Source of the DNA: Physcia stellaris
Taxonomy: Eukaryota; Ascomycota; Lecanoromycetes; Caliciales; Physciaceae
Length of the DNA stretch: 64,000 bases
Reading direction: 5' to 3'
NCBI GenBank assembly: GCA_018902385.1
Contig: JABSSW010000019.1
Location: 682,001 to 746,000 of the forward strand
In this document: piece by piece, positions 1 through 64,000 of the stretch
Layout: the number at the start of each line of letters is the position of its first letter
Position numbering within the stretch: the first letter of the stretch is position 1
Notes under the pieces: generated by a model
Database searches by the model: none
The model's input: only the letters and a program-made list of their open reading frames with translations
What the model was told of the DNA's origin: nothing
Position numbers and translations under genes: made by a program

Positions 1-2078
1 GTTATTGATAATGCTCTTCAGACCATCTTGAGAATCCTCTGGATGATCTGTCCGACCGTCGTCGAAATTGATAATGGAGTCCCATGCATTCAGGATAGCC
101 TCAGGGGTTAGCTGCACGTCCACAGGAAATCCGTGGCCACCGCTTCTTTGCCACCGAGTCCGCGCCTGCCAGCCACTACCAACTTCGTATAAGTTACCTG
201 TGGGTGGTTGTGGTACCTTGTCGGAGCTCAAGGCTACAACAAGTGGTGCTACCTGCTCCGGTTTAAATGCTTGCACCATGTCTTCGGGCATGATGCTTCG
301 AGTCATGTTTGTGCCGGCGTTTGGAGCAATGGTATTTACGAAGATGTTGTACTTGGCACCCTCGCGTGCCAAAGCACGTGAAAAGCCTAGTATGCCGAGT
401 TTCTAAGGGGGAATTAGCACAGCTCGTACGATGGGAGACTGATCTTCATACAGCAGCAGCGTAATTGGCTTGACCGAAGTTCCCATATATCCCACTTGTG
501 CTCGTGGTATTGACAATGCGGCCGTACTTTTGCTTAAGCAAGTATGGCCACGCAGCTTTGGTAACTTTATAAGTTCCTCGAAGGTGGACGGCGATTACTT
601 GATCGAACATCTTCTCGTCCATATTGGCAAATGCCTTGTCTCTGAGTATACCAGCGTTATTGACCACAATGTCAACACGACCATATGCGTCAATTGCAGC
701 TTTAACGACAGCGTCACCATCTTCAGCAGAGGCTTTATTCCCAACAGCCTTGCCGCCGAGCTTCTCGATTTCTTGGACCACGTCATCTGGGTTGATCAGA
801 TCGTTGACGACCACTGATGCACCGTACTTGGCGAAAAGAAGTGCGTATGATCGACCGAGCCTATCACTTTCAGTAAATCGTAAGATGAAAAGGTCAGTGA
901 AACCTACCCTCCTCCAGCGCCAGTAATCAATACGACCTTTCCGGCAAAGTCAAGATTTTCACCTATTTCGTTGTCGCCCAGCTTCTGTGCTGCTTCCAAA
1001 AGGGTCATGAAATCAGCTAGGCCATCAGGGTAACTTGGCTCAGAAAAATCATTAACATCCTTCCATCTCCTAAGGATTGCTCCTGGAGTCAGACTTGGAC
1101 CGGTCTTGAGTAAGGCACCCTTTGCGCGCTCCCAACGTAACTTGGCAACATGGCCACCGCCCACTTCAAAGATCGACCCTGTCTCATTGGTGTTCGAAGA
1201 GTGCACCAGGACAGCAACAAGCGGTACAACCCATTCGGGCTTCAGGGCTTCCAGCATATCTGGTGGCATCACCGTCTGCGTCATTCTGCTGGCAGCTATA
1301 GGGGCAATAACATTACAGAGAATGTTGTATTTGTAACCTTCCTTTGCGAGTGTTTCCGTGAAGCCTACCTGAGAGAGTTTCGCAGCTTCCTCCCGTCAGC
1401 ACTTTTCTTCCAAAACTCAGCCTCGAGCTTACCCGAATAATTGCATTGCCCAAAACTTCCAAAGAGACCAGCCGCAGATGCGGTGTTGATGACTCTGCCG
1501 TACTTCTGCTTCCGGAAATGGGGCCATGCCGCTCTCGCACACTGCGCACAGACATCAGTCAGTGTCGTGGCTACGACTGTCGCCGTCAGGTACATACCTT
1601 GAAGGCTCCCTTGACGTGAACCTTAATGACCAAGTCCCAGTCAGCGTCGGTCATGTTCTTGAAGCTAACATCCCGCAAGATGCCCGCATTGTTGAGCAGG
1701 ATATCTATCCTGCCGAATTCCTTGATGGCAGTCTCGATGATGTTTTCGCCATTCTCGACACTGTCATAATTCGCAACTGCTTTACCGCCAGCAGCTCTGA
1801 TCTCCTCGACGACTACATCAGCGGCCTCGACAAGAAAGTCAGCCGCAGTCGTCTCTCGGTATTCTAGCCGTCCTACCTTGGAAGACTTTCCCTCTCCTTT
1901 GAACGAGCCTCCTAAATCATTAACGACTACACTGGCACCTCTTAGAGCGAAGAAGGTAGCATATGCCTTTCCAAGCCTGCGGTGATCAGTTTGTAGGCAA
2001 TACTGCAGGCTCTGATGCTCACCCTCCGCCAGCGCCGGTGACAACGACGGTTTGACCGTCAAATCGTAAATCAGGCAT
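1..2078 (-). CDS. fox2: Peroxisomal multifunctional beta-oxidation enzyme Fox2 (two SDR domains; C-terminal hydratase outside window)
   Basis: Fox2 carries out the hydration and 3-hydroxyacyl-CoA dehydrogenation steps of peroxisomal fatty-acid beta-oxidation. Two tandem short-chain dehydrogenase domains are visible, each with a TGAGGG-LG cofactor motif, an NNAGILRD motif and a YGR-(V/I)-(I/V)-N-T strand. The first spans about 2078-1300 and the second about 940-240. The usual MaoC-like hydratase domain would lie beyond base 1, so the gene is cut by the window edge. ATG at 2076-2078 opens MPDLRFDGQ, the family's usual N-terminus. Six introns fit by frame: 1977-2022, 1826-1876, 1542-1597, 1386-1432, 861-907 and 403-451. 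The 1826-1876 intron is 51 nt, a multiple of three, and stop-free, so it can be mistaken for coding sequence. The gene is divergent from the kinase gene at 2628. Confidence 0.93.
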
Positions 2079-2627
2079 TGGAGATCGATATGATTACACC
2101 AAATGTAATAGGCACAAGCATCGACACGATTTTCCGAGTGAGAATAGGATCAGAGGAAGGTATTGAATCGCATCCTCCCGAGCCTCCTACGTTGACGTGA
2201 ACCTCGGCACCCAAGCCCCGCTAAGAGCTTCCCCAGAATTAGAATCCATCTTTCACAATCACATGCAACTTGATCTTAGGGTTGAAGCAAACTTGATAGC
2301 TAATATTAATCCCGAGTTCCGGGTACCCGTAATACAGTAAGGTGGGGGCTATCTGTACCCGGAGTGGGGAACCGCGATTAAGGCAGTCGTAGGCTAAAGT
2401 CTGCTCATCAAGTAGTACTCTTATGAGAACTCCATCACTTTAGCAAACCCTCTTATAAGGTAGATCTAATTACATGGTGGTAGATATTCTCTCTCGAACT
2501 GATTTCCGTTTCGTAGGCGGCAAAGTCTCGCAGCGTTCATACATGATATTGATTTCCTGCATTTCGAGCTTTCATCCACCCTGATACCTTGATCGTAGTC
2601 TGGCCCCTACGAACCGAAGATATAGCC
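2079..2627. promoter_or_regulatory. Intergenic region between divergent fox2 and kinase genes
   Basis: This 549-bp stretch separates two divergent starts, so it must hold both promoters. I see no confident TATA box and no clear match to a fatty-acid regulator site. No coding potential is visible. Confidence 0.5.
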
Positions 2628-3864
2628 ATGACCGATGTATTCGCGGACAAGACGGAAAATTGCCTGCGGTTTATCCTTGAGCAATTGCGCAGACGGCGGT
2701 CGGGCGGGCCGGCATCAATGCCGGTGTTGGTGGTAGGAATCAATGGCCCTCAGGGCGTGGGCAAAACTACAATGGTCTGTCCAATGATCCTGCCTTCGTC
2801 CTGAGTGCCGCAGTGCTCCACTGGAGGAATCATTATATGCTGTTCCTGTCGACACCAGTTGACTGTTCCACCACATCAGTTTTCATGAGCTGTACGAGGT
2901 GTCGTACGTACCTTATCGTGCCGTGAAGCTTACTCGTCATCCTACACTAGGTATCCAGTCTTGCGAACAACCTTCGCAATCTCGATCTGCCGACAATGGT
3001 GCTCTCTATTGATGACTTCTATCACTCCCACGACAGCCAAGCTCGTCTTGCTCTTAGAAACCCCTCGAATCCCCTTGTCCAGCATCGCGGTCAGCCATCA
3101 ACTCATGACCTCCCACTTGCTCTTTCTGTCTTGTCTGCTCTTCGCGAAAGAAGAAAATGTAGCATACCAGCTTACGATAAAAGCGCGTTCTCGGGAAAGG
3201 GCGATCGCGTTCCGCTTGATGATTGGCAGATAGTGAATGATACAGGGGAGGAGGAAATTGAGGTGGTGATTTTTGAGGGGTGGTGTGTGGGTTTCCGCGC
3301 CTTGAGTGATATCGAGCTCCAGGGGCATTGGGAATCAGCGGTACGTCAACGAAACGAGGAAGAATATAAAGGAAGACTTGGCTGGAATAGCCTCGAGAGC
3401 ATCAGATACATTAATGAAGCTCTGAGAGATTATGATGAAATCACAGAGTAAGCATCAGTTCCAAGACAGAGAACCAGAAAAGGTCTAAAAAGAAGCAGGC
3501 AACTCGACGCATTGATCCATATGTGAGCCAAAACTTTTGAGTACTTACGTCTGGCATGAAATGATACCGATGTGCAGAGACGCCGAAGACCCGCTCTACG
3601 TGTATGCATGGCGGCTGGAGCAGGAGGCCAGTCTTCGGTCAACCAAGGGCCATGGAATGACTGACGAGCAGGTAATAGCATTTGTGGATGGCTGTATGCT
3701 TGGCGATTCTCCTCTGTATTGCTCAGCTAATGTCAATAGATTATCCGTCATACGAACTCTATACAGATCGTCTGAGAGCGGGCGTGTTCAATGAAGGTGA
3801 ACGTCGGCAGTTGAGACTTGTTTTACGCAAGGACCGAAGGACTGAGAAAGTTGTAACGATCTGA
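2628..3864 (+). CDS. P-loop kinase, Tda10/D-glycerate 3-kinase-like
   Basis: The predicted 302-residue protein has a Walker A loop GPQGVGKT (residues 40-47) and a kinase motif LSIDDFY (67-73). The middle contains IFEGWCVGF and the C-terminal part contains DPLYVYAWRLEQE. This order matches the fungal Tda10/plant glycerate kinase family, which phosphorylates small substrates such as D-glycerate; the actual substrate is inferred. Introns are 2775-2950 (weak donor GTCTGT), 3448-3498, 3523-3577 and 3694-3739. Together they leave a 24-nt exon at 3499-3522 whose inclusion restores the conserved LDALIHIDAEDP stretch. An in-frame ATG also exists at 2589, but 2628 gives the usual short leader before the P-loop. 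The exons sum to 909 nt, exactly in frame. Confidence 0.85.
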
Positions 3865-4620
3865 GACTGGTCGGGAGAAAATGCTAGGTGAGCAGAGATG
3901 CTTCAGCGGAAAATACGTAGAAAAACAGAGCAAACACTTCCTCGAACCCATGGGTATTGGCTACCTTCTCCTTTCAATCTCTTGGAAGAAGCGATGATCA
4001 GATAGACCGCTGCTTTTCATCTGTCCCTTGGTCTGGTATTGTGGGCTTGTGCGATTCGCGTACAGCCACTATCATACTCATTGTGGCAAAAGGCGTACAC
4101 GTTCTGGCTCAAAGCAGATGAACGTGACACGGCGAAGGCATCATCTGTTGATTCCGTACCTAGTCGGGCAAAAGTAGGTCTGTAATCGTGTATCCAAAAG
4201 TTTTTTCACCATTTGTTACCAGCTGAAGGGATACTGTATTGGCAGTCAACAGCCGAGAGATGTGACATCCCGGCTTACCTAAGTGTTGTTTATATCACTC
4301 GGGTCAACATTGCTTTTCAGGATCTTGAAAGCAGGGGACCGGTTCAAACTTGATATTGAGTGTTGGTAGGTCGTGGGCAGTAGACCTTTTGTAAGCTCGA
4401 GAACGTCCTGGAACTATTACACCAGACGATAATCTCAATCTTGCTATTCGACCCATCAAAAACCATTTGGCCAGCCAGATCCGCCGACATTATCCATAAT
4501 CGTAGACAGTTCTCCGATTCCGCGTCTACTAGTTGTGTGAAAGGATCCCTCAATGTTTGCCGGTCGATTCAATCGTTATCAGTGGTCCCACAAACTCGGT
4601 CCCTTCAAAAAGTCTGCCTC
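3865..4620. other. Intergenic region between convergent genes
   Basis: No gene is visible between the kinase stop and the HIT-protein stop. The only structure seen is one copy of a diverged dispersed repeat at about 4021-4183, listed separately. Confidence 0.5.
4021..4183 (+). repeat. Dispersed repeat, copy 1
   Basis: About 163 bp that aligns by eye with 16121-16306 in the same orientation. The last 45 bases match at roughly three quarters of positions, including the shared block TGATTCCGT and the end AGGTCTGT. The element type is unknown, and I saw no terminal inverted repeats or target duplication. Confidence 0.45.
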
Positions 4621-5218
4621 TTAGATCTCCATGTAGTCCATCTCCCGAAAGAGCTTTTCAGCTTCAGCGGACATCTCTTCCTCTGTCCTCGGCTTCCTCT
4701 CCTGATTATCCATGGTGGGGAATTTATTCTTTCTACTTGCGCGCTCTTGAAGATGATTGCCAATGTCCCCTTCTTCTCCGTCAAGCATTCCGTAGATGGC
4801 GTCAGATCCGCCCATATGATCCAAATCAGACTGCTTCCGAGGAATTATATGTGTATGAACATGCGGCACAGATTGGCCTGCTGCAGCGCCATCTTGTATC
4901 GCTATGTTCAAGCTTTTGGCACTGAAAACGCGCTCTACCATCCGTCCCACTTTTTGAACCGTAAGAAAAAGGTCTGTTATTTCCGCTTGGGTGAGGTCGG
5001 AAAAACGGGTCGTCACACGGCGTGGAGAAACGAGAACATGACCTGGAAGCAGAGGTTTCAAATTGACCTTGAACTTCTTCGTTAGCAGGTGTTTCTAGTG
5101 CATCGGCGCTCAACAATTGGAAGCTTACCAGAGCAAAGCTGAGTGGCGTCAGGTGGAAGACTTGGGGAGTGACCAGGAAGGTGCCAAAATAGATGGGCTT
5201 GTTGGTAGCCCGAGACAT
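4621..5218 (-). CDS. HIT-family nucleotide hydrolase, Hnt2/FHIT-like
   Basis: The 178-residue product begins MSRATNKPIYFGTFLV, followed by VFHLTPLSFAL and, after a 61-nt intron (5068-5128), VNLKPLLPGHVLVSPRR. This is the typical FHIT/Hnt2 N-terminus. The histidine triad is at residues 99, 101 and 103 (PHVHTHIIPRK), preceded by QDGAAAGQ. Family members hydrolyse dinucleoside polyphosphates such as Ap3A, with the middle triad histidine as nucleophile. The C-terminal region (about residues 110-178) is charged and likely flexible. Length and motifs are complete, so the gene looks functional. It is convergent with the kinase gene upstream in the window. Confidence 0.92.
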
Positions 5219-5676
5219 TTCGGGTTTGCAATATAAGGTACAGTTGTCTACTTGGCGAAATCGCCGCCGGTGATCACACTTGCGGATACTTTAGAATAGG
5301 TACGGAGTACTTGAAGCTGCCCTACGTCAAGTGGCTTGGATAACAACCCGTGCGAGGGCTGTCGACTTTAGCTCACGCTTTTCAAGCCAGAACCGTTGTA
5401 AAGATAATATCTCAAAGCGTAGTTTGGTACGACTTGTCGAGCACCACCGTGACTGAATGAAAAAAGTAGTCAGGGTAGTTTGCCGTTCCGGGGAATTGAT
5501 TATGCTCGGTTTAAAAGGAGGATACATTTTGTACGCAGACCCATGGGACAGGTCCTGAGTCAATTCCACATTCTCCACTCTCGACTTACGATATAAGATG
5601 TAATAAGGCGAGAAGAAGCAGAGTAAACCGTGCTATACTCTGGGAAGAAAAAGGAGAAAAAAATAACTGCGTTGAG
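5219..5676. other. Intergenic region
   Basis: I see no gene or repeat in this 458-bp stretch. It should contain the HIT gene promoter on its left side. A purine-rich tract, GAAGAAAAAGGAGAAAAAAA, lies near 5643-5662. Confidence 0.4.
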
Positions 5677-5882
5677 GGCTCAGCCGGGGATCGAACCTGA
5701 ACCGTTAGATACAGAAACTGAGATTAAGGTTATACATTAGACTTACCCGGGGCCTGTCACAATGAGTGCTTGGAAACACCCAGGCTTTCATACCCGAAGC
5801 GACTGTCCTGCCATTAGGGATTTTCACCATCCGCAAGGATAACAAAGTTTACTCACCAATCATACCTCTAGACCACTGAGCC
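5677..5882 (-). tRNA. Split tRNA-Pro-like locus (gene with unusual insertions, or relic)
   Basis: Read on the minus strand, the ends form a perfect 7-bp acceptor stem, GGCTCAG with CTGAGCC. The 5' part TGGTCTAGAGGTATGATT looks like a fungal tRNA-Pro D-arm with an A box. The 3' part GGTTCGATCCCCGG is a B box and T-arm. Between them lies an anticodon-like TCGCTTCGGG, which would read CGG (Pro). The parts are in the right order but spread over 206 bp instead of about 72. Three spacers begin GTGAGT, GTATGA and GTAAGT, end in CAG and measure about 49, 40 and 50 nt. That resembles this genome's spliceosomal introns. The 3' strand of the anticodon stem is poor. A degraded tRNA gene is the simpler reading. 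Confidence 0.35.
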
Positions 5883-6525
5883 AATAGACTAAATTTTGCT
5901 TATTTACATTTATAATGTTACATATTGACCAACCGGGATATTGTAAGTGTAATATACGACTAACTCATCCAAGTATTTACTCGTGATTTATATATATATC
6001 TCTACCTCATTCTCGGGGGTTCCCACATGAGCACAGTTGATTCCCACAGCCCGAATGAACAAAATGATAGCCCGACTTAGGATATACGACAAATCTGAAA
6101 CTTCATTGAACATACCTCTAGAGTATCAATTTACGTTCGGAATTCCAATGACGGGTAACCTTGATATGGCGAAGGGTCTATGGCATTTTCCGGCATCCTC
6201 CCACACCTTGCACCTTCTTAGGCTTCAAGCTGCTGCTTCACACGAGGCTGACGTTTGCAAAACCGGGCGCACTGCAAGGGTTCATCTTTCAGCCCCCACA
6301 TGGGCTTGCATTAACATCGCTCGACGGCACGAGTTGACAGTAGTAAGGCTGGCCAATCGCTAGCTAAAGCTCGCTTCCAAGCAGCCCAGCTCGCAGTGGT
6401 TGATTTATGGTAGAGCAGTATTGCTCTGACTCGTAATCATATACGTCGTCTTCGATTCACTCACCTTTCTAGGAATCTGTCGGTACTGCATCTTGTCTGC
6501 AAAAGGTACCTTTTCAATCTCCATC
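5883..6525. other. Intergenic region upstream of the Zn2Cys6 gene
   Basis: No supported gene. Short open frames here lack family features. This is presumably the promoter and leader of the regulator that starts at 6526. Confidence 0.4.
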
Positions 6526-8718
6526 ATGTCAGAGGTCGACTTTGATCTTGCCGAATGGATTCATCCGGACCTACTCAAGTCCCCTTCGCCTCAACCAGCA
6601 GCCTTACATGTAGATGCCAAAAACCTGCCCCCTAGCCATGGAAATAGTGAGCCTTCGACGGCTCAACTTATAGGCGGCCCTTCAAGCCAGGAGTCGAGGG
6701 CACTCTCGGCCCAGATCCAGCCATCTCCTACAGATACGGAGCAAAGCAGGGAAGCAGCACCAAACATTTCGTCTGATTCCTCAGCCTCGACCTTCCTTGG
6801 CGAGAGGGATAGGCCTAGAGCATTCAAGAAGCATCGTGAGAGCTATTGGCCATCTCATCCTCCCTTTTCAATATGATGGTATGACTGAAGCTTTACCCAG
6901 GTAGCAAGCCAGCCAAACCTACTCGCGATACGGTGAAACGTCAAGCAATAAGCCGAAAGATCCAATCTCATCCCAACGCGCCGCTTCCAAAGTCTGGACC
7001 TTCAGTCATCATGTTCTACCATGCGTCAACTGATACTCAGGGATTACTTCCCAAAGAGGAACGCAAGCGTCGTAGAATGGACCAAACGGGCGACAACTAT
7101 CAAGCTGTACGAGAAAGGGGCGTCTGTCCCGGTTGCTGGATGCGTAGAATAAAATGTGACTATGTAATTCCCTGTCGCCAGTGTATAAGCCGCAACTACT
7201 CTCCAGATTTCTGTTGCAGAGATCGCATCAATAAAATCTCGACTCATCACCCTAAAATGGCCACAGAATTTATCGACGTGTACAGGAAAAGAAACTCGAT
7301 CGAGTCTTGGGACTTGACCGAATTCCCAAAAGCCATTGAACTATGGCATGGTCTCAGTGACACGAGCTTTCGGGTCACTGTTACGAAGTATATCTCCTGT
7401 GAAGCAATCACGGATCTTTTCTGGAAAAAGCCGAACGGTTGGCAGCAGCTTGAGCATACGCCCTATGGTATTCGTAATGAAAAGAGAGATCTTGACCCCA
7501 AAGCACTGGATGAGTATGTGTGGGCTCAAGTCCCTCATGTCCTTCACCAAATAGACGAAAAAGAGTCAACTCGTAAGCACGACTCAGTTGGTCAGGCTTC
7601 AGATGTGCGCCCTGCCCGGGTTTCAAACAAAATCTGGATCAAGACCATGCGCACAATTTACGACTATATCAACGATAGTCCCCAGCCTGACTCCCCTGAG
7701 ATCAGACCGCTCCGCACGTCTCTCACGTTGTGGACTTACACCTTTTTGCAGTATCATGGTAAGTCGCTATCTTCAATCCCTCAACTTAATGCTCTAAGAA
7801 ACACCACATGTGACTGGCAAATTGCGGCTCTAAAGCGCAAGACATGCTGAGCCTGCGGAGAGTCCATCAGACAGGCCATACTGACACCGAACAATATGTA
7901 GGACTGTGGCAGTTCAGGCCTTCGTCAAACCACGACAAACTTGGAATGGGAGAGTTGGGCCTGCATACCAAGGACACGGAAACTCTGACACCTTTCGAAG
8001 GAACCACTCCATTACCAAGACTTTTGTCTCAACAGCTCCACAGCTGCATCGAGGGCCGAATGGACGTCCTTGAGACTAGCCTACTACGAGACTTGCATGC
8101 TGCCTATAAAGGGCCAAAATACCATTGGCCGGTACTGTATCTGAGCACATGGGTCTACCTGTCTATTCTCGAGGAGATTGTTTGGGACGCTGGAAGGTGG
8201 GATTGGCTAAGCCAGGTTCGTCGTTCTTGTCTTTGACACCATGTCAGAAATCAAAAGCGCTCCAGAGAGGTCACTAACTCCTAGACACAGTGGTTTGATT
8301 GGCCTCTCGAAGACAGTCCAAACACGAACAAAGAGCGTGCCGAAGAGGATGCAAGGACCGTCGTGGCGCATTATCAGCATGCTTTCAGAACCAAGCCGAG
8401 TAAGCCACTGCCAGAGTTGTACAGGCAAATATTCGAAACAGGAGAGAGTGCATCTTTACAAGGATCTCAGGGCGACGCGACATCACAGGCTCTACAGAAC
8501 CTTCTGAAAGAGACATGCTCATTCGTGGAAACAAACAGAACAGCTATAGACAGGCAGATGGCAGCAGACTTTGACAAGGACGACATTCGGAGCGTGGGTC
8601 TAAAGCTTGCGGGTATGATGATTGTATAAAAAGACCTGACATCGCAGATACTCTAGGTTTCAACGCGGTGGCAGATACAACCAACGATTCTATGAAAATG
8701 ATCCATGACATTGCTTAG
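6526..8718 (+). CDS. Zn2Cys6 fungal transcription regulator
   Basis: A predicted 646-residue protein in five exons; introns are 6836-6900, 7759-7835, 8216-8290 and 8613-8647. The binuclear zinc cluster is internal rather than N-terminal: cysteines at about 179, 182, 189, 195, 198 and 208 with spacing x2-x6-x5-x2-x9. It is preceded by the basic run KEERKRRR. The first 100 residues are Ser/Pro/Gln-rich and probably disordered. The C-terminal half has no recognised motif. The last intron is only 35 nt, but removing it gives an in-frame C-terminus ending KMIHDIA. The gene ends 130 bp from the convergent GT2 gene, so it may regulate the neighbouring glycan genes; that is inference from position only. 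Confidence 0.85.
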
Positions 8719-8848
8719 CCAATATCTCGTTTTGGGTGACCTTTTGCAATATTCAAAGGCTCAGTATAATTTGTCTCATGCTGCGACCACCCGACTCAAC
8801 ACCAATCGATCTGCACAGCAATTTAGCCAGGACTCTAGACATTTCTCA

Positions 8849-10378
8849 TCAGACAAGATGAAGAGAACCCACATTCCGAAGGGTCAAGACTGCGTACAGC
8901 TTTACCAGTTGCTGAATGTATAGATATAGTATGAAAGGTATAAAATACGGTAGTCTCCGTGGATCTTGAAAGCCGTAGGGAAGGTATCGGAACAGTCGGC
9001 TCACAAAAGTGCCGAATACGACGAAGATGACCACCGAAACACCGGAGCTTTTGCATAATCAGTCCAGGGCATTCAGTGGTAAGGTATTATAAGGGGCCAA
9101 ACCTAGTACTCAGTCTGTACAAGTAAAAGAACTCAATCAGAAAAGAAAAGGACCCGAGACACCAAGTTACACGAGTCCAAGCTGTGAACGGATGTGTTCT
9201 GCACGCTTTAGCATACATGTGTAAAACCCGAAGGGTCTGCTTACGCACCTCCAGGCGAATCTCTCCCTTCCAACGGACCAGAAATTGGCCAGCCAGTCGC
9301 TCCTTGACCATCTGAGTAGCTGCCCCAGATGCTTCCAATCCGGGCGAACTATTGAAATGTCGGAATCAGCATTTCCATTAGTGGTTATGTGTTGAATTTC
9401 AAGACCTGTCTTTGGCGCAGGCACGGAAGCTTATTCACCGTGTGTCTCAACTCTGCACCCATGTCGTTGATCGATTCCACCATAGCCAAGGACTCCCCTC
9501 CCATCATCAGGCATTACCATCACATCCCGGCCACAGCGATCCATCCACCGGGTCAAGCTTTGATCATCGCCAGCATTGAGTCGATGTCCCCCCCATTCTT
9601 CAGCCTGGAAGTTGTCCTGGAAGTTGCTATCGCGAAGAATGGAGGCGCGATAAGCGGCCGTTGAGCCACTGGCGCAGAAGACGCCGCCGTCAAGCAGGAC
9701 AGATGCGCGACCATCGATTGCGTCGCCGAAGAGGCGGATTGAGGCAAGAGTCTCCCAGAAAGTGAGCCTGGTACTGCCGGTCTGTGGCCGGATCTGGACC
9801 TCTGGAAATACGCCGCCGAGGTTTGGCGACTTTTCAAAGGGAAAAGTCAATGCGGATAGCGTTGTGGGGGACCAGATGGTGTCATCGTCAGCTATAAGGA
9901 TCAGGGGGTTCTTACAGTTACTGAAACCGACACACAATTGGGCGCGCTTATTGGTACGGGGGCATGTAAGGAGCTTGATGTTGGTTTTGAAAAGGAACCT
10001 AGGTAGCGATTTCAGAGCTTCAGAGATGTAGCAGTGGCTTTCAACATTTGTCACGACGATGATTTCATCCGGATTGTTGACAAGCCAGGACTGGACGGAT
10101 GCCAGTAAGCCCGACGGGATACCTACTGTTGCGCAAACAACTGAGACCTTGGTATTGGTCGATTGTGATGACGGAATCAGGAATAGCTTGTTCGCAGGAT
10201 AATAGAGTGGCCACAAGATAAAGTAAATGATTCCTGTCAGGTATCGATATGTCCTGCGTATTTTTGGAGAGGTTAAGGGGCATTCTTGATGAGCTCAATA
10301 GTCATTATTGGCCGGAACGTACAGGAGTGAAGTAAAAAGAACATTGATCACAGCCTGACTGTCGAACCGGTTTGCCAT
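8849..10378 (-). CDS. Family 2 glycosyltransferase, Cps1/hyaluronan-synthase-like polysaccharide synthase
   Basis: The predicted 415-residue membrane GT2 has an N-terminal hydrophobic segment (residues 20-45), then a GT-A core opening KVSVVCATV. It carries the metal-binding ADDDT (Asp 141-143), the acceptor motif GDDQSLTRW (247-255) and LLRWSRSDW, the fungal equivalent of the QxxRW motif. C-terminal hydrophobic helices follow. The family transfers sugars from UDP-sugars to a growing chain across the plasma membrane; product and sugar are not readable here. Introns: 10254-10322, 9410-9517 (junction least certain), 9199-9248 and 9048-9102. The first exon (MANRFDSQ) was chosen because its donor joins the next exon in frame. 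The gene stands 5' to 3' ahead of the GH105-like gene's end. Confidence 0.85.
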
Positions 10379-10873
10379 GCTCAATTCCCGACTTATGATT
10401 GTGCGGGAGGGAGACTGTTCGCCAGGTTCTGCCGTTGCCTCACCACAATTCACGTAATCAGATCCAATAGTCCCACGTCAAGCCTTGGCTCGCTTTCAAT
10501 GGCGTGCAGCCTTGAGGAACGTTGAGAAGGGCCAATAAGCGCAGCTGCAGTGAAAACTCGACTTACGTGAGTCAAGTGCGGAAAAAGTGCTAATGTTAAG
10601 TGAGTGATGGAGGCTCTCGAACAAGGCTTCAGAGGCTACATTATTATTGCCCAAGTCACCATCCTCCTGCACCTAACGATTTCGGGCCAGCATCGTCTTG
10701 TTGGAATTACATCCGTTTTGACCATGGCCGCAGCGCGAAGGGACATGATTTACGATGTATAATTACATTAGTAACCGTTGGGGACGAGCGGAGGTTAATA
10801 GAGCAATCTCGACTTAGCAAAGAACCCGACAGTCGCAATCTCAACAGGACCATACATTATTACGTTGGCGATC
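10379..10873. promoter_or_regulatory. Upstream region of the GT2 gene
   Basis: These 495 bp lie between the GT2 start and the stop of the next minus-strand gene. It must carry the GT2 promoter. I see no specific site. Confidence 0.4.
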
Positions 10874-12306
10874 TCAGGCACTGCCACAGCCCGGGTTGCC
10901 TTTACCAACGCGCATGCAGTAGTCTCGATGTGCGGCGAACATCAGGACCGTGAAACTCTGCCCTTCTGGTGACCCTGTAACCGAAGGTGTACGGCTTTTC
11001 CAGTCTAGCGAGTTCACTGCACAGAGTAGTCAGTACGGCAAAGAGACATCTGCAAAACTTGAACCCAACCTGTTGGAGCTACCATTCCAGTTGCGCTATT
11101 GACATGTGCCTCAACCCCCCTTCGGAGCTTGTCAGCGAATGCGATATGTTTTCTTTCCGTAACGTCCGGTGCCAACACGGCCATACGGTAGGCAACGGAT
11201 GCAATGATGGCTGTCGAGGCCGTGTCTGCGAACCAGGTGTGGTCGTCAAGATAATTGCACAACAGGCCACCCTTCCTGGCTCCACGCGCCGCTCCGTTGA
11301 GAATGTCAATAATCGATGTCTTCAGGCTATCTTGTTCCGAAGTCCAGCTCTTGCTTGGCCCCCACATTTGCAGTGTCGCCAGCACTCGAGTCATCCCAGC
11401 CGCAGCCCAACCATTCCCTGTGGCCCACAATCCTAGGTCCTGATCGTCGTCAGGCCCTATTATATGCCGCCATAGCCCAGGGATGCGGGCATGCGAACGT
11501 TGCGGTCGGAGGATTTCCTGTTGAAGCAAGCATTGATGTGCTGCCTCGCGAAGGAGAGTTTCATTATGGCTAGCTACTGCTTGGTAAGCTAGGAAAGGTG
11601 GAGCCATGTAGACGAAATCTGCCCAGAGCTCCGCTTCATTCTCTCGATGGCTAATGGCACCATTTTCGTAGCGGGGAGCCTTGTGAAGGATGAAGTCGCT
11701 CTGCCTCCGCGCTGCGGCAGCAAACGCCTTGTTGGATTGTCCTAGCAATAGGGCAGAGACACCGAGCGACGCAGGATCGCCTACAGCACCTGCACACGGT
11801 CTGCATCAGCTACGATTGGAGCAAACTCGTAACCCAAGAGGGCTAATATGTGTCCAGCTGGGCTCGAGGATCAAAGACGGAGTGACTAAGGGTACTGACC
11901 GTCGCCGTCGACGAGAGTATCATTGTCGAGCCGTATGAATTGCTTTGCGTATGTCGAGCTCGGGACATTCGCGACCGTGATAGTGGGAAGGCTATCCTCT
12001 GGAAATGGATTATTGCCAAAAACACTGAGGGATGGAGTACGATATTCCAACAGGGCTTCGGCCGCAAGACCATACTCCCTGAAGTAATTTCAGGAGTCAG
12101 CATTGCCTTTTCAGAAGAGATGTCTGATGAGTCGAAAAAAGATCCACGATATGGATATCTTAAGGTGCTCGTGACAGAGAGTACCAAAAATGACTAGTAC
12201 TACCTACTCACCATGAGTGATTCGATACCCTAAGTCCACGGGCCATGACGTTATTGGCCACATCGAATCCTGCGTTGTAGGCATCGAGGGACGACGACAT
12301 GGTCAT
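10874..12306 (-). CDS. GH105/GH88-like six-hairpin glycosidase
   Basis: The predicted 378-residue protein has the (alpha/alpha)6 six-hairpin motifs of YteR-type unsaturated glycuronyl hydrolases. ELWADFVYMAPPFLAY, LWATGNGWAAAGM and WFADTASTA come in order, and SPEGQSFTVLMFAAHRDY lies near the end. The family removes unsaturated uronic-acid residues from lyase-cut polysaccharides, and the Asp in WADF and the His/Asp region are candidate catalytic positions. No signal peptide is visible, which fits an intracellular enzyme. Introns are 12079-12211, 11790-11899 and 11017-11069, all in frame. ATG 12306 or the in-frame ATG at 12300 could start it. It lies between two GT2 genes, so it may process the glycan they make or take up. 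Confidence 0.85.
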
Positions 12307-12762
12307 TAATCAGTCTTCCTCTTGATTACCGAGTCGAAAAATTGTTTGCTACCGATCCTCCTGGCCAACGAGGCCTTTTTATACGCCTTAATGACATTGT
12401 CCACCGGGCTCAATCGTACCCGCCTTATGTTGGCTGACTTGCTACTTAGGGACTCGGTGTCTATTACTCTCATGTGCTTCTGTTAGCCGAGTGAGGAGAA
12501 GCTTCCGCTTACAGGCTCGGTCACCGTCTTAATTTCTGCCGTATTAAGACGACTTTGCTGATGGTTCTCTCTTCATACGTTTCAAAGTACGCCCTGAAGC
12601 TGTGCTTGAAGTGTCAACGTTTCTCTCGTCGCCTCTCCTCACCGAAGTGTCCTTTTGTTGAGCGGCTTATAGCTAGACCTCTAGCACAATGAAGTCTCTA
12701 TATAATCTCCTTCCTCTACTGCTTGATGCTTGTTCAAGAGCATCCCGGTTGCACTGTGTAGC
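12307..12762. promoter_or_regulatory. Divergent promoter region between the GH105-like and egghead-like genes
   Basis: These 456 bp separate two divergent genes. The placement suggests possible co-regulation. I see no coding potential and no confident operator. Confidence 0.45.
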
Positions 12763-14678
12763 GCCATGGCAGGAGTTCGCGAGCATAGATCTGATATAAT
12801 TCTCGAATTGCTACCCCATTCCGGCTTAACATTCTGCTGTTTCTGCATTTCTATTGGCGCATGTAAGCTAGTCCTACACAACGCGCGAGTCAACCTGGCT
12901 GTGACTGACCAATTACTTGGCCACAGTATTTTACCGGGTCTTCCAAGTACTCGACCGCCTGGGGTTTATAACTATTGGCTCTGGAGCGCCATGCACACCC
13001 ACACAAGTTGTTTTCATAGGCGAGTGGCGTGCTGTGGAGTCAGTAAGATGGGGCTAATGTGTCTTTAGTTTTGATGGGCTTGCCGCAGTGTCTCCTCATC
13101 AACACATTACTTGGTGTAGCTACTCTCCACCGAAGTAGACCACCAATCTGGCAGGGCGGCAGGCGTCGAGCTTTTCAAAAGATATACATATGCATAGTGA
13201 CTAAAGGGAATAACATCTCGGTTAGTAGGCTCTCTCGAGCGGTCCAACAGACTGACATGTTGATTGACTTCGCAGGCTGTTCGGCGGAGTTGTCAACATG
13301 CTGTCCTAGCTTCGAAGCCTGATCACCGGGTTGAAGTTGTCGTTTTGACAGATGCTCCGTGTACGGCCGAAATCCTTGGTTTGGGCGCGCGGGTAGAGGT
13401 TACACCCTTCGGTTTTACAGCGCAAAAAGCCCGTTTCAAAGCCAGAAGCCTAGAGTGGTTTAGGACAGCCTTACAATTCAGAGACGATGATTGGATACTC
13501 CATCTAGACGAAGAGTCTGTGATTGACAAACACACGATCGGTGCTTGTATCGATTTCATTGAACGGGGAGAGCAAGATTTCGCTCAGGTATAGCGCTTCG
13601 GCTTATTCTCATCTATCATGGTCACTCCATGTAAAGCCATCCGGGTACTGATCATAACCGTGGTTGCAGGGCATAATACTCTACAATGACCAAAGTTACT
13701 GGCGGCGGCCGTTCCTCACGGTCATAGACTTACCTCGGGTTGCCGACGATATGGGGAAGCTCTACTTCCAAAACCGTGTTACGCATGCTTCCGTATGTGG
13801 TGTACGCGGCAGCTTCCTGCTCACCTCAGGAAAGGTCGAAAATGCCGTAGGGTGGGATATCGGCTGCCTCGTTGAAGATTATGAGTTTGCTTGGAGGGTG
13901 AGTGTCTTCTTGATTGATCTTAAACCGGCGATTACAATCGGGCTGCTTCATCCGACATGCAGTCATCTGGTTTTGGCGAATTATTTTGAATAGCTATGGA
14001 AGCTCACGTCACCCCAATCTAGGCATACTCGCAAAACTTTCGATGTGGCTGGATCCGCAGCATATGTCGAGAACAATCACCACGCTCGCTTCGTGACTGC
14101 CTTCAGCAGCGCCGCCGTTGGTATCACGGGGTATGGAGTTCGGGGCGTGTATTAGGAAGAAGTCAACTCGTTGCAGCTCTCATCTTCACGTTTACTCCTC
14201 TCTATGCATTGGTGTAAGTACTGCTTTCGTCGGTAGATTGCGATCACAGAGAGAGCGAATGGCCCTAGCCAGTGGCATAAAAAGAATGCATTTGAGATGC
14301 AAATCTGTTTTTGCCAACTCCTCAAAGGCTAACCCCACCTAGGCTTTGCATATACAGCCATACAATTCCGAAGCTTCCAAACTGGGCTTGGGAAGAACTT
14401 GCATTCGCACTGGGGGCTGATTTGGCGACGAAATGCCTCGCTTGCTTACTTCAGGTGTGTCACGCATGTCAAACTACTGTATTTTTACCTCAGATCTGAC
14501 CATATTTAAGGACATTGACGCTGAAATGCCCACACGCTCTCTGATTGTTCATCAGTTCGCCGTCTTAGGTATGGCATACGCTGCCGAGCTTTTCGAGCGC
14601 ATATCTTGTCTTTACGGAATCCTGTGGCCACCGAAAGACTTCTTCATTGTGCGTAAAGGACCGGAGGCCCAGGACTGA
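12763..14678 (+). CDS. Egghead-like family 2 glycosyltransferase
   Basis: The core matches animal egghead (beta-1,4-mannosyltransferase) and its fungal relatives. It has DDDWILHLDEESV, then GIILYN, DLPRVADDMGKLYFQ, a GSFLLTSG block, the acceptor motif VEDYEFAW and LQQRRRWYHGVW (the QxxRW motif). C-terminal membrane segments end in LWPPKDFFIVRKG. Introns 13221-13275, 13588-13669, 13898-14022, 14214-14342 and 14455-14510 all join in frame. The N-terminus is less sure: I used ATG 12763 and an intron at 13007-13068. Other splicing upstream of about 13070 is possible. The donor sugar is unknown. Two different GT2 classes within 6 kb suggest one glycan pathway. Confidence 0.75.
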
Positions 14679-15242
14679 GTTATAGATCTCTTGTGCTATT
14701 TGCAAAATTACTGATATAGAATTTTATCTTGTTAAAGACGAAGATTGCGATATTGGGGTCAAATAGGACTTTGCCCGCGCATATAAGACAGGCGGTCTAA
14801 TCCGAAGGGCTCACATAATAGACTTCAGACAGTCGGTATTACTTAGTATCCGCCGAACCTCTTTACATGCTTAGGCTATGACTCGAGACGATAAAGAATA
14901 GCCGAACTCCAAGAAATCGAATATGTTCGCGGAATGCGTAAGGCTGATGTGTTTTAAGGGTTACCCTGTATTGTTTTTCTAGCACAAACCGAAAGCAAAA
15001 GTGTCTGGGGCATCGAGAGAAGCTAAAGATTTCGCATCCCAAGGCCTGGCGTGGCGCCTTTACCATAGATATTGGGACTTGTACGTCACCGCCCAGCAGA
15101 CCCTAAGAGGATTTCAAGTACTAGTAGACAAGAACCTTGGACACCATGCTAGTGAACCTAACGCGCTGAGAGGACCTGCAGATGGTACTCTGGCTGTAAC
15201 CGACCGCCTGGCTCCCTGTTTGGTAGCGTGAAGATCCAGCTA
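14679..15242. other. Intergenic region between convergent genes
   Basis: Nothing recognisable lies between the egghead-like stop and the transporter stop. Short open frames here lack motifs. Confidence 0.45.
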
Positions 15243-17833
15243 TCAACAAATAGCGCCTTTGTCTGCCGGATCCAACTCACTTCGGTCGGAGTCGGATTCT
15301 AAAACCACCTCCGTCGACTCGAGAGAGCATTTGACGGGGTTCGGGCTGTCGAAAATCTCATCAAGCTGCTCTAACTGCCGCACAAATTAGCACACGTTTC
15401 GAGGTGCCTTCCAGCTGAAAAATTTACTGTGCGATTTCTAGTCTCCGGTATAAAAAAATAGATCGTCACCGTCTGGATTGCACACCATATGATGAAACAG
15501 ATGTATGTCTTCCAGCCGATTTTATCCAGTGCTACAGGCCACGCGAATTGATTGAGTAGATTAGCTGTTACAGGAATCAGCTTAAAGGGGCGCCGCCAGT
15601 TATAGCACGCAACGACTAACCAGCTCCACCTGTCAGGTACGAAAAGGCCATGCCTTTGCCTCGCATCTCATACGACAACACTTCCACAGGGTAAAGCACC
15701 AGCAAGGCTAGAAGTCTCTATTATCAGCTACAACCTCGAGTACCAAGTCGATGGTCTAACCGAGGAGGAAACACTCACGGTTGAAACCAGCGGCATAGAT
15801 AGTGCCGAAAACATACACGAATGCGATGAACGCTTTCGCGGACGCCGCGGATTGGGTAGTGTTATAATGCCAGGTCGTAATGGTGATGGCAAACCACGTA
15901 ACGCAACATCCCGCATTAGTGAAGAGCAGCAACGGGCGGCGACCTACTCGATCGACATAGTATGCTCCTATGACTGCGACTAGAAAAGAAAGACAATTAA
16001 GGCCGACATTGATATCTGTCTGTTTGAGTGGATCCGAGATGCCTGCTGTGTCAAGGACCGCGCTGAGAAAGTACGATATTACAGCTACTAACTGGTCAGG
16101 ACAAACCGAAAATTCTCCTGTATCCCTTCGTCTAGTGTGGTGCTATTCTGCCTCTCATGCATTGCCACCAATGCAGCCATTATGGCGAGACGCCTATCCG
16201 TCTTTGACACAAAGCATATGAAGATGTCATGAAGATGACATGAAGATGAAATGAAAAAGACGTCATCTTCTGATTCCGTCCCAAGTTTGGTAATCGGAGG
16301 TCTGTTGGGGTATGTGCTATGCAGAAAATTCGCACCTCTTGGCACTAGGCAATGGGATAGCAACGCGAAAAATGGACATACCGTTACCGGCCCACTGTCC
16401 AAAGACCGAAATCGTACAGTTGCAAGCTAGGCGGTATATGGATGATCTGTTGCGGAAAAGGGCGCGATAATCCCACCAACCTGATGAGAGGATCAGTATG
16501 TGTAGGTACCTTTTGGAGGTAGGGAGTTCAGAAGCCGAGAGCTTACGTTTGTCGGCACCATTATCGTTGAGGCAGGCACTGAAGTCATCTAGCTGTAAGC
16601 GGACCCATCGACTGTCACTATTACCTTTTCCATGGAACTTGACAAGAATCTCCTCGGCTTCGGTCTGGCGGCCATGCACATATAGCCATCTTGGTGACTC
16701 TGGTAGGAGCCAAAGTAATACAACGATGATAGCTGGGCACAGAATCTGCAACCCTTTGCGTAGTCAGCATTTCTATGTTCAATCGGACGTCAAGCCGCAA
16801 GACATCTCTGTCCGGCTGGAAGCTACCAAGACATGTCACATGACTCAAAGGATTGCAGAGCGAGCAGAGAGAATGCTTTGAAAAGACCTACAGATTGGCA
16901 AAAGCCATGTTATACGTCCGTGGAGATTCAAAGCCCCACGCACAGCGCCACTCGACACAATCGATCCAATGAACCAGAAGGTATTATACAGAGCGGTGAT
17001 GCGACCACGATAAGCCGGATGAGCTATTTCAACAATATACTGTTTGCGATTGCTGGATTAGCATTGCCGATCGTAAGTAAGACTTGACCTAGAAACACGT
17101 TTGAGGACTTCCGTGTTAGGTTCAAATGCTTGCACAAACAAGGAAAGACAACGGAAACGTCCCTGAAAATACGTACTGTCGGACCCGCAGAGGCAGCAAT
17201 AGCAATACCAAACCCGAGGAGAAAGCGACCACCCATAAACTGCCCTACTGATGCAGTGGCTGCAGCCGTTCCTTGGACTACTGTGCCAATGAACAAGACC
17301 GAAATACCGATCAACAATCCGAACTTCCGACCGAAAGTGTCTAGCGCGGGGCCTATGAATGGGAATGCGGTAAAGCTACCAATTTCATACATCGACGAGA
17401 CGATGCCCGTCCAGACGCCACTATTCTCGACTTGGAAATAATCTTTGAAATGAGGAGTTTCTAGCAGATTGTTGAACAATGAAGCTTCATAGCCATTCAT
17501 CTATTTCCGTCATGTAGGAGTCAGCATCTGCATACTTGTCAGAGCACGGGTCCACGAGACATGGATGTTGAGCAGACCGCTTTCGTACCCCGTTACAATG
17601 CTTTCTTTAACACAGAAAAAAGGGGAAAGAAGAGATCTGAAAACACATACAATGGAGCAAAGAGCTCCAATGAAGAGCGCGAGATACAAGACCGGTGGGT
17701 TGGAGCTAAATGGTTCGGGCGGCTCTTTGATCAAAGCATGATTGAATAGCTCGTTTCCGTGAACAGTAGTCTTTTGGGAGCTAGCGTCTGGCTTGCTGAC
17801 CGTCTTAGTCCGAGCAGCTTCTTCTCCGTTCAT
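15243..17833 (-). CDS. MFS sugar transporter (lactose-permease/hexose-transporter type)
   Basis: A nine-exon model of 541 residues. Typical sugar-porter signatures appear in order: MNGYEASLFN in TM1, DTFGRKFG after TM2, GRFLLGFGIA, the loop PESPRWLY, GQWAGN, a second VDRVGRRPLLL, and the terminal PETRNRT-LEQLDEIFD. Introns: 17501-17650, 17040-17176, 16754-16891, 16481-16546, 16088-16381, 15708-15778, 15565-15620 and 15375-15427. All phases match and the total is 1626 nt. The 294-nt intron at 16088-16381 is much the largest and holds a dispersed repeat. An acceptor directly before the ATG suggests a 5' UTR intron (about 17834-17911). The substrate is probably a mono- or disaccharide. The location next to the glycosyl genes suggests uptake of a related sugar. 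Confidence 0.9.
16121..16306 (+). repeat. Dispersed repeat, copy 2, inside a transporter intron
   Basis: Homologous by eye to 4021-4183 in the same orientation. It also contains a short local repeat of GAAGATG/ATGAAGATGA units near 16217-16250. It accounts for most of the unusual length of the host intron. Confidence 0.45.
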
Positions 17834-19044
17834 CTGCGAGTCAAATATCAGGATCATTAGCGCCTGGCTGCAGCCAGAAGATATTCAGAATCTTAACATG
17901 AGTAAATTACCTTGATCTCGGGCTGAAATCGCACACCTACTGCAAAAATGGGGAGGTTACTTCGATTACAGTACTCAAAAGATTCTCAGGAAGCAAAAGA
18001 CGATCACAGAATTCAAAAGGAAACGAGAGAGCTGTTCACCGAGCAAGGAAGGGGTTAGGCTGAGTAAAGCTGGACTCATAAGGCGTAGCAGTATAAGCGG
18101 GCTCGACACCAGTTTGAGGGCTAGATCGGCCTATATCTAAGTTGGGCTACATACTTAGCAATGGGGCGTCAAGGTAAGCAAGCCCGACAAGCTTTCACTA
18201 AAAGCCCCTATCAAGCGGTGCAGAAGATATGATAAAGGTGGGCAGGAAGGCCAATTCACCTGGTAGCCTTGCGGTGGCATTGACGACAGAGCTTGTACAA
18301 CGATGCTACGGCTTCTGCTGTTCTAGCGTGTACGCCTCAATTTCAAGGACCAAAATAGCGGTTTGGACTTAAGGTGGGCCAATGAGGAAAACAGTCGAGA
18401 GTCACCGAACCTCTTCTGGGCTGTCAACTCGTATCACGTGATCTCGCGTCGAATGCTTGCAGCTCCCCTGCATTCATTCTGCATCATTAGTGCCTCAGCC
18501 CCCAATCAAATCATAACAGGCTCTGGGTTACGGGCGACAATTATGTCTTTGGAGATGTGGGCATGCTCACACGTTCGAATCTCTCAACAACAAGCCTAGC
18601 GGACTTCGATGATGTGGGTCCGGAATACGCTTTAGACTCATCCAAGAAAGAAACGGGATGGCAAACATCGATTCGCAAACGATATAGTCAAACCTACGAT
18701 AAGGAGAGGAACGATTGTTTATAATAGCAAAGGGGATGCCAGCGAATGAAAGTTTTAGACTCTAGGTATTTCTCCAGTCGGATAATGGTTGCTTCAGTCA
18801 ACAAGTAGTAGTGAGGTAGGGTGGAAATCCATGCTCAATTTTGGCTATGGCGGCTCGGGCGGGTGGAGAAGCGCCAAGGGAAGCTAAAAGTAGGGACTCA
18901 TTCTGATCTCTGCACTGTAAAAGGACTTCCGTGTTCATTGTTGGGCCTTACCCGCCATTAAGTTTGGAACCGTTGTACCTCGAACATATCCGTCATGGCT
19001 CTTCTGTGTGTACTCGTGACACTCACCTCTCATCCATCCTATTC
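17834..19044. promoter_or_regulatory. Divergent promoter region, transporter and RBR ligase
   Basis: This 1.2-kb region has no supported gene. It contains TCACGTGA at 18434-18441, a palindromic E-box of the kind bound by bHLH factors. Whether it is used is unknown. An open frame reaches upstream of the RBR ATG without an ATG of its own. Confidence 0.4.
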
Positions 19045-20997
19045 ATGAACCTCTTCACCCCTATGCGACAAACGACGAACACTGGCATCTTCTCTGCTTC
19101 CTTTCGTAGCCCTTCTGCCTTTGCAAAGACCAAGGATGCTCGGGGTATACTTCAAATTGCAACAAAGGCATACAGCAATGCGGCTGAAGCGATGGGCAAA
19201 GGGAATGAACTCGCCGAGCTTAACGCGTCCCTTCAGATGCTTGCAATCCTATTCCCTAATATCCAGTATGGGGTGCTCCGGGAGATGTTAGATAATTTCT
19301 CTGGTGATAGCCGGCTGGAGGTGGTCATTGAGCAGCTCTTGAAGCATCAAGATAGATATGTCAATGGCCGTTGGCGGAATCCGACACATGAATGCAGTCA
19401 ACAGGGCGCCAGTACAAGCAATCAACGTACATTCGTTGCCCTTGAGGATTCTTTCAGAAATGACAGCTACAAAGCAGCCGCCAAAAGGGCGCTGAGCCTG
19501 GAGTTCAAAGGTCTTAGCCGGAGTACCATTGAGGCAGTCTTGGCGGAAAGAAACTTCAGCTACACCTTAAGTAGGCCTACTTTACAGGGTATTGCATCCA
19601 AGACTTGGAGAAGACATATCAGTACTCTCTTCATGAGATGGAGGAACCCTGCAAGGCATGATCCCGAGTGTCACTTCATGCTGTCCTGCGTACGAAAGGA
19701 GGGGACAACGGGCCCTTCAGAGCCCATGCTGAAACCCACTGGAGATGCTGAATTGGACCATGAGCTGTACACCACAGTTTTGGCGCCATTCTTATTAGAA
19801 CAAAAGAAGAAGCAAAGCGCCGATGATTTGCTTCTAGCAGTGAACATGAATGCAAAAGAGGCTGAAGACGCAGGCGCAGTATACGAGTGCGAATGCTGCT
19901 TCTCGGACACAGACTTCGAACACATGTCGGCCTGTACAGAGGGTGGGCATATTGTGTGCTTTTGTTGCATCCGTAATGCAATTAATGAGGCTCTCTTTGG
20001 GCAAAGCTGGAGTCGAAACATTGACCACGAACGTGGTCAAATCCGGTGCCTTGCACCGACTGTTGGAGAAGGCTGTTTTGGGTGTATTCCAGAGTCTACC
20101 GTGCAACGAGCAGTGTGCCAGGGAAGGGCTGGCGAGGAAATCTGGAGCAAATTCGGGTCACGCGTCACAGAACAGAATCTTCTCAAAGCCCAAATACCTC
20201 TTGTTCGGTGTCCATTCTGTCCGTACGCCGAACACAATGATCTTTACCTTCCTCCTTCCAGCGTCCAGTACAGACTCAACATCTCAGAACCTCTGACGAC
20301 TTTAGCCCTTGTAGTCCTGTTGCTTGACCTTGTCCCTCTTTTGATTTCGTACAGCTTGCTCTGCCGCTGGGCACCTTTCCTAAAATTACGGCAGCCTTCT
20401 TCTTTCGTTTCCACCTCTCTGACTCGAATCACCCGTTCCAAACACCTCTCCAGCCGCTTCCATTGCCGGTCTCCCACTTGCGGTATGGCCTCGTGTCTCA
20501 GTTGCTTCAAAGCCTGGCAAGACCCGCACATCTGCCATGAGTCTGCAACCCTTTCCCTTCGCAAAACGATTGAGGCTGCCAGGACAGCTGCACTCAAACG
20601 TATATGTCCGCGGTGCGGGCTTAGCTTCGTGAAAGAGAGTGGTTGTAATAAGATGACCTGTGTCTGCGGCTATGTGATGTGCTACATATGCCGGCAGGGG
20701 CTGGGGCAAGGTGAAGGGAATCAGGGATACGAACACTTCTGTCAACATTTCAGACCAGCGGGAGGGGATTGTGTGGCGTGTGAGAAGTGCGACTTGTATG
20801 GAGGAGAAGCTGAAGCTAGTGCCATTGCCAGGGCAGGGCAGTTGGCAGAGAAGGAGTGGAGAGAAAAAGAAGGTATGGTAGGGGTAGAAGGGGTTGGTGG
20901 AGGCCTGCCAGAGGGAAGATTGGCTAGGTGGAAGCAATGTGATTGGACTGTGCAAGATGTCGTAGACTGGTATGTAGCCAGATTGATTACCTGTTGA
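19045..20997 (+). CDS. RBR-type E3 ubiquitin ligase, RNF216/TRIAD3-like
   Basis: A single-exon frame of 650 residues from the first ATG (19045). It opens with a CUE-like segment (LFPNIQYGVLREMLDN) that may bind ubiquitin. RING1 starts CECCFSDTD. An IBR region follows, with CRSPTCGMASCLSC. RING2 is CPRCGLSFVKESGCNKMTC, where the Cys of SGC is the expected catalytic residue that carries ubiquitin. YEHFCQHFRP and CVACEKC after RING2 are characteristic of the RNF216 branch. A hydrophobic stretch (TTLALVVLLLDLVPLLI) interrupts the IBR part and could be membrane-associated. The frame is open upstream to about 18931 without ATG, so an extra 5' exon cannot be excluded. It is convergent with the Ecm11-domain gene. 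Confidence 0.88.
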   Translation: MNLFTPMRQTTNTGIFSASFRSPSAFAKTKDARGILQIATKAYSNAAEAMGKGNELAELNASLQMLAILFPNIQYGVLREMLDNFSGDSRLEVVIEQLLKHQDRYVNGRWRNPTHECSQQGASTSNQRTFVALEDSFRNDSYKAAAKRALSLEFKGLSRSTIEAVLAERNFSYTLSRPTLQGIASKTWRRHISTLFMRWRNPARHDPECHFMLSCVRKEGTTGPSEPMLKPTGDAELDHELYTTVLAPFLLEQKKKQSADDLLLAVNMNAKEAEDAGAVYECECCFSDTDFEHMSACTEGGHIVCFCCIRNAINEALFGQSWSRNIDHERGQIRCLAPTVGEGCFGCIPESTVQRAVCQGRAGEEIWSKFGSRVTEQNLLKAQIPLVRCPFCPYAEHNDLYLPPSSVQYRLNISEPLTTLALVVLLLDLVPLLISYSLLCRWAPFLKLRQPSSFVSTSLTRITRSKHLSSRFHCRSPTCGMASCLSCFKAWQDPHICHESATLSLRKTIEAARTAALKRICPRCGLSFVKESGCNKMTCVCGYVMCYICRQGLGQGEGNQGYEHFCQHFRPAGGDCVACEKCDLYGGEAEASAIARAGQLAEKEWREKEGMVGVEGVGGGLPEGRLARWKQCDWTVQDVVDWYVARLITC

Positions 20998-21293
20998 TGG
21001 CGTCTAGGGTGGTAGACTCAAGACGCTATGACGGGAGGATGACTTAGACGAGGTGCAGCACGTAGGGAGGCTTCAAGAGGGCACAAGTGTAAGACTCAGT
21101 AAAGCTCTTGGATAAAGCCATCCCTCAACAAGTCTATAGTCGACCTTTGCCCCTCAATTATAGTGCCAAAAACCTATAGGCAAGCCCATGCAACATCATG
21201 TGTTTCAGCACTCACGCCAGTCCCCGGTCGTCGCCAGAAATACATCCTCGTTCTGGCAAAGCTTTTTGCTCCGAATCAAATCATAACTTGCCA

Positions 21294-23288
21294 TCAATTG
21301 TCTTTCAGCCCTGTTTGTTTAGCAGATTTTCCCTGCACAACTTTTTGTCCAGCCTGCCTCAGCCCGATGAAATCCCCATCGATCGCGGCGGTCTTGCCAC
21401 GAACAAGCTGCTCTCGTTCCGCGACTTCTTTCTCCAGCTCCTTCGCCACATTGCGCTTAGACCGTCTAGCTTCTTTGTAGCGCCCTACTACTTCACAAAA
21501 CCTTTCCAATAATATATCTCCAGCCTCTTCGTACTGCTCAATAGTCAAATGAGAAAAGATTGCTTCGCGATACGAACGACGAGCACCATCATCTTTGAGA
21601 TCGTAGGCCTTTTGAACCTTATCCGTCACAGTGGCTTCTGTCAATTTAGTGGGTAGGCTCGTCATGTTCGGCTTTGGGATATGATCGAATGATTCGCTAC
21701 TCAAGAGTTTGTAAGTCATACCAGCCAACTCTGTTGGGGTGTAATCTAGCTCTAAGGGACGTTTACGGTGTCCCGGGTGCTTAAGGCTGGTTGAAGAGGC
21801 GTCATTCATATGACGAACGTCAGCTGGCATTGGGCTTTCTGATCGCTCGGTATCTCTGTCCTGGGGTGCATTGAATTGCGCACGAGGTTTTGTAATAATA
21901 TCGGGTGCTGGGATTGGCATGGGTGACTGAGGAGGAACGCCAGCTCGAGTATCAGGTCTATCACGCAAAGAGGAAGTCGGTTGCTGCTTGGTTGCTGTAG
22001 AACCTATTTGCCACATCGTCTGAGCTAGAGAAACCTGGTCCTTTTGGCTGATGCTTCCGGCTGCCATCGCCGGCTGGGTGTCCCCTTGTGGCGTTTCCTG
22101 GCCGCTCGATTTCGAGTGTACAGAATTCGATTCCCACTTCGGATGTATATGAGGAAGTGCATGTTTCAATGAACCATCCTGTACGATACTTTGTTGACCA
22201 TCGTGGAAAGGTTCAGAGCGAAGAGAGTGCTCAGGTTGCTGCCTGTGTTGCTTTACGGCAAAGCCAGAAGAGTCCGGAACAAAGATTCTGTCATTCCCAG
22301 GGTGCACTGACCCCTTCGCCTGTAAAGGTAGGTTTTTGATAGACCACGAATGCTGCGTATCCACCAAGTACCGCGATCCTCCTTCCTCGGCCTCGAGTGC
22401 TGATGCATTCACTGCGGGGTTTATTGTATCAATATTCGAGGATATCGTTGATGTAGCTTGCTTTGGCGGTCCAGTAGCAGCTCTGTACGCTAAGCTTTGT
22501 TGGATTGACGGTGACTCCAACACGGTCTCTATTGCGTTCTGTCTAGAATTTGGAGTGTGGACAACCAGAGCATATCCACCAGTGTCCCGCGGTCCTTGAA
22601 ACGTATCATGCGTGACTTCAGAACCATATTGTGGCCCATCGTCGTTGCTGCCCTGGTACGAATCCTCACTTCCATCGGATGTCAGTCCGTCCACATCGAT
22701 GGATTCGATTTTGAGCTTGTCTCCGGAGTCAGTAGGTCCGGACACATTGTTCTCCCTTGAAGCAGGCATGCTCTCTTCGTATTCAGATCCTTCTTGAAAC
22801 ACGGCCTTCGAGATCCCCGCCACTCCACCACTACCTTGAATCCGTTGCAGCGATTCTTCACCTTCTTCACTGATGTGGGTGGTGGATTCCAAATTTTCGG
22901 CATCGGTATCAAACATACCATCATCGCTGCCACTATAGTGAGGATCAAATTGAATTTCTGGGAGACTATCCCTACGTTGAGGGGGAGCCATTTGACCTTG
23001 ATAAGACTTCCATCTATTGTCTGCACTCTGAGGTGCGTGGCTTGTACTACGGGTCAACTTCAGAGACCTAGGTGTCACACGCGCCTGATCGGCAATGATC
23101 TGACGATTCGAGGATGCATGGTTCAGTGTGCCTCGCACAGGTATTCCGGGCGACTGTAGGCCTTCGGGCTCTACCATTCCCATCTTCTCCATGCGTGCTT
23201 TGATCCTCTCATTCATGGCTTCGTCCGCGTCTCCAAATGAAGACCACTCGCCGGATCTTCCAACATACTTGAGTAGACCGGAAGCCAT
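21294..23288 (-). CDS. Ecm11-domain protein (candidate synaptonemal-complex component)
   Basis: One uninterrupted frame of 664 residues. The first 480 residues are low-complexity, Ser/Gln/Asp-rich and probably disordered. The last 160 carry the conserved Ecm11 region: LDYTPTELAGMTYKLL, then ESFDHIPKP, then a helical stretch with EQYEEAGDILLERFCEVV and a basic-acidic coiled coil to the end. In yeast, Ecm11 works with Gmc2 in the central element of the synaptonemal complex and is SUMO-modified. A meiotic role here is inferred from the domain only. ATG 23288 opens MASGLLKYVGRSGEWSSFG, a plausible conserved N-terminal motif. The gene is divergent from the Yip1-family gene. Confidence 0.75.
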   Translation of the reverse strand: MASGLLKYVGRSGEWSSFGDADEAMNERIKARMEKMGMVEPEGLQSPGIPVRGTLNHASSNRQIIADQARVTPRSLKLTRSTSHAPQSADNRWKSYQGQMAPPQRRDSLPEIQFDPHYSGSDDGMFDTDAENLESTTHISEEGEESLQRIQGSGGVAGISKAVFQEGSEYEESMPASRENNVSGPTDSGDKLKIESIDVDGLTSDGSEDSYQGSNDDGPQYGSEVTHDTFQGPRDTGGYALVVHTPNSRQNAIETVLESPSIQQSLAYRAATGPPKQATSTISSNIDTINPAVNASALEAEEGGSRYLVDTQHSWSIKNLPLQAKGSVHPGNDRIFVPDSSGFAVKQHRQQPEHSLRSEPFHDGQQSIVQDGSLKHALPHIHPKWESNSVHSKSSGQETPQGDTQPAMAAGSISQKDQVSLAQTMWQIGSTATKQQPTSSLRDRPDTRAGVPPQSPMPIPAPDIITKPRAQFNAPQDRDTERSESPMPADVRHMNDASSTSLKHPGHRKRPLELDYTPTELAGMTYKLLSSESFDHIPKPNMTSLPTKLTEATVTDKVQKAYDLKDDGARRSYREAIFSHLTIEQYEEAGDILLERFCEVVGRYKEARRSKRNVAKELEKEVAEREQLVRGKTAAIDGDFIGLRQAGQKVVQGKSAKQTGLKDN

Positions 23289-23813
23289 CTTGAAAGCAAC
23301 GAATGAAAGACTAGAATCCCAACTCGAGCAGGAAACAATTACTGGGGAAAAAAGAAAAAGAGAATTTCTGAAGGAGACGCGACTAAGAGTTCGATGCAGT
23401 CATCGACATGATCGGCTAGTCACTTACAGAGCACACACGTGCGTACTGGACCGGGCATACAAATGTTTCGTAATTGGTCATGAACCTCTACTCAGGAACT
23501 TGATGTTGTTGAGAAGATTGATGAGGGATGCACGACTACGAATGTGAAAGACGCCGAGGACGCGTCGATACCTTACGGAGCCTCGGGAGCTTATCTTACG
23601 ATAGCGGATCATTACGACCCTAGAACTAGTGTAAAGCTGTTTTGATTACAGGCCAACCAGACCGGGGGCTCGGTACGGAGTATTATGCCACGAATCAGCA
23701 ACCCAGTCGCATGCAACAAACAACACCATCCAATAAACTAATTGGCCTTTTTACAACAGTTGCGCGCACAGGTTTAGGGCTCTTCATGACTCTTCACTGA
23801 AGTAGAAAGTGGT
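23289..23813. promoter_or_regulatory. Divergent promoter region, Ecm11-domain and Yip1-family genes
   Basis: A 525-bp gap between two divergent starts. I see no coding potential and no specific site. Confidence 0.4.
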
Positions 23814-24867
23814 ATGGCTATGATGGCAAGTGCAAGCTCAGGCAATCCGTATGAGAATTATCACAACACCGAGATTGAGCAGGACTTAATAGATCCTGAT
23901 GACGGTATGTTCTTGTGATTGTAAACCTTGATATGACTAAGATGAGATTCTCTAGCGGACATCAATGACCTAGAAGATCCTTTGCAGTACAGCTCCGACC
24001 GAGCTCCTTTGACCGGGAATATACAATCATCGTCGTCACGAAACCCTCTTCCACAGTCATACCTCAACTCTTCTATCCCAGGCGAAGACCGCCGCGCGCC
24101 GACCAACACAATTGACGAGTCGGTATGGGAAACCTTATCGCGTGATCTACTAGCTGTGTGGGAGAAGATGAGGCAAGTACTCTGGCCAAAATACTTGCTA
24201 GGCGGTATGCTTCAACGGGGTGGAGGAATAGGAGGCGCTGAGAGGGCACAAGGAGACAGTTTGGCAGGTGGTCTTAGAGGCATCGCCGGACGATGGCCAG
24301 ACGCAGACGTCGTGTTGCAGGGCGGCATGAGTGAAGGGTTACGGGATTGGGATCTTTGGTTAGAACTTCCAGAACTCCTGTGGAACCCCTAAGATGTACT
24401 AATGGTTGCCTAGGGGCCCCTTGATATTCTGTTTGCTGTTAAGCCTTCTCCTTTCGATGACCGCTACCAGTGAGCAAAAAACCGTGGTTTTCTCCGGTGT
24501 ATTTGCCCTGGTATGGATAGGAGAAGCGGTCGTGACAATGCAGATCAAATTGCTAGGAGGAAACATGTCAGTTTGAAAGATCCGTCGTATTACCGAGACA
24601 CGCTAATTGTCTCTTAGTTCTTTCTTCCAGTCTGTTTGCATTATCGGATACACCCTGTTCCCTCTAGTCATCGCCGCCCTTCTCAGTGCGGTACACCTGC
24701 CCACCATCGCTCGGATACCAGTATACCTCGTACTGATTGCATGGTCTTTGTGTGCGGGAATCAGCATCTTAGGTGGTTCTGGCGTGGTCAAGAATCGTGT
24801 CGGCATCGCAGTATACCCATTATTTGTTTTCTATGTTGGCCTTGGTTGCTTGTGTTTCATAAGCTAG
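23814..24867 (+). CDS. Yip1-family Golgi membrane protein (Yip4/YIPF6-like)
   Basis: A four-exon model of 298 residues; introns are 23905-23955, 24359-24413 and 24567-24617, and all phases agree. The N-terminal half is soluble and acidic. It is followed by VWEKMRQVLWPKYLLGG and, across the second intron, RDWDLWGPLIFCLLL, the hallmark start of the Yip1 membrane domain. About five hydrophobic segments then run to the C-terminus. Yip1-family proteins sit in ER/Golgi membranes, bind Rab GTPases and act in vesicle traffic. ATG 23814 is the first of three closely spaced in-frame ATGs (23814, 23820, 23823), so the exact start is uncertain by a few residues. Confidence 0.87.
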
Positions 24868-25660
24868 ATGTACCACTGCGGGAATTGGGGATGAAATTCT
24901 AGTCAGAATGCACTGAGTCTCCGGTTTGGAGTATTCATATCACATAGGCTTGTGCTAGCACCTGTTCGTTTTGTAACGATTCGGCTGCTCGCTGATGTCT
25001 TGAGTAAGGATGTTGAAGTGACCATTACAAAATCCATCATACTTCTGTAACAAATAGGTTCGAGTCTTATGAATAAGGTACCTCGGTACCTCCCGGAGTC
25101 GTGTTTCCTCAAATACCTCTAGAAGGTTAGGATACCGTATTATTGGCCTGCAATCGCAACCATCACCTGCAGTTCCAGAGTCTCCATGTCTGAAGCCAGC
25201 GACCCTTTTCCAATAAACAAACAGCCTTCATCCACTTACTATCCCCTCATAAAAGAAGGGGGTATACAGGGATCTTGTGTGCTGATTGATAATCTATGCA
25301 TTTTGTTTTCTTAAACAGCCCGCAATCTTGCCGTAATTCCCACGGGAATCTGCAGCAGAAGCCCATCGGGCCTCCAAAAAGTGCGTGTTGCCGCTATCGC
25401 GCTCGACCACGCACCTTAAAGCCACTAAGCCCTTGAGAGCGAGCATTCGAATGTTATATATGCAGCCTCGGCTTCAAGAAGCGTCAAACCTTACTTGTGA
25501 CAGAAAGTCACTCAATTGGTGACCCACGATTGCTCCATCAATTGGCCATGACCCATTCAAATTACGTTGCACAACGGTAGTTGATCTCGAATCATTTCAG
25601 AAAATATCTAACCTTGTCACCGACCTGAACCACGATCGAAATACAGGCTTTAATCTCGCA
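24868..25660. promoter_or_regulatory. Intergenic region upstream of the Ran-binding protein gene
   Basis: These 793 bp hold no supported gene. It presumably contains the terminator of the Yip1-family gene and the promoter of the gene at 25661. Confidence 0.4.
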
Positions 25661-27694
25661 ATGGATAACAAAAGCAGCCATCAGCCATATCAGGCACCAG
25701 ATCTTGCAGCCTCTCCTGCAGTCCCTTCATCCGGCAGCCCCTCAGCTCCTTCTTCCCTGTTGCATCAAACCGACGATGCTGTCAACGATAGTGAGGCTGG
25801 AGAGGAACCTGTGCGGGCGAAGCTTAAGGAGACGTCAATAGCATCCATTCCGAGGCAGACTGATCCTCCCTCAAAAGCCAGAACAGAGGATAAGCAAGTT
25901 GGGCCAGACGACGCAGGCCAACTGCAAGTAAAGCTATCATCCACTGGCCAAAGCTTGGACACCATTATTGAGGGTCGTGGGCGACTACTCAAAAAGCGAT
26001 CAGTCGAAGACTCAGGAGCTGATAATGAGGCTCAAATTGGTTTCGTTGGTACAACCGAACAAATTTCTCCAGGGCGTCAACGAAAGAGGTCAAAGGATGT
26101 CCATTCTGGTCGATTTCCCCAGTCAAAGTCGCATGGAACAGCTGCTTCCAATTCGCCAGTGCCAGAAGAGCTTGAAGGAGGTAGCGAAAAGTATGGTGCA
26201 GATCTATCTGGCATTATCGTCGATACTCAGAGCAAGCCCGATGATAGGGATGAACCGGCCATGCAGGACACTGCTGACCATGAAATGAGTGATCATTTGT
26301 TCAGCCCCCGGAAGAAGCGCAGCAGGGATCCACTAGACGCAGATCCTCATCGGGAGCAGAAAATCGCCGCTACAGAGGAGGCTCGGGCTCACAGAAGATC
26401 TGAAGAATATGAAAGAGATGACAATCCTCGAGATTTCAAAAATAACGAGCAGGTAAATGGGACATTGAACGAAGAATCGGCACCTGAGAATGTTGAACGC
26501 CTATCTATTAAAGAGGTAAAGTCCGGACTCGCGCTTGCAAAGCGTCTGATCACTAACATTCTTTCAGGAGAATCAGATTAGTGGCTTGAAAGAAGTCTCC
26601 ACGGCATCTCCGTTCTCTGCCTTCTCTGACCATAAACCTTGGATCGGAGCCTCGGCCAAATCCGTAGACCGCCCCTCTGATAGCACAGCAAGTACCTCTT
26701 CATCGAAGTTTGCCGCATCAGGCTTTGCAGCCCTTTCCAAGTCATCTCTCTCCCCCTTTGGCTTAGGGGCACCAGCATCATCGTCAGTCGTTCAATCCTT
26801 TGGGTCGACGCAGGAAAAAGCCTTTGGAGATACGACAAGGCAAAATACCGGCGATAGCTTTGGGGGCCTAACCAGCTCTTCCATATCTAATTCCGGTGTC
26901 ATGGCTCCATCTCCCTTTGGCTCAGTTACTGCCGCCTCGTCCGGACCTAATCTAAGTGGGAGCAACTTTGGCAGGAACTTTGGCGGTGGTAATCTGAGCG
27001 GCGCCAAGTTGACGTCCTTCGCTGCACCAGGAGCAGACACTACCTGGGGTAGCACTGGCAGTGTCAAACCCTTTGGTGCCCCAGCCGCTAAGAACAGTGA
27101 TGATGAGCGTAGTGATAGCGACGGTGATGGCGAAGGACCGGCTGATGATGGAACAGAAGCAGGGGAACCGCCTAGTAGGTTCCAACAGCATGACAGTTAG
27201 TGATGTTCTACCGCAATATGTGTAAACTGCTATAGTGCTAATTCAACGCAGTTGACACCGGCGAAGAGGGAGAGATCTCAATATTCGCGGCAAACCGGGC
27301 TATGCTTTTTGCATTTGAAGAGGGTACATGGAAAGAGCGTGGACGGGGCGTATTCAAGCTTAATGTAGCTACAGTAAGATCTGATGAACCTGACAAGAAC
27401 CAGAAGAAGGGGCGTTTTATTATGCGAGCACACCAAACCTTTCGGATCCTACTTAATACCCCGGTCTTTAAGCAGATGCAAGTTGGGGACAGCAAAGGCA
27501 AAGAACCGCCCGGAAAACAGGTATCATTGGCGGTGATTGAAGGTGGGAAGCCTACACCCTACCTCGTAAGGGTATGTGACACAAAACCCAAAGCGTGAAG
27601 ATTCGGCGTGCTGACATACTGAGTTAAGCTGAGCGATAGCAACGAAGCCAAGACACTATACCTAGAGACTAGGAAACTTCAAGAGGATCTGTAG
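25661..27694 (+). CDS. Ran-binding protein, Yrb2/RanBP3/Nup50-like
   Basis: A four-exon, 622-residue model with introns 26516-26567, 27196-27251 and 27572-27628. The N-terminal 280 residues are charged and contain basic clusters (GRQRKRSK, PRKKRSRD) that look like nuclear localisation signals. The middle is rich in FG and SPFG repeats (FAASGFAALS, SPFGLGAP, SFGSTQ), as in nucleoporins. The C-terminal 140 residues are a Ran-binding domain: GEEGEISIFAANRAMLFAF, then WKERGRGVFKLNV and RAHQTFRILLNTPVF. Yrb2/RanBP3 proteins act with Crm1 in nuclear export. The middle repeats would allow binding to the pore. Yrb2 versus a Nup50-type nucleoporin cannot be fully resolved by eye. Confidence 0.87.
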
Positions 27695-29195
27695 TCGGAG
27701 CTCGATCCTTCTTTTTGGTTTCAACCAAGGTACGGCACCTTAGCGAAGACAAGAACCAAAGTTTGCAGCATCCTACGGGGATGTCGTGCTATATTGTTTC
27801 AATGACCCGTCAAACCGTGGGAAAGTCTCCGTCTTGCTCATAGGGCTTCCGCCCACCAAACAGACAAGACGTGCGTCGCAGCTTGCACCGCCACGCATAG
27901 CCGATCATGGTTGCCGTACCCATAGGTTGTCAGACTCGAGATTCTGGACTAACAAAGGTTACATGAGGCTTTCTATGTCCTACCCATTCTCTGAGGATGC
28001 ACGCTAGAACCATTTAAAGGGATGAGAGCGTGAGCGAAGCAGTCTGTTGTTTCAAGAAGCTAACTTCTTTGATCCTTCACGCCTGGATAGCCACAGAGTA
28101 AACAGGGTATGTGGATTCTTTGCAAAACTCATGGGCAGTGATTTGGACTGCCATGGTAGATATCAAATTTGAAGCATGAATTCTTATGAACAGATTCTTG
28201 TGAACTGGGTAGCTGTAGCTCGCTAGCTAGTAGATAGGGGGTGTGGATCGATGTTGAATTCACATTTGTACGTGCGGTGGCCGACCCTTCTAAGACCTGG
28301 TATTCCAAGTACGATTCAGTTTAGCAGGATAGCGGCTTGCCAGGTCTTAGACCCTTTTTAATTATTGCTCATCTACTCTACCTCATCTACAAAGACTCCC
28401 TATTTGCGCAGAATTGACTTAGGAAGTAACCGAGAAGTCGTGTGCGCCGGTACGCGTGTATGAGCACCAATACCTCTATTTAGTAGTGTGTGGGTCATCA
28501 GCTGTGTAAATGTCAATGTCCTATTACTGTGTATCACGGTTCGTTGAGCGCTTCTGTATTCATCGATAACGAAGGCATTCCGTCGCATTCAATTAAGGTA
28601 GGGGGCTTTGCTAACCTTGACTCTCCAATCTTGGTACCTCTCTCTCCAAGCTTGGTTGGATTCGACGAGACCATGTTTGCAATGGCTTTGTGTGAAATTG
28701 GTCCATAGGCGCTGTGAGAGAAACTCTTGAGATCGATATCCTCGTGAGAGACATATCCTTTTGCATGCATACCACCTCATGCAGTCGCAAAAAATGGGCT
28801 TGAAGCGAACCTTTCATGCGACTTAGAAGCGTTCAAGTGTGCTCCATCAAGAGTCCTTTGCTAGCGATTGCTAGGAAGCATGGGAAATCTGAGCGTCTCC
28901 AGATCTCTTAGCCCTATAGAGGATATCGAGGTCTCTCGTTGCGGCTTCTAAGGTTGCTAAGTGGCATTCGAGATGTATAACCATACGTAGTGAGTATTTG
29001 CAAAAGGGTATTAATGCATTAGAACCTACGATCGCTCGGCTATGATACAAGTGAACGAAGAAGCCTTATTATGTTCTGGAAAATTCATTCCACTGTCCGA
29101 GAAATCCTTGATCTAAACAAGCAGGAGGGAGCAGCGCACCAATCTCCTTAGTAGATGGATTCATTTGAAGTGTTATTGGCGATGCAATTCCGGAA
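27695..29195. other. Intergenic region between convergent genes, with a short inverted repeat
   Basis: A 1.5-kb gap with no supported gene. The only structure is an 11-bp perfect inverted repeat, CTAAGACCTGG at 28290-28300 and its complement at 28340-28350, separated by 39 bp. Weak open frames near 28.5-28.8 kb show no family motif. Confidence 0.4.
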
Positions 29196-30924
29196 TCATT
29201 GATACATGCTAGAGCTCAGAGTCACAACGACATACTTGACCGCCCCATTCTCGTCCTTAGTCGGCGTCCAGTGCGTAAAAAATTTGTCATCGCCACGACG
29301 AGCCAGCGACTGGAGCGTAAAAAGGCTGATACTGGCGGAGATAGCCTGACCAGCCTTCAGCGCATCCTTTATTTTAGATTTATATTCTCGAGGCAAAGAC
29401 GTCGTGTACTGAGCCAGGAATTTGAAGACATTGTTCCCGACGAAATCTTTGCTATTCTTGTTAGTGATTCCAAGAACTTCAACAACCCCGAGTGAGTAAA
29501 ACTGGATGGTGAAATCCGAGTACTTGATCACCAGATACTATCCAGAGTCAGCTGTGCTTAGATCCGCAAGAGGTGGCCTTACCTTCGAGTAAGCAGTATA
29601 GAAAGCCTCCATTTGCGTCCTGAAGTTCATCTTCTCAATCTGCTTCAGCAGGCCTTGCTCCATGCCACCTTCACGCACCTCGACCCGCTTGGTGCTAGTG
29701 GGCATATTGGGAGTCGTTTCCTTTTTACCAAAACCAAAGAAACTCCTTTTAGCGGGTTTGATGTTGTGAACTGATCGCTGTGCATCGACGTCGTCCTCAG
29801 GGTCGTCAGATAGGGAGAGGATTCGTAAGACGTCGGTGTTGCTGCGAATAGTCGTCGAACAGTTGATCTGCCCACCAATAAAGTAGGCCAGGCGGCCTTC
29901 GGCGTCATGCAAGGGTGCTAGGTGCGAATCAGCGGATCGCACATGCAAATCGAGGTCTCCCGGCGGATATCAATTACCGACGTAAAGTAGGTTCCAGAAT
30001 GGCTCTCCACTTTTCCTATAATTGAGCAGTAGCTCGACCGTTTCTTCCCTAGCTTCGATTGATGCCTTTAATCGCCGTGTTGCGTTTCGGTCTGTGTAGC
30101 TCCCCTGTAAGAAGCGGCAATTACGCGGGACCACCTCAGATCTGGCATAGCCGGTCACGCTGACAAAGCCATCCGAGGCGTACACAATAGGATTATCAGC
30201 CTTCCTAAATTGAGAGTCAACGGATGTAGACTATTAATATAAGCAGTGACGTCTCACGCCGGATCTGTCAGACAGAAACAGTCGCCGAGACCCTGATAAC
30301 GACCACGGTCGGTAGAAAGCGCTTTAGACGCGCTGTTGGACATCTGATATTTAACAAAGCGTGGATAGATAGCGGTCCGTAGGATATTTTCAACTCCCTC
30401 TTGAGCTTCCGCGAAGATCGACTCCATTGCCGGTAGAGTTGCGGTAGTGCTTGCTTTGATATCTGCATTGATGCGCTTTAGTAAGCCGGTCTGTACGCCT
30501 AGTTGTTTGGGTGCTTCGGTAGAGGTGTAGGAATGATGTATGTCGGTCATGATTGTAGTCAGCTCATCCAAGAGTGCGGTGTATCTATCCACCTACCCAG
30601 TGGAGAGTTCCATTAGCAGCTAGGTTATTACGCTGATCTTGCAAAACCAACCTTCTCCAGAAACTCCATGTTCTCACCGCACATCCGGGCCTGACTGAAT
30701 TTGGACAGCCTATGGGCTGTTGTGGGGTTGTGCAAGACGATCTGAAAGACTTCGTTGCTGAAGAAGTCGGCGAGCCCATTGGGCCCACGGTCGCCAAAGC
30801 TTTGTTGTTTCGGACTCGAAAAGGATGAGGGAGGAGGATTGTAGGCACGCGAGGAGTCATCGTCGGCATGGTGGCCGTTTACAAGGCCATTTTGGCCAGC
30901 AGCGTCGCGAACGACTAAAGACAT
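29196..30924 (-). CDS. RGS-LOV photoreceptor-like protein 1 (BcLOV4 type)
   Basis: A five-exon, 503-residue model; introns 30593-30651, 30205-30257, 29918-29977 and 29538-29582 are all in phase. An RGS-like helical domain spans about residues 45-190. It is followed directly by a LOV domain: DNPIVYASDGFVSVTGY, then PRNCRFLQG with the photoactive Cys near residue 232, NYRKSGEPFWNLLYV, and FIGGQINC with the flavin-contacting Gln. A C-terminal helical domain completes the layout known for fungal RGS-LOV proteins such as Botrytis BcLOV4, whose light-triggered state binds membranes. The Gly that usually precedes RNCRF is Pro here. It is divergent from a second RGS-LOV gene, with a shared promoter of 797 bp. 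Confidence 0.88.
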
Positions 30925-31721
30925 CTTAACAGCTGTTTGTGGCCAGGGGCACTGCTGTGATAACCTCAATTCAGTCTTCTCTGTTTAGAAGAGTAGAAAA
31001 TGAAGCAGCGGTGCGAGACAGCAACGACGAGACTACAATAACAACAACAAGGATGACAACTGATCGTACCCTGGAATTGACAGGGGAGATTTGGGGATCT
31101 TTTCGCTGTTTCTTTGTCTTTCTACCAGGGCACGACGTGAGCCCAGAAGTACTATAGTACTATGGACCTTAGCCTGAGGTAGCTACTCGTCCGTCTAATT
31201 TCGATCGATCGTACAACGGCCCCGGTGCCCCCGATGGTTCGTGGTCGGCAGATGTTGACCGCATCAAGACTGGAGGCAGTTCAAAGCGGCGGAGAAAAAT
31301 GCTGAGGACCAATGAGACGGCGGGGTTTACTCGGTAATCTTGGAGAAATCGAAGATCCTGCAGCAATTAGCAAAGGCAGTCAAGGATCCCGCTCGCTCTG
31401 CACCCGCCCGTTGCCCACCTTACCCCAACTGGTCTTGGGCTGTCGATACGGATTGGTGTGGGAATGGGGACGATCGCGTGTTTTCCCGCCCCGAGTGCTC
31501 GGCATGTTGGATTACGTTAAATAGCCATCATCGTTTCCACGGTTCTGCTGCGTCTGCTGCTCTGTGCCTGGCCCGCCGTGTCCACCTCTCTGACTTCCCA
31601 CGTCGCCGCTACCTCCTGACCGAGCCATTTCATCTGGCCTTGCATTTGTCTGATCCTGCCGACGGAAGGAACCCCACAGGTAGATTATGAATTACATCTG
31701 CTTGGGCGCAAAACAACATCC
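30925..31721. promoter_or_regulatory. Shared divergent promoter of the RGS-LOV pair
   Basis: A 797-bp region between the two start codons. It contains GATCGATC at 31203-31210, resembling the GATC/CGAT-type sites reported for White Collar light regulators. The match is short and could be chance. No gene is visible inside. Confidence 0.45.
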
Positions 31722-34456
31722 ATGAGCGATCCAACCCCCAAAACCAAGCAGGAAGATACATTGGTCGAAGAAGCAGACGTCGAAGATGGAGAGTTCGATC
31801 ATGTTGGATTTGACATGGGAAGCGATGATGGATCATCCTCTTCCGATTCATCCGTCTCTGCGCCTTCCAAGTATACTTTCTACCATCCGTTACCCCGTCC
31901 TGCACAGAGCGGCTTTGTAGTGCGCGTTGACTCGAAGTGCGTATTCGACTTTCTCTTCACCGATACTGATTAACTCTTGGACATGAACAAGCGCTCATTA
32001 AGAATATTGAGTTGTAGACACCAGTCCGTAGACAGCGTTCCGCAGAACCTTCCCCGGTCTACTGAAACGCATGGAACCGACGATCCTCCGCCGCTTTCAC
32101 CCATAGAGGAATTAGAAGATGACTTCCATATTCCACAATCAGAATCAAAACCCGAGTCCGAACACCCCACCTCCGTTCCTGAAACGATTACTCTTGAGCG
32201 GCGATCGCAATTGCTCTTTTCTCGTCAGCACCTCGAGCTCATTCTCGCCCATTCGGAATTGTCGTCAAGATTCACAAGCTTTCTCAGAACCTATCGCCCA
32301 GATTCGGTACCTTTGTTGGTTTATCTCCTCGACTCCGTGAAGGCTTTAAAGGCCATCCGGTATGCTGAGGCTATCATCAGCGGCTTGGAACCCGTTTCGG
32401 GTTTCGAGTTTACCACTGAGGCCAACGGAGCCACCATGAGTTGGGTAATCGAGGACAAAGCAGACCGTGCGTTGGAGGTTCTGGTCAAAGACGATCTACC
32501 AGCCTTTATTGCCTACGTCTACGTCCGCACCGTCGACTTGGCCTTAGTGACCAGAGTGACCCGAAAAGAGGACCTCGGCTCCCGCCCTTTGGCAGATGGG
32601 CTAGCAGAAGTATTTGTCCTTTCAGATCCGGCTCAGCCGGACAATCCTATAGTTTTTGCATCTGAAGGCATGGATCGCTCTTATCTCAGCCAGCATTTGG
32701 ATTTCTGTTAACGCAATCATAGAATTCCACCAAATGACCCAATATCCACGGTCGTACGCTCTAGGCCGAAACTGCCGATTTCTAGGAGGTCCTAAAACCG
32801 ATATTCAAGGAGTCGGACGGCTCCGCGCCTCGCTTGATGCTGAACGTGAGCATTGTGAAGTACTTTTGAATTAGTAAGTGGGATCTAGTTGTCCTGTATC
32901 TGCGCTAATCGAGTTCGCCCTGAAACAGTCGGAAAGACGGATCTCCATTTATCAACTTGATTATGTGTGTACCGTTAAGAGATCAATACGGCAAGGTGCG
33001 ATATTTCTTGGGCGCTCAGCTTGACATCACAGGCCTTGTCATGGAATGTACAGAGTTGGACTCCTTGCAGAAGCTAGTCGAGCAGCAAACTAAAGTGGGA
33101 AATGACGGCAATGCTGCTGCAATTTCGGGAGCTCATCAACAAGACGCATTCGAGCAATTGAGTGAAACCTTTAATCCCCGGGAATTGGAGACGTTACTTG
33201 CTTCCCAGGGAAGGCACCACCCCACATCAGACGAAGAGCAGGACGTGATGGTGGATTTTGTCCGCCATCGTGTGCAGAATGTATCGCTCAAAAACTCTTC
33301 AGCAGATCTTTGTAACATTTTTCAGCTGAACGGGCAAGGCAGTGCTCCACCACTTGGATTCTATCAGAATGTATAGGTATCCCTTGTGATTGGCCAGCTA
33401 TATGGAGGCTGACGAAGATAGTATCTTCTTGTTCGGCCTCATCCATCTCTCCGGATTCTTTTCGCATCTCCCGATCTCCGAGTCGCCGGCATACTGCAAG
33501 CTCCGTTGATGGGCCAGATTGGGGGCAGCCCAAGGGTCCGAGACGACCTAGCCCGTGCACTTGAAGCTGGCAGGAAGGTCACTGCAAAGGTACAATGGAT
33601 TTCGAAGCCAGCCCACAATACGCGATCCCGATGGATACATTGTACTCCGTTGCTTGGCGTAAATAGTTTGATTGCGGTTTGGATGGTCATACTTGTCAAT
33701 GACGACGATGATCACACTTCACATAATCAAGTGCCACTAAAGCCGAAAGTTAGCAATCAAGTAGGTTCGAGCATTGCTGAAGTTCTTCCATGGGATAGAA
33801 GAGAGGAACCTACCTCCTCGGACACTGTAGAGAAGGACTACAGTACCAAATCAATATCCCCTAATGCTAGACAGGCAACATCCCCAGGTCAAACCGAAAG
33901 GCACCCTCATGATCCTACCCCGGCAGCTCCCGATAGACAACGACTCAGGAAAGAGCGACCGGATCCCGAAAGGCTTCCCTCGGATTCTTTCAACAACCCC
34001 CGTGCATCATCCGCCAAGATTGCCCCTTTCGCTTCCAAGTCAGATTCGCGCTATAATGTCAGCATTTGGAGCGAGGCCAAGGAGTCAAAGACGACTTTGA
34101 CCCAGGACAGCCCGTCAAGACCGGGGAAACCGCGCTTTGGCGAGCTCCCTGACGTTGTTGGGTCGAATGTGCCGCCCTTCGCAGCTCGACCAGGACCTCG
34201 TATCAACGGCAAGGCTTATTCCTTCAATTCGACGAGTGAGCATGGTATCTCCGCAGACGAGGACGGATCACAAAGAGATGATGATGAAAGGCCCAGTAGT
34301 CGAGGTAGCTCTTTCACACCGGCACGAAGGCCTGGTCCGCCTTTCCATCTACCAGGGGATGTGGGCACCAACGGACAAAACAGACTCGAAGAGAAGCCGC
34401 CCACACGAAAGACCTATAAATCATTGTCGCCTTATGGGATCTTGTTCGACGATTAG
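31722..34456 (+). CDS. RGS-LOV photoreceptor-like protein 2
   Basis: A five-exon model of about 835 residues. An acidic Ser-rich start leads into an RGS-like helical region (LSSRFTSFLRTYRPDSVP, DDLPAFIAYVYVRTVDLAL). Then come LSDPAQPDNPIVFASE and a LOV core with GRNCRFLGG (Cys near residue 311), NYRKDGSPFINLIM and YFLGAQLDITG, keeping the flavin Gln. A second PAS-like segment follows the 33371-33421 intron (YLLVRPHPSLRILFASPD). The 200-residue tail is low-complexity. Introns: 31937-32002 (acceptor uncertain), 32668-32722 (GC-AG), 32874-32928 and 33371-33421. The LOV motif has Gly where most LOV domains have Gln after CRFL. The domain order matches its divergent neighbour, so the two are probably old paralogues. 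Confidence 0.82.
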
Positions 34457-35549
34457 GCTTGTGGGCTCAGTCTTTGAATCACACATTCTGACTTTGCACC
34501 GATCCGTGCACCTGTGGACACTAAGATCTTCGACAAATGTTTCACTTGAATTGGTACTCATTTACCTTAGTCTAGCGGAACGCAGGCGTCAACATGTTTT
34601 TCGCTCTTAACGGCCAGACATGAGAATACTTCACCAATCCGCACGATGATAAAATCCCTTTCACAGTACCCTTTTCCGAAACAGCACTGAGAGGTTTGGA
34701 TATGCGTAGAAGAAATGCGAAAAGGAAACGCAGTTTCTGGGGCGCAAATGTCGTGGCGGACGAGTCAGTTGAGAGTGCCAGAAAACTTTACATCAACATT
34801 ACATTCAATATGTCGCTTGAGGCAGCCCCACTTTCACGATACATTTGCTGCGGTTGACCGGATATTAAGAATGCGTTATATCACGTATACACATCTACGT
34901 GGCACTGCTGCTCGTTGCGCACGCCCAGCAGGCCAGCCAGGTGGCTTGCATTGAGATATCACAACTGTGATAGTGTTCAGTTTGTGTCTCCAGCTACGGC
35001 AGTCCCCATGAAGCGATACTCAACTCCAAGATTGAAAGCAAGCTCCAGGCTGAATGTCAAAAACGGATTTTCTTCTCTTACTCGGCGATCATAAAGATAC
35101 CTCGAGTCGAGCCAAAACAATAACAAATCGTAAGCTAATCGCTGGCCTGTTGACACGCAACTTCTCAATTAGGCATTCCTTGGTGTCACGGGCCCCAACG
35201 TGGTCTTGAGGTTATCTGTCATGAAGCGTGTGACCTTTTAGTACTTGCAGTTGACGACGTAGCTAAAGCTCATATACCAACATAAAGACTCCTTTAGTCT
35301 TTAGCACTCCTGTTCAATGAACTCAAAGTTAGTTCAACTTGATACACGTCCTGCCCAATAACTATACCTCAGAAGACCTTGATGGTTCCTTGAAACAGTG
35401 TGTAGCTCGTCTAAAGACAGTCTTAAATAGTTGAGATGTTTTCGTGTGACGACCGTGATGATTCATAGTTCCCTCCCTGGTGACATGGATACTTCCTCCA
35501 TGGAGACCCCAGCGTAACCTGAGTACCAGACGTAGCTCTCCGTCATTCA
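34457..35549. other. Intergenic region before the AT-rich block
   Basis: I see no gene, RNA or repeat in these 1.1 kb. Base composition is still ordinary. Short open frames lack motifs. Confidence 0.4.
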
Positions 35550-35912
35550 TCATTCGTACCTTTGCCTCGGTATAGGCGGCGCCACTATTTTGCTGCTAAA
35601 GGAGCAATGTCCTACCCCATCTTCGATACTTATAACGCTCCATTGCCAAGGCAATAAAGCTGCATCCCTGTCACCACCAGGTGGATGACAGGCAGCGCTT
35701 ATAGCACCACTACATGTGGCAGCGAGAGGCATCCCAGCGGGGTATCTTCTTAGTCCAGTCGCTCCTGTAGCTAATGCTATTATGGTTCCAATGATCGTTG
35801 TTACCACAGTCGAGCCTGGTGAATAGCCGCAGGTGTTGGGGTCCCGTACAACAACACCGACCACAAAAAGGCTCTGAGCTACGGAGCAGCTGAGCACACT
35901 CGATAGGCCCAA
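35550..35912 (-). pseudogene. Relic or fragment of a fungal multi-pass membrane protein (DUF6536-like)
   Basis: A 120-residue minus-strand frame contains a hydrophobic segment followed by SGAISAACHPP, LLPWQWSVI and GHCSFSSKIV. This pattern occurs near the C-terminus of a large fungal family of membrane proteins of unknown function. Family members are several hundred residues long, so only a C-terminal piece is present. No N-terminal part is found upstream, because the AT-rich block begins about 130 bp away. I recall the family from memory and did not search it. It could be a decayed gene cut by the repeat block. Confidence 0.4.
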
Positions 35913-36047
35913 AAGGGTCAGAGAATACCGTTAAGGAAGTTGCAGTGTGGTTTGGAAGGCGGTGGATTATCCTTTTATTGTGTAAAAGCATGATTTGTGT
36001 ATAAGATTTAGTCACGTAGTTTGCGCCTAGGCACGGGAGTCGTTATA

Positions 36048-36153
36048 CAATCGGGTTAGTTTTTTTGATCTGCACAGAAACAGATGTGCCGGATTAGAAT
36101 TACCATCAAAACTTTTGATGCTCTTGTGCAGATCAAAAAAATTAATCCGATTG
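36048..36153. mobile_element. Small TIR element (MITE-like) at the border of the AT-rich block
   Basis: A 106-bp unit with 28-bp terminal inverted repeats (36048-36075 and 36126-36153) starting CAATC(G)GG and ending at a GTGCAGATC-type inner edge. TA flanks it on both sides (36046-36047 and 36154-36155), as for Tc1/mariner-type insertions. The two arms differ at two bases only. It has no coding capacity. Confidence 0.55.
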
Positions 36154-36155
36154 TA

Positions 36156-39100
36156 CTTCAGACGTTTTGTATTTTTCATTATCTGAATTATCAGATAATG
36201 AAGAAAATCAATGCGATAATTGCAATGCGCACGATTTATCAATTTAATTAATAAACAACAATTGAATCAAACATTTTTTTTCATCATTTTTGAATTTGAA
36301 TTGATTTCGTCGTCGTCATTTGTATAGAATTTGTGATGTTGAATTTTTTATTGCAAATTTTTTTTAACGTCATGATTATCACATCGCAACAACACGTTGT
36401 TATCGCGAAATTTTAAAATTCGTTATCGTTCGAAAATTCGTTGTCGTCGAATTTTGAAAATCAGTTAAACGATTTCATCGACGAATTGAATAATCAATTC
36501 AATATCGCGAAAAAAAATCGATTTTTTTTAAAATAAATCGTGTTTGTATGACTGTATTGATTGATTAATTAAACAAAAACAATAGATTTGCAAAAACAAA
36601 TAAATACAAAATGTTGAAATTGCAAATAATATGTGAACGTCAAAATTCAAATCGCGTTAATTTCGAAATTAAATTAAAACATAATTCGTATATTTGTTCG
36701 AATATTTATCATGTTATCATATTGTTTATTTGCGTCGAAAAAAGTGTTGAATCGATTGATTTCGACGTTTGAAATCGATTTCGAATCGTTTAATCAAATA
36801 ATCAAAATTATTGTTTTTCATTGTTTCAAATCAACAAAAATTCGTCAAAAATAGATTTCAAACGATTGAAATTTGTTTTAAATCGTTCATTGTCGATTCA
36901 AAATTTACATTTGAAACATTTAATTGCTTTAGAATGTTTCAAAACTTTTCAAATTGTTTTCGTATTTTCAATAGTTTTGTCGATTGAACGTTTTTATGTT
37001 TTTTTCATGTTGTTTCGTGCGCGTCATGTATCATTTTGCATTTTTGTTTTTTTGATGATTTTTTCATTCATGTCATTTTTTTCGTTTTGAATATTCATAT
37101 CGTTTTTTTTATTTTGAATATTCATATCGTTTTTTTTATTTTGAATATTCATATCGTTTTTTTATTTGAATATTCATATCGTTTTTTTTTGATTTGAATA
37201 TTTATATCGTTTTTTTTTTTGAATATTCATAACGTCATTTCGATTTTTGAATTATTGACAATTTGTATTGTTTTTGTAATATCAAATTTGTTTTATTTTT
37301 TTCATTTCGCGCACGTTTTGAATTTTTTGTTTTACGATGATCGTTAACGCAATTTTTATCATTGTATTTATTGATTCGTATTAAATTATCAATCAAATTT
37401 TAATTGATTGTTTTTATCAAACACGAAATGCAAAATTTGTATTCAATATATATTAAATCGTTTTTATCATTACATTATTTCGCATCGTTATTGATTTTTC
37501 GAAATGTTTTTTATAATTCATTTGCAATTTTTTTTTCATTGAATTGTAATTTTCATTCGTTTTGATAAATCAAAATTTTCGATGCAAAATATATTCAAAT
37601 ATTTTTTCGTTTTGTACATTCATTTTTTTACATCATGTTTGTCAATTCAAATCGTACGTGAACGTTCATTTTTGATTGTTTTGTTGTTCAATAAAATGAT
37701 AAATTTCATTTTTTTCGACGATTCGATTTTAAAATTTGCGTTTTTTATATTTTGCTATTTATGATTGAATAATAAACACATTGACATCGCATGTGTAAAT
37801 TCGATTTATCAATTTTTCGACACGTTTTTCAATTTTTTCGTTTTCGTATTGAATTCGTTTTTTTTTATTTCGCGTTGTTTTTTTTGTTTTCAATGAATCG
37901 ACATTTGAATTTTCGACAATTGATGTCACGCGATCATTGTTTGTAAAAAATTTGAAAACGAAACGACATTTTGAAATCGTGTCAAATTTTTTTTCAAAAA
38001 ACATGATATGATTTTGTTGTAATTGACGTTAATATTTCGATTGACGATTTCATCGATCAAATTTGAATTATTGATATCAATTTGACAATTGTTGAACGTA
38101 AAAATTCGTAAAACAATTTTTTTGTTGTTTCGCAAAATTTTGATTGTTTCGATCGAATAATCACATTTCAATGAAATGATTTTTGATATTTCATTGTTTT
38201 TTGCGTTGATTGTGATTCGATTTTTGATTTTGTTTTGAAAATATTTGCAAATTTCGTTTTGAATTTGAAAATTCAAATTTTTTCATGTTAACATGTAAAA
38301 TTCGTAATTGTTTATTGCATATCAATATTTTAAAAAATCGAAACGACGTGTATCATATTTTTCATTGTTAAATTTTCGAATGTCATGTTTGTTTTTTTAT
38401 TATTCGCAAAAAAAAAAATTTTAATCGCATGATATATGATTGTGATTACAAAAAATATCATAACAAAACGAAATTTATTGAATATGTTTTTGATGTACAT
38501 TTGAAAATCGAAATCATTTTTGAAATTTTTGAAAAATAAATCGTAAATCGCAATAATTATAATGTCGACAATAAATGATATAAATTACATAAACATTTGT
38601 AAATTTGTATTATAATTGTTGACACGCAATTATTTATTTTCGATTCAAAATTTTTATAATTAAAACGAATGAAAACATGATTGTGTAACAATTTCGCAAT
38701 CAATTAATGAAAATTAATAATGATTTCGAATTTATAATACGAAATTATTATGTTTTTAATTTTGTAAATTGCATTAAATCGAAAAACGTCGATTGAATCG
38801 TATATTTGTGTTGACGTTAATGTATTTGCATATATTCGACGTAAATAATTTTACGATTCGCGTTTCGAAATTTTGCGATACATTCATGATTTTCGAATGT
38901 CGTTTTATGTTGCGTTCAAACATTCGTTTGCATTTTTGTTACATTTTCAAAATAAAATCGTTGATCGCATCGAAATTATGTTTTGTTCAAACGTTTAATT
39001 TGATTTTGATATATTCATTGAATATTAATGTTTGAAAATAAAAAAAAATTCGTTTTATCAAATATGCATGTTCATCATTAAAAAAAATTGTTTTTTCGTC

Positions 39101-39866
39101 GTTTGATAATTTTTCAACATTATCGTATGATCGAAATTTCGTTCGAACATTCATGTGACAAATGATTTTGTCGAAAAAAATGTCGATTTATATCACGTCG
39201 ATATTTTCGTTTGTTCGTTTTTGATAAAAAAATAAATTCGTTTAATTTGTTTCGATTTAATAATGATTGTTTTTTTACGATTAATGTAAAAATGTTTGAA
39301 ATATTAATTAATATCGAAATTTTATATTGTAAATGATTTAATATATTGTTTGATATTTTTTGAATAATATAATTTACAACAATAATCAAACGTTATTTTG
39401 ATATAATATTCATTTTTTTTTTTTGAATTTTTATTGTTGTTGTCGTTTTTTGTATCGAATTCGTCGTTCGATATATTTTTAAAATTATTCGAAATAATTT
39501 TGCGTTTTTTGAATAATTTTTGTACATTTTTTTGTTGTATTGTTTAAATGTATTTTATTATATACGTGCAAATGATTAATTTGTTTTTGAATTAATAATA
39601 TCATTTGATTGAACAATTTATTTCGTGAACAATTAATTGCAATATTGATTATCGCAAAAAAACAATTTCGAATATAAATTATGAATGTTGTCGATGAAAT
39701 TTCGTATTATCGATCTTCGCGTTTTTGAATCGATTTATTTTGTTCGAAATCATTGAGTTGATCAATCGAAAAAATCGTGAATCGAAATCATTATGTTGAA
39801 TTTTGATATAATTATGTAAAGATCAAAACGTTGACAAAATAATGTTTAGACGCAAATTACGTGATT
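36156..39866. repeat. AT-rich, heavily mutated repeat-derived DNA
   Basis: There is no supported gene in 3.7 kb of very AT-rich DNA. C is followed almost only by A or G. In 36301-36540 I counted 33 Cs and none is followed by C or T. Open frames here are low-complexity and run equally on both strands, as expected by chance in such sequence. The original element type is not recognisable. Confidence 0.7.
37089..37234. repeat. Tandem repeat, 25-28 bp unit, six copies
   Basis: Six copies of a unit beginning GAATATTCATATCG followed by a T-rich spacer, starting at 37089, 37116, 37143, 37168, 37196 and 37221. The spacer length varies by one to three bases. GAATATTC is itself a palindrome. Confidence 0.85.
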
Positions 39867-39871
39867 AAATT

Positions 39872-40159
39872 TGTAAAATGCACGACATCAGAAATGTATA
39901 ACAAAAAACAATATTATTTTTAGACTAATAATTGCAAAATTAATTATTTTTCAAAAGATTTGTTATGTACACGTTTTGTTATATGCAACGTACATATCAA
40001 TTATCGCATATGCGCGAATATCGATGCGTTAATCGTTGTTGCGCTGATTTTATTAATATCGTGAAATTGCTCGTTTCGTTGTATAATCGACTTGATGTTT
40101 CGAATCTTGACGAGATTCGATTCGCACTTTTGCAAACTTTGAATTCTGAATTTCTTACA
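39872..40159 (-). repeat. LTR of element A, mutated copy
   Basis: A 288-bp terminal repeat aligned by eye to 45224-45512. Most differences between the two are transitions in CpC/CpT or the complementary GpG/ApG context, with this copy carrying the T or A. A few differences lie at CpG or CpA. Confidence 0.82.
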
Positions 40160-42539
40160 CGCGTTTTCTTTTAAACATCGAAATTTCTTGAAATAATAAA
40201 ATTACACGCTTTGCAATATGTTTGCAGCAAAAATTTCTAGATTTGTATATTGTATGTTTGATTTTTGAAATTTGAAAAATCGTTGTAATCGCGATTTTCG
40301 CATCGAATCGCAAACTTGAAAAATCATTGTGATCGTGATTTTCGCACTCGTCATTCTTTTCGATTCATATTCAATTTGCATTAAAAATCTGAAAACATTT
40401 TCTTGAGTGATTCAGAAAAAGTGATTTGATGATTTCGACTGTTTGTTGCTTTCAATGTCGAAAATCTGATTTCGTACAATTCACAACTTTCGATTTGATG
40501 ATTGACAACTAACTGTGTGACAGTGAATTCGAATTCGAATCATTTTTACTATTTTTTATTTTTTTATTTTCTACATCGAATCAATGAATTGCTTGAAAAA
40601 GAAAAAAATGATTAAACGCGAAAAACGTCGAATAGACGCGATCGCATTCGATATATCAAATTTCGAAAATTTTTTCGATTTTTTATTTTCATTTTCACAA
40701 TATTCAACGTTCAATTAAATCGAACAACAATTTCTGAAAATGTTTTTGACACGATTCAGTTTTTCATGCGTCGTAAATTCTAAACAATAAACAACACAAA
40801 GTTGATGACATGAAATCGTGATGTTGACATGATCGTTTCGAATCACGATATTGCATGACTGTTTTCAAGTCAATTACTTCGTCAAAGAAATTATATTTGC
40901 AAAAGACTGAACGCGTCATGATATTGAATTGTTTTCGAATCGATTGTATCATCAAACGATTGCATTCGTCGTGCGATTGATCGTCAAATATTTTTTCGTT
41001 GCACGATTTGTTCGAGACTCGATCATTTATTTGTGTTTATGAAACGTCGATCGCGTTGCGATATTGACATGATTATTTTCGAATCAATTGTTTTATCGAT
41101 AAATTGCATTTACAAAACACGTTTAAACGCGTCGTGATATTTGATGTCAAATTGTTCGAATCAATTGTATCGTTAAAAAGATTGCATATGTCGTGTTGTC
41201 GATTTTCAAATTCGTTTTCACTGTACGATTTGATCGAAAGTTGATCGCGATATTGACATGACTGTTTGTCGTCGACTTCGATACGTTTTTGTTACATGAT
41301 TTGATTTTGACTTGTTGTCAATGTCGATGATTTTGATTGATACATGAATTTTAAATTGTTGTTTTTAACGAAATTCTTTTTCTTTTTTTAGTCATAATTT
41401 TCGACAGAAACGAAACGTTAACTCATAAACGTTTTGAATATAATTATGCGATGAATTTATTTTCAAAATATTTAAAATGATTGTTCAAGTCGTTTGTATT
41501 ATGCATTCGATAAATTGTTTCGAATTTTGAATTATACGCATTTAATAACACATTTTTTGCAAATTTGATTTATTTTGCAATTTTGAAAAATTTCGACAAA
41601 ATTTCGAACGTCATGTCATTTGCGAAATCTTTTGCGATCGTTATTTTTTGATAAATAATTTATGTTTTATTTTTTGATAATTTGTTATGAAATTCACGTA
41701 AAGTTAATTCGTATCAATGTTTATTGAATTGAAACGATAATTTATCGTGTAAATTGAAACGAAATGTTTAATGACATTTTCGATTTTTGTTTGCATGTTT
41801 AAATTTTGTCAAAATGTTTGCAACGATCTGTATCTTGCAATTTCAAAAATACGACGAGATGTTGTGTTTGATTCACGCATGTCTCGTAGTTTGCGATTTT
41901 GTTTATGTCTTAAATCGAACGAAATGTTTTTTCAATTGATCGTTATTTCGCTTTCGATTTGCGCAATACATATGAAAGTATACAGAAGTTCAGACGAGAT
42001 GTCTGTTGCGATTTATATATTTCGCAATTTATGACTTCGTAACATTTCTTGATTCTCGTCACATGCTCAAATTCTGACAAGACGTTCTAGTTGACAATAT
42101 GTTTCGCAGTTTGCGATCTTGCTTGCATGCTAGAATCGCTCGATGTTCGATAGATCATTTCGTTTGATTCGATTTACAATACTTTCGTATTGATTTTGAA
42201 ATGTTTTCATCAAATTGCTCGATCAGAGAAGTGTCGCGATTGCACGTATCACGTCTTTTTCTTAAAACTTGACGACATTACAAACAATCAATGTCAAATC
42301 TCGTTGTCATTTTGATTCTAACGACTTTGTCGTCGTTTTATTTTAACGAATTCATCGTCTTCTTGTTCTGTAAAATGAGATGACAAATACAAGCAATTGC
42401 ATGTCAGATTTCATCGTCATCTTCGTCTTGTAAGACGATTTATCGTCATCTTCGTCTAAGCGAATTCATCGTCATCTTGATTTTAACGACTTCATCGTCA
42501 TCTTTGTCGATGCATGAGCGACCATTCAAAAATAGCTAA

Positions 42540-45223
42540 TTTCTGTTTCATTATCACGCACGAGACTTGAATTAGCAATTGAACGAATCAGTTGAACTTT
42601 CAATGATTTTCGCTCGTCATATGTCTTTTGAGATTCTTGAATATGTTTCTGCTCAGTCACCTCATATGATCGACCGAAGAATTGTTGCATTATTCAGTAC
42701 TATTTTACATTCATCGACGATCACGTCTGATGCACAACCGTGAGCTTCAAGGAGATCACCTGTTTCTGATGACTTTTTTCTCCATGTAGACCCCCTAAAG
42801 GTATTATCTACATTTTGATTTGGCTTCTGCATTCCCGCTTGGCCGCACCGAAAAGACTTGGAGGACCACTGTGGCCGTGACCTCCGCATTTGGCAGGTTC
42901 AAATTGAACGTCTGCAGAGATCGTCGCAACCATGCCATCAGACTGACGAGTGCTTCGGTCTCTCCCCAGTAGCTTTGTAGTCGGATCGTCTGGATTAAGC
43001 CAGCCCATCGTGCTCGCTGAGGTTTCGGTGATATTGTGGCCAGAGTCCCTTGTGGACTTGTTGCATCGCAGGAGTCATCGGCCTAGCCGAATCGACGATG
43101 CAGAATAGGTGCTTTCACAAGCATGTCAAGTATACGTTTCGCCGACGTTTAAAAGCTTGATTGCTTCGACAGTTGATTGTGATTCGCAAAGTGTATGATT
43201 TTGTCCGAATACACTATATAACGTAAGAACTAGACGTTTCGCCAGAATCTGTTTGCAGACGAATTAGCGAGACGAGAAATAGATATACTCAACGACCTGT
43301 TTCAACGTCGCATGGCGATGTATTTCGCTCCGAGCGAAGCCTGTTACACGCCGCAACCACATGGGAACTGATAGCTGCGTGTGCAACCATATGATCTGTA
43401 CAGATGCCTTCGCCGGGCAATAATGCCCAAATAATCCATAGAGCTCGTATAGACAGCGAATCGACGTCAAGCAGTTGAATGGTATACTAACGTCTTCGCC
43501 GAACGATATATTCCGCTTTTGACGTCGCTTGTGCTCGTCATCTGATCTAGTCGAAGCCTGCTGTACGCTGCACTCCTATGTAAATCGTATAGACGCAAGG
43601 CCGTCGCCGAGCAGTCAGATGATAGAATTGACGGCAAGCCTTATTGCATGCTCGTGACCCATTGTGAGTCCGCCAGACAAATTGTATACTCTTCCAGACC
43701 TGTTGCACGTTTGTTGAGCGTGTTGTTTGTCTTCCAGATCCAAAATACGTCAATTCGTGACTGAATGACTCGCATCTTCCTTGTCGATGTTTATGCCTTC
43801 GATCTTCAATTGGGCCGGACTTATACGGGCTCATTGTTCAAGCTACACCTCATATGGAGCCGTATCCTCGCCACGATGTATTTGTACGAATGCACCGAAG
43901 GCTCTATCCTGGCTATAGATAATAGAACCGACTGGTTCTTCCGGCTCGATGTGCTCGAAACGATTTATGGTGGAGAGGTTTTGCATTGCAGAATGCCAAG
44001 ACCGTATATTCACGTTGGCTTCGATAATTGCATCCAGGACAATCTCACGAAATCGGCTGATTTAGATCAACTCCTAGAAGCACCTACGGCTGTCCTTGTT
44101 CGAGAGTGCCACTCGTACGAAGTAGACGCCGAGGATCCGAGTTGCCTGCTGTTTAAGACTGCAGCATCGTGGCTAGGGACCTGGAGTGAAACTGCTTTGA
44201 GTTCAGCGAAAGACATTACTTCGGACTGACCTCTCTATTGCAATTAGCCATGCGGGATTTCCTGCGACAACGCTTGGTGCTAATGCCAGCAGAGCTCGTC
44301 GCGGGGGACCCGTTGCTGCTATTGCTTGTTGCTTGGTTATTGGGGCCTCCACTATGCGATGTGGACTTGATCGGAGGTGACCAAGTGGCCCAATTGTTGT
44401 TTTCTCCACGGTCAGCTCCTGCAGAACCGACACCTTTCTTGCTTGAAACAATATAAGCCTCATGGAGCTCAGGTGCGTTCTTGCTTGCTGCATTGACAGC
44501 TCACGCGGCCGAAACGTCGACGATACAGTGTATCTTGACTGACTCCCTGTTAGCCTTATCGAATTTGGGCTTCCTACCGTCATCTTGGCCTTGGGTTGCA
44601 TTGTATCCATATGATTCAACAGCCGTCGTGAAGCTCTTGTTCAGGCCAGCATCCGACCTGCTCTTGTGAATGTATTGGTGTTCTAGCTTTCTATGCTTTG
44701 CAGTGGAAGTCTGGAGGCCAGAGCCGTTGCTCTCGAGTTATTTCTCGATGGCTTGGGTATAGAAAGTCCATTCTGCATGGGTGCTCCGGCAAGCTGCGCA
44801 GGCTTTTCCAACTGCCTTGACGTTCTTGGCCTGCCGCTACTGCTATGGCAGTCGAGGATTTGGAACGATTGGCGCTTGTCGCTGGAGATGCCAATGAGGC
44901 CGAATGGTTAAAGCCACGTATGTAGGCTTGTCGTTGGATGGAGGTAGCTCCTGAAGCTCTGCTTTGAAGCTTCTAGCTCTTCAAGCTTGGACTCGCTCCC
45001 TAGACTGAACAATGGGTGATAGCAGGGCTATACAATCAGCCATGATTGCGATACTTAGCTGTATAGTGTAGGCTCTTCGTTCTCGGCCTGCTTCTCATCC
45101 AGGCTCTCGTAGAATCGATTTCTCGTTCGAATCGAAGCTCGAGGACGTAACAGCACGTCCAGTCGTTGAGCTGATAGCTATACACGAGTGGTGCTAACCT
45201 GATGGTTATGGTAGTTATTAGAA
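42540..45223. other. Low-mutation island within element A
   Basis: Ordinary base composition returns inside the AT-rich block: CC, CT, GG and AG are frequent here. The stretch aligns loosely with the mutated interior of element B around 48.2-51.4 kb, so it is element-derived and not host DNA. No host gene is seen. The longest frames (for example 43765-44229) lack recognisable domains. Confidence 0.6.
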
Positions 45224-45512
45224 TGTAAGGTGCACGGCACCAGAGATGTATAGCAGGAGACAGTATTATTCCTAGACTAATAACTGCAAAACTAACTATT
45301 TTCTAGAAGATCTGTTATATACACGTTCTGCTAGATGCAACGTACACATCAACTATCGCATATGCGCGAATATCGATGTGTTAATCGTTGTTGCGCTGAT
45401 TCTATTAATATCATGAAATTGCTCGTCTCATTGTATAATCGATCTGATGTTTCGAATCTTGACGGAATTCGGCCCGCACTTCCTGTAGACCTTGAATTCT
45501 GAGTTTCTTACA
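45224..45512 (-). repeat. LTR of element A, little-mutated copy
   Basis: A 289-bp terminal repeat, starting TGTAAGGTGCACGGCACC and ending TTTCTTACA. It is the least mutated of four related LTR copies in the window (39872, 45224, 45837 and 51391). Confidence 0.82.
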
Positions 45513-45517
45513 AAATT

Positions 45518-45831
45518 TTATATACACAAATCATGTTTTTATACAAATAAAAAACTAATTTATCGTTTTTCAAATCACAAAATTTCAACAGAATTTTTAC
45601 GTCGAATTAAATTTTGATTGAGTCACACATCGCAATGATTCGATTTTCGACGAATATTCATGATTTTTGATTGAATAACAGCGTCAACATTTGCATTCAA
45701 AAAACATGAACATATATAACGATTTCTTTTGCGTTTTTTTTTTTTTTTATCACAATTTCAAATTTCGAAATTTCGATTATCGTTTGACAAAACATTTTCA
45801 AAATCACAACGTGAATTGTAATATGAATTTT
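45518..45831. other. AT-rich spacer between elements A and B
   Basis: About 314 bp of AT-rich mutated DNA between the two target duplications. No gene or recognisable repeat. Confidence 0.5.
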
Positions 45832-45836
45832 TGTGA

Positions 45837-46136
45837 TGTAAAATTCAAAAAATGCGACATCAAAAATATATAACAAAAACGATTATATAATTAAATTAAT
45901 AATTGCAAAATTAATTGTTTTGCAAATTTTCAATTATATAAACAATTAATCTGTTGAATTTTGTACGAATTCGCAAATTTTCGCGCATGAATATTAAATG
46001 CGATATTCGAAATGTGAATTTTGCTAATTGCAAATCGAAATTGTTCGTTTCGCGATGTAATCGATTTGATGTTTCGAATTTGTTTAACGAAATTCGATTT
46101 GCATTGTTTGTAAATTTGAATTTTGAATGTTTTACA
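45837..46136 (-). repeat. LTR of element B, left copy
   Basis: A 300-bp terminal repeat, starting TGTAAAATTC and ending TTTTACA, homologous to the LTRs of element A. Confidence 0.78.
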
Positions 46137-49100
46137 CGCGTTTTTTTTTTTAACATCGAAATTTTTTTGAAATGACTTTTTTCATATGTTTTGCAACAAA
46201 AATTTTTGAATTTGTATATTTGTATGTTTTATTTTTAAAATTTGAAAAATCGTTATAATCGCGATTTTCGCATCTAGAAATTTCTTGATTTGAAAAAATC
46301 ATTATAATCGTGATTTTCGCATCGAATTTCATTTTTTTCGATTTTTAATCAATTTGCGTTAAAAATTTGAAAATCATTTTCGTGAATGATTCAAAAAAAA
46401 CATAATTTGATAATTTTATTGTTTGCTGTTTTCAATATCGAAAATTTGATTTCGTACAATTCACAATTTTCGATTTGATGATTGACAATTAATTGAATGA
46501 CAATGAAATTTGAATTTGAATCAATTTTTTTTTTTTTTTTTTTTTTTCATATATCGAAATCGATGAATTATTCGAAAAAAAAAATTAAACGCGAAAAACG
46601 TCGTAATCGCGATCGCATTGAATATCAAATTTCGAAATTTTTTTCGATTTTTTATTTTTATTTCACATTCACAATATTTAACGTTCAATTAAATCGAACA
46701 ACAATTTTTGAAAATGTTTTTAACACGATTCAATTTTTCATGCGTCGTAAATTTTAAACAATAAACAACACAAAATTGTGATATGAATGTCGAAAATGAC
46801 GTGACTGTTCGAATCAATGATTTTGTCAAAAAAATTATATTTGCAAACGTCATGATATTGAATTGTTTTCGAATCGATTGTATTATCGAAAGATTGCATT
46901 CGTCGTGTTATTGATTTTCAAATACGTTTTCGTTGTACGATTTGTTCGAAATTTGATCACTTTTTCGTCATTATTTTTTCGTCAATGTCGATGTCTTATA
47001 GTTGATAAATGAATTTTAACGAAATTTTTTTTTTTTTTAAATTGAATTTTTTCAAAAACAAAACGATTATTTATGCGATAAATTCATTTTTTGAATATTT
47101 TGATATTGTTTTTTTTGCATTTTTGTTTGATTCATTATTTTTGAATTTTGAATTATGCATATTTAACAATATGACGTATTTTTCGCGCATTTGTTTGCAA
47201 GTTTGATTTATTTTGAAAAATTTGACAAAATTTTGAACGATGATATTTTAAATTGAATTATGCGTGTTTCAAAAACAAATGAAATTTTTCATTAATCGTC
47301 AATCGTTTTATGTAACGTTCGAAACTGTATCGACGTTGTGTTTTGTACGACGAAAAAAAATCATGAAATTTTGTGTTTGTGCGTTTAATTTGTTATGAAA
47401 TTCATATAAAATTAATTCATATCAATTTTCGTTGAATTGAAACGATAATTTATCGTGTAATTTATGACGAAATGTTTGTTCGCAAATTTCTGATTCATGT
47501 TCGCATGTTCAAATTCTGTCAAAATGTTTGCAAAGACATTATATTTTGCAATTTATAATTTTGCGCACATATTAAGATATGAAAAAATGTTTAAAACATA
47601 TTCGTGACATATTTATTCTTGTTCACATGTTCAGATTTTGACGAGATGTTTGTAATGATTTATTTGTTTCGCAATTTGCGATCGTGTTTGCATGTTCGTG
47701 ATTTGATTTTTTTGTATATTTAATTCGAACGAAATGTCATGATCGTTGATTTATATTTCGTTTTCGATTTGTCGCATTACATGAAAAATATACATGAATT
47801 TCGACGAAACGTTTGCAACGATTTATATGTTTTGCAATTTGCGATTTCATCGTATTTCTTGATTCTTGTTTACATGTTCAAATTCTGAATCGTGTTTGCA
47901 TGTTAAAATCGTGTTCGATATTCAATAAATCATTTCGCTTGTTTGATTCGATCACATATGTTTTGAAATATTTTTCATCAAAATGTTCGATCAAATGCGT
48001 TTCACATCGAAAATCTGATCAAAAATCGTCATATTTCACAAAAAACGTTTTTTTTTTTTTATTTTCACGAAACGTACAAACAATTCGCGTGTCATAATAT
48101 TTCGTTTGTTTTTGTCAATGTGAACGTGATATATCAAAAATAATTAATTTTTGTTTCGTTTGAATCACGCACGAAATTTTCGACAATGAACGAATCAATT
48201 CGACAAAAATGTTAATGATTTTATCGTCATATGTTTTTTTTATTTCAAATTTTTGAATATGTTTTTGTTCAATCATTCATTGATCAGATTCGAAAATTCG
48301 CGCATTATCAATATTATTACGCAATGAACGAATCGATTCGACAAAATTGTCAATGATTTTATCGTCACATGCACATGTTTTTGAATATGTTTTCGTGCAA
48401 TCATTTCGTTGATCGATTGAAAAATCGTTGCATTGTCAATATTAATGTTTTTTATTTATCGACGATCACGTTTGATGCACAATCGAAAACAAAAACGAAA
48501 TCATTTCGAAAAATTAATTTTTCGTTGTTAAAAGTCGAGCGAATTTTTTATTTTTTTGAAAATCATTCGAGCACGAAATATTTTTTTCAACTGAAAATTC
48601 TTTGTAAAACATAATTTTTTTTTTTATTTTATTTTTTTGTTTTTTGTTTGATCGCATCGAAACAATTTGAAAAAAATATTAATTTTTTTATTTGACAAAT
48701 TCGAGTTGATCGATTTGTTTGCAAAAATCGTCGCAAATACGTCAAATTGACGATTGTTTTTGAATTTTTTTTCTCAATGATTTTTTTTTTTTGAGTCGTC
48801 TGTTGTGTTTGTTGAGATTTCGATGACACTATGATCAAAATTTTTTGTGAATTTGTTTTATTGCAGAAGTCTTTTTGTCGAAAAATAGAATTTATTGTTT
48901 TGTTCTAAACGTCGATTTTCACGCGAACGATTTAGTCGAATCGAATTGTTGCAAAATAGATATTTTCAAAAATTTGCAAAAATGCGTTTCGTCGATGCAA
49001 ATTTGAAAAATTTCGAAAATTAAAAAAATTATTTATCGATATTTTTTTGTTTTGATTTTTATTTATAAAATTTTGTTGAATTTTTTAATTTTGAAATCAA

Positions 49101-51390
49101 AAAATCAAATTTATTGAAATTTTTTGATTTGCGTCGAACATTTTTTATATAATAATTCATTTTGTTGATTTGCACATTCATCGAAAAAACGACAAAATTT
49201 TTTTATTTTTGCGTTTGCACATTTTGAAAAAAACGAACATGAACGATAATTCGTGAAATATATGATTTTTGTTTGAATACATTATAACGTATAAATTTAA
49301 ACGTTTCGTCAAAAATTTATTTTGCAAACGAATCAACGAAACAAAAAATAAAACGATATATTCAACAATTTGTTTCAATGTCGTTTGACGTTTTGTATTT
49401 TGTTTCGTGCGAAATTTGTCGTATGTCGCATGTTTCAATCATATGAAAATTTGTAATTTCGTCAAACGATAAAATCGAATAATTCACATGAACGAAAATT
49501 GTTTGAAAATTTCGTTACATTTTTTAATTTGTATAAATGCAAAATCGTCGTCAAACAATCAAATAATAAAATAAACGTTTTCGTCGAACGATGATAATCA
49601 AATGAAAATGTAAAAATTGAAAAATTTGATAAAATTATTTTTTAAATATTTGTTTAAATAATTTCTCAATATTGTTAATTATTTTTCGATAAAAAATAAA
49701 TAATGTTATGAAATGATTTTTTGTTCAATTGCAAATTTTATTGCATGTTTATGATTTATTGCATATTCATGATTCATTGCGAATTCGTTAAACATATCGC
49801 GTGTTCGTCAAATTTGTTGCGTGTTTATTGAACGAATTGTATGTTCGTTGAATTCAAAATTTATTCGATTCATGATTCGACGATTCGCGAATTTTATTGT
49901 CGATATTTTTGCATATGTTTTGATTTTCAATAAAATTAAATTTATACGAATTCATTGTTCAAATTGCATTTTATGTAAAATCGTATTTTCGTTACGATGT
50001 ATTCGTACGAATACATCGAAAATTTTGTTTTGATTGTGAATAATAAAATCGATTAATTTTTTTCGATTTTATGTGTTCGATATGATTTATGATGAAAAAA
50101 TTTGCATTAAAAAATGTCAAGATCGAATTTGATCGATATATTCATCTTGATTTTGTTGTTCGAAAACAATTTCACGAAATTGATTGATTCAAATCAATTT
50201 TTAAAAACATAAACGACTGTTCTTGTTCGAAAATTATATTCGTACGAAACAAACGTCAATGATTTGAATTACTATTTAAAATTGCATTTTCGTGATTAAA
50301 AATTTGAAATGAAATTGTTTTGAATTCAATAAAAACATTATTTTTCAAATTGATTTTTTTATTGCAATTAATCATGCAAGATTTTTTGCGACAACGTTTG
50401 ATGATAATGTCAACAAAATTCGTCGCGAAAAATTCATTGATGTTATTGTTTATTGTTTATTGAACAATTCATTATACGATTTGTTTGAAAATGATCAATT
50501 GATTCAATTGTTGAATAATTCAATGATTGTTGTTTTTTTTGATCAATTTTTGCAAAATTAACATTTTTTTTGTAAAACAATATGAATTTTTTGCATTGTT
50601 TTAAATACAATTTTGTTTGTTGCATTGACGATTCACGTCGTCGAAACGTCAACGATACAATGTATTTTGATTGATTTTTGTTAATTTTATCAAACGTAAA
50701 TTTTTTATCGCGATTTTCGTTTTGAAAATCATTGTATTTATTGAAAACGTCATGTGATTTTTTTTTTTCAAAATGTTTTGTTTCAAATTTTTGTTGCAAT
50801 CACGATTTGATTTAATTTTGAAAATGTATTGATATTTTAATTTTTATGTTTTGCAATGAAAATAAAATGATTTGAATCGTTGTTTTCGAATGATTTTTCG
50901 ATGATTTAAATGAAAATTCATTTCGCATGAAAATTCTGACAAATTGCGCAGATTTTTTCATTCATTTTGACGTTTTTGATTTGTCGTTATTGTTATGAAA
51001 AATCAAAATTTGAAACGATTGACGTTTGTCGTTGAAAACATCAACGAAATCGAATGATTGAAATCATTTATGTAAACTCGTTGTATTAAAATGATTTGCA
51101 TTCGCAATTTTGTTTTGAAATTTTCAATTTTTTCAAGTTCGAATTCGCTTTTTAAATTAAACGATACGTGATAACAAAACAATACAATCAATCATAATTG
51201 CGATACTTAATTGTATAATATAAATTTTTCGAATTTCACGACATTGTTTTTGTTTGTTTTTCGTTCAAATTTTCGTAAAATCGATTTTTTGTTCAAATCG
51301 AACGTCGATGACATAACACGTTCAATCATCAATTGAATTGCTTGCTATATACGAATGATATTAATCTGATGATTATAATAATTATTAAAA

Positions 51391-51687
51391 TGTAAAATTC
51401 AAAAAATGTGACATTAGAAATGTATAACAGAAACGATTGTATAATTAAATTAATAATTGCAAAATTAATTGCTTTGCAAATTTTCAATTATATAAACAAT
51501 TAATTTGTTGAATTGTACGAATTCGCAAATTTTCGCGCATGAATATTCATGCGATATTCGAAATGTGAATTTTGTTAATTGCAAATCGAAATTGTTCGTT
51601 TCGCGATGTAATCGATTTGATGTTTCGAATTTGTTTGACGAAATTCGATTCGCATTGTTTGCAGATCTAAATTTTGAATATTTTACA
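51391..51687 (-). repeat. LTR of element B, right copy
   Basis: A 297-bp terminal repeat, starting TGTAAAATTC and ending ATTTTACA, matching 45837-46136. The target duplication TGTGA follows it directly. Confidence 0.78.
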
Positions 51688-51692
51688 TGTGA

Positions 51693-54534
51693 CATCGTTA
51701 ACATTTTTTGATCAGAAAATTCGCAACGATAAACATGACGTTTCAACAAACGATCGATACGTTGTCGTTTTCAATTCAAACGTTGAATTTCAAAACGATA
51801 TATCGTCAAAATCACGAAATTTACAAACAAGTCATTGTTCATTGCGAAATGAAACAATTCGTTCAATTAAATTTCAAACAACAATGCAAAATATTGATTA
51901 TGATAATCATTATTTTGTTTGAATGTTCGAAATCGAAACAATCAAAATTGCAACGAAATCAAATCAAACGTCATGAATTGAACAAAACACGAACAATTTT
52001 CAAAATTTTCGAAAAAACGAATTCGTTGAAAAATGAAAATAAAAAAATTTTGAATCATGTTTTGAAATTGCGCGCGACGCAAATAAAAACAACGTTTCGA
52101 ATTGTTTTGTAATCATGTTGCGAAAAAGAAAAAAAAACGAACGTTGATATAAAATAAAAATTGCAAACTGTAATGAAAAAAAAAAAAAAATAACAAATAT
52201 AAAAATTGATCGTCGTTGAATTCGAAAATTGTTTTGTTATGAAATGTATTCGCAATAATTGTTATACACAATATAATTGTCATTTCTTTTCAGATTCGAA
52301 TCGAATGTTGATATAAAAACACAAAAATTGAAATGTAAATTTGTTAAAATCAACGCGACATCAAATATATATCAGAAAAACAAAAAAAAAAAAACGATGT
52401 AATTTAACGCGAAATGTTTTTGATTATAATTGACGAAATTGATTGAACAAAATTTTTGTCGTCGATTAAAACAACGATTGTTTGTTTTGATCGTTAAATT
52501 ATTTTGTTGTTTAACGTGTTTCGCGAAAATTTACATTTATTTGATTTTTAATGTGTTTTTGTTATGTATACAAACATGTCATTTATTTTTCGTTTGATTG
52601 TTTGTATTTTGCAAAATTGCGATATCGAAATCGATTGAATTATTAACACAATTTCAAATGTATTAAATCATCGTTAATTTCAAATATGATTTTTTTGTTG
52701 TTGAAATGATCGATTATGACGATCAACAACAAAAAAAAAATGAAATATTGTTTTTTGTTATATTCATATTCATACTTTTAACAAAATTTTTTCGTCAAAT
52801 TTCGAATTTAAATATTCGAATGAACGATAAATGAAACAACGTTAATAATATTTGTTGCAATCGTTGTTTTTCATAATTTGTATTTTGCGATGTTTTTCGA
52901 AATATTCAAAATTAAAAACACAATTGCGAAAATTAACGAATCGTCACAAATATTTGATCATGACAATTTAAAATTTTCGTAACACGATTGTTGTCGATGT
53001 TAATTTGAAATTCAAAATATGACAAAATGTTCGAAAAAAATTAAATTAACAAACGTGATATTTCGATCGCATTTGAATCGATTTGAACGTTTATGAACAA
53101 TTTTCGATCGTGTTCAATAATTTCAACAACAATTAAATGATATTAAAAATGAATATCGAAAATATTTGAATACAATTTATAAATCGTGCATTCGCGAAAA
53201 TTTTTTGCATTCGAATACGATATTCGAAATTTTTATAATTGACGAAATTGTAAAAAATTATATATTGTTTGACATCGAATCAAATTTGCATTAAATTCAA
53301 TTCGTTTTCAATCATATTTTAAATTTTTGTCAATTTTTTTTGATTTTGTTTGAATATATTTCGTGTTGCAATTTTCGTTTTTGATTTTTAAAAATCGAAA
53401 AAAACGAAATAAATCGTGAAAAATGTGTGAACAAAAAAAAAAATTGAAAAACGAATTGAAAAATGATTTGAACACGAAAAACGAATTGAAAAAAAAATGA
53501 ATTAAAAACGAAAAAAAAAAAAAAAAAAAATTGAAAACGAAAAAAAAAAATGAAAAATCGTTGTCGTTACGACAATTCGCACAAAAATGTTGAAATTGAT
53601 GCATTTAATATTTTGAATCGAATTGATCGCAAAATATCGATTTTTTGAAAAATTGTGCGTCGATTTTTTTTACAATTGAATACGTTAAATTTTAATACAA
53701 ATCATTAAATCAATATGTTTTTTTTTATTTGCATTGATGATTTATTTTGATTTAATTTAATGAAAAATTGCAAATAACGAAATTCATAAAAATACATTTC
53801 GAAAATCGCGATTTTTCAAAAACGAAAAAAATCGCATCGTTAATTTTTGACATTTTTCAATTTATATAATTCACAATATATGAATTTCGATTCAAAATTT
53901 ATATTTACATTTTTTTTTTCAATATTTGCACAAATATATTAAATTTCAAATATTTATCGTGATTTTATCGATGAAAATAATTGAAATAATTATGTTTTTT
54001 GATCGACACATTTCGTTATAACAATTTTTTTTTAAATAAAAATGTAACAACATCGAAAACGACATTGAATAATTGAAATTTTATGATAAAATTGATATTG
54101 CACGATTTTTTTGATAATATTAAATTTGCGCGTTTTCGTTTGCAATTGTTGTTGATTTTTTGAATTCAATAAAACAAACATATTTTTTTTTTTATATTAA
54201 ATCGATATTGTCGAATATTGTAAAATATTAATTTTTGATTGTGATAAAAATCGATTACAATTTTTTTGATATTGACATGATTGAATTTGTCATTCAATAT
54301 TTCATTTCGAATCAATTTTTTTCAAAAAAATATAAATTATTTTGTACGTTTTTTTGTTTATTTTTAAATCGATGCGAATGCGATCATTTGTTCAATAATT
54401 CACGTTCAATTTTTTTCAAATTTTTTCACGAAAACATTGTGAATAATTATTGTGTTCGATATTTTCGATATGTAATTCGCGCACATACGAACGTGTCAAA
54501 CACGCATTTTAAAACAATTAATGTTATAAATTTG
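51693..54534. repeat. AT-rich, heavily mutated repeat-derived DNA
   Basis: A 2.8-kb stretch without a supported gene and with the same CpC/CpT depletion. A-rich runs near 53.4-53.55 kb create low-complexity frames. Element C is inserted at its right end. The original element is not recognisable. Confidence 0.65.
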
Positions 54535-54539
54535 CGAAT

Positions 54540-54860
54540 TGTAAGAAATAAGAATCCAGAATCTCCGGAAGTGCGACTCGCATCCCGTCAAGCAATTCGG
54601 TTATCGAAATTCGAATGACTTCGAAAAAAAATCAGTTTCAATCACTTTACAACTCGATCAACGATAAACTCAACAAGCTCATATTTTCAGTCGAAATCGA
54701 TCGAATTCGTACGATTGAATAAATAAAATGCAAATAAAAAGCAGCTGCAGAACGTAGTCTGTTTTGTAGCGATTAATAAATCAATATACTACATCTCAAG
54801 CTATACATCTCTGATGTCAATAATTCATTAGACTATACTATTTCTAATACGAGTTTTACA
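54540..54860 (+). repeat. LTR of element C, left copy
   Basis: A 321-bp terminal repeat starting TGTAAGAAATAAG and ending GAGTTTTACA. Directly inside it is TTCTAATCGCTATCATACC, a leader shared with element A on the opposite strand. Confidence 0.88.
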
Positions 54861-57800
54861 TTCTAATCGCTATCATACCTCAGAATGGTATCACTCGTGT
54901 ATACTTAACAGAACACAGTTCTGTTGTTTCGCATACATCATGTCGAGCTCTGATAATGATTTGTTCTCTGAGTCTGTCGAGAATGCTGATTTATCTTTCT
55001 GATTGATCTATTACAAACAACAAATCGAAGAAAATCACAAGAAAAAAATCAGACTCAAAGTTCGAATTGTCGAGCGTTCGAAATCTGCAATCACTATTTC
55101 ACTTGTCTTTACTTCACTTATTCTTGCTTTTGATTCTGTTTGGAAGTTTTTCGTCATGAAGATCATCGAAACGACACCGGATCAATATGAAGAAAAAAAC
55201 TACAAGAAGTGAAAAAATATTGCAAACAAATGAAAAGTCAGTTTACGCAGAACAACGTGAATCACATGATTCAATTTTCGGATTTAGTCAAGATCGCATA
55301 TGCTGATATTTATTTTAAGTCAGATAGCAATGCGAACAAACTCTGAAACGCAGAAATCGATTTCTCATTCAGACAAACAATACATTTGAATCGAATTCAA
55401 AGCATTTTTGAAGAGCGACATCGAGCGAACAATCACGTTGCAACAGAATTTTTTGAAAAAGTATCGCAAGCACAAACAGGGCCACAATCAGTCGGTTAAG
55501 GACTACAATGCCGAACGGGTAAGTATGCTTGCTGAACTGGAACCCGAGTTCAGATTCACGAAAACAATGAAATTCAACGATTTTCGTGACGAGTTACGTT
55601 TGGAATTTCGCTGCATGCTTCTTAAGAAAAAGAAGATTTTCACAAAAACGAAGCTGTTTGAACGACTCAAACGTATGAAAGACGTTCAGGTTTTGAAGAA
55701 AGAACTCAAGAATTTCAAAAAGCGTAAAATCTCGTTCGATACTGACAATTTTGAAAGCGAGAACGAGAAATTCAAAACTGCGAAATCTAAGAAAAAAAAA
55801 TCAAAGATACTAACAAGATCAACTCGAATCACGAACCAGTCAAATCGAAAAATACTCGAATGTATCGCTGATTCGCTAGCGAATTCAAGAAGATTCAAAA
55901 CAAAAATAACTGTATAAATTGTGACAAATCAAATCATCAAATCGAAATCTGCACAGACAAAAAGAACAAAATCATTTTCGTTGATCAAATTTTTGAGCAG
56001 TCAAAAAACTAGTCGGCTTGATGATTTTCGTTCAAGTCGTTAAAAAGAAAAAAATCTTCGAGCTCTGACTTCGATACGTCGTTCTTTTCAGACATGAGCA
56101 AGAATCATGTTAACAAAAAAAAAAAAACGGCGCAAGAAGTTTAGAGAATTGATGATTCGTAAATGCGTTAAAATCAAAATTAACATACAGAGCAAAAATC
56201 AGGTCTGGAACGAATCGAAAACAATACTCGATACAAAAGCGAAAATTAATTTGATAAGTCATGTTTATGCGAAAAAATTCGATTTTCGTCGTTTCGAAAT
56301 TCTAAATTGTGATGCAATAACAATTGACAGTCATCGTTTGAAGACATATGACGTTTATTTCGTACAACTCGAAATGTCAAACGTCGAGAGAGATCAGTCG
56401 TTTCTTCGAGAAATCGTTTCTGACCGTGAACTTGAACTGGAATTTAACGTTAAATATGTTTTGAATACAGTTTTCGAGAATCAAAATGAATTGAGACGAC
56501 GACAGTATCAAAACTTAGCGTTGCAAAAAGAAGCATTTCATTTTCACGACGAATCGTATCGAGAACATCGAATCAGAACAATTGGTCATAGACGTCATCG
56601 ATAACGAAGTTGAAACGTATTTCATGTTCGTACGAATGTATATTGACAAGCAGTTCGACATGCATGAAATGCACGTTTTAAGACGAGTTCAAATAAAATC
56701 TGTTTTGATTGAGATGAAAGAAAAATTTGATGTCAAAATCACTTTTCTCGATATCTTGAAGACGTATGAAGAATTCGATAGCGAAAATAAGATTTACGAA
56801 TTATCGAATCATGATTCAGACGATCATGCTATTGATTTAGAAAAGAACAAGAAATCGTCGCATGAATCAATTTACTTTCTATTCGAAAATGAGTTTCGAG
56901 TATTACGTGTTTACATCGAGAAACATTTAGCTAACGATTTCATTCGATTTTCACAGTCTTTTGCAGGAGCGTTCATCTTGTTCGTCAAAAAAAAGAACGA
57001 TAGTTTACGATTATGCGTGAACTACAAAGATTTTAATGCTTTCACGATAAAAAATAAATACTTTTTATCGCTAATCGATGAGAATCTAAATAAATTCAAC
57101 AAAGTCGTCAAATATATCAATATCGATTTGATTGTTGCTTATCATCGATTGCGTATCAAGTATGAAAACGAATGAAAAACAGTTTTCGTACTCGATATGA
57201 TCATTTCGAGTATAACGTATTTTTTTCGATTTCACTAACGTTTCGACGACGTTTCAAGATTTTATCAATCGAATTCTGGCGATTCGTCTCGATATTAACG
57301 TCATAGTATATTTGGACGATATAATAATTTACTCGATGAACGTCGAGATTCATGTCGACGATGTCAAATGAATTTTTGATCGTTTTAAAAAAATAAACTA
57401 TATATTGTTCTTGAGAAATGCAAATGATTCGTTGACGAGATAAATTTTCTTGAGTTCGTTGTTTCACTCAAAGAAATACGAATGCAGAACAAAAAGATCG
57501 AAATTATTCAACAATGATTTGTATTTCGCAACGTTTTCGACATCATGCAGTTTCTCGACATCGTTAATTTCTATCGACGATTCATTAAACATTTCAATAA
57601 AATTGCTGAATTTTTGATCGCTATGCTAAAAGAATCGCAAAAGTTACGAAAGAATATTCGTAAACGCAAACGAAGTCAAAATCGAAATCGCAACAAATTT
57701 CCGAATATTCACATCTTTTTGATCAGTGAAACGTTGAAAGTTTTCAAACGATTTCGCAAAACATTTATCGAAACATCAATTTTACGTCATTTCGATTTCG

Positions 57801-60800
57801 AGCGTGTTATTCGAGTCGAAATCGACGCATTCGACAAAATCATCGAAATCATTTTATGTCAACAAAACGACGAAAATCATTGACATTTTGTTGCGTACTT
57901 TTCACGCAAAATGATTTCGATCGAATGCAATTACGAGATTCATGACAAGAAGTTGCTGACTATTGTGATTTCGTTCAAGCAATGAAAGCACTATTTCGAA
58001 AACGCAAAAAAAGCAGATTTTTGTTTTTATTGATCATCGCAATTTGAGACAGTTTATGATCACAACTAAATTGTCGTCACGTCAGATTCGGTGAGCTCAG
58101 AAGTTGAGTCGATATAATTTTTTAATCGATTATCGTTTCGGTAACAAGAATTCTGTTGACGAATTTTCAAGACGATTTGATCACATGATGATTATTGAGA
58201 GAAACGTCGAAAACAATCGTCAGATCTTGAGGCAATTGCAGGAGTCATTGATCGCAAACTCGGAACGTTTCGAGAAAATGCGAATAGATGCGATCAAAGT
58301 TATGAATGCGATGCATGTCATGAGACGACTCATGAATGCGATGCATAGCATGAAGCGTCGATCGCATCTAAATGATTCAGAGAATATCGAATCAATCAGC
58401 GCTGTTTCAGGAGCATTTGACTCAGAGAATTCAAAACGAGATCGAATTTCAATCAGCGCTGTTTCGAAAGTATTCGATTCAAAGAATTCAAGAAATTCGA
58501 AGCATTCGATTGAGCAGAAATCAGACGTGACATTCATAGAATGAAAAATTTTTGTGTTAGAATCAGCGATTGTATCTGAGTGCGCAATGCATAAAGTTCG
58601 AATACAGATTGCTTTACGAGAGAAGACGACATATAACGACGAATCAACACTTTCATTGTTGAATCTCGTTCGAAATTTGATCGATAAAGATCAGTTCGTT
58701 TTTGAAATATGTCGGGAATTAATTATTTCGAGGACAGAAACAGATCATTGACAACACAAAAATGAACTTTTGTACTACGACGACGTCGTTTACATTTCAG
58801 AGAGTTTGCGTGAGAACGTTATTCGTGTCAATCACGATAATTCGTTCGTTGATCATTTCGACATCGAACGAACGTTGAAACTGATACGTCGAAAGTATTA
58901 TTGATCGAATCAGAATTCTATCGAAGTTTTTGAAATGCGACAGCAAATCAAGAAGCATTGTGAAACATGCGTCGTTTGCAAACGAAACAAAATTGCACGA
59001 CACAAATCATACGACGAGCTTTTTTCTCTTTCGATTTTTGAATTTAAATGAGTTGATTTTTTTCATGAATTTCGTGACAGAGTTTTTTTCAAATAAAGCG
59101 TGAAATGAAGCGATTTACGACTCGATTTTAGTGATTGTGAATCGTTTAACGAAGATGATTCATTACATATCAATGACTAAAACGATTTTCGCAAAAAATT
59201 TGGTCGAAGTTTTATTTCGCGAAATTATTCGATTTCACGATCTTTTTCGTCAATCGTTATCGACAGAAATTTCATTTTCACATTCAAGTACAACGATGCG
59301 TTGTGTTACGTTTTGAAGATCAAGCGTAGATTGTCAATCGTTTTTCATTTTCAGATCGATGAACAGATCGAGCGAATGAACAACGTCATGAAGCAGTTTT
59401 TTCGCGTTTTCGTCAATTTCGAGCAGAATGATTGAATAAAATTGTTGTTCATGATCGAGTTCGTTTACAACAACAGCAAACACGCATTCACAGACATTTT
59501 TTTGTTCGAGATCATGTTTGAATATTCGCTTCGCATGTTTTTCGAGAAAACATGAAACAAGAAAGTTAAATTCAAATTCGCAAAAAAACACGTTGAACAT
59601 TTAGTTGAGTTATTTCGAATACTGAAAGACAATTTATTCGTGACACAACAACAGCAGACAATGTACAAAGACGAACGCACAAAGTCAATGTCATACAACG
59701 TCGAAAATTACGTGAATTTGAACGATAAAAACATCAAGACTAAACGAAACAAAAAGTTGAAATGGAAATTTTTGAGTCATTTCAAATTCTAGAAATTATA
59801 GAAAATCAAATTTATCGTTTAGATTTATTCAAACGTTGACGCATTCACGACGTTTTTCACGTTTTTTTCTGAAGAAATTCAATTTTAAAAAAAAAAAAAA
59901 AAGCATACGTCACATTCTTTTGAATTTTCGTATCAAGTTGAAAATATTGAACTCGACGAAAACATGAAAGTGAAAATCACGAAAAAATTCTATGAAATCG
60001 AAGTCATTAAGAACAGCAAGATTTTCAAAACAAATGAAATTTCAGACAAATTTTACAACGAACTCGATTTCTACTATTTGATAAAGTGAAAAAACTATGA
60101 AAACGCGATTTGAAAGTCTGTCGTTTGTCAAGCATTTTCGAAAAACTTTGCGACAATTTCACAACGAAAATTCAAAGAAATTTGATATCAATAAGAAAAC
60201 AAATCATCGAAAGTCACGAAAAAAATGAGTTGAAATACTTATTGCATGTTAACACATTCTCGTTTTCAAAACTTTGTGTGCTATTTATTGTTTAGAATTT
60301 ACGGCGCATGAAAAGCTGAACTGTGTCAGAAACATTTTCAAAAATTGCTGTTCGATTTGATCGAACGATGAGTCGTTGAATAAGAAATGTGAGATAAAAT
60401 AAAAAAAGAATTTCGAAGTTTGAATATCAATGCGATCGCGATTAATGAACGTCTATCGCGTTACACATTTTTTCATGATATCGATGCTGATATTCGAAGT
60501 AAAAAGATGAAAAAATGGAAAAATGTTCGGATTCAGAATTTTTGTCAACAAATCAGCTGTCAATCATCATATCGAGAATTGTGAATGATACGAAATCAAA
60601 CATTCGATCATGAAAGCAACAAACAGTTGATTCATCAGACTATGCTTTTTTTGAATCACTCAAAAAAATGTTCTTTCAGATTTTTAACGCAAATTGATTA
60701 TTGAATTCGAACAAAAATATTTCGAGATGCGAAGATCACGATTATAGTGATCTTTCAAATCAATGCAAAATCAAGACAAGCAGAACACGTCAAAGCAAAC

Positions 60801-60865
60801 AGAATACGTCAGAATCTCTGCTAGCATGTTGATCTCAAAAACTTCGATGTTTAGAAAAAAACGTA

Positions 60866-61185
60866 TGTAAGAGATAAAGATTCAGGATTTTCGGAAGTGC
60901 GATTCGCATCTCGTCAAGCAATTCGATTATCGAAGTTCGAATGACTTCGAAAAGAATCAGTTTCAATCATTTTACAATTCGATCAACGATAAACTCAACA
61001 AACTCATATTTTCAGTCGAAGTCGACCGGATTCGTACGATTGAATAGATAGAATGCAAATAAAAAGCAGCTGCAGAACGTAATCTGTTCTGTAACGATTA
61101 ATAAATCAATATACTACATCTCAAGCTATACATCTTTGGTGCCAATAATTCATTAGACTATACTATTTCTAGTACGAGTCTTACA
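60866..61185 (+). repeat. LTR of element C, right copy
   Basis: A 320-bp terminal repeat starting TGTAAGAGATAAAG and ending GAGTCTTACA. It is followed by the target duplication CGAAT (61186-61190). A short purine run lies just before it. Confidence 0.88.
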
Positions 61186-61940
61186 CGAATGATGTTGTGT
61201 TTAATCGTTAAATTAAATTTTGTATAACAATGCGATAAATTTTTTTCGAAATTGAAATGTTGATGCATTCATTTAACGATTAAATGAAAATCGACGAATA
61301 TGAAAATGATATGCAATATTGTTTATGCAATTGTCAAAAAAATTAAATGAATTCGATTAAACGCGATCAATCGCGTTCGATTGAATTAATTTCAATCAAA
61401 TTGTTTCAATTAATCGAATTTTCGAATTTTACGAATTTTGAAAAAAAATTCATATTGAACATTTTTTTTTTTTTTTAAAAATACGAAAAATTTCGTATTT
61501 CGTACGATAACGTTTCGCGATCAAATTTCGTTTCGTTGTTTAATTCATTTTTTCAAAATTTAATGTCGAATTTGTCAAATTGATTTTTTTAATTGCAAAA
61601 TATTTTAAACGATTAACGCAATTCGCGATCGAATAATTCATATTATTTTTCAAAAAATTTTCAAAAATTTATTAATTTATTGATTTTCGAACGCATTTTT
61701 TTCGTGTCAACACATTTGTCAATTATTTTCGTAAATTTAATAAAAATCAAATTTCACAATCAAAATTGACATGAAATTTCGAACAAAAATTTCACATCGA
61801 TATTAATTGCAAAAATGTCGACATTGTTCGTTTACATTCAATTTCAAACAAAATGAAATCATTCATTCGCAAATTTTCGATATCGCGATATAAAAAACAA
61901 AAATTTATATTAATTTTTCGATCGCAAACAAAAAAAAAAT

Positions 61941-62431
61941 GATCAAAATTTTCGAAATTCAAAACAATTTCAATTCAATTTTCGATGAATGTTTCGTTAT
62001 TTTTTGATCATTTCAAACGACACATCGATGTCAAATCTGTTACGATTTCAATTGTTTTCAAACAAAACAACAAAAACACAAACGTCAATGCATATCAAAA
62101 AAATTCGAAATTTTATATTAATTTTTCGATTACGAACAAAAAAAAAATGTCGTTGCAAAATTTAAAAAAATGATCAAAATTTTCGAAATTCAAAACAATT
62201 TCAATTCAATTTTCAATGAATGTTTCGTCATTTTTTGATTATTTCAAACGACACATCGATGTCAAATTTGTTACGATTTCAATTGTTTTCAAACAAAACA
62301 ACAAAAACACAAACGTCAATGCGTATCAAAAAAATTCGAAATTTTATATTAATTTTTCGATTACGAACAAAAAAAAATGTTGTTGCAAAATTTCGAAAAA
62401 ATGATCAAAATTTTCGAAATTCAAAACAATT
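61941..62431. repeat. Tandem duplication, 231-bp unit, two full copies plus a partial
   Basis: Copies start at 61941, 62172 and 62403, all with GATCAAAATTTTCGAAATTC. The two full copies differ at about seven positions. Both are already in the CpC/CpT-depleted state. Confidence 0.88.
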
Positions 62432-62663
62432 TTTTTATTTCGATTCGTATCGTGTTTTACGATTTCGTAATTCGTCAAATTGATATTTAATTTCGAAATT
62501 CAAATCAACAAAATATGAAACAATACGAAATTGACAAAAAAATTTGAAAATTATGTACGATTTTAAAAATTTTCGTAATTTGACATTTTTTTTTGATGAA
62601 ATTGTTGCGAAAAAAATTAACGAAAAACGTGTTTTGTCGAAAACAAAAATCATTCGTTTATTC

Positions 62664-62795
62664 GAATTCATGCAATCATTTGTTCGTTCATTCAAATTCA
62701 TGCAATTATTCGTTTATTCGAATTTATGCAATTTTTCGTTCATTCGAATTTATGCAATTTTTCGTTCGTTCATTCAAATTCATGCGATCGTTCGT
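62664..62795. repeat. Minisatellite, about 25-bp unit, diverged
   Basis: About five diverged copies of GAATTCATGCAATCATTCGT-like units. The same unit forms the array at the window end. Confidence 0.75.
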
Positions 62796-63904
62796 TCAAT
62801 TAAATCATTATTGATTTTATTTCATGAATCAAGAAATTTCAATTTAAAAATCGCGTTACATGAATGAATCAAATTTCGAAATTCGTTCGTGATTGATTTT
62901 TAAATCGCACGTATATTTTTATATATATATATATATATATTTTCGCGTCATCAAATACGTAATTTTATATTTTCAATGATTATTTCAATCGAAAACGATA
63001 TTATTTTTGTCAATGAATCATCGCAATCGTCACAAATTAATTATTCGTTCGAAAAATTTCGAATTATTTCGAATATTTTTGTAAAAAACACAAAAAAAAA
63101 CATATTTTCAAACAAACAATGACAATGAATTCATTTTCACATCAAACATTTATGCAAAAAATTTCGTTCAAATTCAAATTTTAAATGCGTTCGAAATTCA
63201 ATTATCGTACATGTCAACAAAATTCAATACATTTGATTTCACGAATAATTTTTTATTTTTTCAATTTGTTTGAACAAATTTTCGAACATCGCGAATTTCG
63301 ATGAAAAATTTAATCGATATATTTGCGTTCGAATCATTGAAAACAAAACGAAATAAACGTGACAAAAATGTTCAAAATTTAAAACGTATCATGAATCAAC
63401 GAAAAATTTCGATTTCGAATAAATTAACACAAAATGAAAACAACGCATTCAAACAATATAATGACGCGACAATTGAATTGTTAACAATAATTCGTATTAC
63501 GCAAAAACACGTCAAAATCGAATTCAACATTGATCGTTTTTTGATGAATTATCAATTCGATTTTTTTGAATTCAAAAAAAAATTTTCAATGTCGAAAAAT
63601 GATTCAAAGAATTTTTTCAAATTCATTCATATTTGTTAAATTGTTTATCACATTTATCATCGAAAAATTGATTTTTTTTTATTCAAACGCAAATTTTATC
63701 GATCAATTAAAATTTTCAAACGAACAAAACGTTTTTACATTCGAATTTTACGAACAAATCATTTTTTATCGTTTCAAAAATTTTGAAACGACGAAAATTC
63801 AAAACAACGTTGTCATTGACATTTATGAAAACAAAAATTAAAATTCGATCAAAAAAATCATTATCGAACAATATTTTTTGAAAAATTACAATGTTTCATA
63901 ATTT

Positions 63905-64000
63905 GAATTCATGCAATCATTCGTTCAATTGAATTCATGCAATCATTCGTTCAATTGAATTCATGCAATCATTCGTTCAATTGAATTTATGCAATCATTC
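63905..64000. repeat. Minisatellite, 26-bp unit, running off the window
   Basis: Nearly four copies of a 26-bp unit starting GAATTCATGCAATCATTCGT at 63905, 63931, 63957 and 63983. The array continues past base 64000, so its length is unknown. Confidence 0.88.

Follow-up and report, generated by a model that had tools for sequence, protein, structure and literature searches.

Mutated repeats beside gene-rich host DNA

The 64-kb window (the whole stretch of Physcia stellaris DNA analyzed here) is divided at a graded left edge into gene-rich host DNA, which served as the control, and a block of repeats (Table 1). Ribosomal protein L3 from this genome is nearest to PDB 7r81 (Neurospora crassa), with Chaetomium next, among the 60 listed of 70 matched sequences, which places the fungus in Pezizomycotina; one feature of the 5.8S and an insertion within the 18S may point to Lecanoromycetes or Eurotiomycetes. 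Of the seven long frames in the host part, three have Pfam matches (GT2, GH88, and ECM11). Across the edge, cytosines followed by a purine (CpR) remain at 7 to 13 per 50 bp throughout 35950 to 36750. The block is best read as nested LTR retrotransposons and further repeats that were hit by C-to-T mutation directed at cytosines followed by a pyrimidine (CpY). Element A has mutated ends and a nearly unmutated interior, and element B is its saturated relative. Element C is assigned to the Ty3 type based on two frames, one matching the Ty3 reverse transcriptase 4ol8 (56519 to 57172; E 3.3e-8) and the other matching RT_RNaseH_2 at an E value of 7.7e-6, under the curated cutoff of that family (57518 to 57880). 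No Pfam domain at E <= 0.01 was found in six frames taken from the mutated elements and the nearly unmutated island. Element C (family 2) occurs at 43 places in the genome among the matches listed.

Table 1. Features of the 64-kb window
Feature	Coordinates	Strand	Properties
Gene-rich host DNA (control)	1-35500		GC 0.491; CpY/CpR 1.02; normal dinucleotides
Left edge, graded	36000-36200		CpY drops from 10 to 1 per 50 bp; CpR steady at 8-10
CpY-mutated repeat, saturated from ~36250	36156-39866		CC 0, GG 0; contains family 1
Family 1	37001-39000 (within 36156-39866)		43 genome places among the matches listed
LTR element A	39867-45490		LTR-like repeats ~39872-40129 and ~45224-45481
LTR element B	45821-51690		LTR-like repeats ~45821-46136 and ~51375-51687
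Sequence from element B to element C, saturated with CpY mutation	51691-54539		1-kb dinucleotide rows
Ty3-like LTR element C (family 2), partly mutated	54540-61187	+	LTRs ~54540-54860 and ~60866-61185
Saturated CpY-mutated sequence	61191-64000		CC 0, GG 0
231-bp tandem duplication	61924-62385 (inside 61191-64000)

The first-pass annotation had described all of 36156 to 64000 as a block that has lost CpC and CpT and kept CpA and CpG. Dinucleotide counts bear out this loss, and more strongly than had been stated, in the saturated parts; the block is not uniform, as 42300 to 45200 is nearly unmutated and 54540 to 61190 is only partly mutated. A recount of 36301 to 36540 again gave 33 Cs, which are followed by A in 12 cases, by G in 21, and by C or T in none. 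CC and GG are absent from all three saturated segments, in which CT and AG number 7 and 13 (36156 to 39866), 42 and 32 (45837 to 54534), and 1 and 2 (61191 to 64000). CpA is not depleted along with CpC and CpT (CA 188 and CG 187, versus CT 7, in 36156 to 39866), and the neighboring host DNA is ordinary (CC 2065, CT 2322, CA 2481, and CG 1864 in 1 to 35500). Expressed per 100 bp, CpT/ApG falls to 0.1 to 0.85 in the saturated parts versus 13.4 in the host, while CpG (5.1 to 5.5 versus 5.25) and CpA/TpG (11.9 to 12.8 versus 13.8) are hardly altered. The CpY/CpR count, calculated as (CC+GG+CT+AG)/(CA+TG+2CG), is 0.005 to 0.037 in saturated DNA, 0.355 in 54540 to 61190, 0.79 in 42300 to 45200, and 1.02 in the host. 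The GC content of 1-kb windows in 37001 to 40000 and 46001 to 54000 is 0.205 to 0.268.

Mutation spectrum in LTR pairs, repeat families, and rDNA

The LTR pairs, pooled, show changes at 20 of 23 CpC, 51 of 118 CpT, 12 of 216 CpA, and 8 of 204 CpG sites, i.e., at 71/141 CpY sites versus 20/420 CpR sites (Fisher P = 3e-32); the CpA preference of canonical repeat-induced point mutation (RIP) thus fails here (12/216 versus 71/141). In the LTR pair of element C, 29 C/T or G/A changes were found in 318 sites, with no transversions. For families 1 and 2, 20 of the 43 listed places were fetched each, including the window's own copy, and all 20 were aligned. Family 1 spectra were taken from 18 copies, leaving out both L024 and L018, either of which served as the reference. 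Against the less-mutated L024, the changed fractions were 71/71 for CpC (cells that stem from only about 4 sites), 1492/1569 for CpT, 728/4219 for CpA, and 272/3268 for CpG; against L018, they were 18/18, 825/866, 744/4177, and 384/3331, respectively. CpA is therefore not absolutely spared, being changed at 17% in this more heavily mutated family. Ordered pairs among the 20 copies of family 2 gave 0.94 for CpC, 0.69 for CpT, 0.05 for CpA, and 0.03 for CpG, equally on both strands once the copies were pooled. The 5' base has little effect in this family (TCT 0.72, ACT 0.69, CCT 0.75, and GCT 0.62), and TpC is kept (TCA changed at 5% and TCG at 3%). Its copies differ from one another by 0.57% transversions per site, though 54 to 97% of the visible CpY sites have been lost. 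Four of these copies resemble L043 in their patterns (r = 0.24 to 0.48) and are perhaps not independent of it.

We also looked for processive action or action on one strand at a time and saw no clear sign of either: neighboring CpY sites show no correlation, and the strands within single copies differ by no more than 0.15. This strand difference, together with correlations about 2 SD above shuffles at distances of 5 and 10 sites, leaves room for weak strand or tract effects.

A mutated rDNA unit (L048) follows the same rule. Compared with Rfam over LSU 1 to 453, the whole 5.8S, and SSU 1491 to 1672, it is changed at CpC 21/23, CpT 14/29, CpA 0/24, and CpG 0/21 (P = 8e-14). Three further well-aligned blocks, including LSU 636 to 726 and SSU 1673 to 1798, add CpC 6/7, CpT 5/6, CpA 0/4, and CpG 0/14. 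The poorly aligned SSU 1400 to 1490 was set aside uncounted; there, 1 of 4 CpC and 0 of 3 CpT sites read T, and 5 CpA sites have 1 T and 3 other changes. The LTR pairs, the two multicopy families, and the rDNA unit together support the suggestion of the first-pass annotation that repeats are subject to a mutator turning C into T where a pyrimidine follows. The order of targets is CpC > CpT >> CpA and CpG. It applies to both strands; the 5' base matters little, and the changed sites do not clearly cluster. In the sequences examined, CpY C-to-T changes occur at a rate far above that of other substitutions.

Full conversion of CpY in silico in seven open host frames (2964 codons) creates 45 stops, all TGA, while full CpA conversion creates 184. 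The prediction that stops would be TGA arising from TGG was not supported by the family 2 pol frame, which has 77 TAA, 88 TGA, and 2 TAG stops in 8510 codon cells. Many of these lie in columns that every copy or almost every copy has in common, and further stops derive from CAA or CGA; the reading frame may be shifted at those stops.

Genomic reach and candidate enzymes

All 20 fetched copies of each family show CpY mutation, to varying degrees. The low-GC ends of 40 loci (84,750 bp) contain 0.02% CC and 5.42% CG. Among 10 places picked by coordinate, a sample rather than a census, both of the two in AT-rich DNA show CpY loss and the other 8 are mostly normal DNA. The mutation reaches up to several hundred base pairs beside repeats and was found in none of the gene DNA examined. 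Thus, as in RIP in the broad sense, C:G pairs have become T:A on both strands of repeats, and single-copy host genes are spared (1 to 35500 and 8 of the 10 sampled places). Matches to element A bear on recognition by homology. The best matches to its unmutated interior, of at least 600 bp, have 74 to 77% identity; for the first 0.9 kb of the element, which is mutated, more than 12 matches reach 79 to 82%. The partners in both cases are mutated themselves, so these values understate the original identities, and a homology threshold for mutation is only suggested.

The first-pass annotation had left the choice between a variant RIP machinery and a different enzyme, and had proposed a search for Rid/Dim-2-type methyltransferases. 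The genome contains one DIM-2-like gene (608 bits to PDB 9bap; open frame of 1118 amino acids) and two RID-like PF00145 genes, whose motif VI reads EET and EQT where ENV is expected, which we take to be the mark of RID/Masc1. The presence of RIP-type methyltransferases favors variant RIP over a different enzyme. Searches for cytidine deaminases gave eight PF00383 matches in the genome; PF08210 matched nothing there and also none of 14 controls, and this search is thus uninformative.

A proposed RIP-like mutator with a pyrimidine rule

Our preferred reading, to which we give a probability of about 0.7, is a RIP-like CpY mutator of repeats that belongs to the RID/DIM-2 class of C5-cytosine methyltransferases; this figure does not extend to the choice of RID within that class. 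Such a genome defense would turn C to T at CpY in repeats (on the other strand, G after a purine), mutating CpC fastest and CpT next and leaving CpA and CpG nearly immune. It would presumably act in the sexual cycle on recognized homology. As the agent we favor a RID-like enzyme, one of the two present, that would have come to read a pyrimidine at +1; DIM-2 is the main alternative. We put at about even odds that a RIP enzyme, most likely one of the two RID paralogues, switched its +1 reading to pyrimidine and so became a CpC-first, CpY-only mutator that would make stops only from TGG and leave CpA and CpG almost intact. That DIM-2 makes the CpY changes inside an ordinary RIP pathway, with the RID-like enzymes as initiators, is a subvariant overlapping with the preferred reading and appears possible but distinctly less probable: the open DIM-2-like frame and the CpT preference reported for DIM-2 (PMC13297926) fit, but a table in the available part of that 2026 review assigns DIM-2 all CpN contexts, and we found no CpC-first precedent in the literature covered.

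The transition excess seen here far exceeds the known rates of passive 5-methylcytosine (5mC) decay. Slow decay would mean that repeats undergo DIM-2-type CpY methylation in vegetative cells and that the 5mC then deaminates in the ordinary way over evolutionary time, without a sexual burst. It could draw on the DIM-2 homologue and on the CpT preference reported for Neurospora DIM-2 (PMC13297926, as available), but the first target here is CpC, and the few transversions in family 2 and their absence from the element C LTR pair, set against the CpY loss, make this account unlikely. AID/APOBEC enzymes read the 5' base, with a strong 5' context. A deaminase of that kind acting on repeats would explain C-to-T changes on both strands without clear clustering of neighbors, and the PF00383 matches are compatible with it at the family level; however, the 3' base decides here and NCT is changed at 0.62 to 0.75 whatever the 5' base, so that we dropped it as a first choice and consider it improbable. 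Modified cytosines in heterochromatin miscalled as T in the assembly would be a still more remote explanation, since CpC conversion is complete on both strands in saturated segments and is graded among copies of one family (54 to 97%), and a one-strand miscall should clash with reads of the opposite strand. UV or other dipyrimidine damage would account for CC and CT as targets but is rejected because TpC, also a dipyrimidine, is kept.

Canonical RIP combines a CpA preference with a rise in TpA/ApT, but this ratio is 0.37 to 0.50 in saturated DNA (0.49 in 36156 to 39866, 0.45 in 45837 to 54534, and 0.37 in 61191 to 64000) versus 0.74 in the host. Standard RIP indices are positive in none of the 54 windows of the block, in 1 of 70 from the host, and in none of the 3 at the edge; the damage escapes them because CpY is targeted and CpA and CpG are nearly untouched, the reverse of the usual system. 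Neurospora-type RIP shares with the present case the C:G-to-T:A changes on both strands, the attack on repeats (here including an rDNA unit) with the examined genes spared, the short spread into flanks, and the RID and DIM-2 homologues, but differs in its target and its positive indices. Methylation induced premeiotically (MIP) in Ascobolus is methylation without mutation, whereas here the sequence itself is altered.

As far as the available parts of the sources go, CpT is also a target in Botrytis, Sclerotinia, and Magnaporthe, which have RID/Masc1 homologues, but there it is mutated alongside CpA, with signatures at CpA, CpT, and CpG, not CpC (Amselem 2015, PMC4352252). Copia and Gypsy elements of Colletotrichum truncatum likewise show CpT over CpA, but with a raised TpA/ApT (1.6), no RID homologue found, and no lead of CpC in what is reported (PMC6180176). 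Short rDNA repeats of Stagonospora nodorum have CpT changed without CpA change, but the authors doubt that this is RIP, and a lead of CpC is again not among the reported features (PMC2621366). Anisogramma anomala has two rid genes and one dim-2 and mutates CpT, but CpA is dominant as well and the mean TpA/ApT of its repeats is 1.14 (PMC10998396). DIM-2 methylation is mainly non-CpG and CpT preferring, but it is a mark, placed in all CpN contexts with no CpC-first preference in the available text (PMC13297926). RIP in Cladonia rangiformis resembles our case in its bimodal GC, sharp gene/transposon edges, and less-mutated later insertions; its transposon-derived DNA peaks at about 16% GC, under the range of the saturated 1-kb windows here (PMC12542154). 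Within this partial coverage of the literature, we found no precedent for CpC-first mutation with CpA and CpG spared; the precedents are CpT beside CpA, or a CpT bias in some repeat families.

To our knowledge, how RIP picks its cytosines is unsolved. Purified RID has no detectable methyltransferase activity, according to the available part of a 2026 review (PMC13297926). This naturally occurring case, whose 3' rule is almost the reverse and whose genome encodes one DIM-2 and a pair of RID-like enzymes, provides a specificity to map. It also exposes a blind spot, in that survey indices rate this heavily mutated block as less RIP-like than the adjoining host genes, while the CpY/CpR count separates the two and is applicable to any assembly. 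If our reading is true, CpY-only mutators, unseen by TpA-based indices, may be common yet overlooked in index-based surveys.

Dinucleotide composition and layout of the repeat block

The genome holding the window (C19:682001-746000) comprises 43.97 Mb in 147 contigs. The first-pass annotation had described 36156 to 64000 as an AT-rich block that had lost CpC and CpT and kept CpA and CpG. Dinucleotide counts per 100 bp in three saturated segments (i.e., 36400-39866, 45990-54534, and 61191-64000, in this order below) bore out this dinucleotide pattern against the host DNA at 1-35500, which is ordinary. CC+GG fell from 11.47 in the host to 0.00 in all three segments and CT+AG fell from 13.40 to 0.40, 0.85, and 0.11, whereas CG (host, 5.25; segments, 5.11, 5.18, and 5.52) stayed near the host level and CA+TG (13.77; 11.94, 12.80, and 12.31) was not depleted like CpC and CpT. 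TT+AA rose from 13.49 to 38.6-40.3. TA also rose (4.79; 7.56, 6.21, and 5.37), yet TpA/ApT dropped from 0.74 to 0.37-0.50 because ApT gained more. The block is not uniform: 42300-45200 is nearly unmutated and 54540-61190 is intermediate.

Features of the window and related loci elsewhere in the assembly (C-numbers are contigs)
Feature	Position	Basis or remark
Ordinary gene-rich DNA	1-35500	GC 49%
Repeat DNA	~36200 to window end	GC 20-28% in saturated parts
LTR element A	~39867-45490	Terminal repeats
Nearly unmutated island, inside element A	~42300-45200	Dinucleotide counts
LTR element B, relative of A	45821-51690	Terminal repeats
LTR element C, intermediate mutation, GC ~0.33	54540-61187	Terminal repeats
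rDNA unit (L048)	~C41:44399-47552	Only rDNA unit found in assembly; CpY-mutated
DIM-2 homologue	C3	608 bits to PDB 9bap; DUF7893; BAH match under its cut-off
RID-like gene (L001)	C6:790057-794028	PF00145
RID-like gene (L003/L004/L047)	C5:497355-502600	PF00145; N-terminal part much longer than that of the C6 gene

The island occupies the interior of element A, with mutated ends on either side. Among the longer matches, the best are 74-77% identical for this interior and 79-82% identical for the mutated first 0.9 kb; a homology threshold may operate at the sub-element scale. Element C includes a reverse transcriptase frame of Ty3 type (4ol8, E 3.3e-8). The saturated DNA also includes a 231-bp tandem duplication (61924-62385, 94% identity) and minisatellite-like runs with a period of 26-30 bp (62648-62805 and 63885-63986). 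A host gene on the minus strand (21297-23399), some 13 kb away from the repeats, carries an ECM11 domain (PF15463, E 1.3e-27); ECM11 is a meiotic synaptonemal-complex protein.

Directed mutation of C before pyrimidines

C-to-T change is directly visible in five comparisons. Pairs of LTRs require no outside ancestor, because both are identical at insertion. Differences were counted at sites with C in one LTR, adding up the two directions. Element A had changed at 11/11 CpC, 25/43 CpT, 3/69 CpA, and 3/66 CpG sites; element B, which has no CpC in its pair, at 7/7 CpT, 9/81 CpA, and 4/67 CpG sites; and element C at 9/12 CpC, 19/68 CpT, 0/66 CpA, and 1/71 CpG sites, with no transversions over 318 sites. 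Pooled, 71/141 sites with C before a pyrimidine (CpY) were changed, against 20/420 before a purine (p = 3e-32), and CpC differed from CpT (p = 1.5e-4). A comparison of element A with B (CpC, 200/231; CpT, 349/463; CpA, 177/678; CpG, 141/594) includes background change in every class, since these are old relatives (66% identity).

Two repeat families were each listed at 43 places in the genome, with 20 copies fetched (for family 2, 40 of 265 candidates were scored). All 20 copies of each carried the signature to varying degrees. In family 2 (54800-57800), 94% of CpC, 69% of CpT, 5% of CpA, and 2-3% of CpG were changed; the spectrum was equal on both strands once copies were pooled, and the 5' base and the base after the pyrimidine had little influence. 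Family 1 (37001-39000) is more heavily mutated: 18 copies compared with the reference copy L024 gave CpC 71/71 (cells from ~4 sites), CpT 95%, CpA 17%, and CpG 8%, and the reference L018 gave CpC 18/18, CpT 95%, CpA 18%, and CpG 12%. The CpA and CpG values of 17% and 8% are well above other substitutions among copies L005-L024 (e.g., A to T, 161/8829); a minor second activity at CpA, or decay there at a later stage, may therefore exist.

The rDNA provides a reference (the Rfam consensus) that is independent of transposon copies. Among the 39 of 2644 candidates scored, the one 5.8S match lay in the mutated unit L048, and intact rDNA seems absent from the assembly. Where base and neighbor were both conserved, CpC was changed at 21/23 sites, CpU at 14/29, CpA at 0/24, and CpG at 0/21; with any neighbor base, the counts were 28/34, 19/39, 3/47, and 2/36, respectively. 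Additional rDNA blocks gave CpC 6/7, CpU 5/6, CpA 0/4, and CpG 0/14. The poorly aligned SSU positions 1400-1490 were left out (CpA, T at 1 and another change at 3 of 5 sites; CpC, T at 1 of 4; CpU, T at 0 of 3). An insertion of several hundred nucleotides, perhaps an intron, interrupts the 18S part at SSU position 1377/1378 of Rfam.

Mode and genomic extent

Family 2 copies are only 0.57% transversions per site apart, yet 54-97% of the CpY sites visible in any one copy are gone, which means that mutation proceeded far more rapidly than ordinary substitution does. Neighboring CpY sites look independent (correlations, -0.03 to 0.03; shuffles, ~-0.003, SD 0.013-0.016), with correlations of up to ~2 SD at lags 5 and 10. 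The mutated fraction differed by ≤0.15 between the two strands of one copy. Mutation patterns were unrelated for most copy pairs (median r, -0.06), and four copies had patterns like that of copy L043 (r, 0.24-0.48). We infer that copies inserted independently of one another were hit by numerous small events, for the most part distributive. Mutation extends past the repeat by ~200 bp at the block's left edge and by ~600 and ~800 bp next to copies L028 and L027, respectively, whose flanks may be repeats themselves.

At the 40 fetched loci, the window's copies among them, the outermost 1.5 kb at either end yielded 84,750 bp with <30% GC (CC, 0.02%; GG, 0.01%; CT, 0.59%; AG, 0.63%; CG, 5.42%); flanks of L013 and L022 may include part of the match. 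Ten 4-kb places picked by their coordinates served as a sample rather than a census; AT-rich DNA made up two of them (L050 and L058), both with the signature. A third (L057) had one 500-bp AT-rich window with partial depletion, and the remainder were normal.

Relation to repeat-induced point mutation

A profile search of the assembly found PF00145 matches at four places, representing three genes, and no others. Of the Rid/Dim-2-type methyltransferases that the first-pass annotation had proposed to look for, the assembly has one DIM-2 homologue and two RID-like genes, all in normal DNA. The RID-like genes share 40% identity across 174 catalytic-part residues, and both keep PPCQ; EET and EQT, which we take to mark RID/Masc1, replace the ENV of the DIM-2 homologue. 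A family-level search matched PF00383 at eight places. Clutterbuck's 2011 survey of contexts of repeat-induced point mutation (RIP) is reportedly the broadest known.

In excerpts of published work, CpA, CpT, and CpG signatures are described, with an RID motif proposed for CpT (Amselem 2015; PMC4352252); CpT and ApG changes are termed dominant in alignments from RIP-capable fungi (PMC7882544); and a 2026 review assigns a CpT preference to DIM-2 (PMC13297926). The CpT of Botrytis, Sclerotinia, and Magnaporthe comes with CpA (PMC4352252), both contexts are dominant in Anisogramma, which has two rid genes (PMC10998396), CpA is slightly preferred to CpT in Ophiostoma, where RID is absent (PMC4350166), and Monilinia combines classical CpA with CpC-to-TpT double changes (PMC8959702). 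From the portions consulted, nearer precedents, which run counter to CpA always being hit, are Colletotrichum truncatum, with several CpT-biased Copia and Gypsy families, yet high TpA/ApT and no RID homologue found (PMC6180176), and short rDNA repeats of Stagonospora nodorum, in which CpT but not CpA is changed and the authors doubt RIP (PMC2621366). Within this partial literature coverage, we found no published report of CpC-first mutation sparing CpA and CpG, which is provisionally novel.

Standard RIP indices (thresholds as quoted in excerpts of PMC10998396 and PMC3164635, where the second formula appears in differing versions) were positive in 0/54 block, 1/70 host, and 0/3 edge windows. 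The non-canonical reading proposed at first pass agrees with these observations: because the CpA hallmark was tested and found lacking, we classify the process as a RIP variant rather than canonical RIP. Repeats in this genome have undergone directed CpY mutation, for which RIP in the strict sense (i.e., premeiotic, homology-triggered, and RID-dependent) is the best explanation at present.
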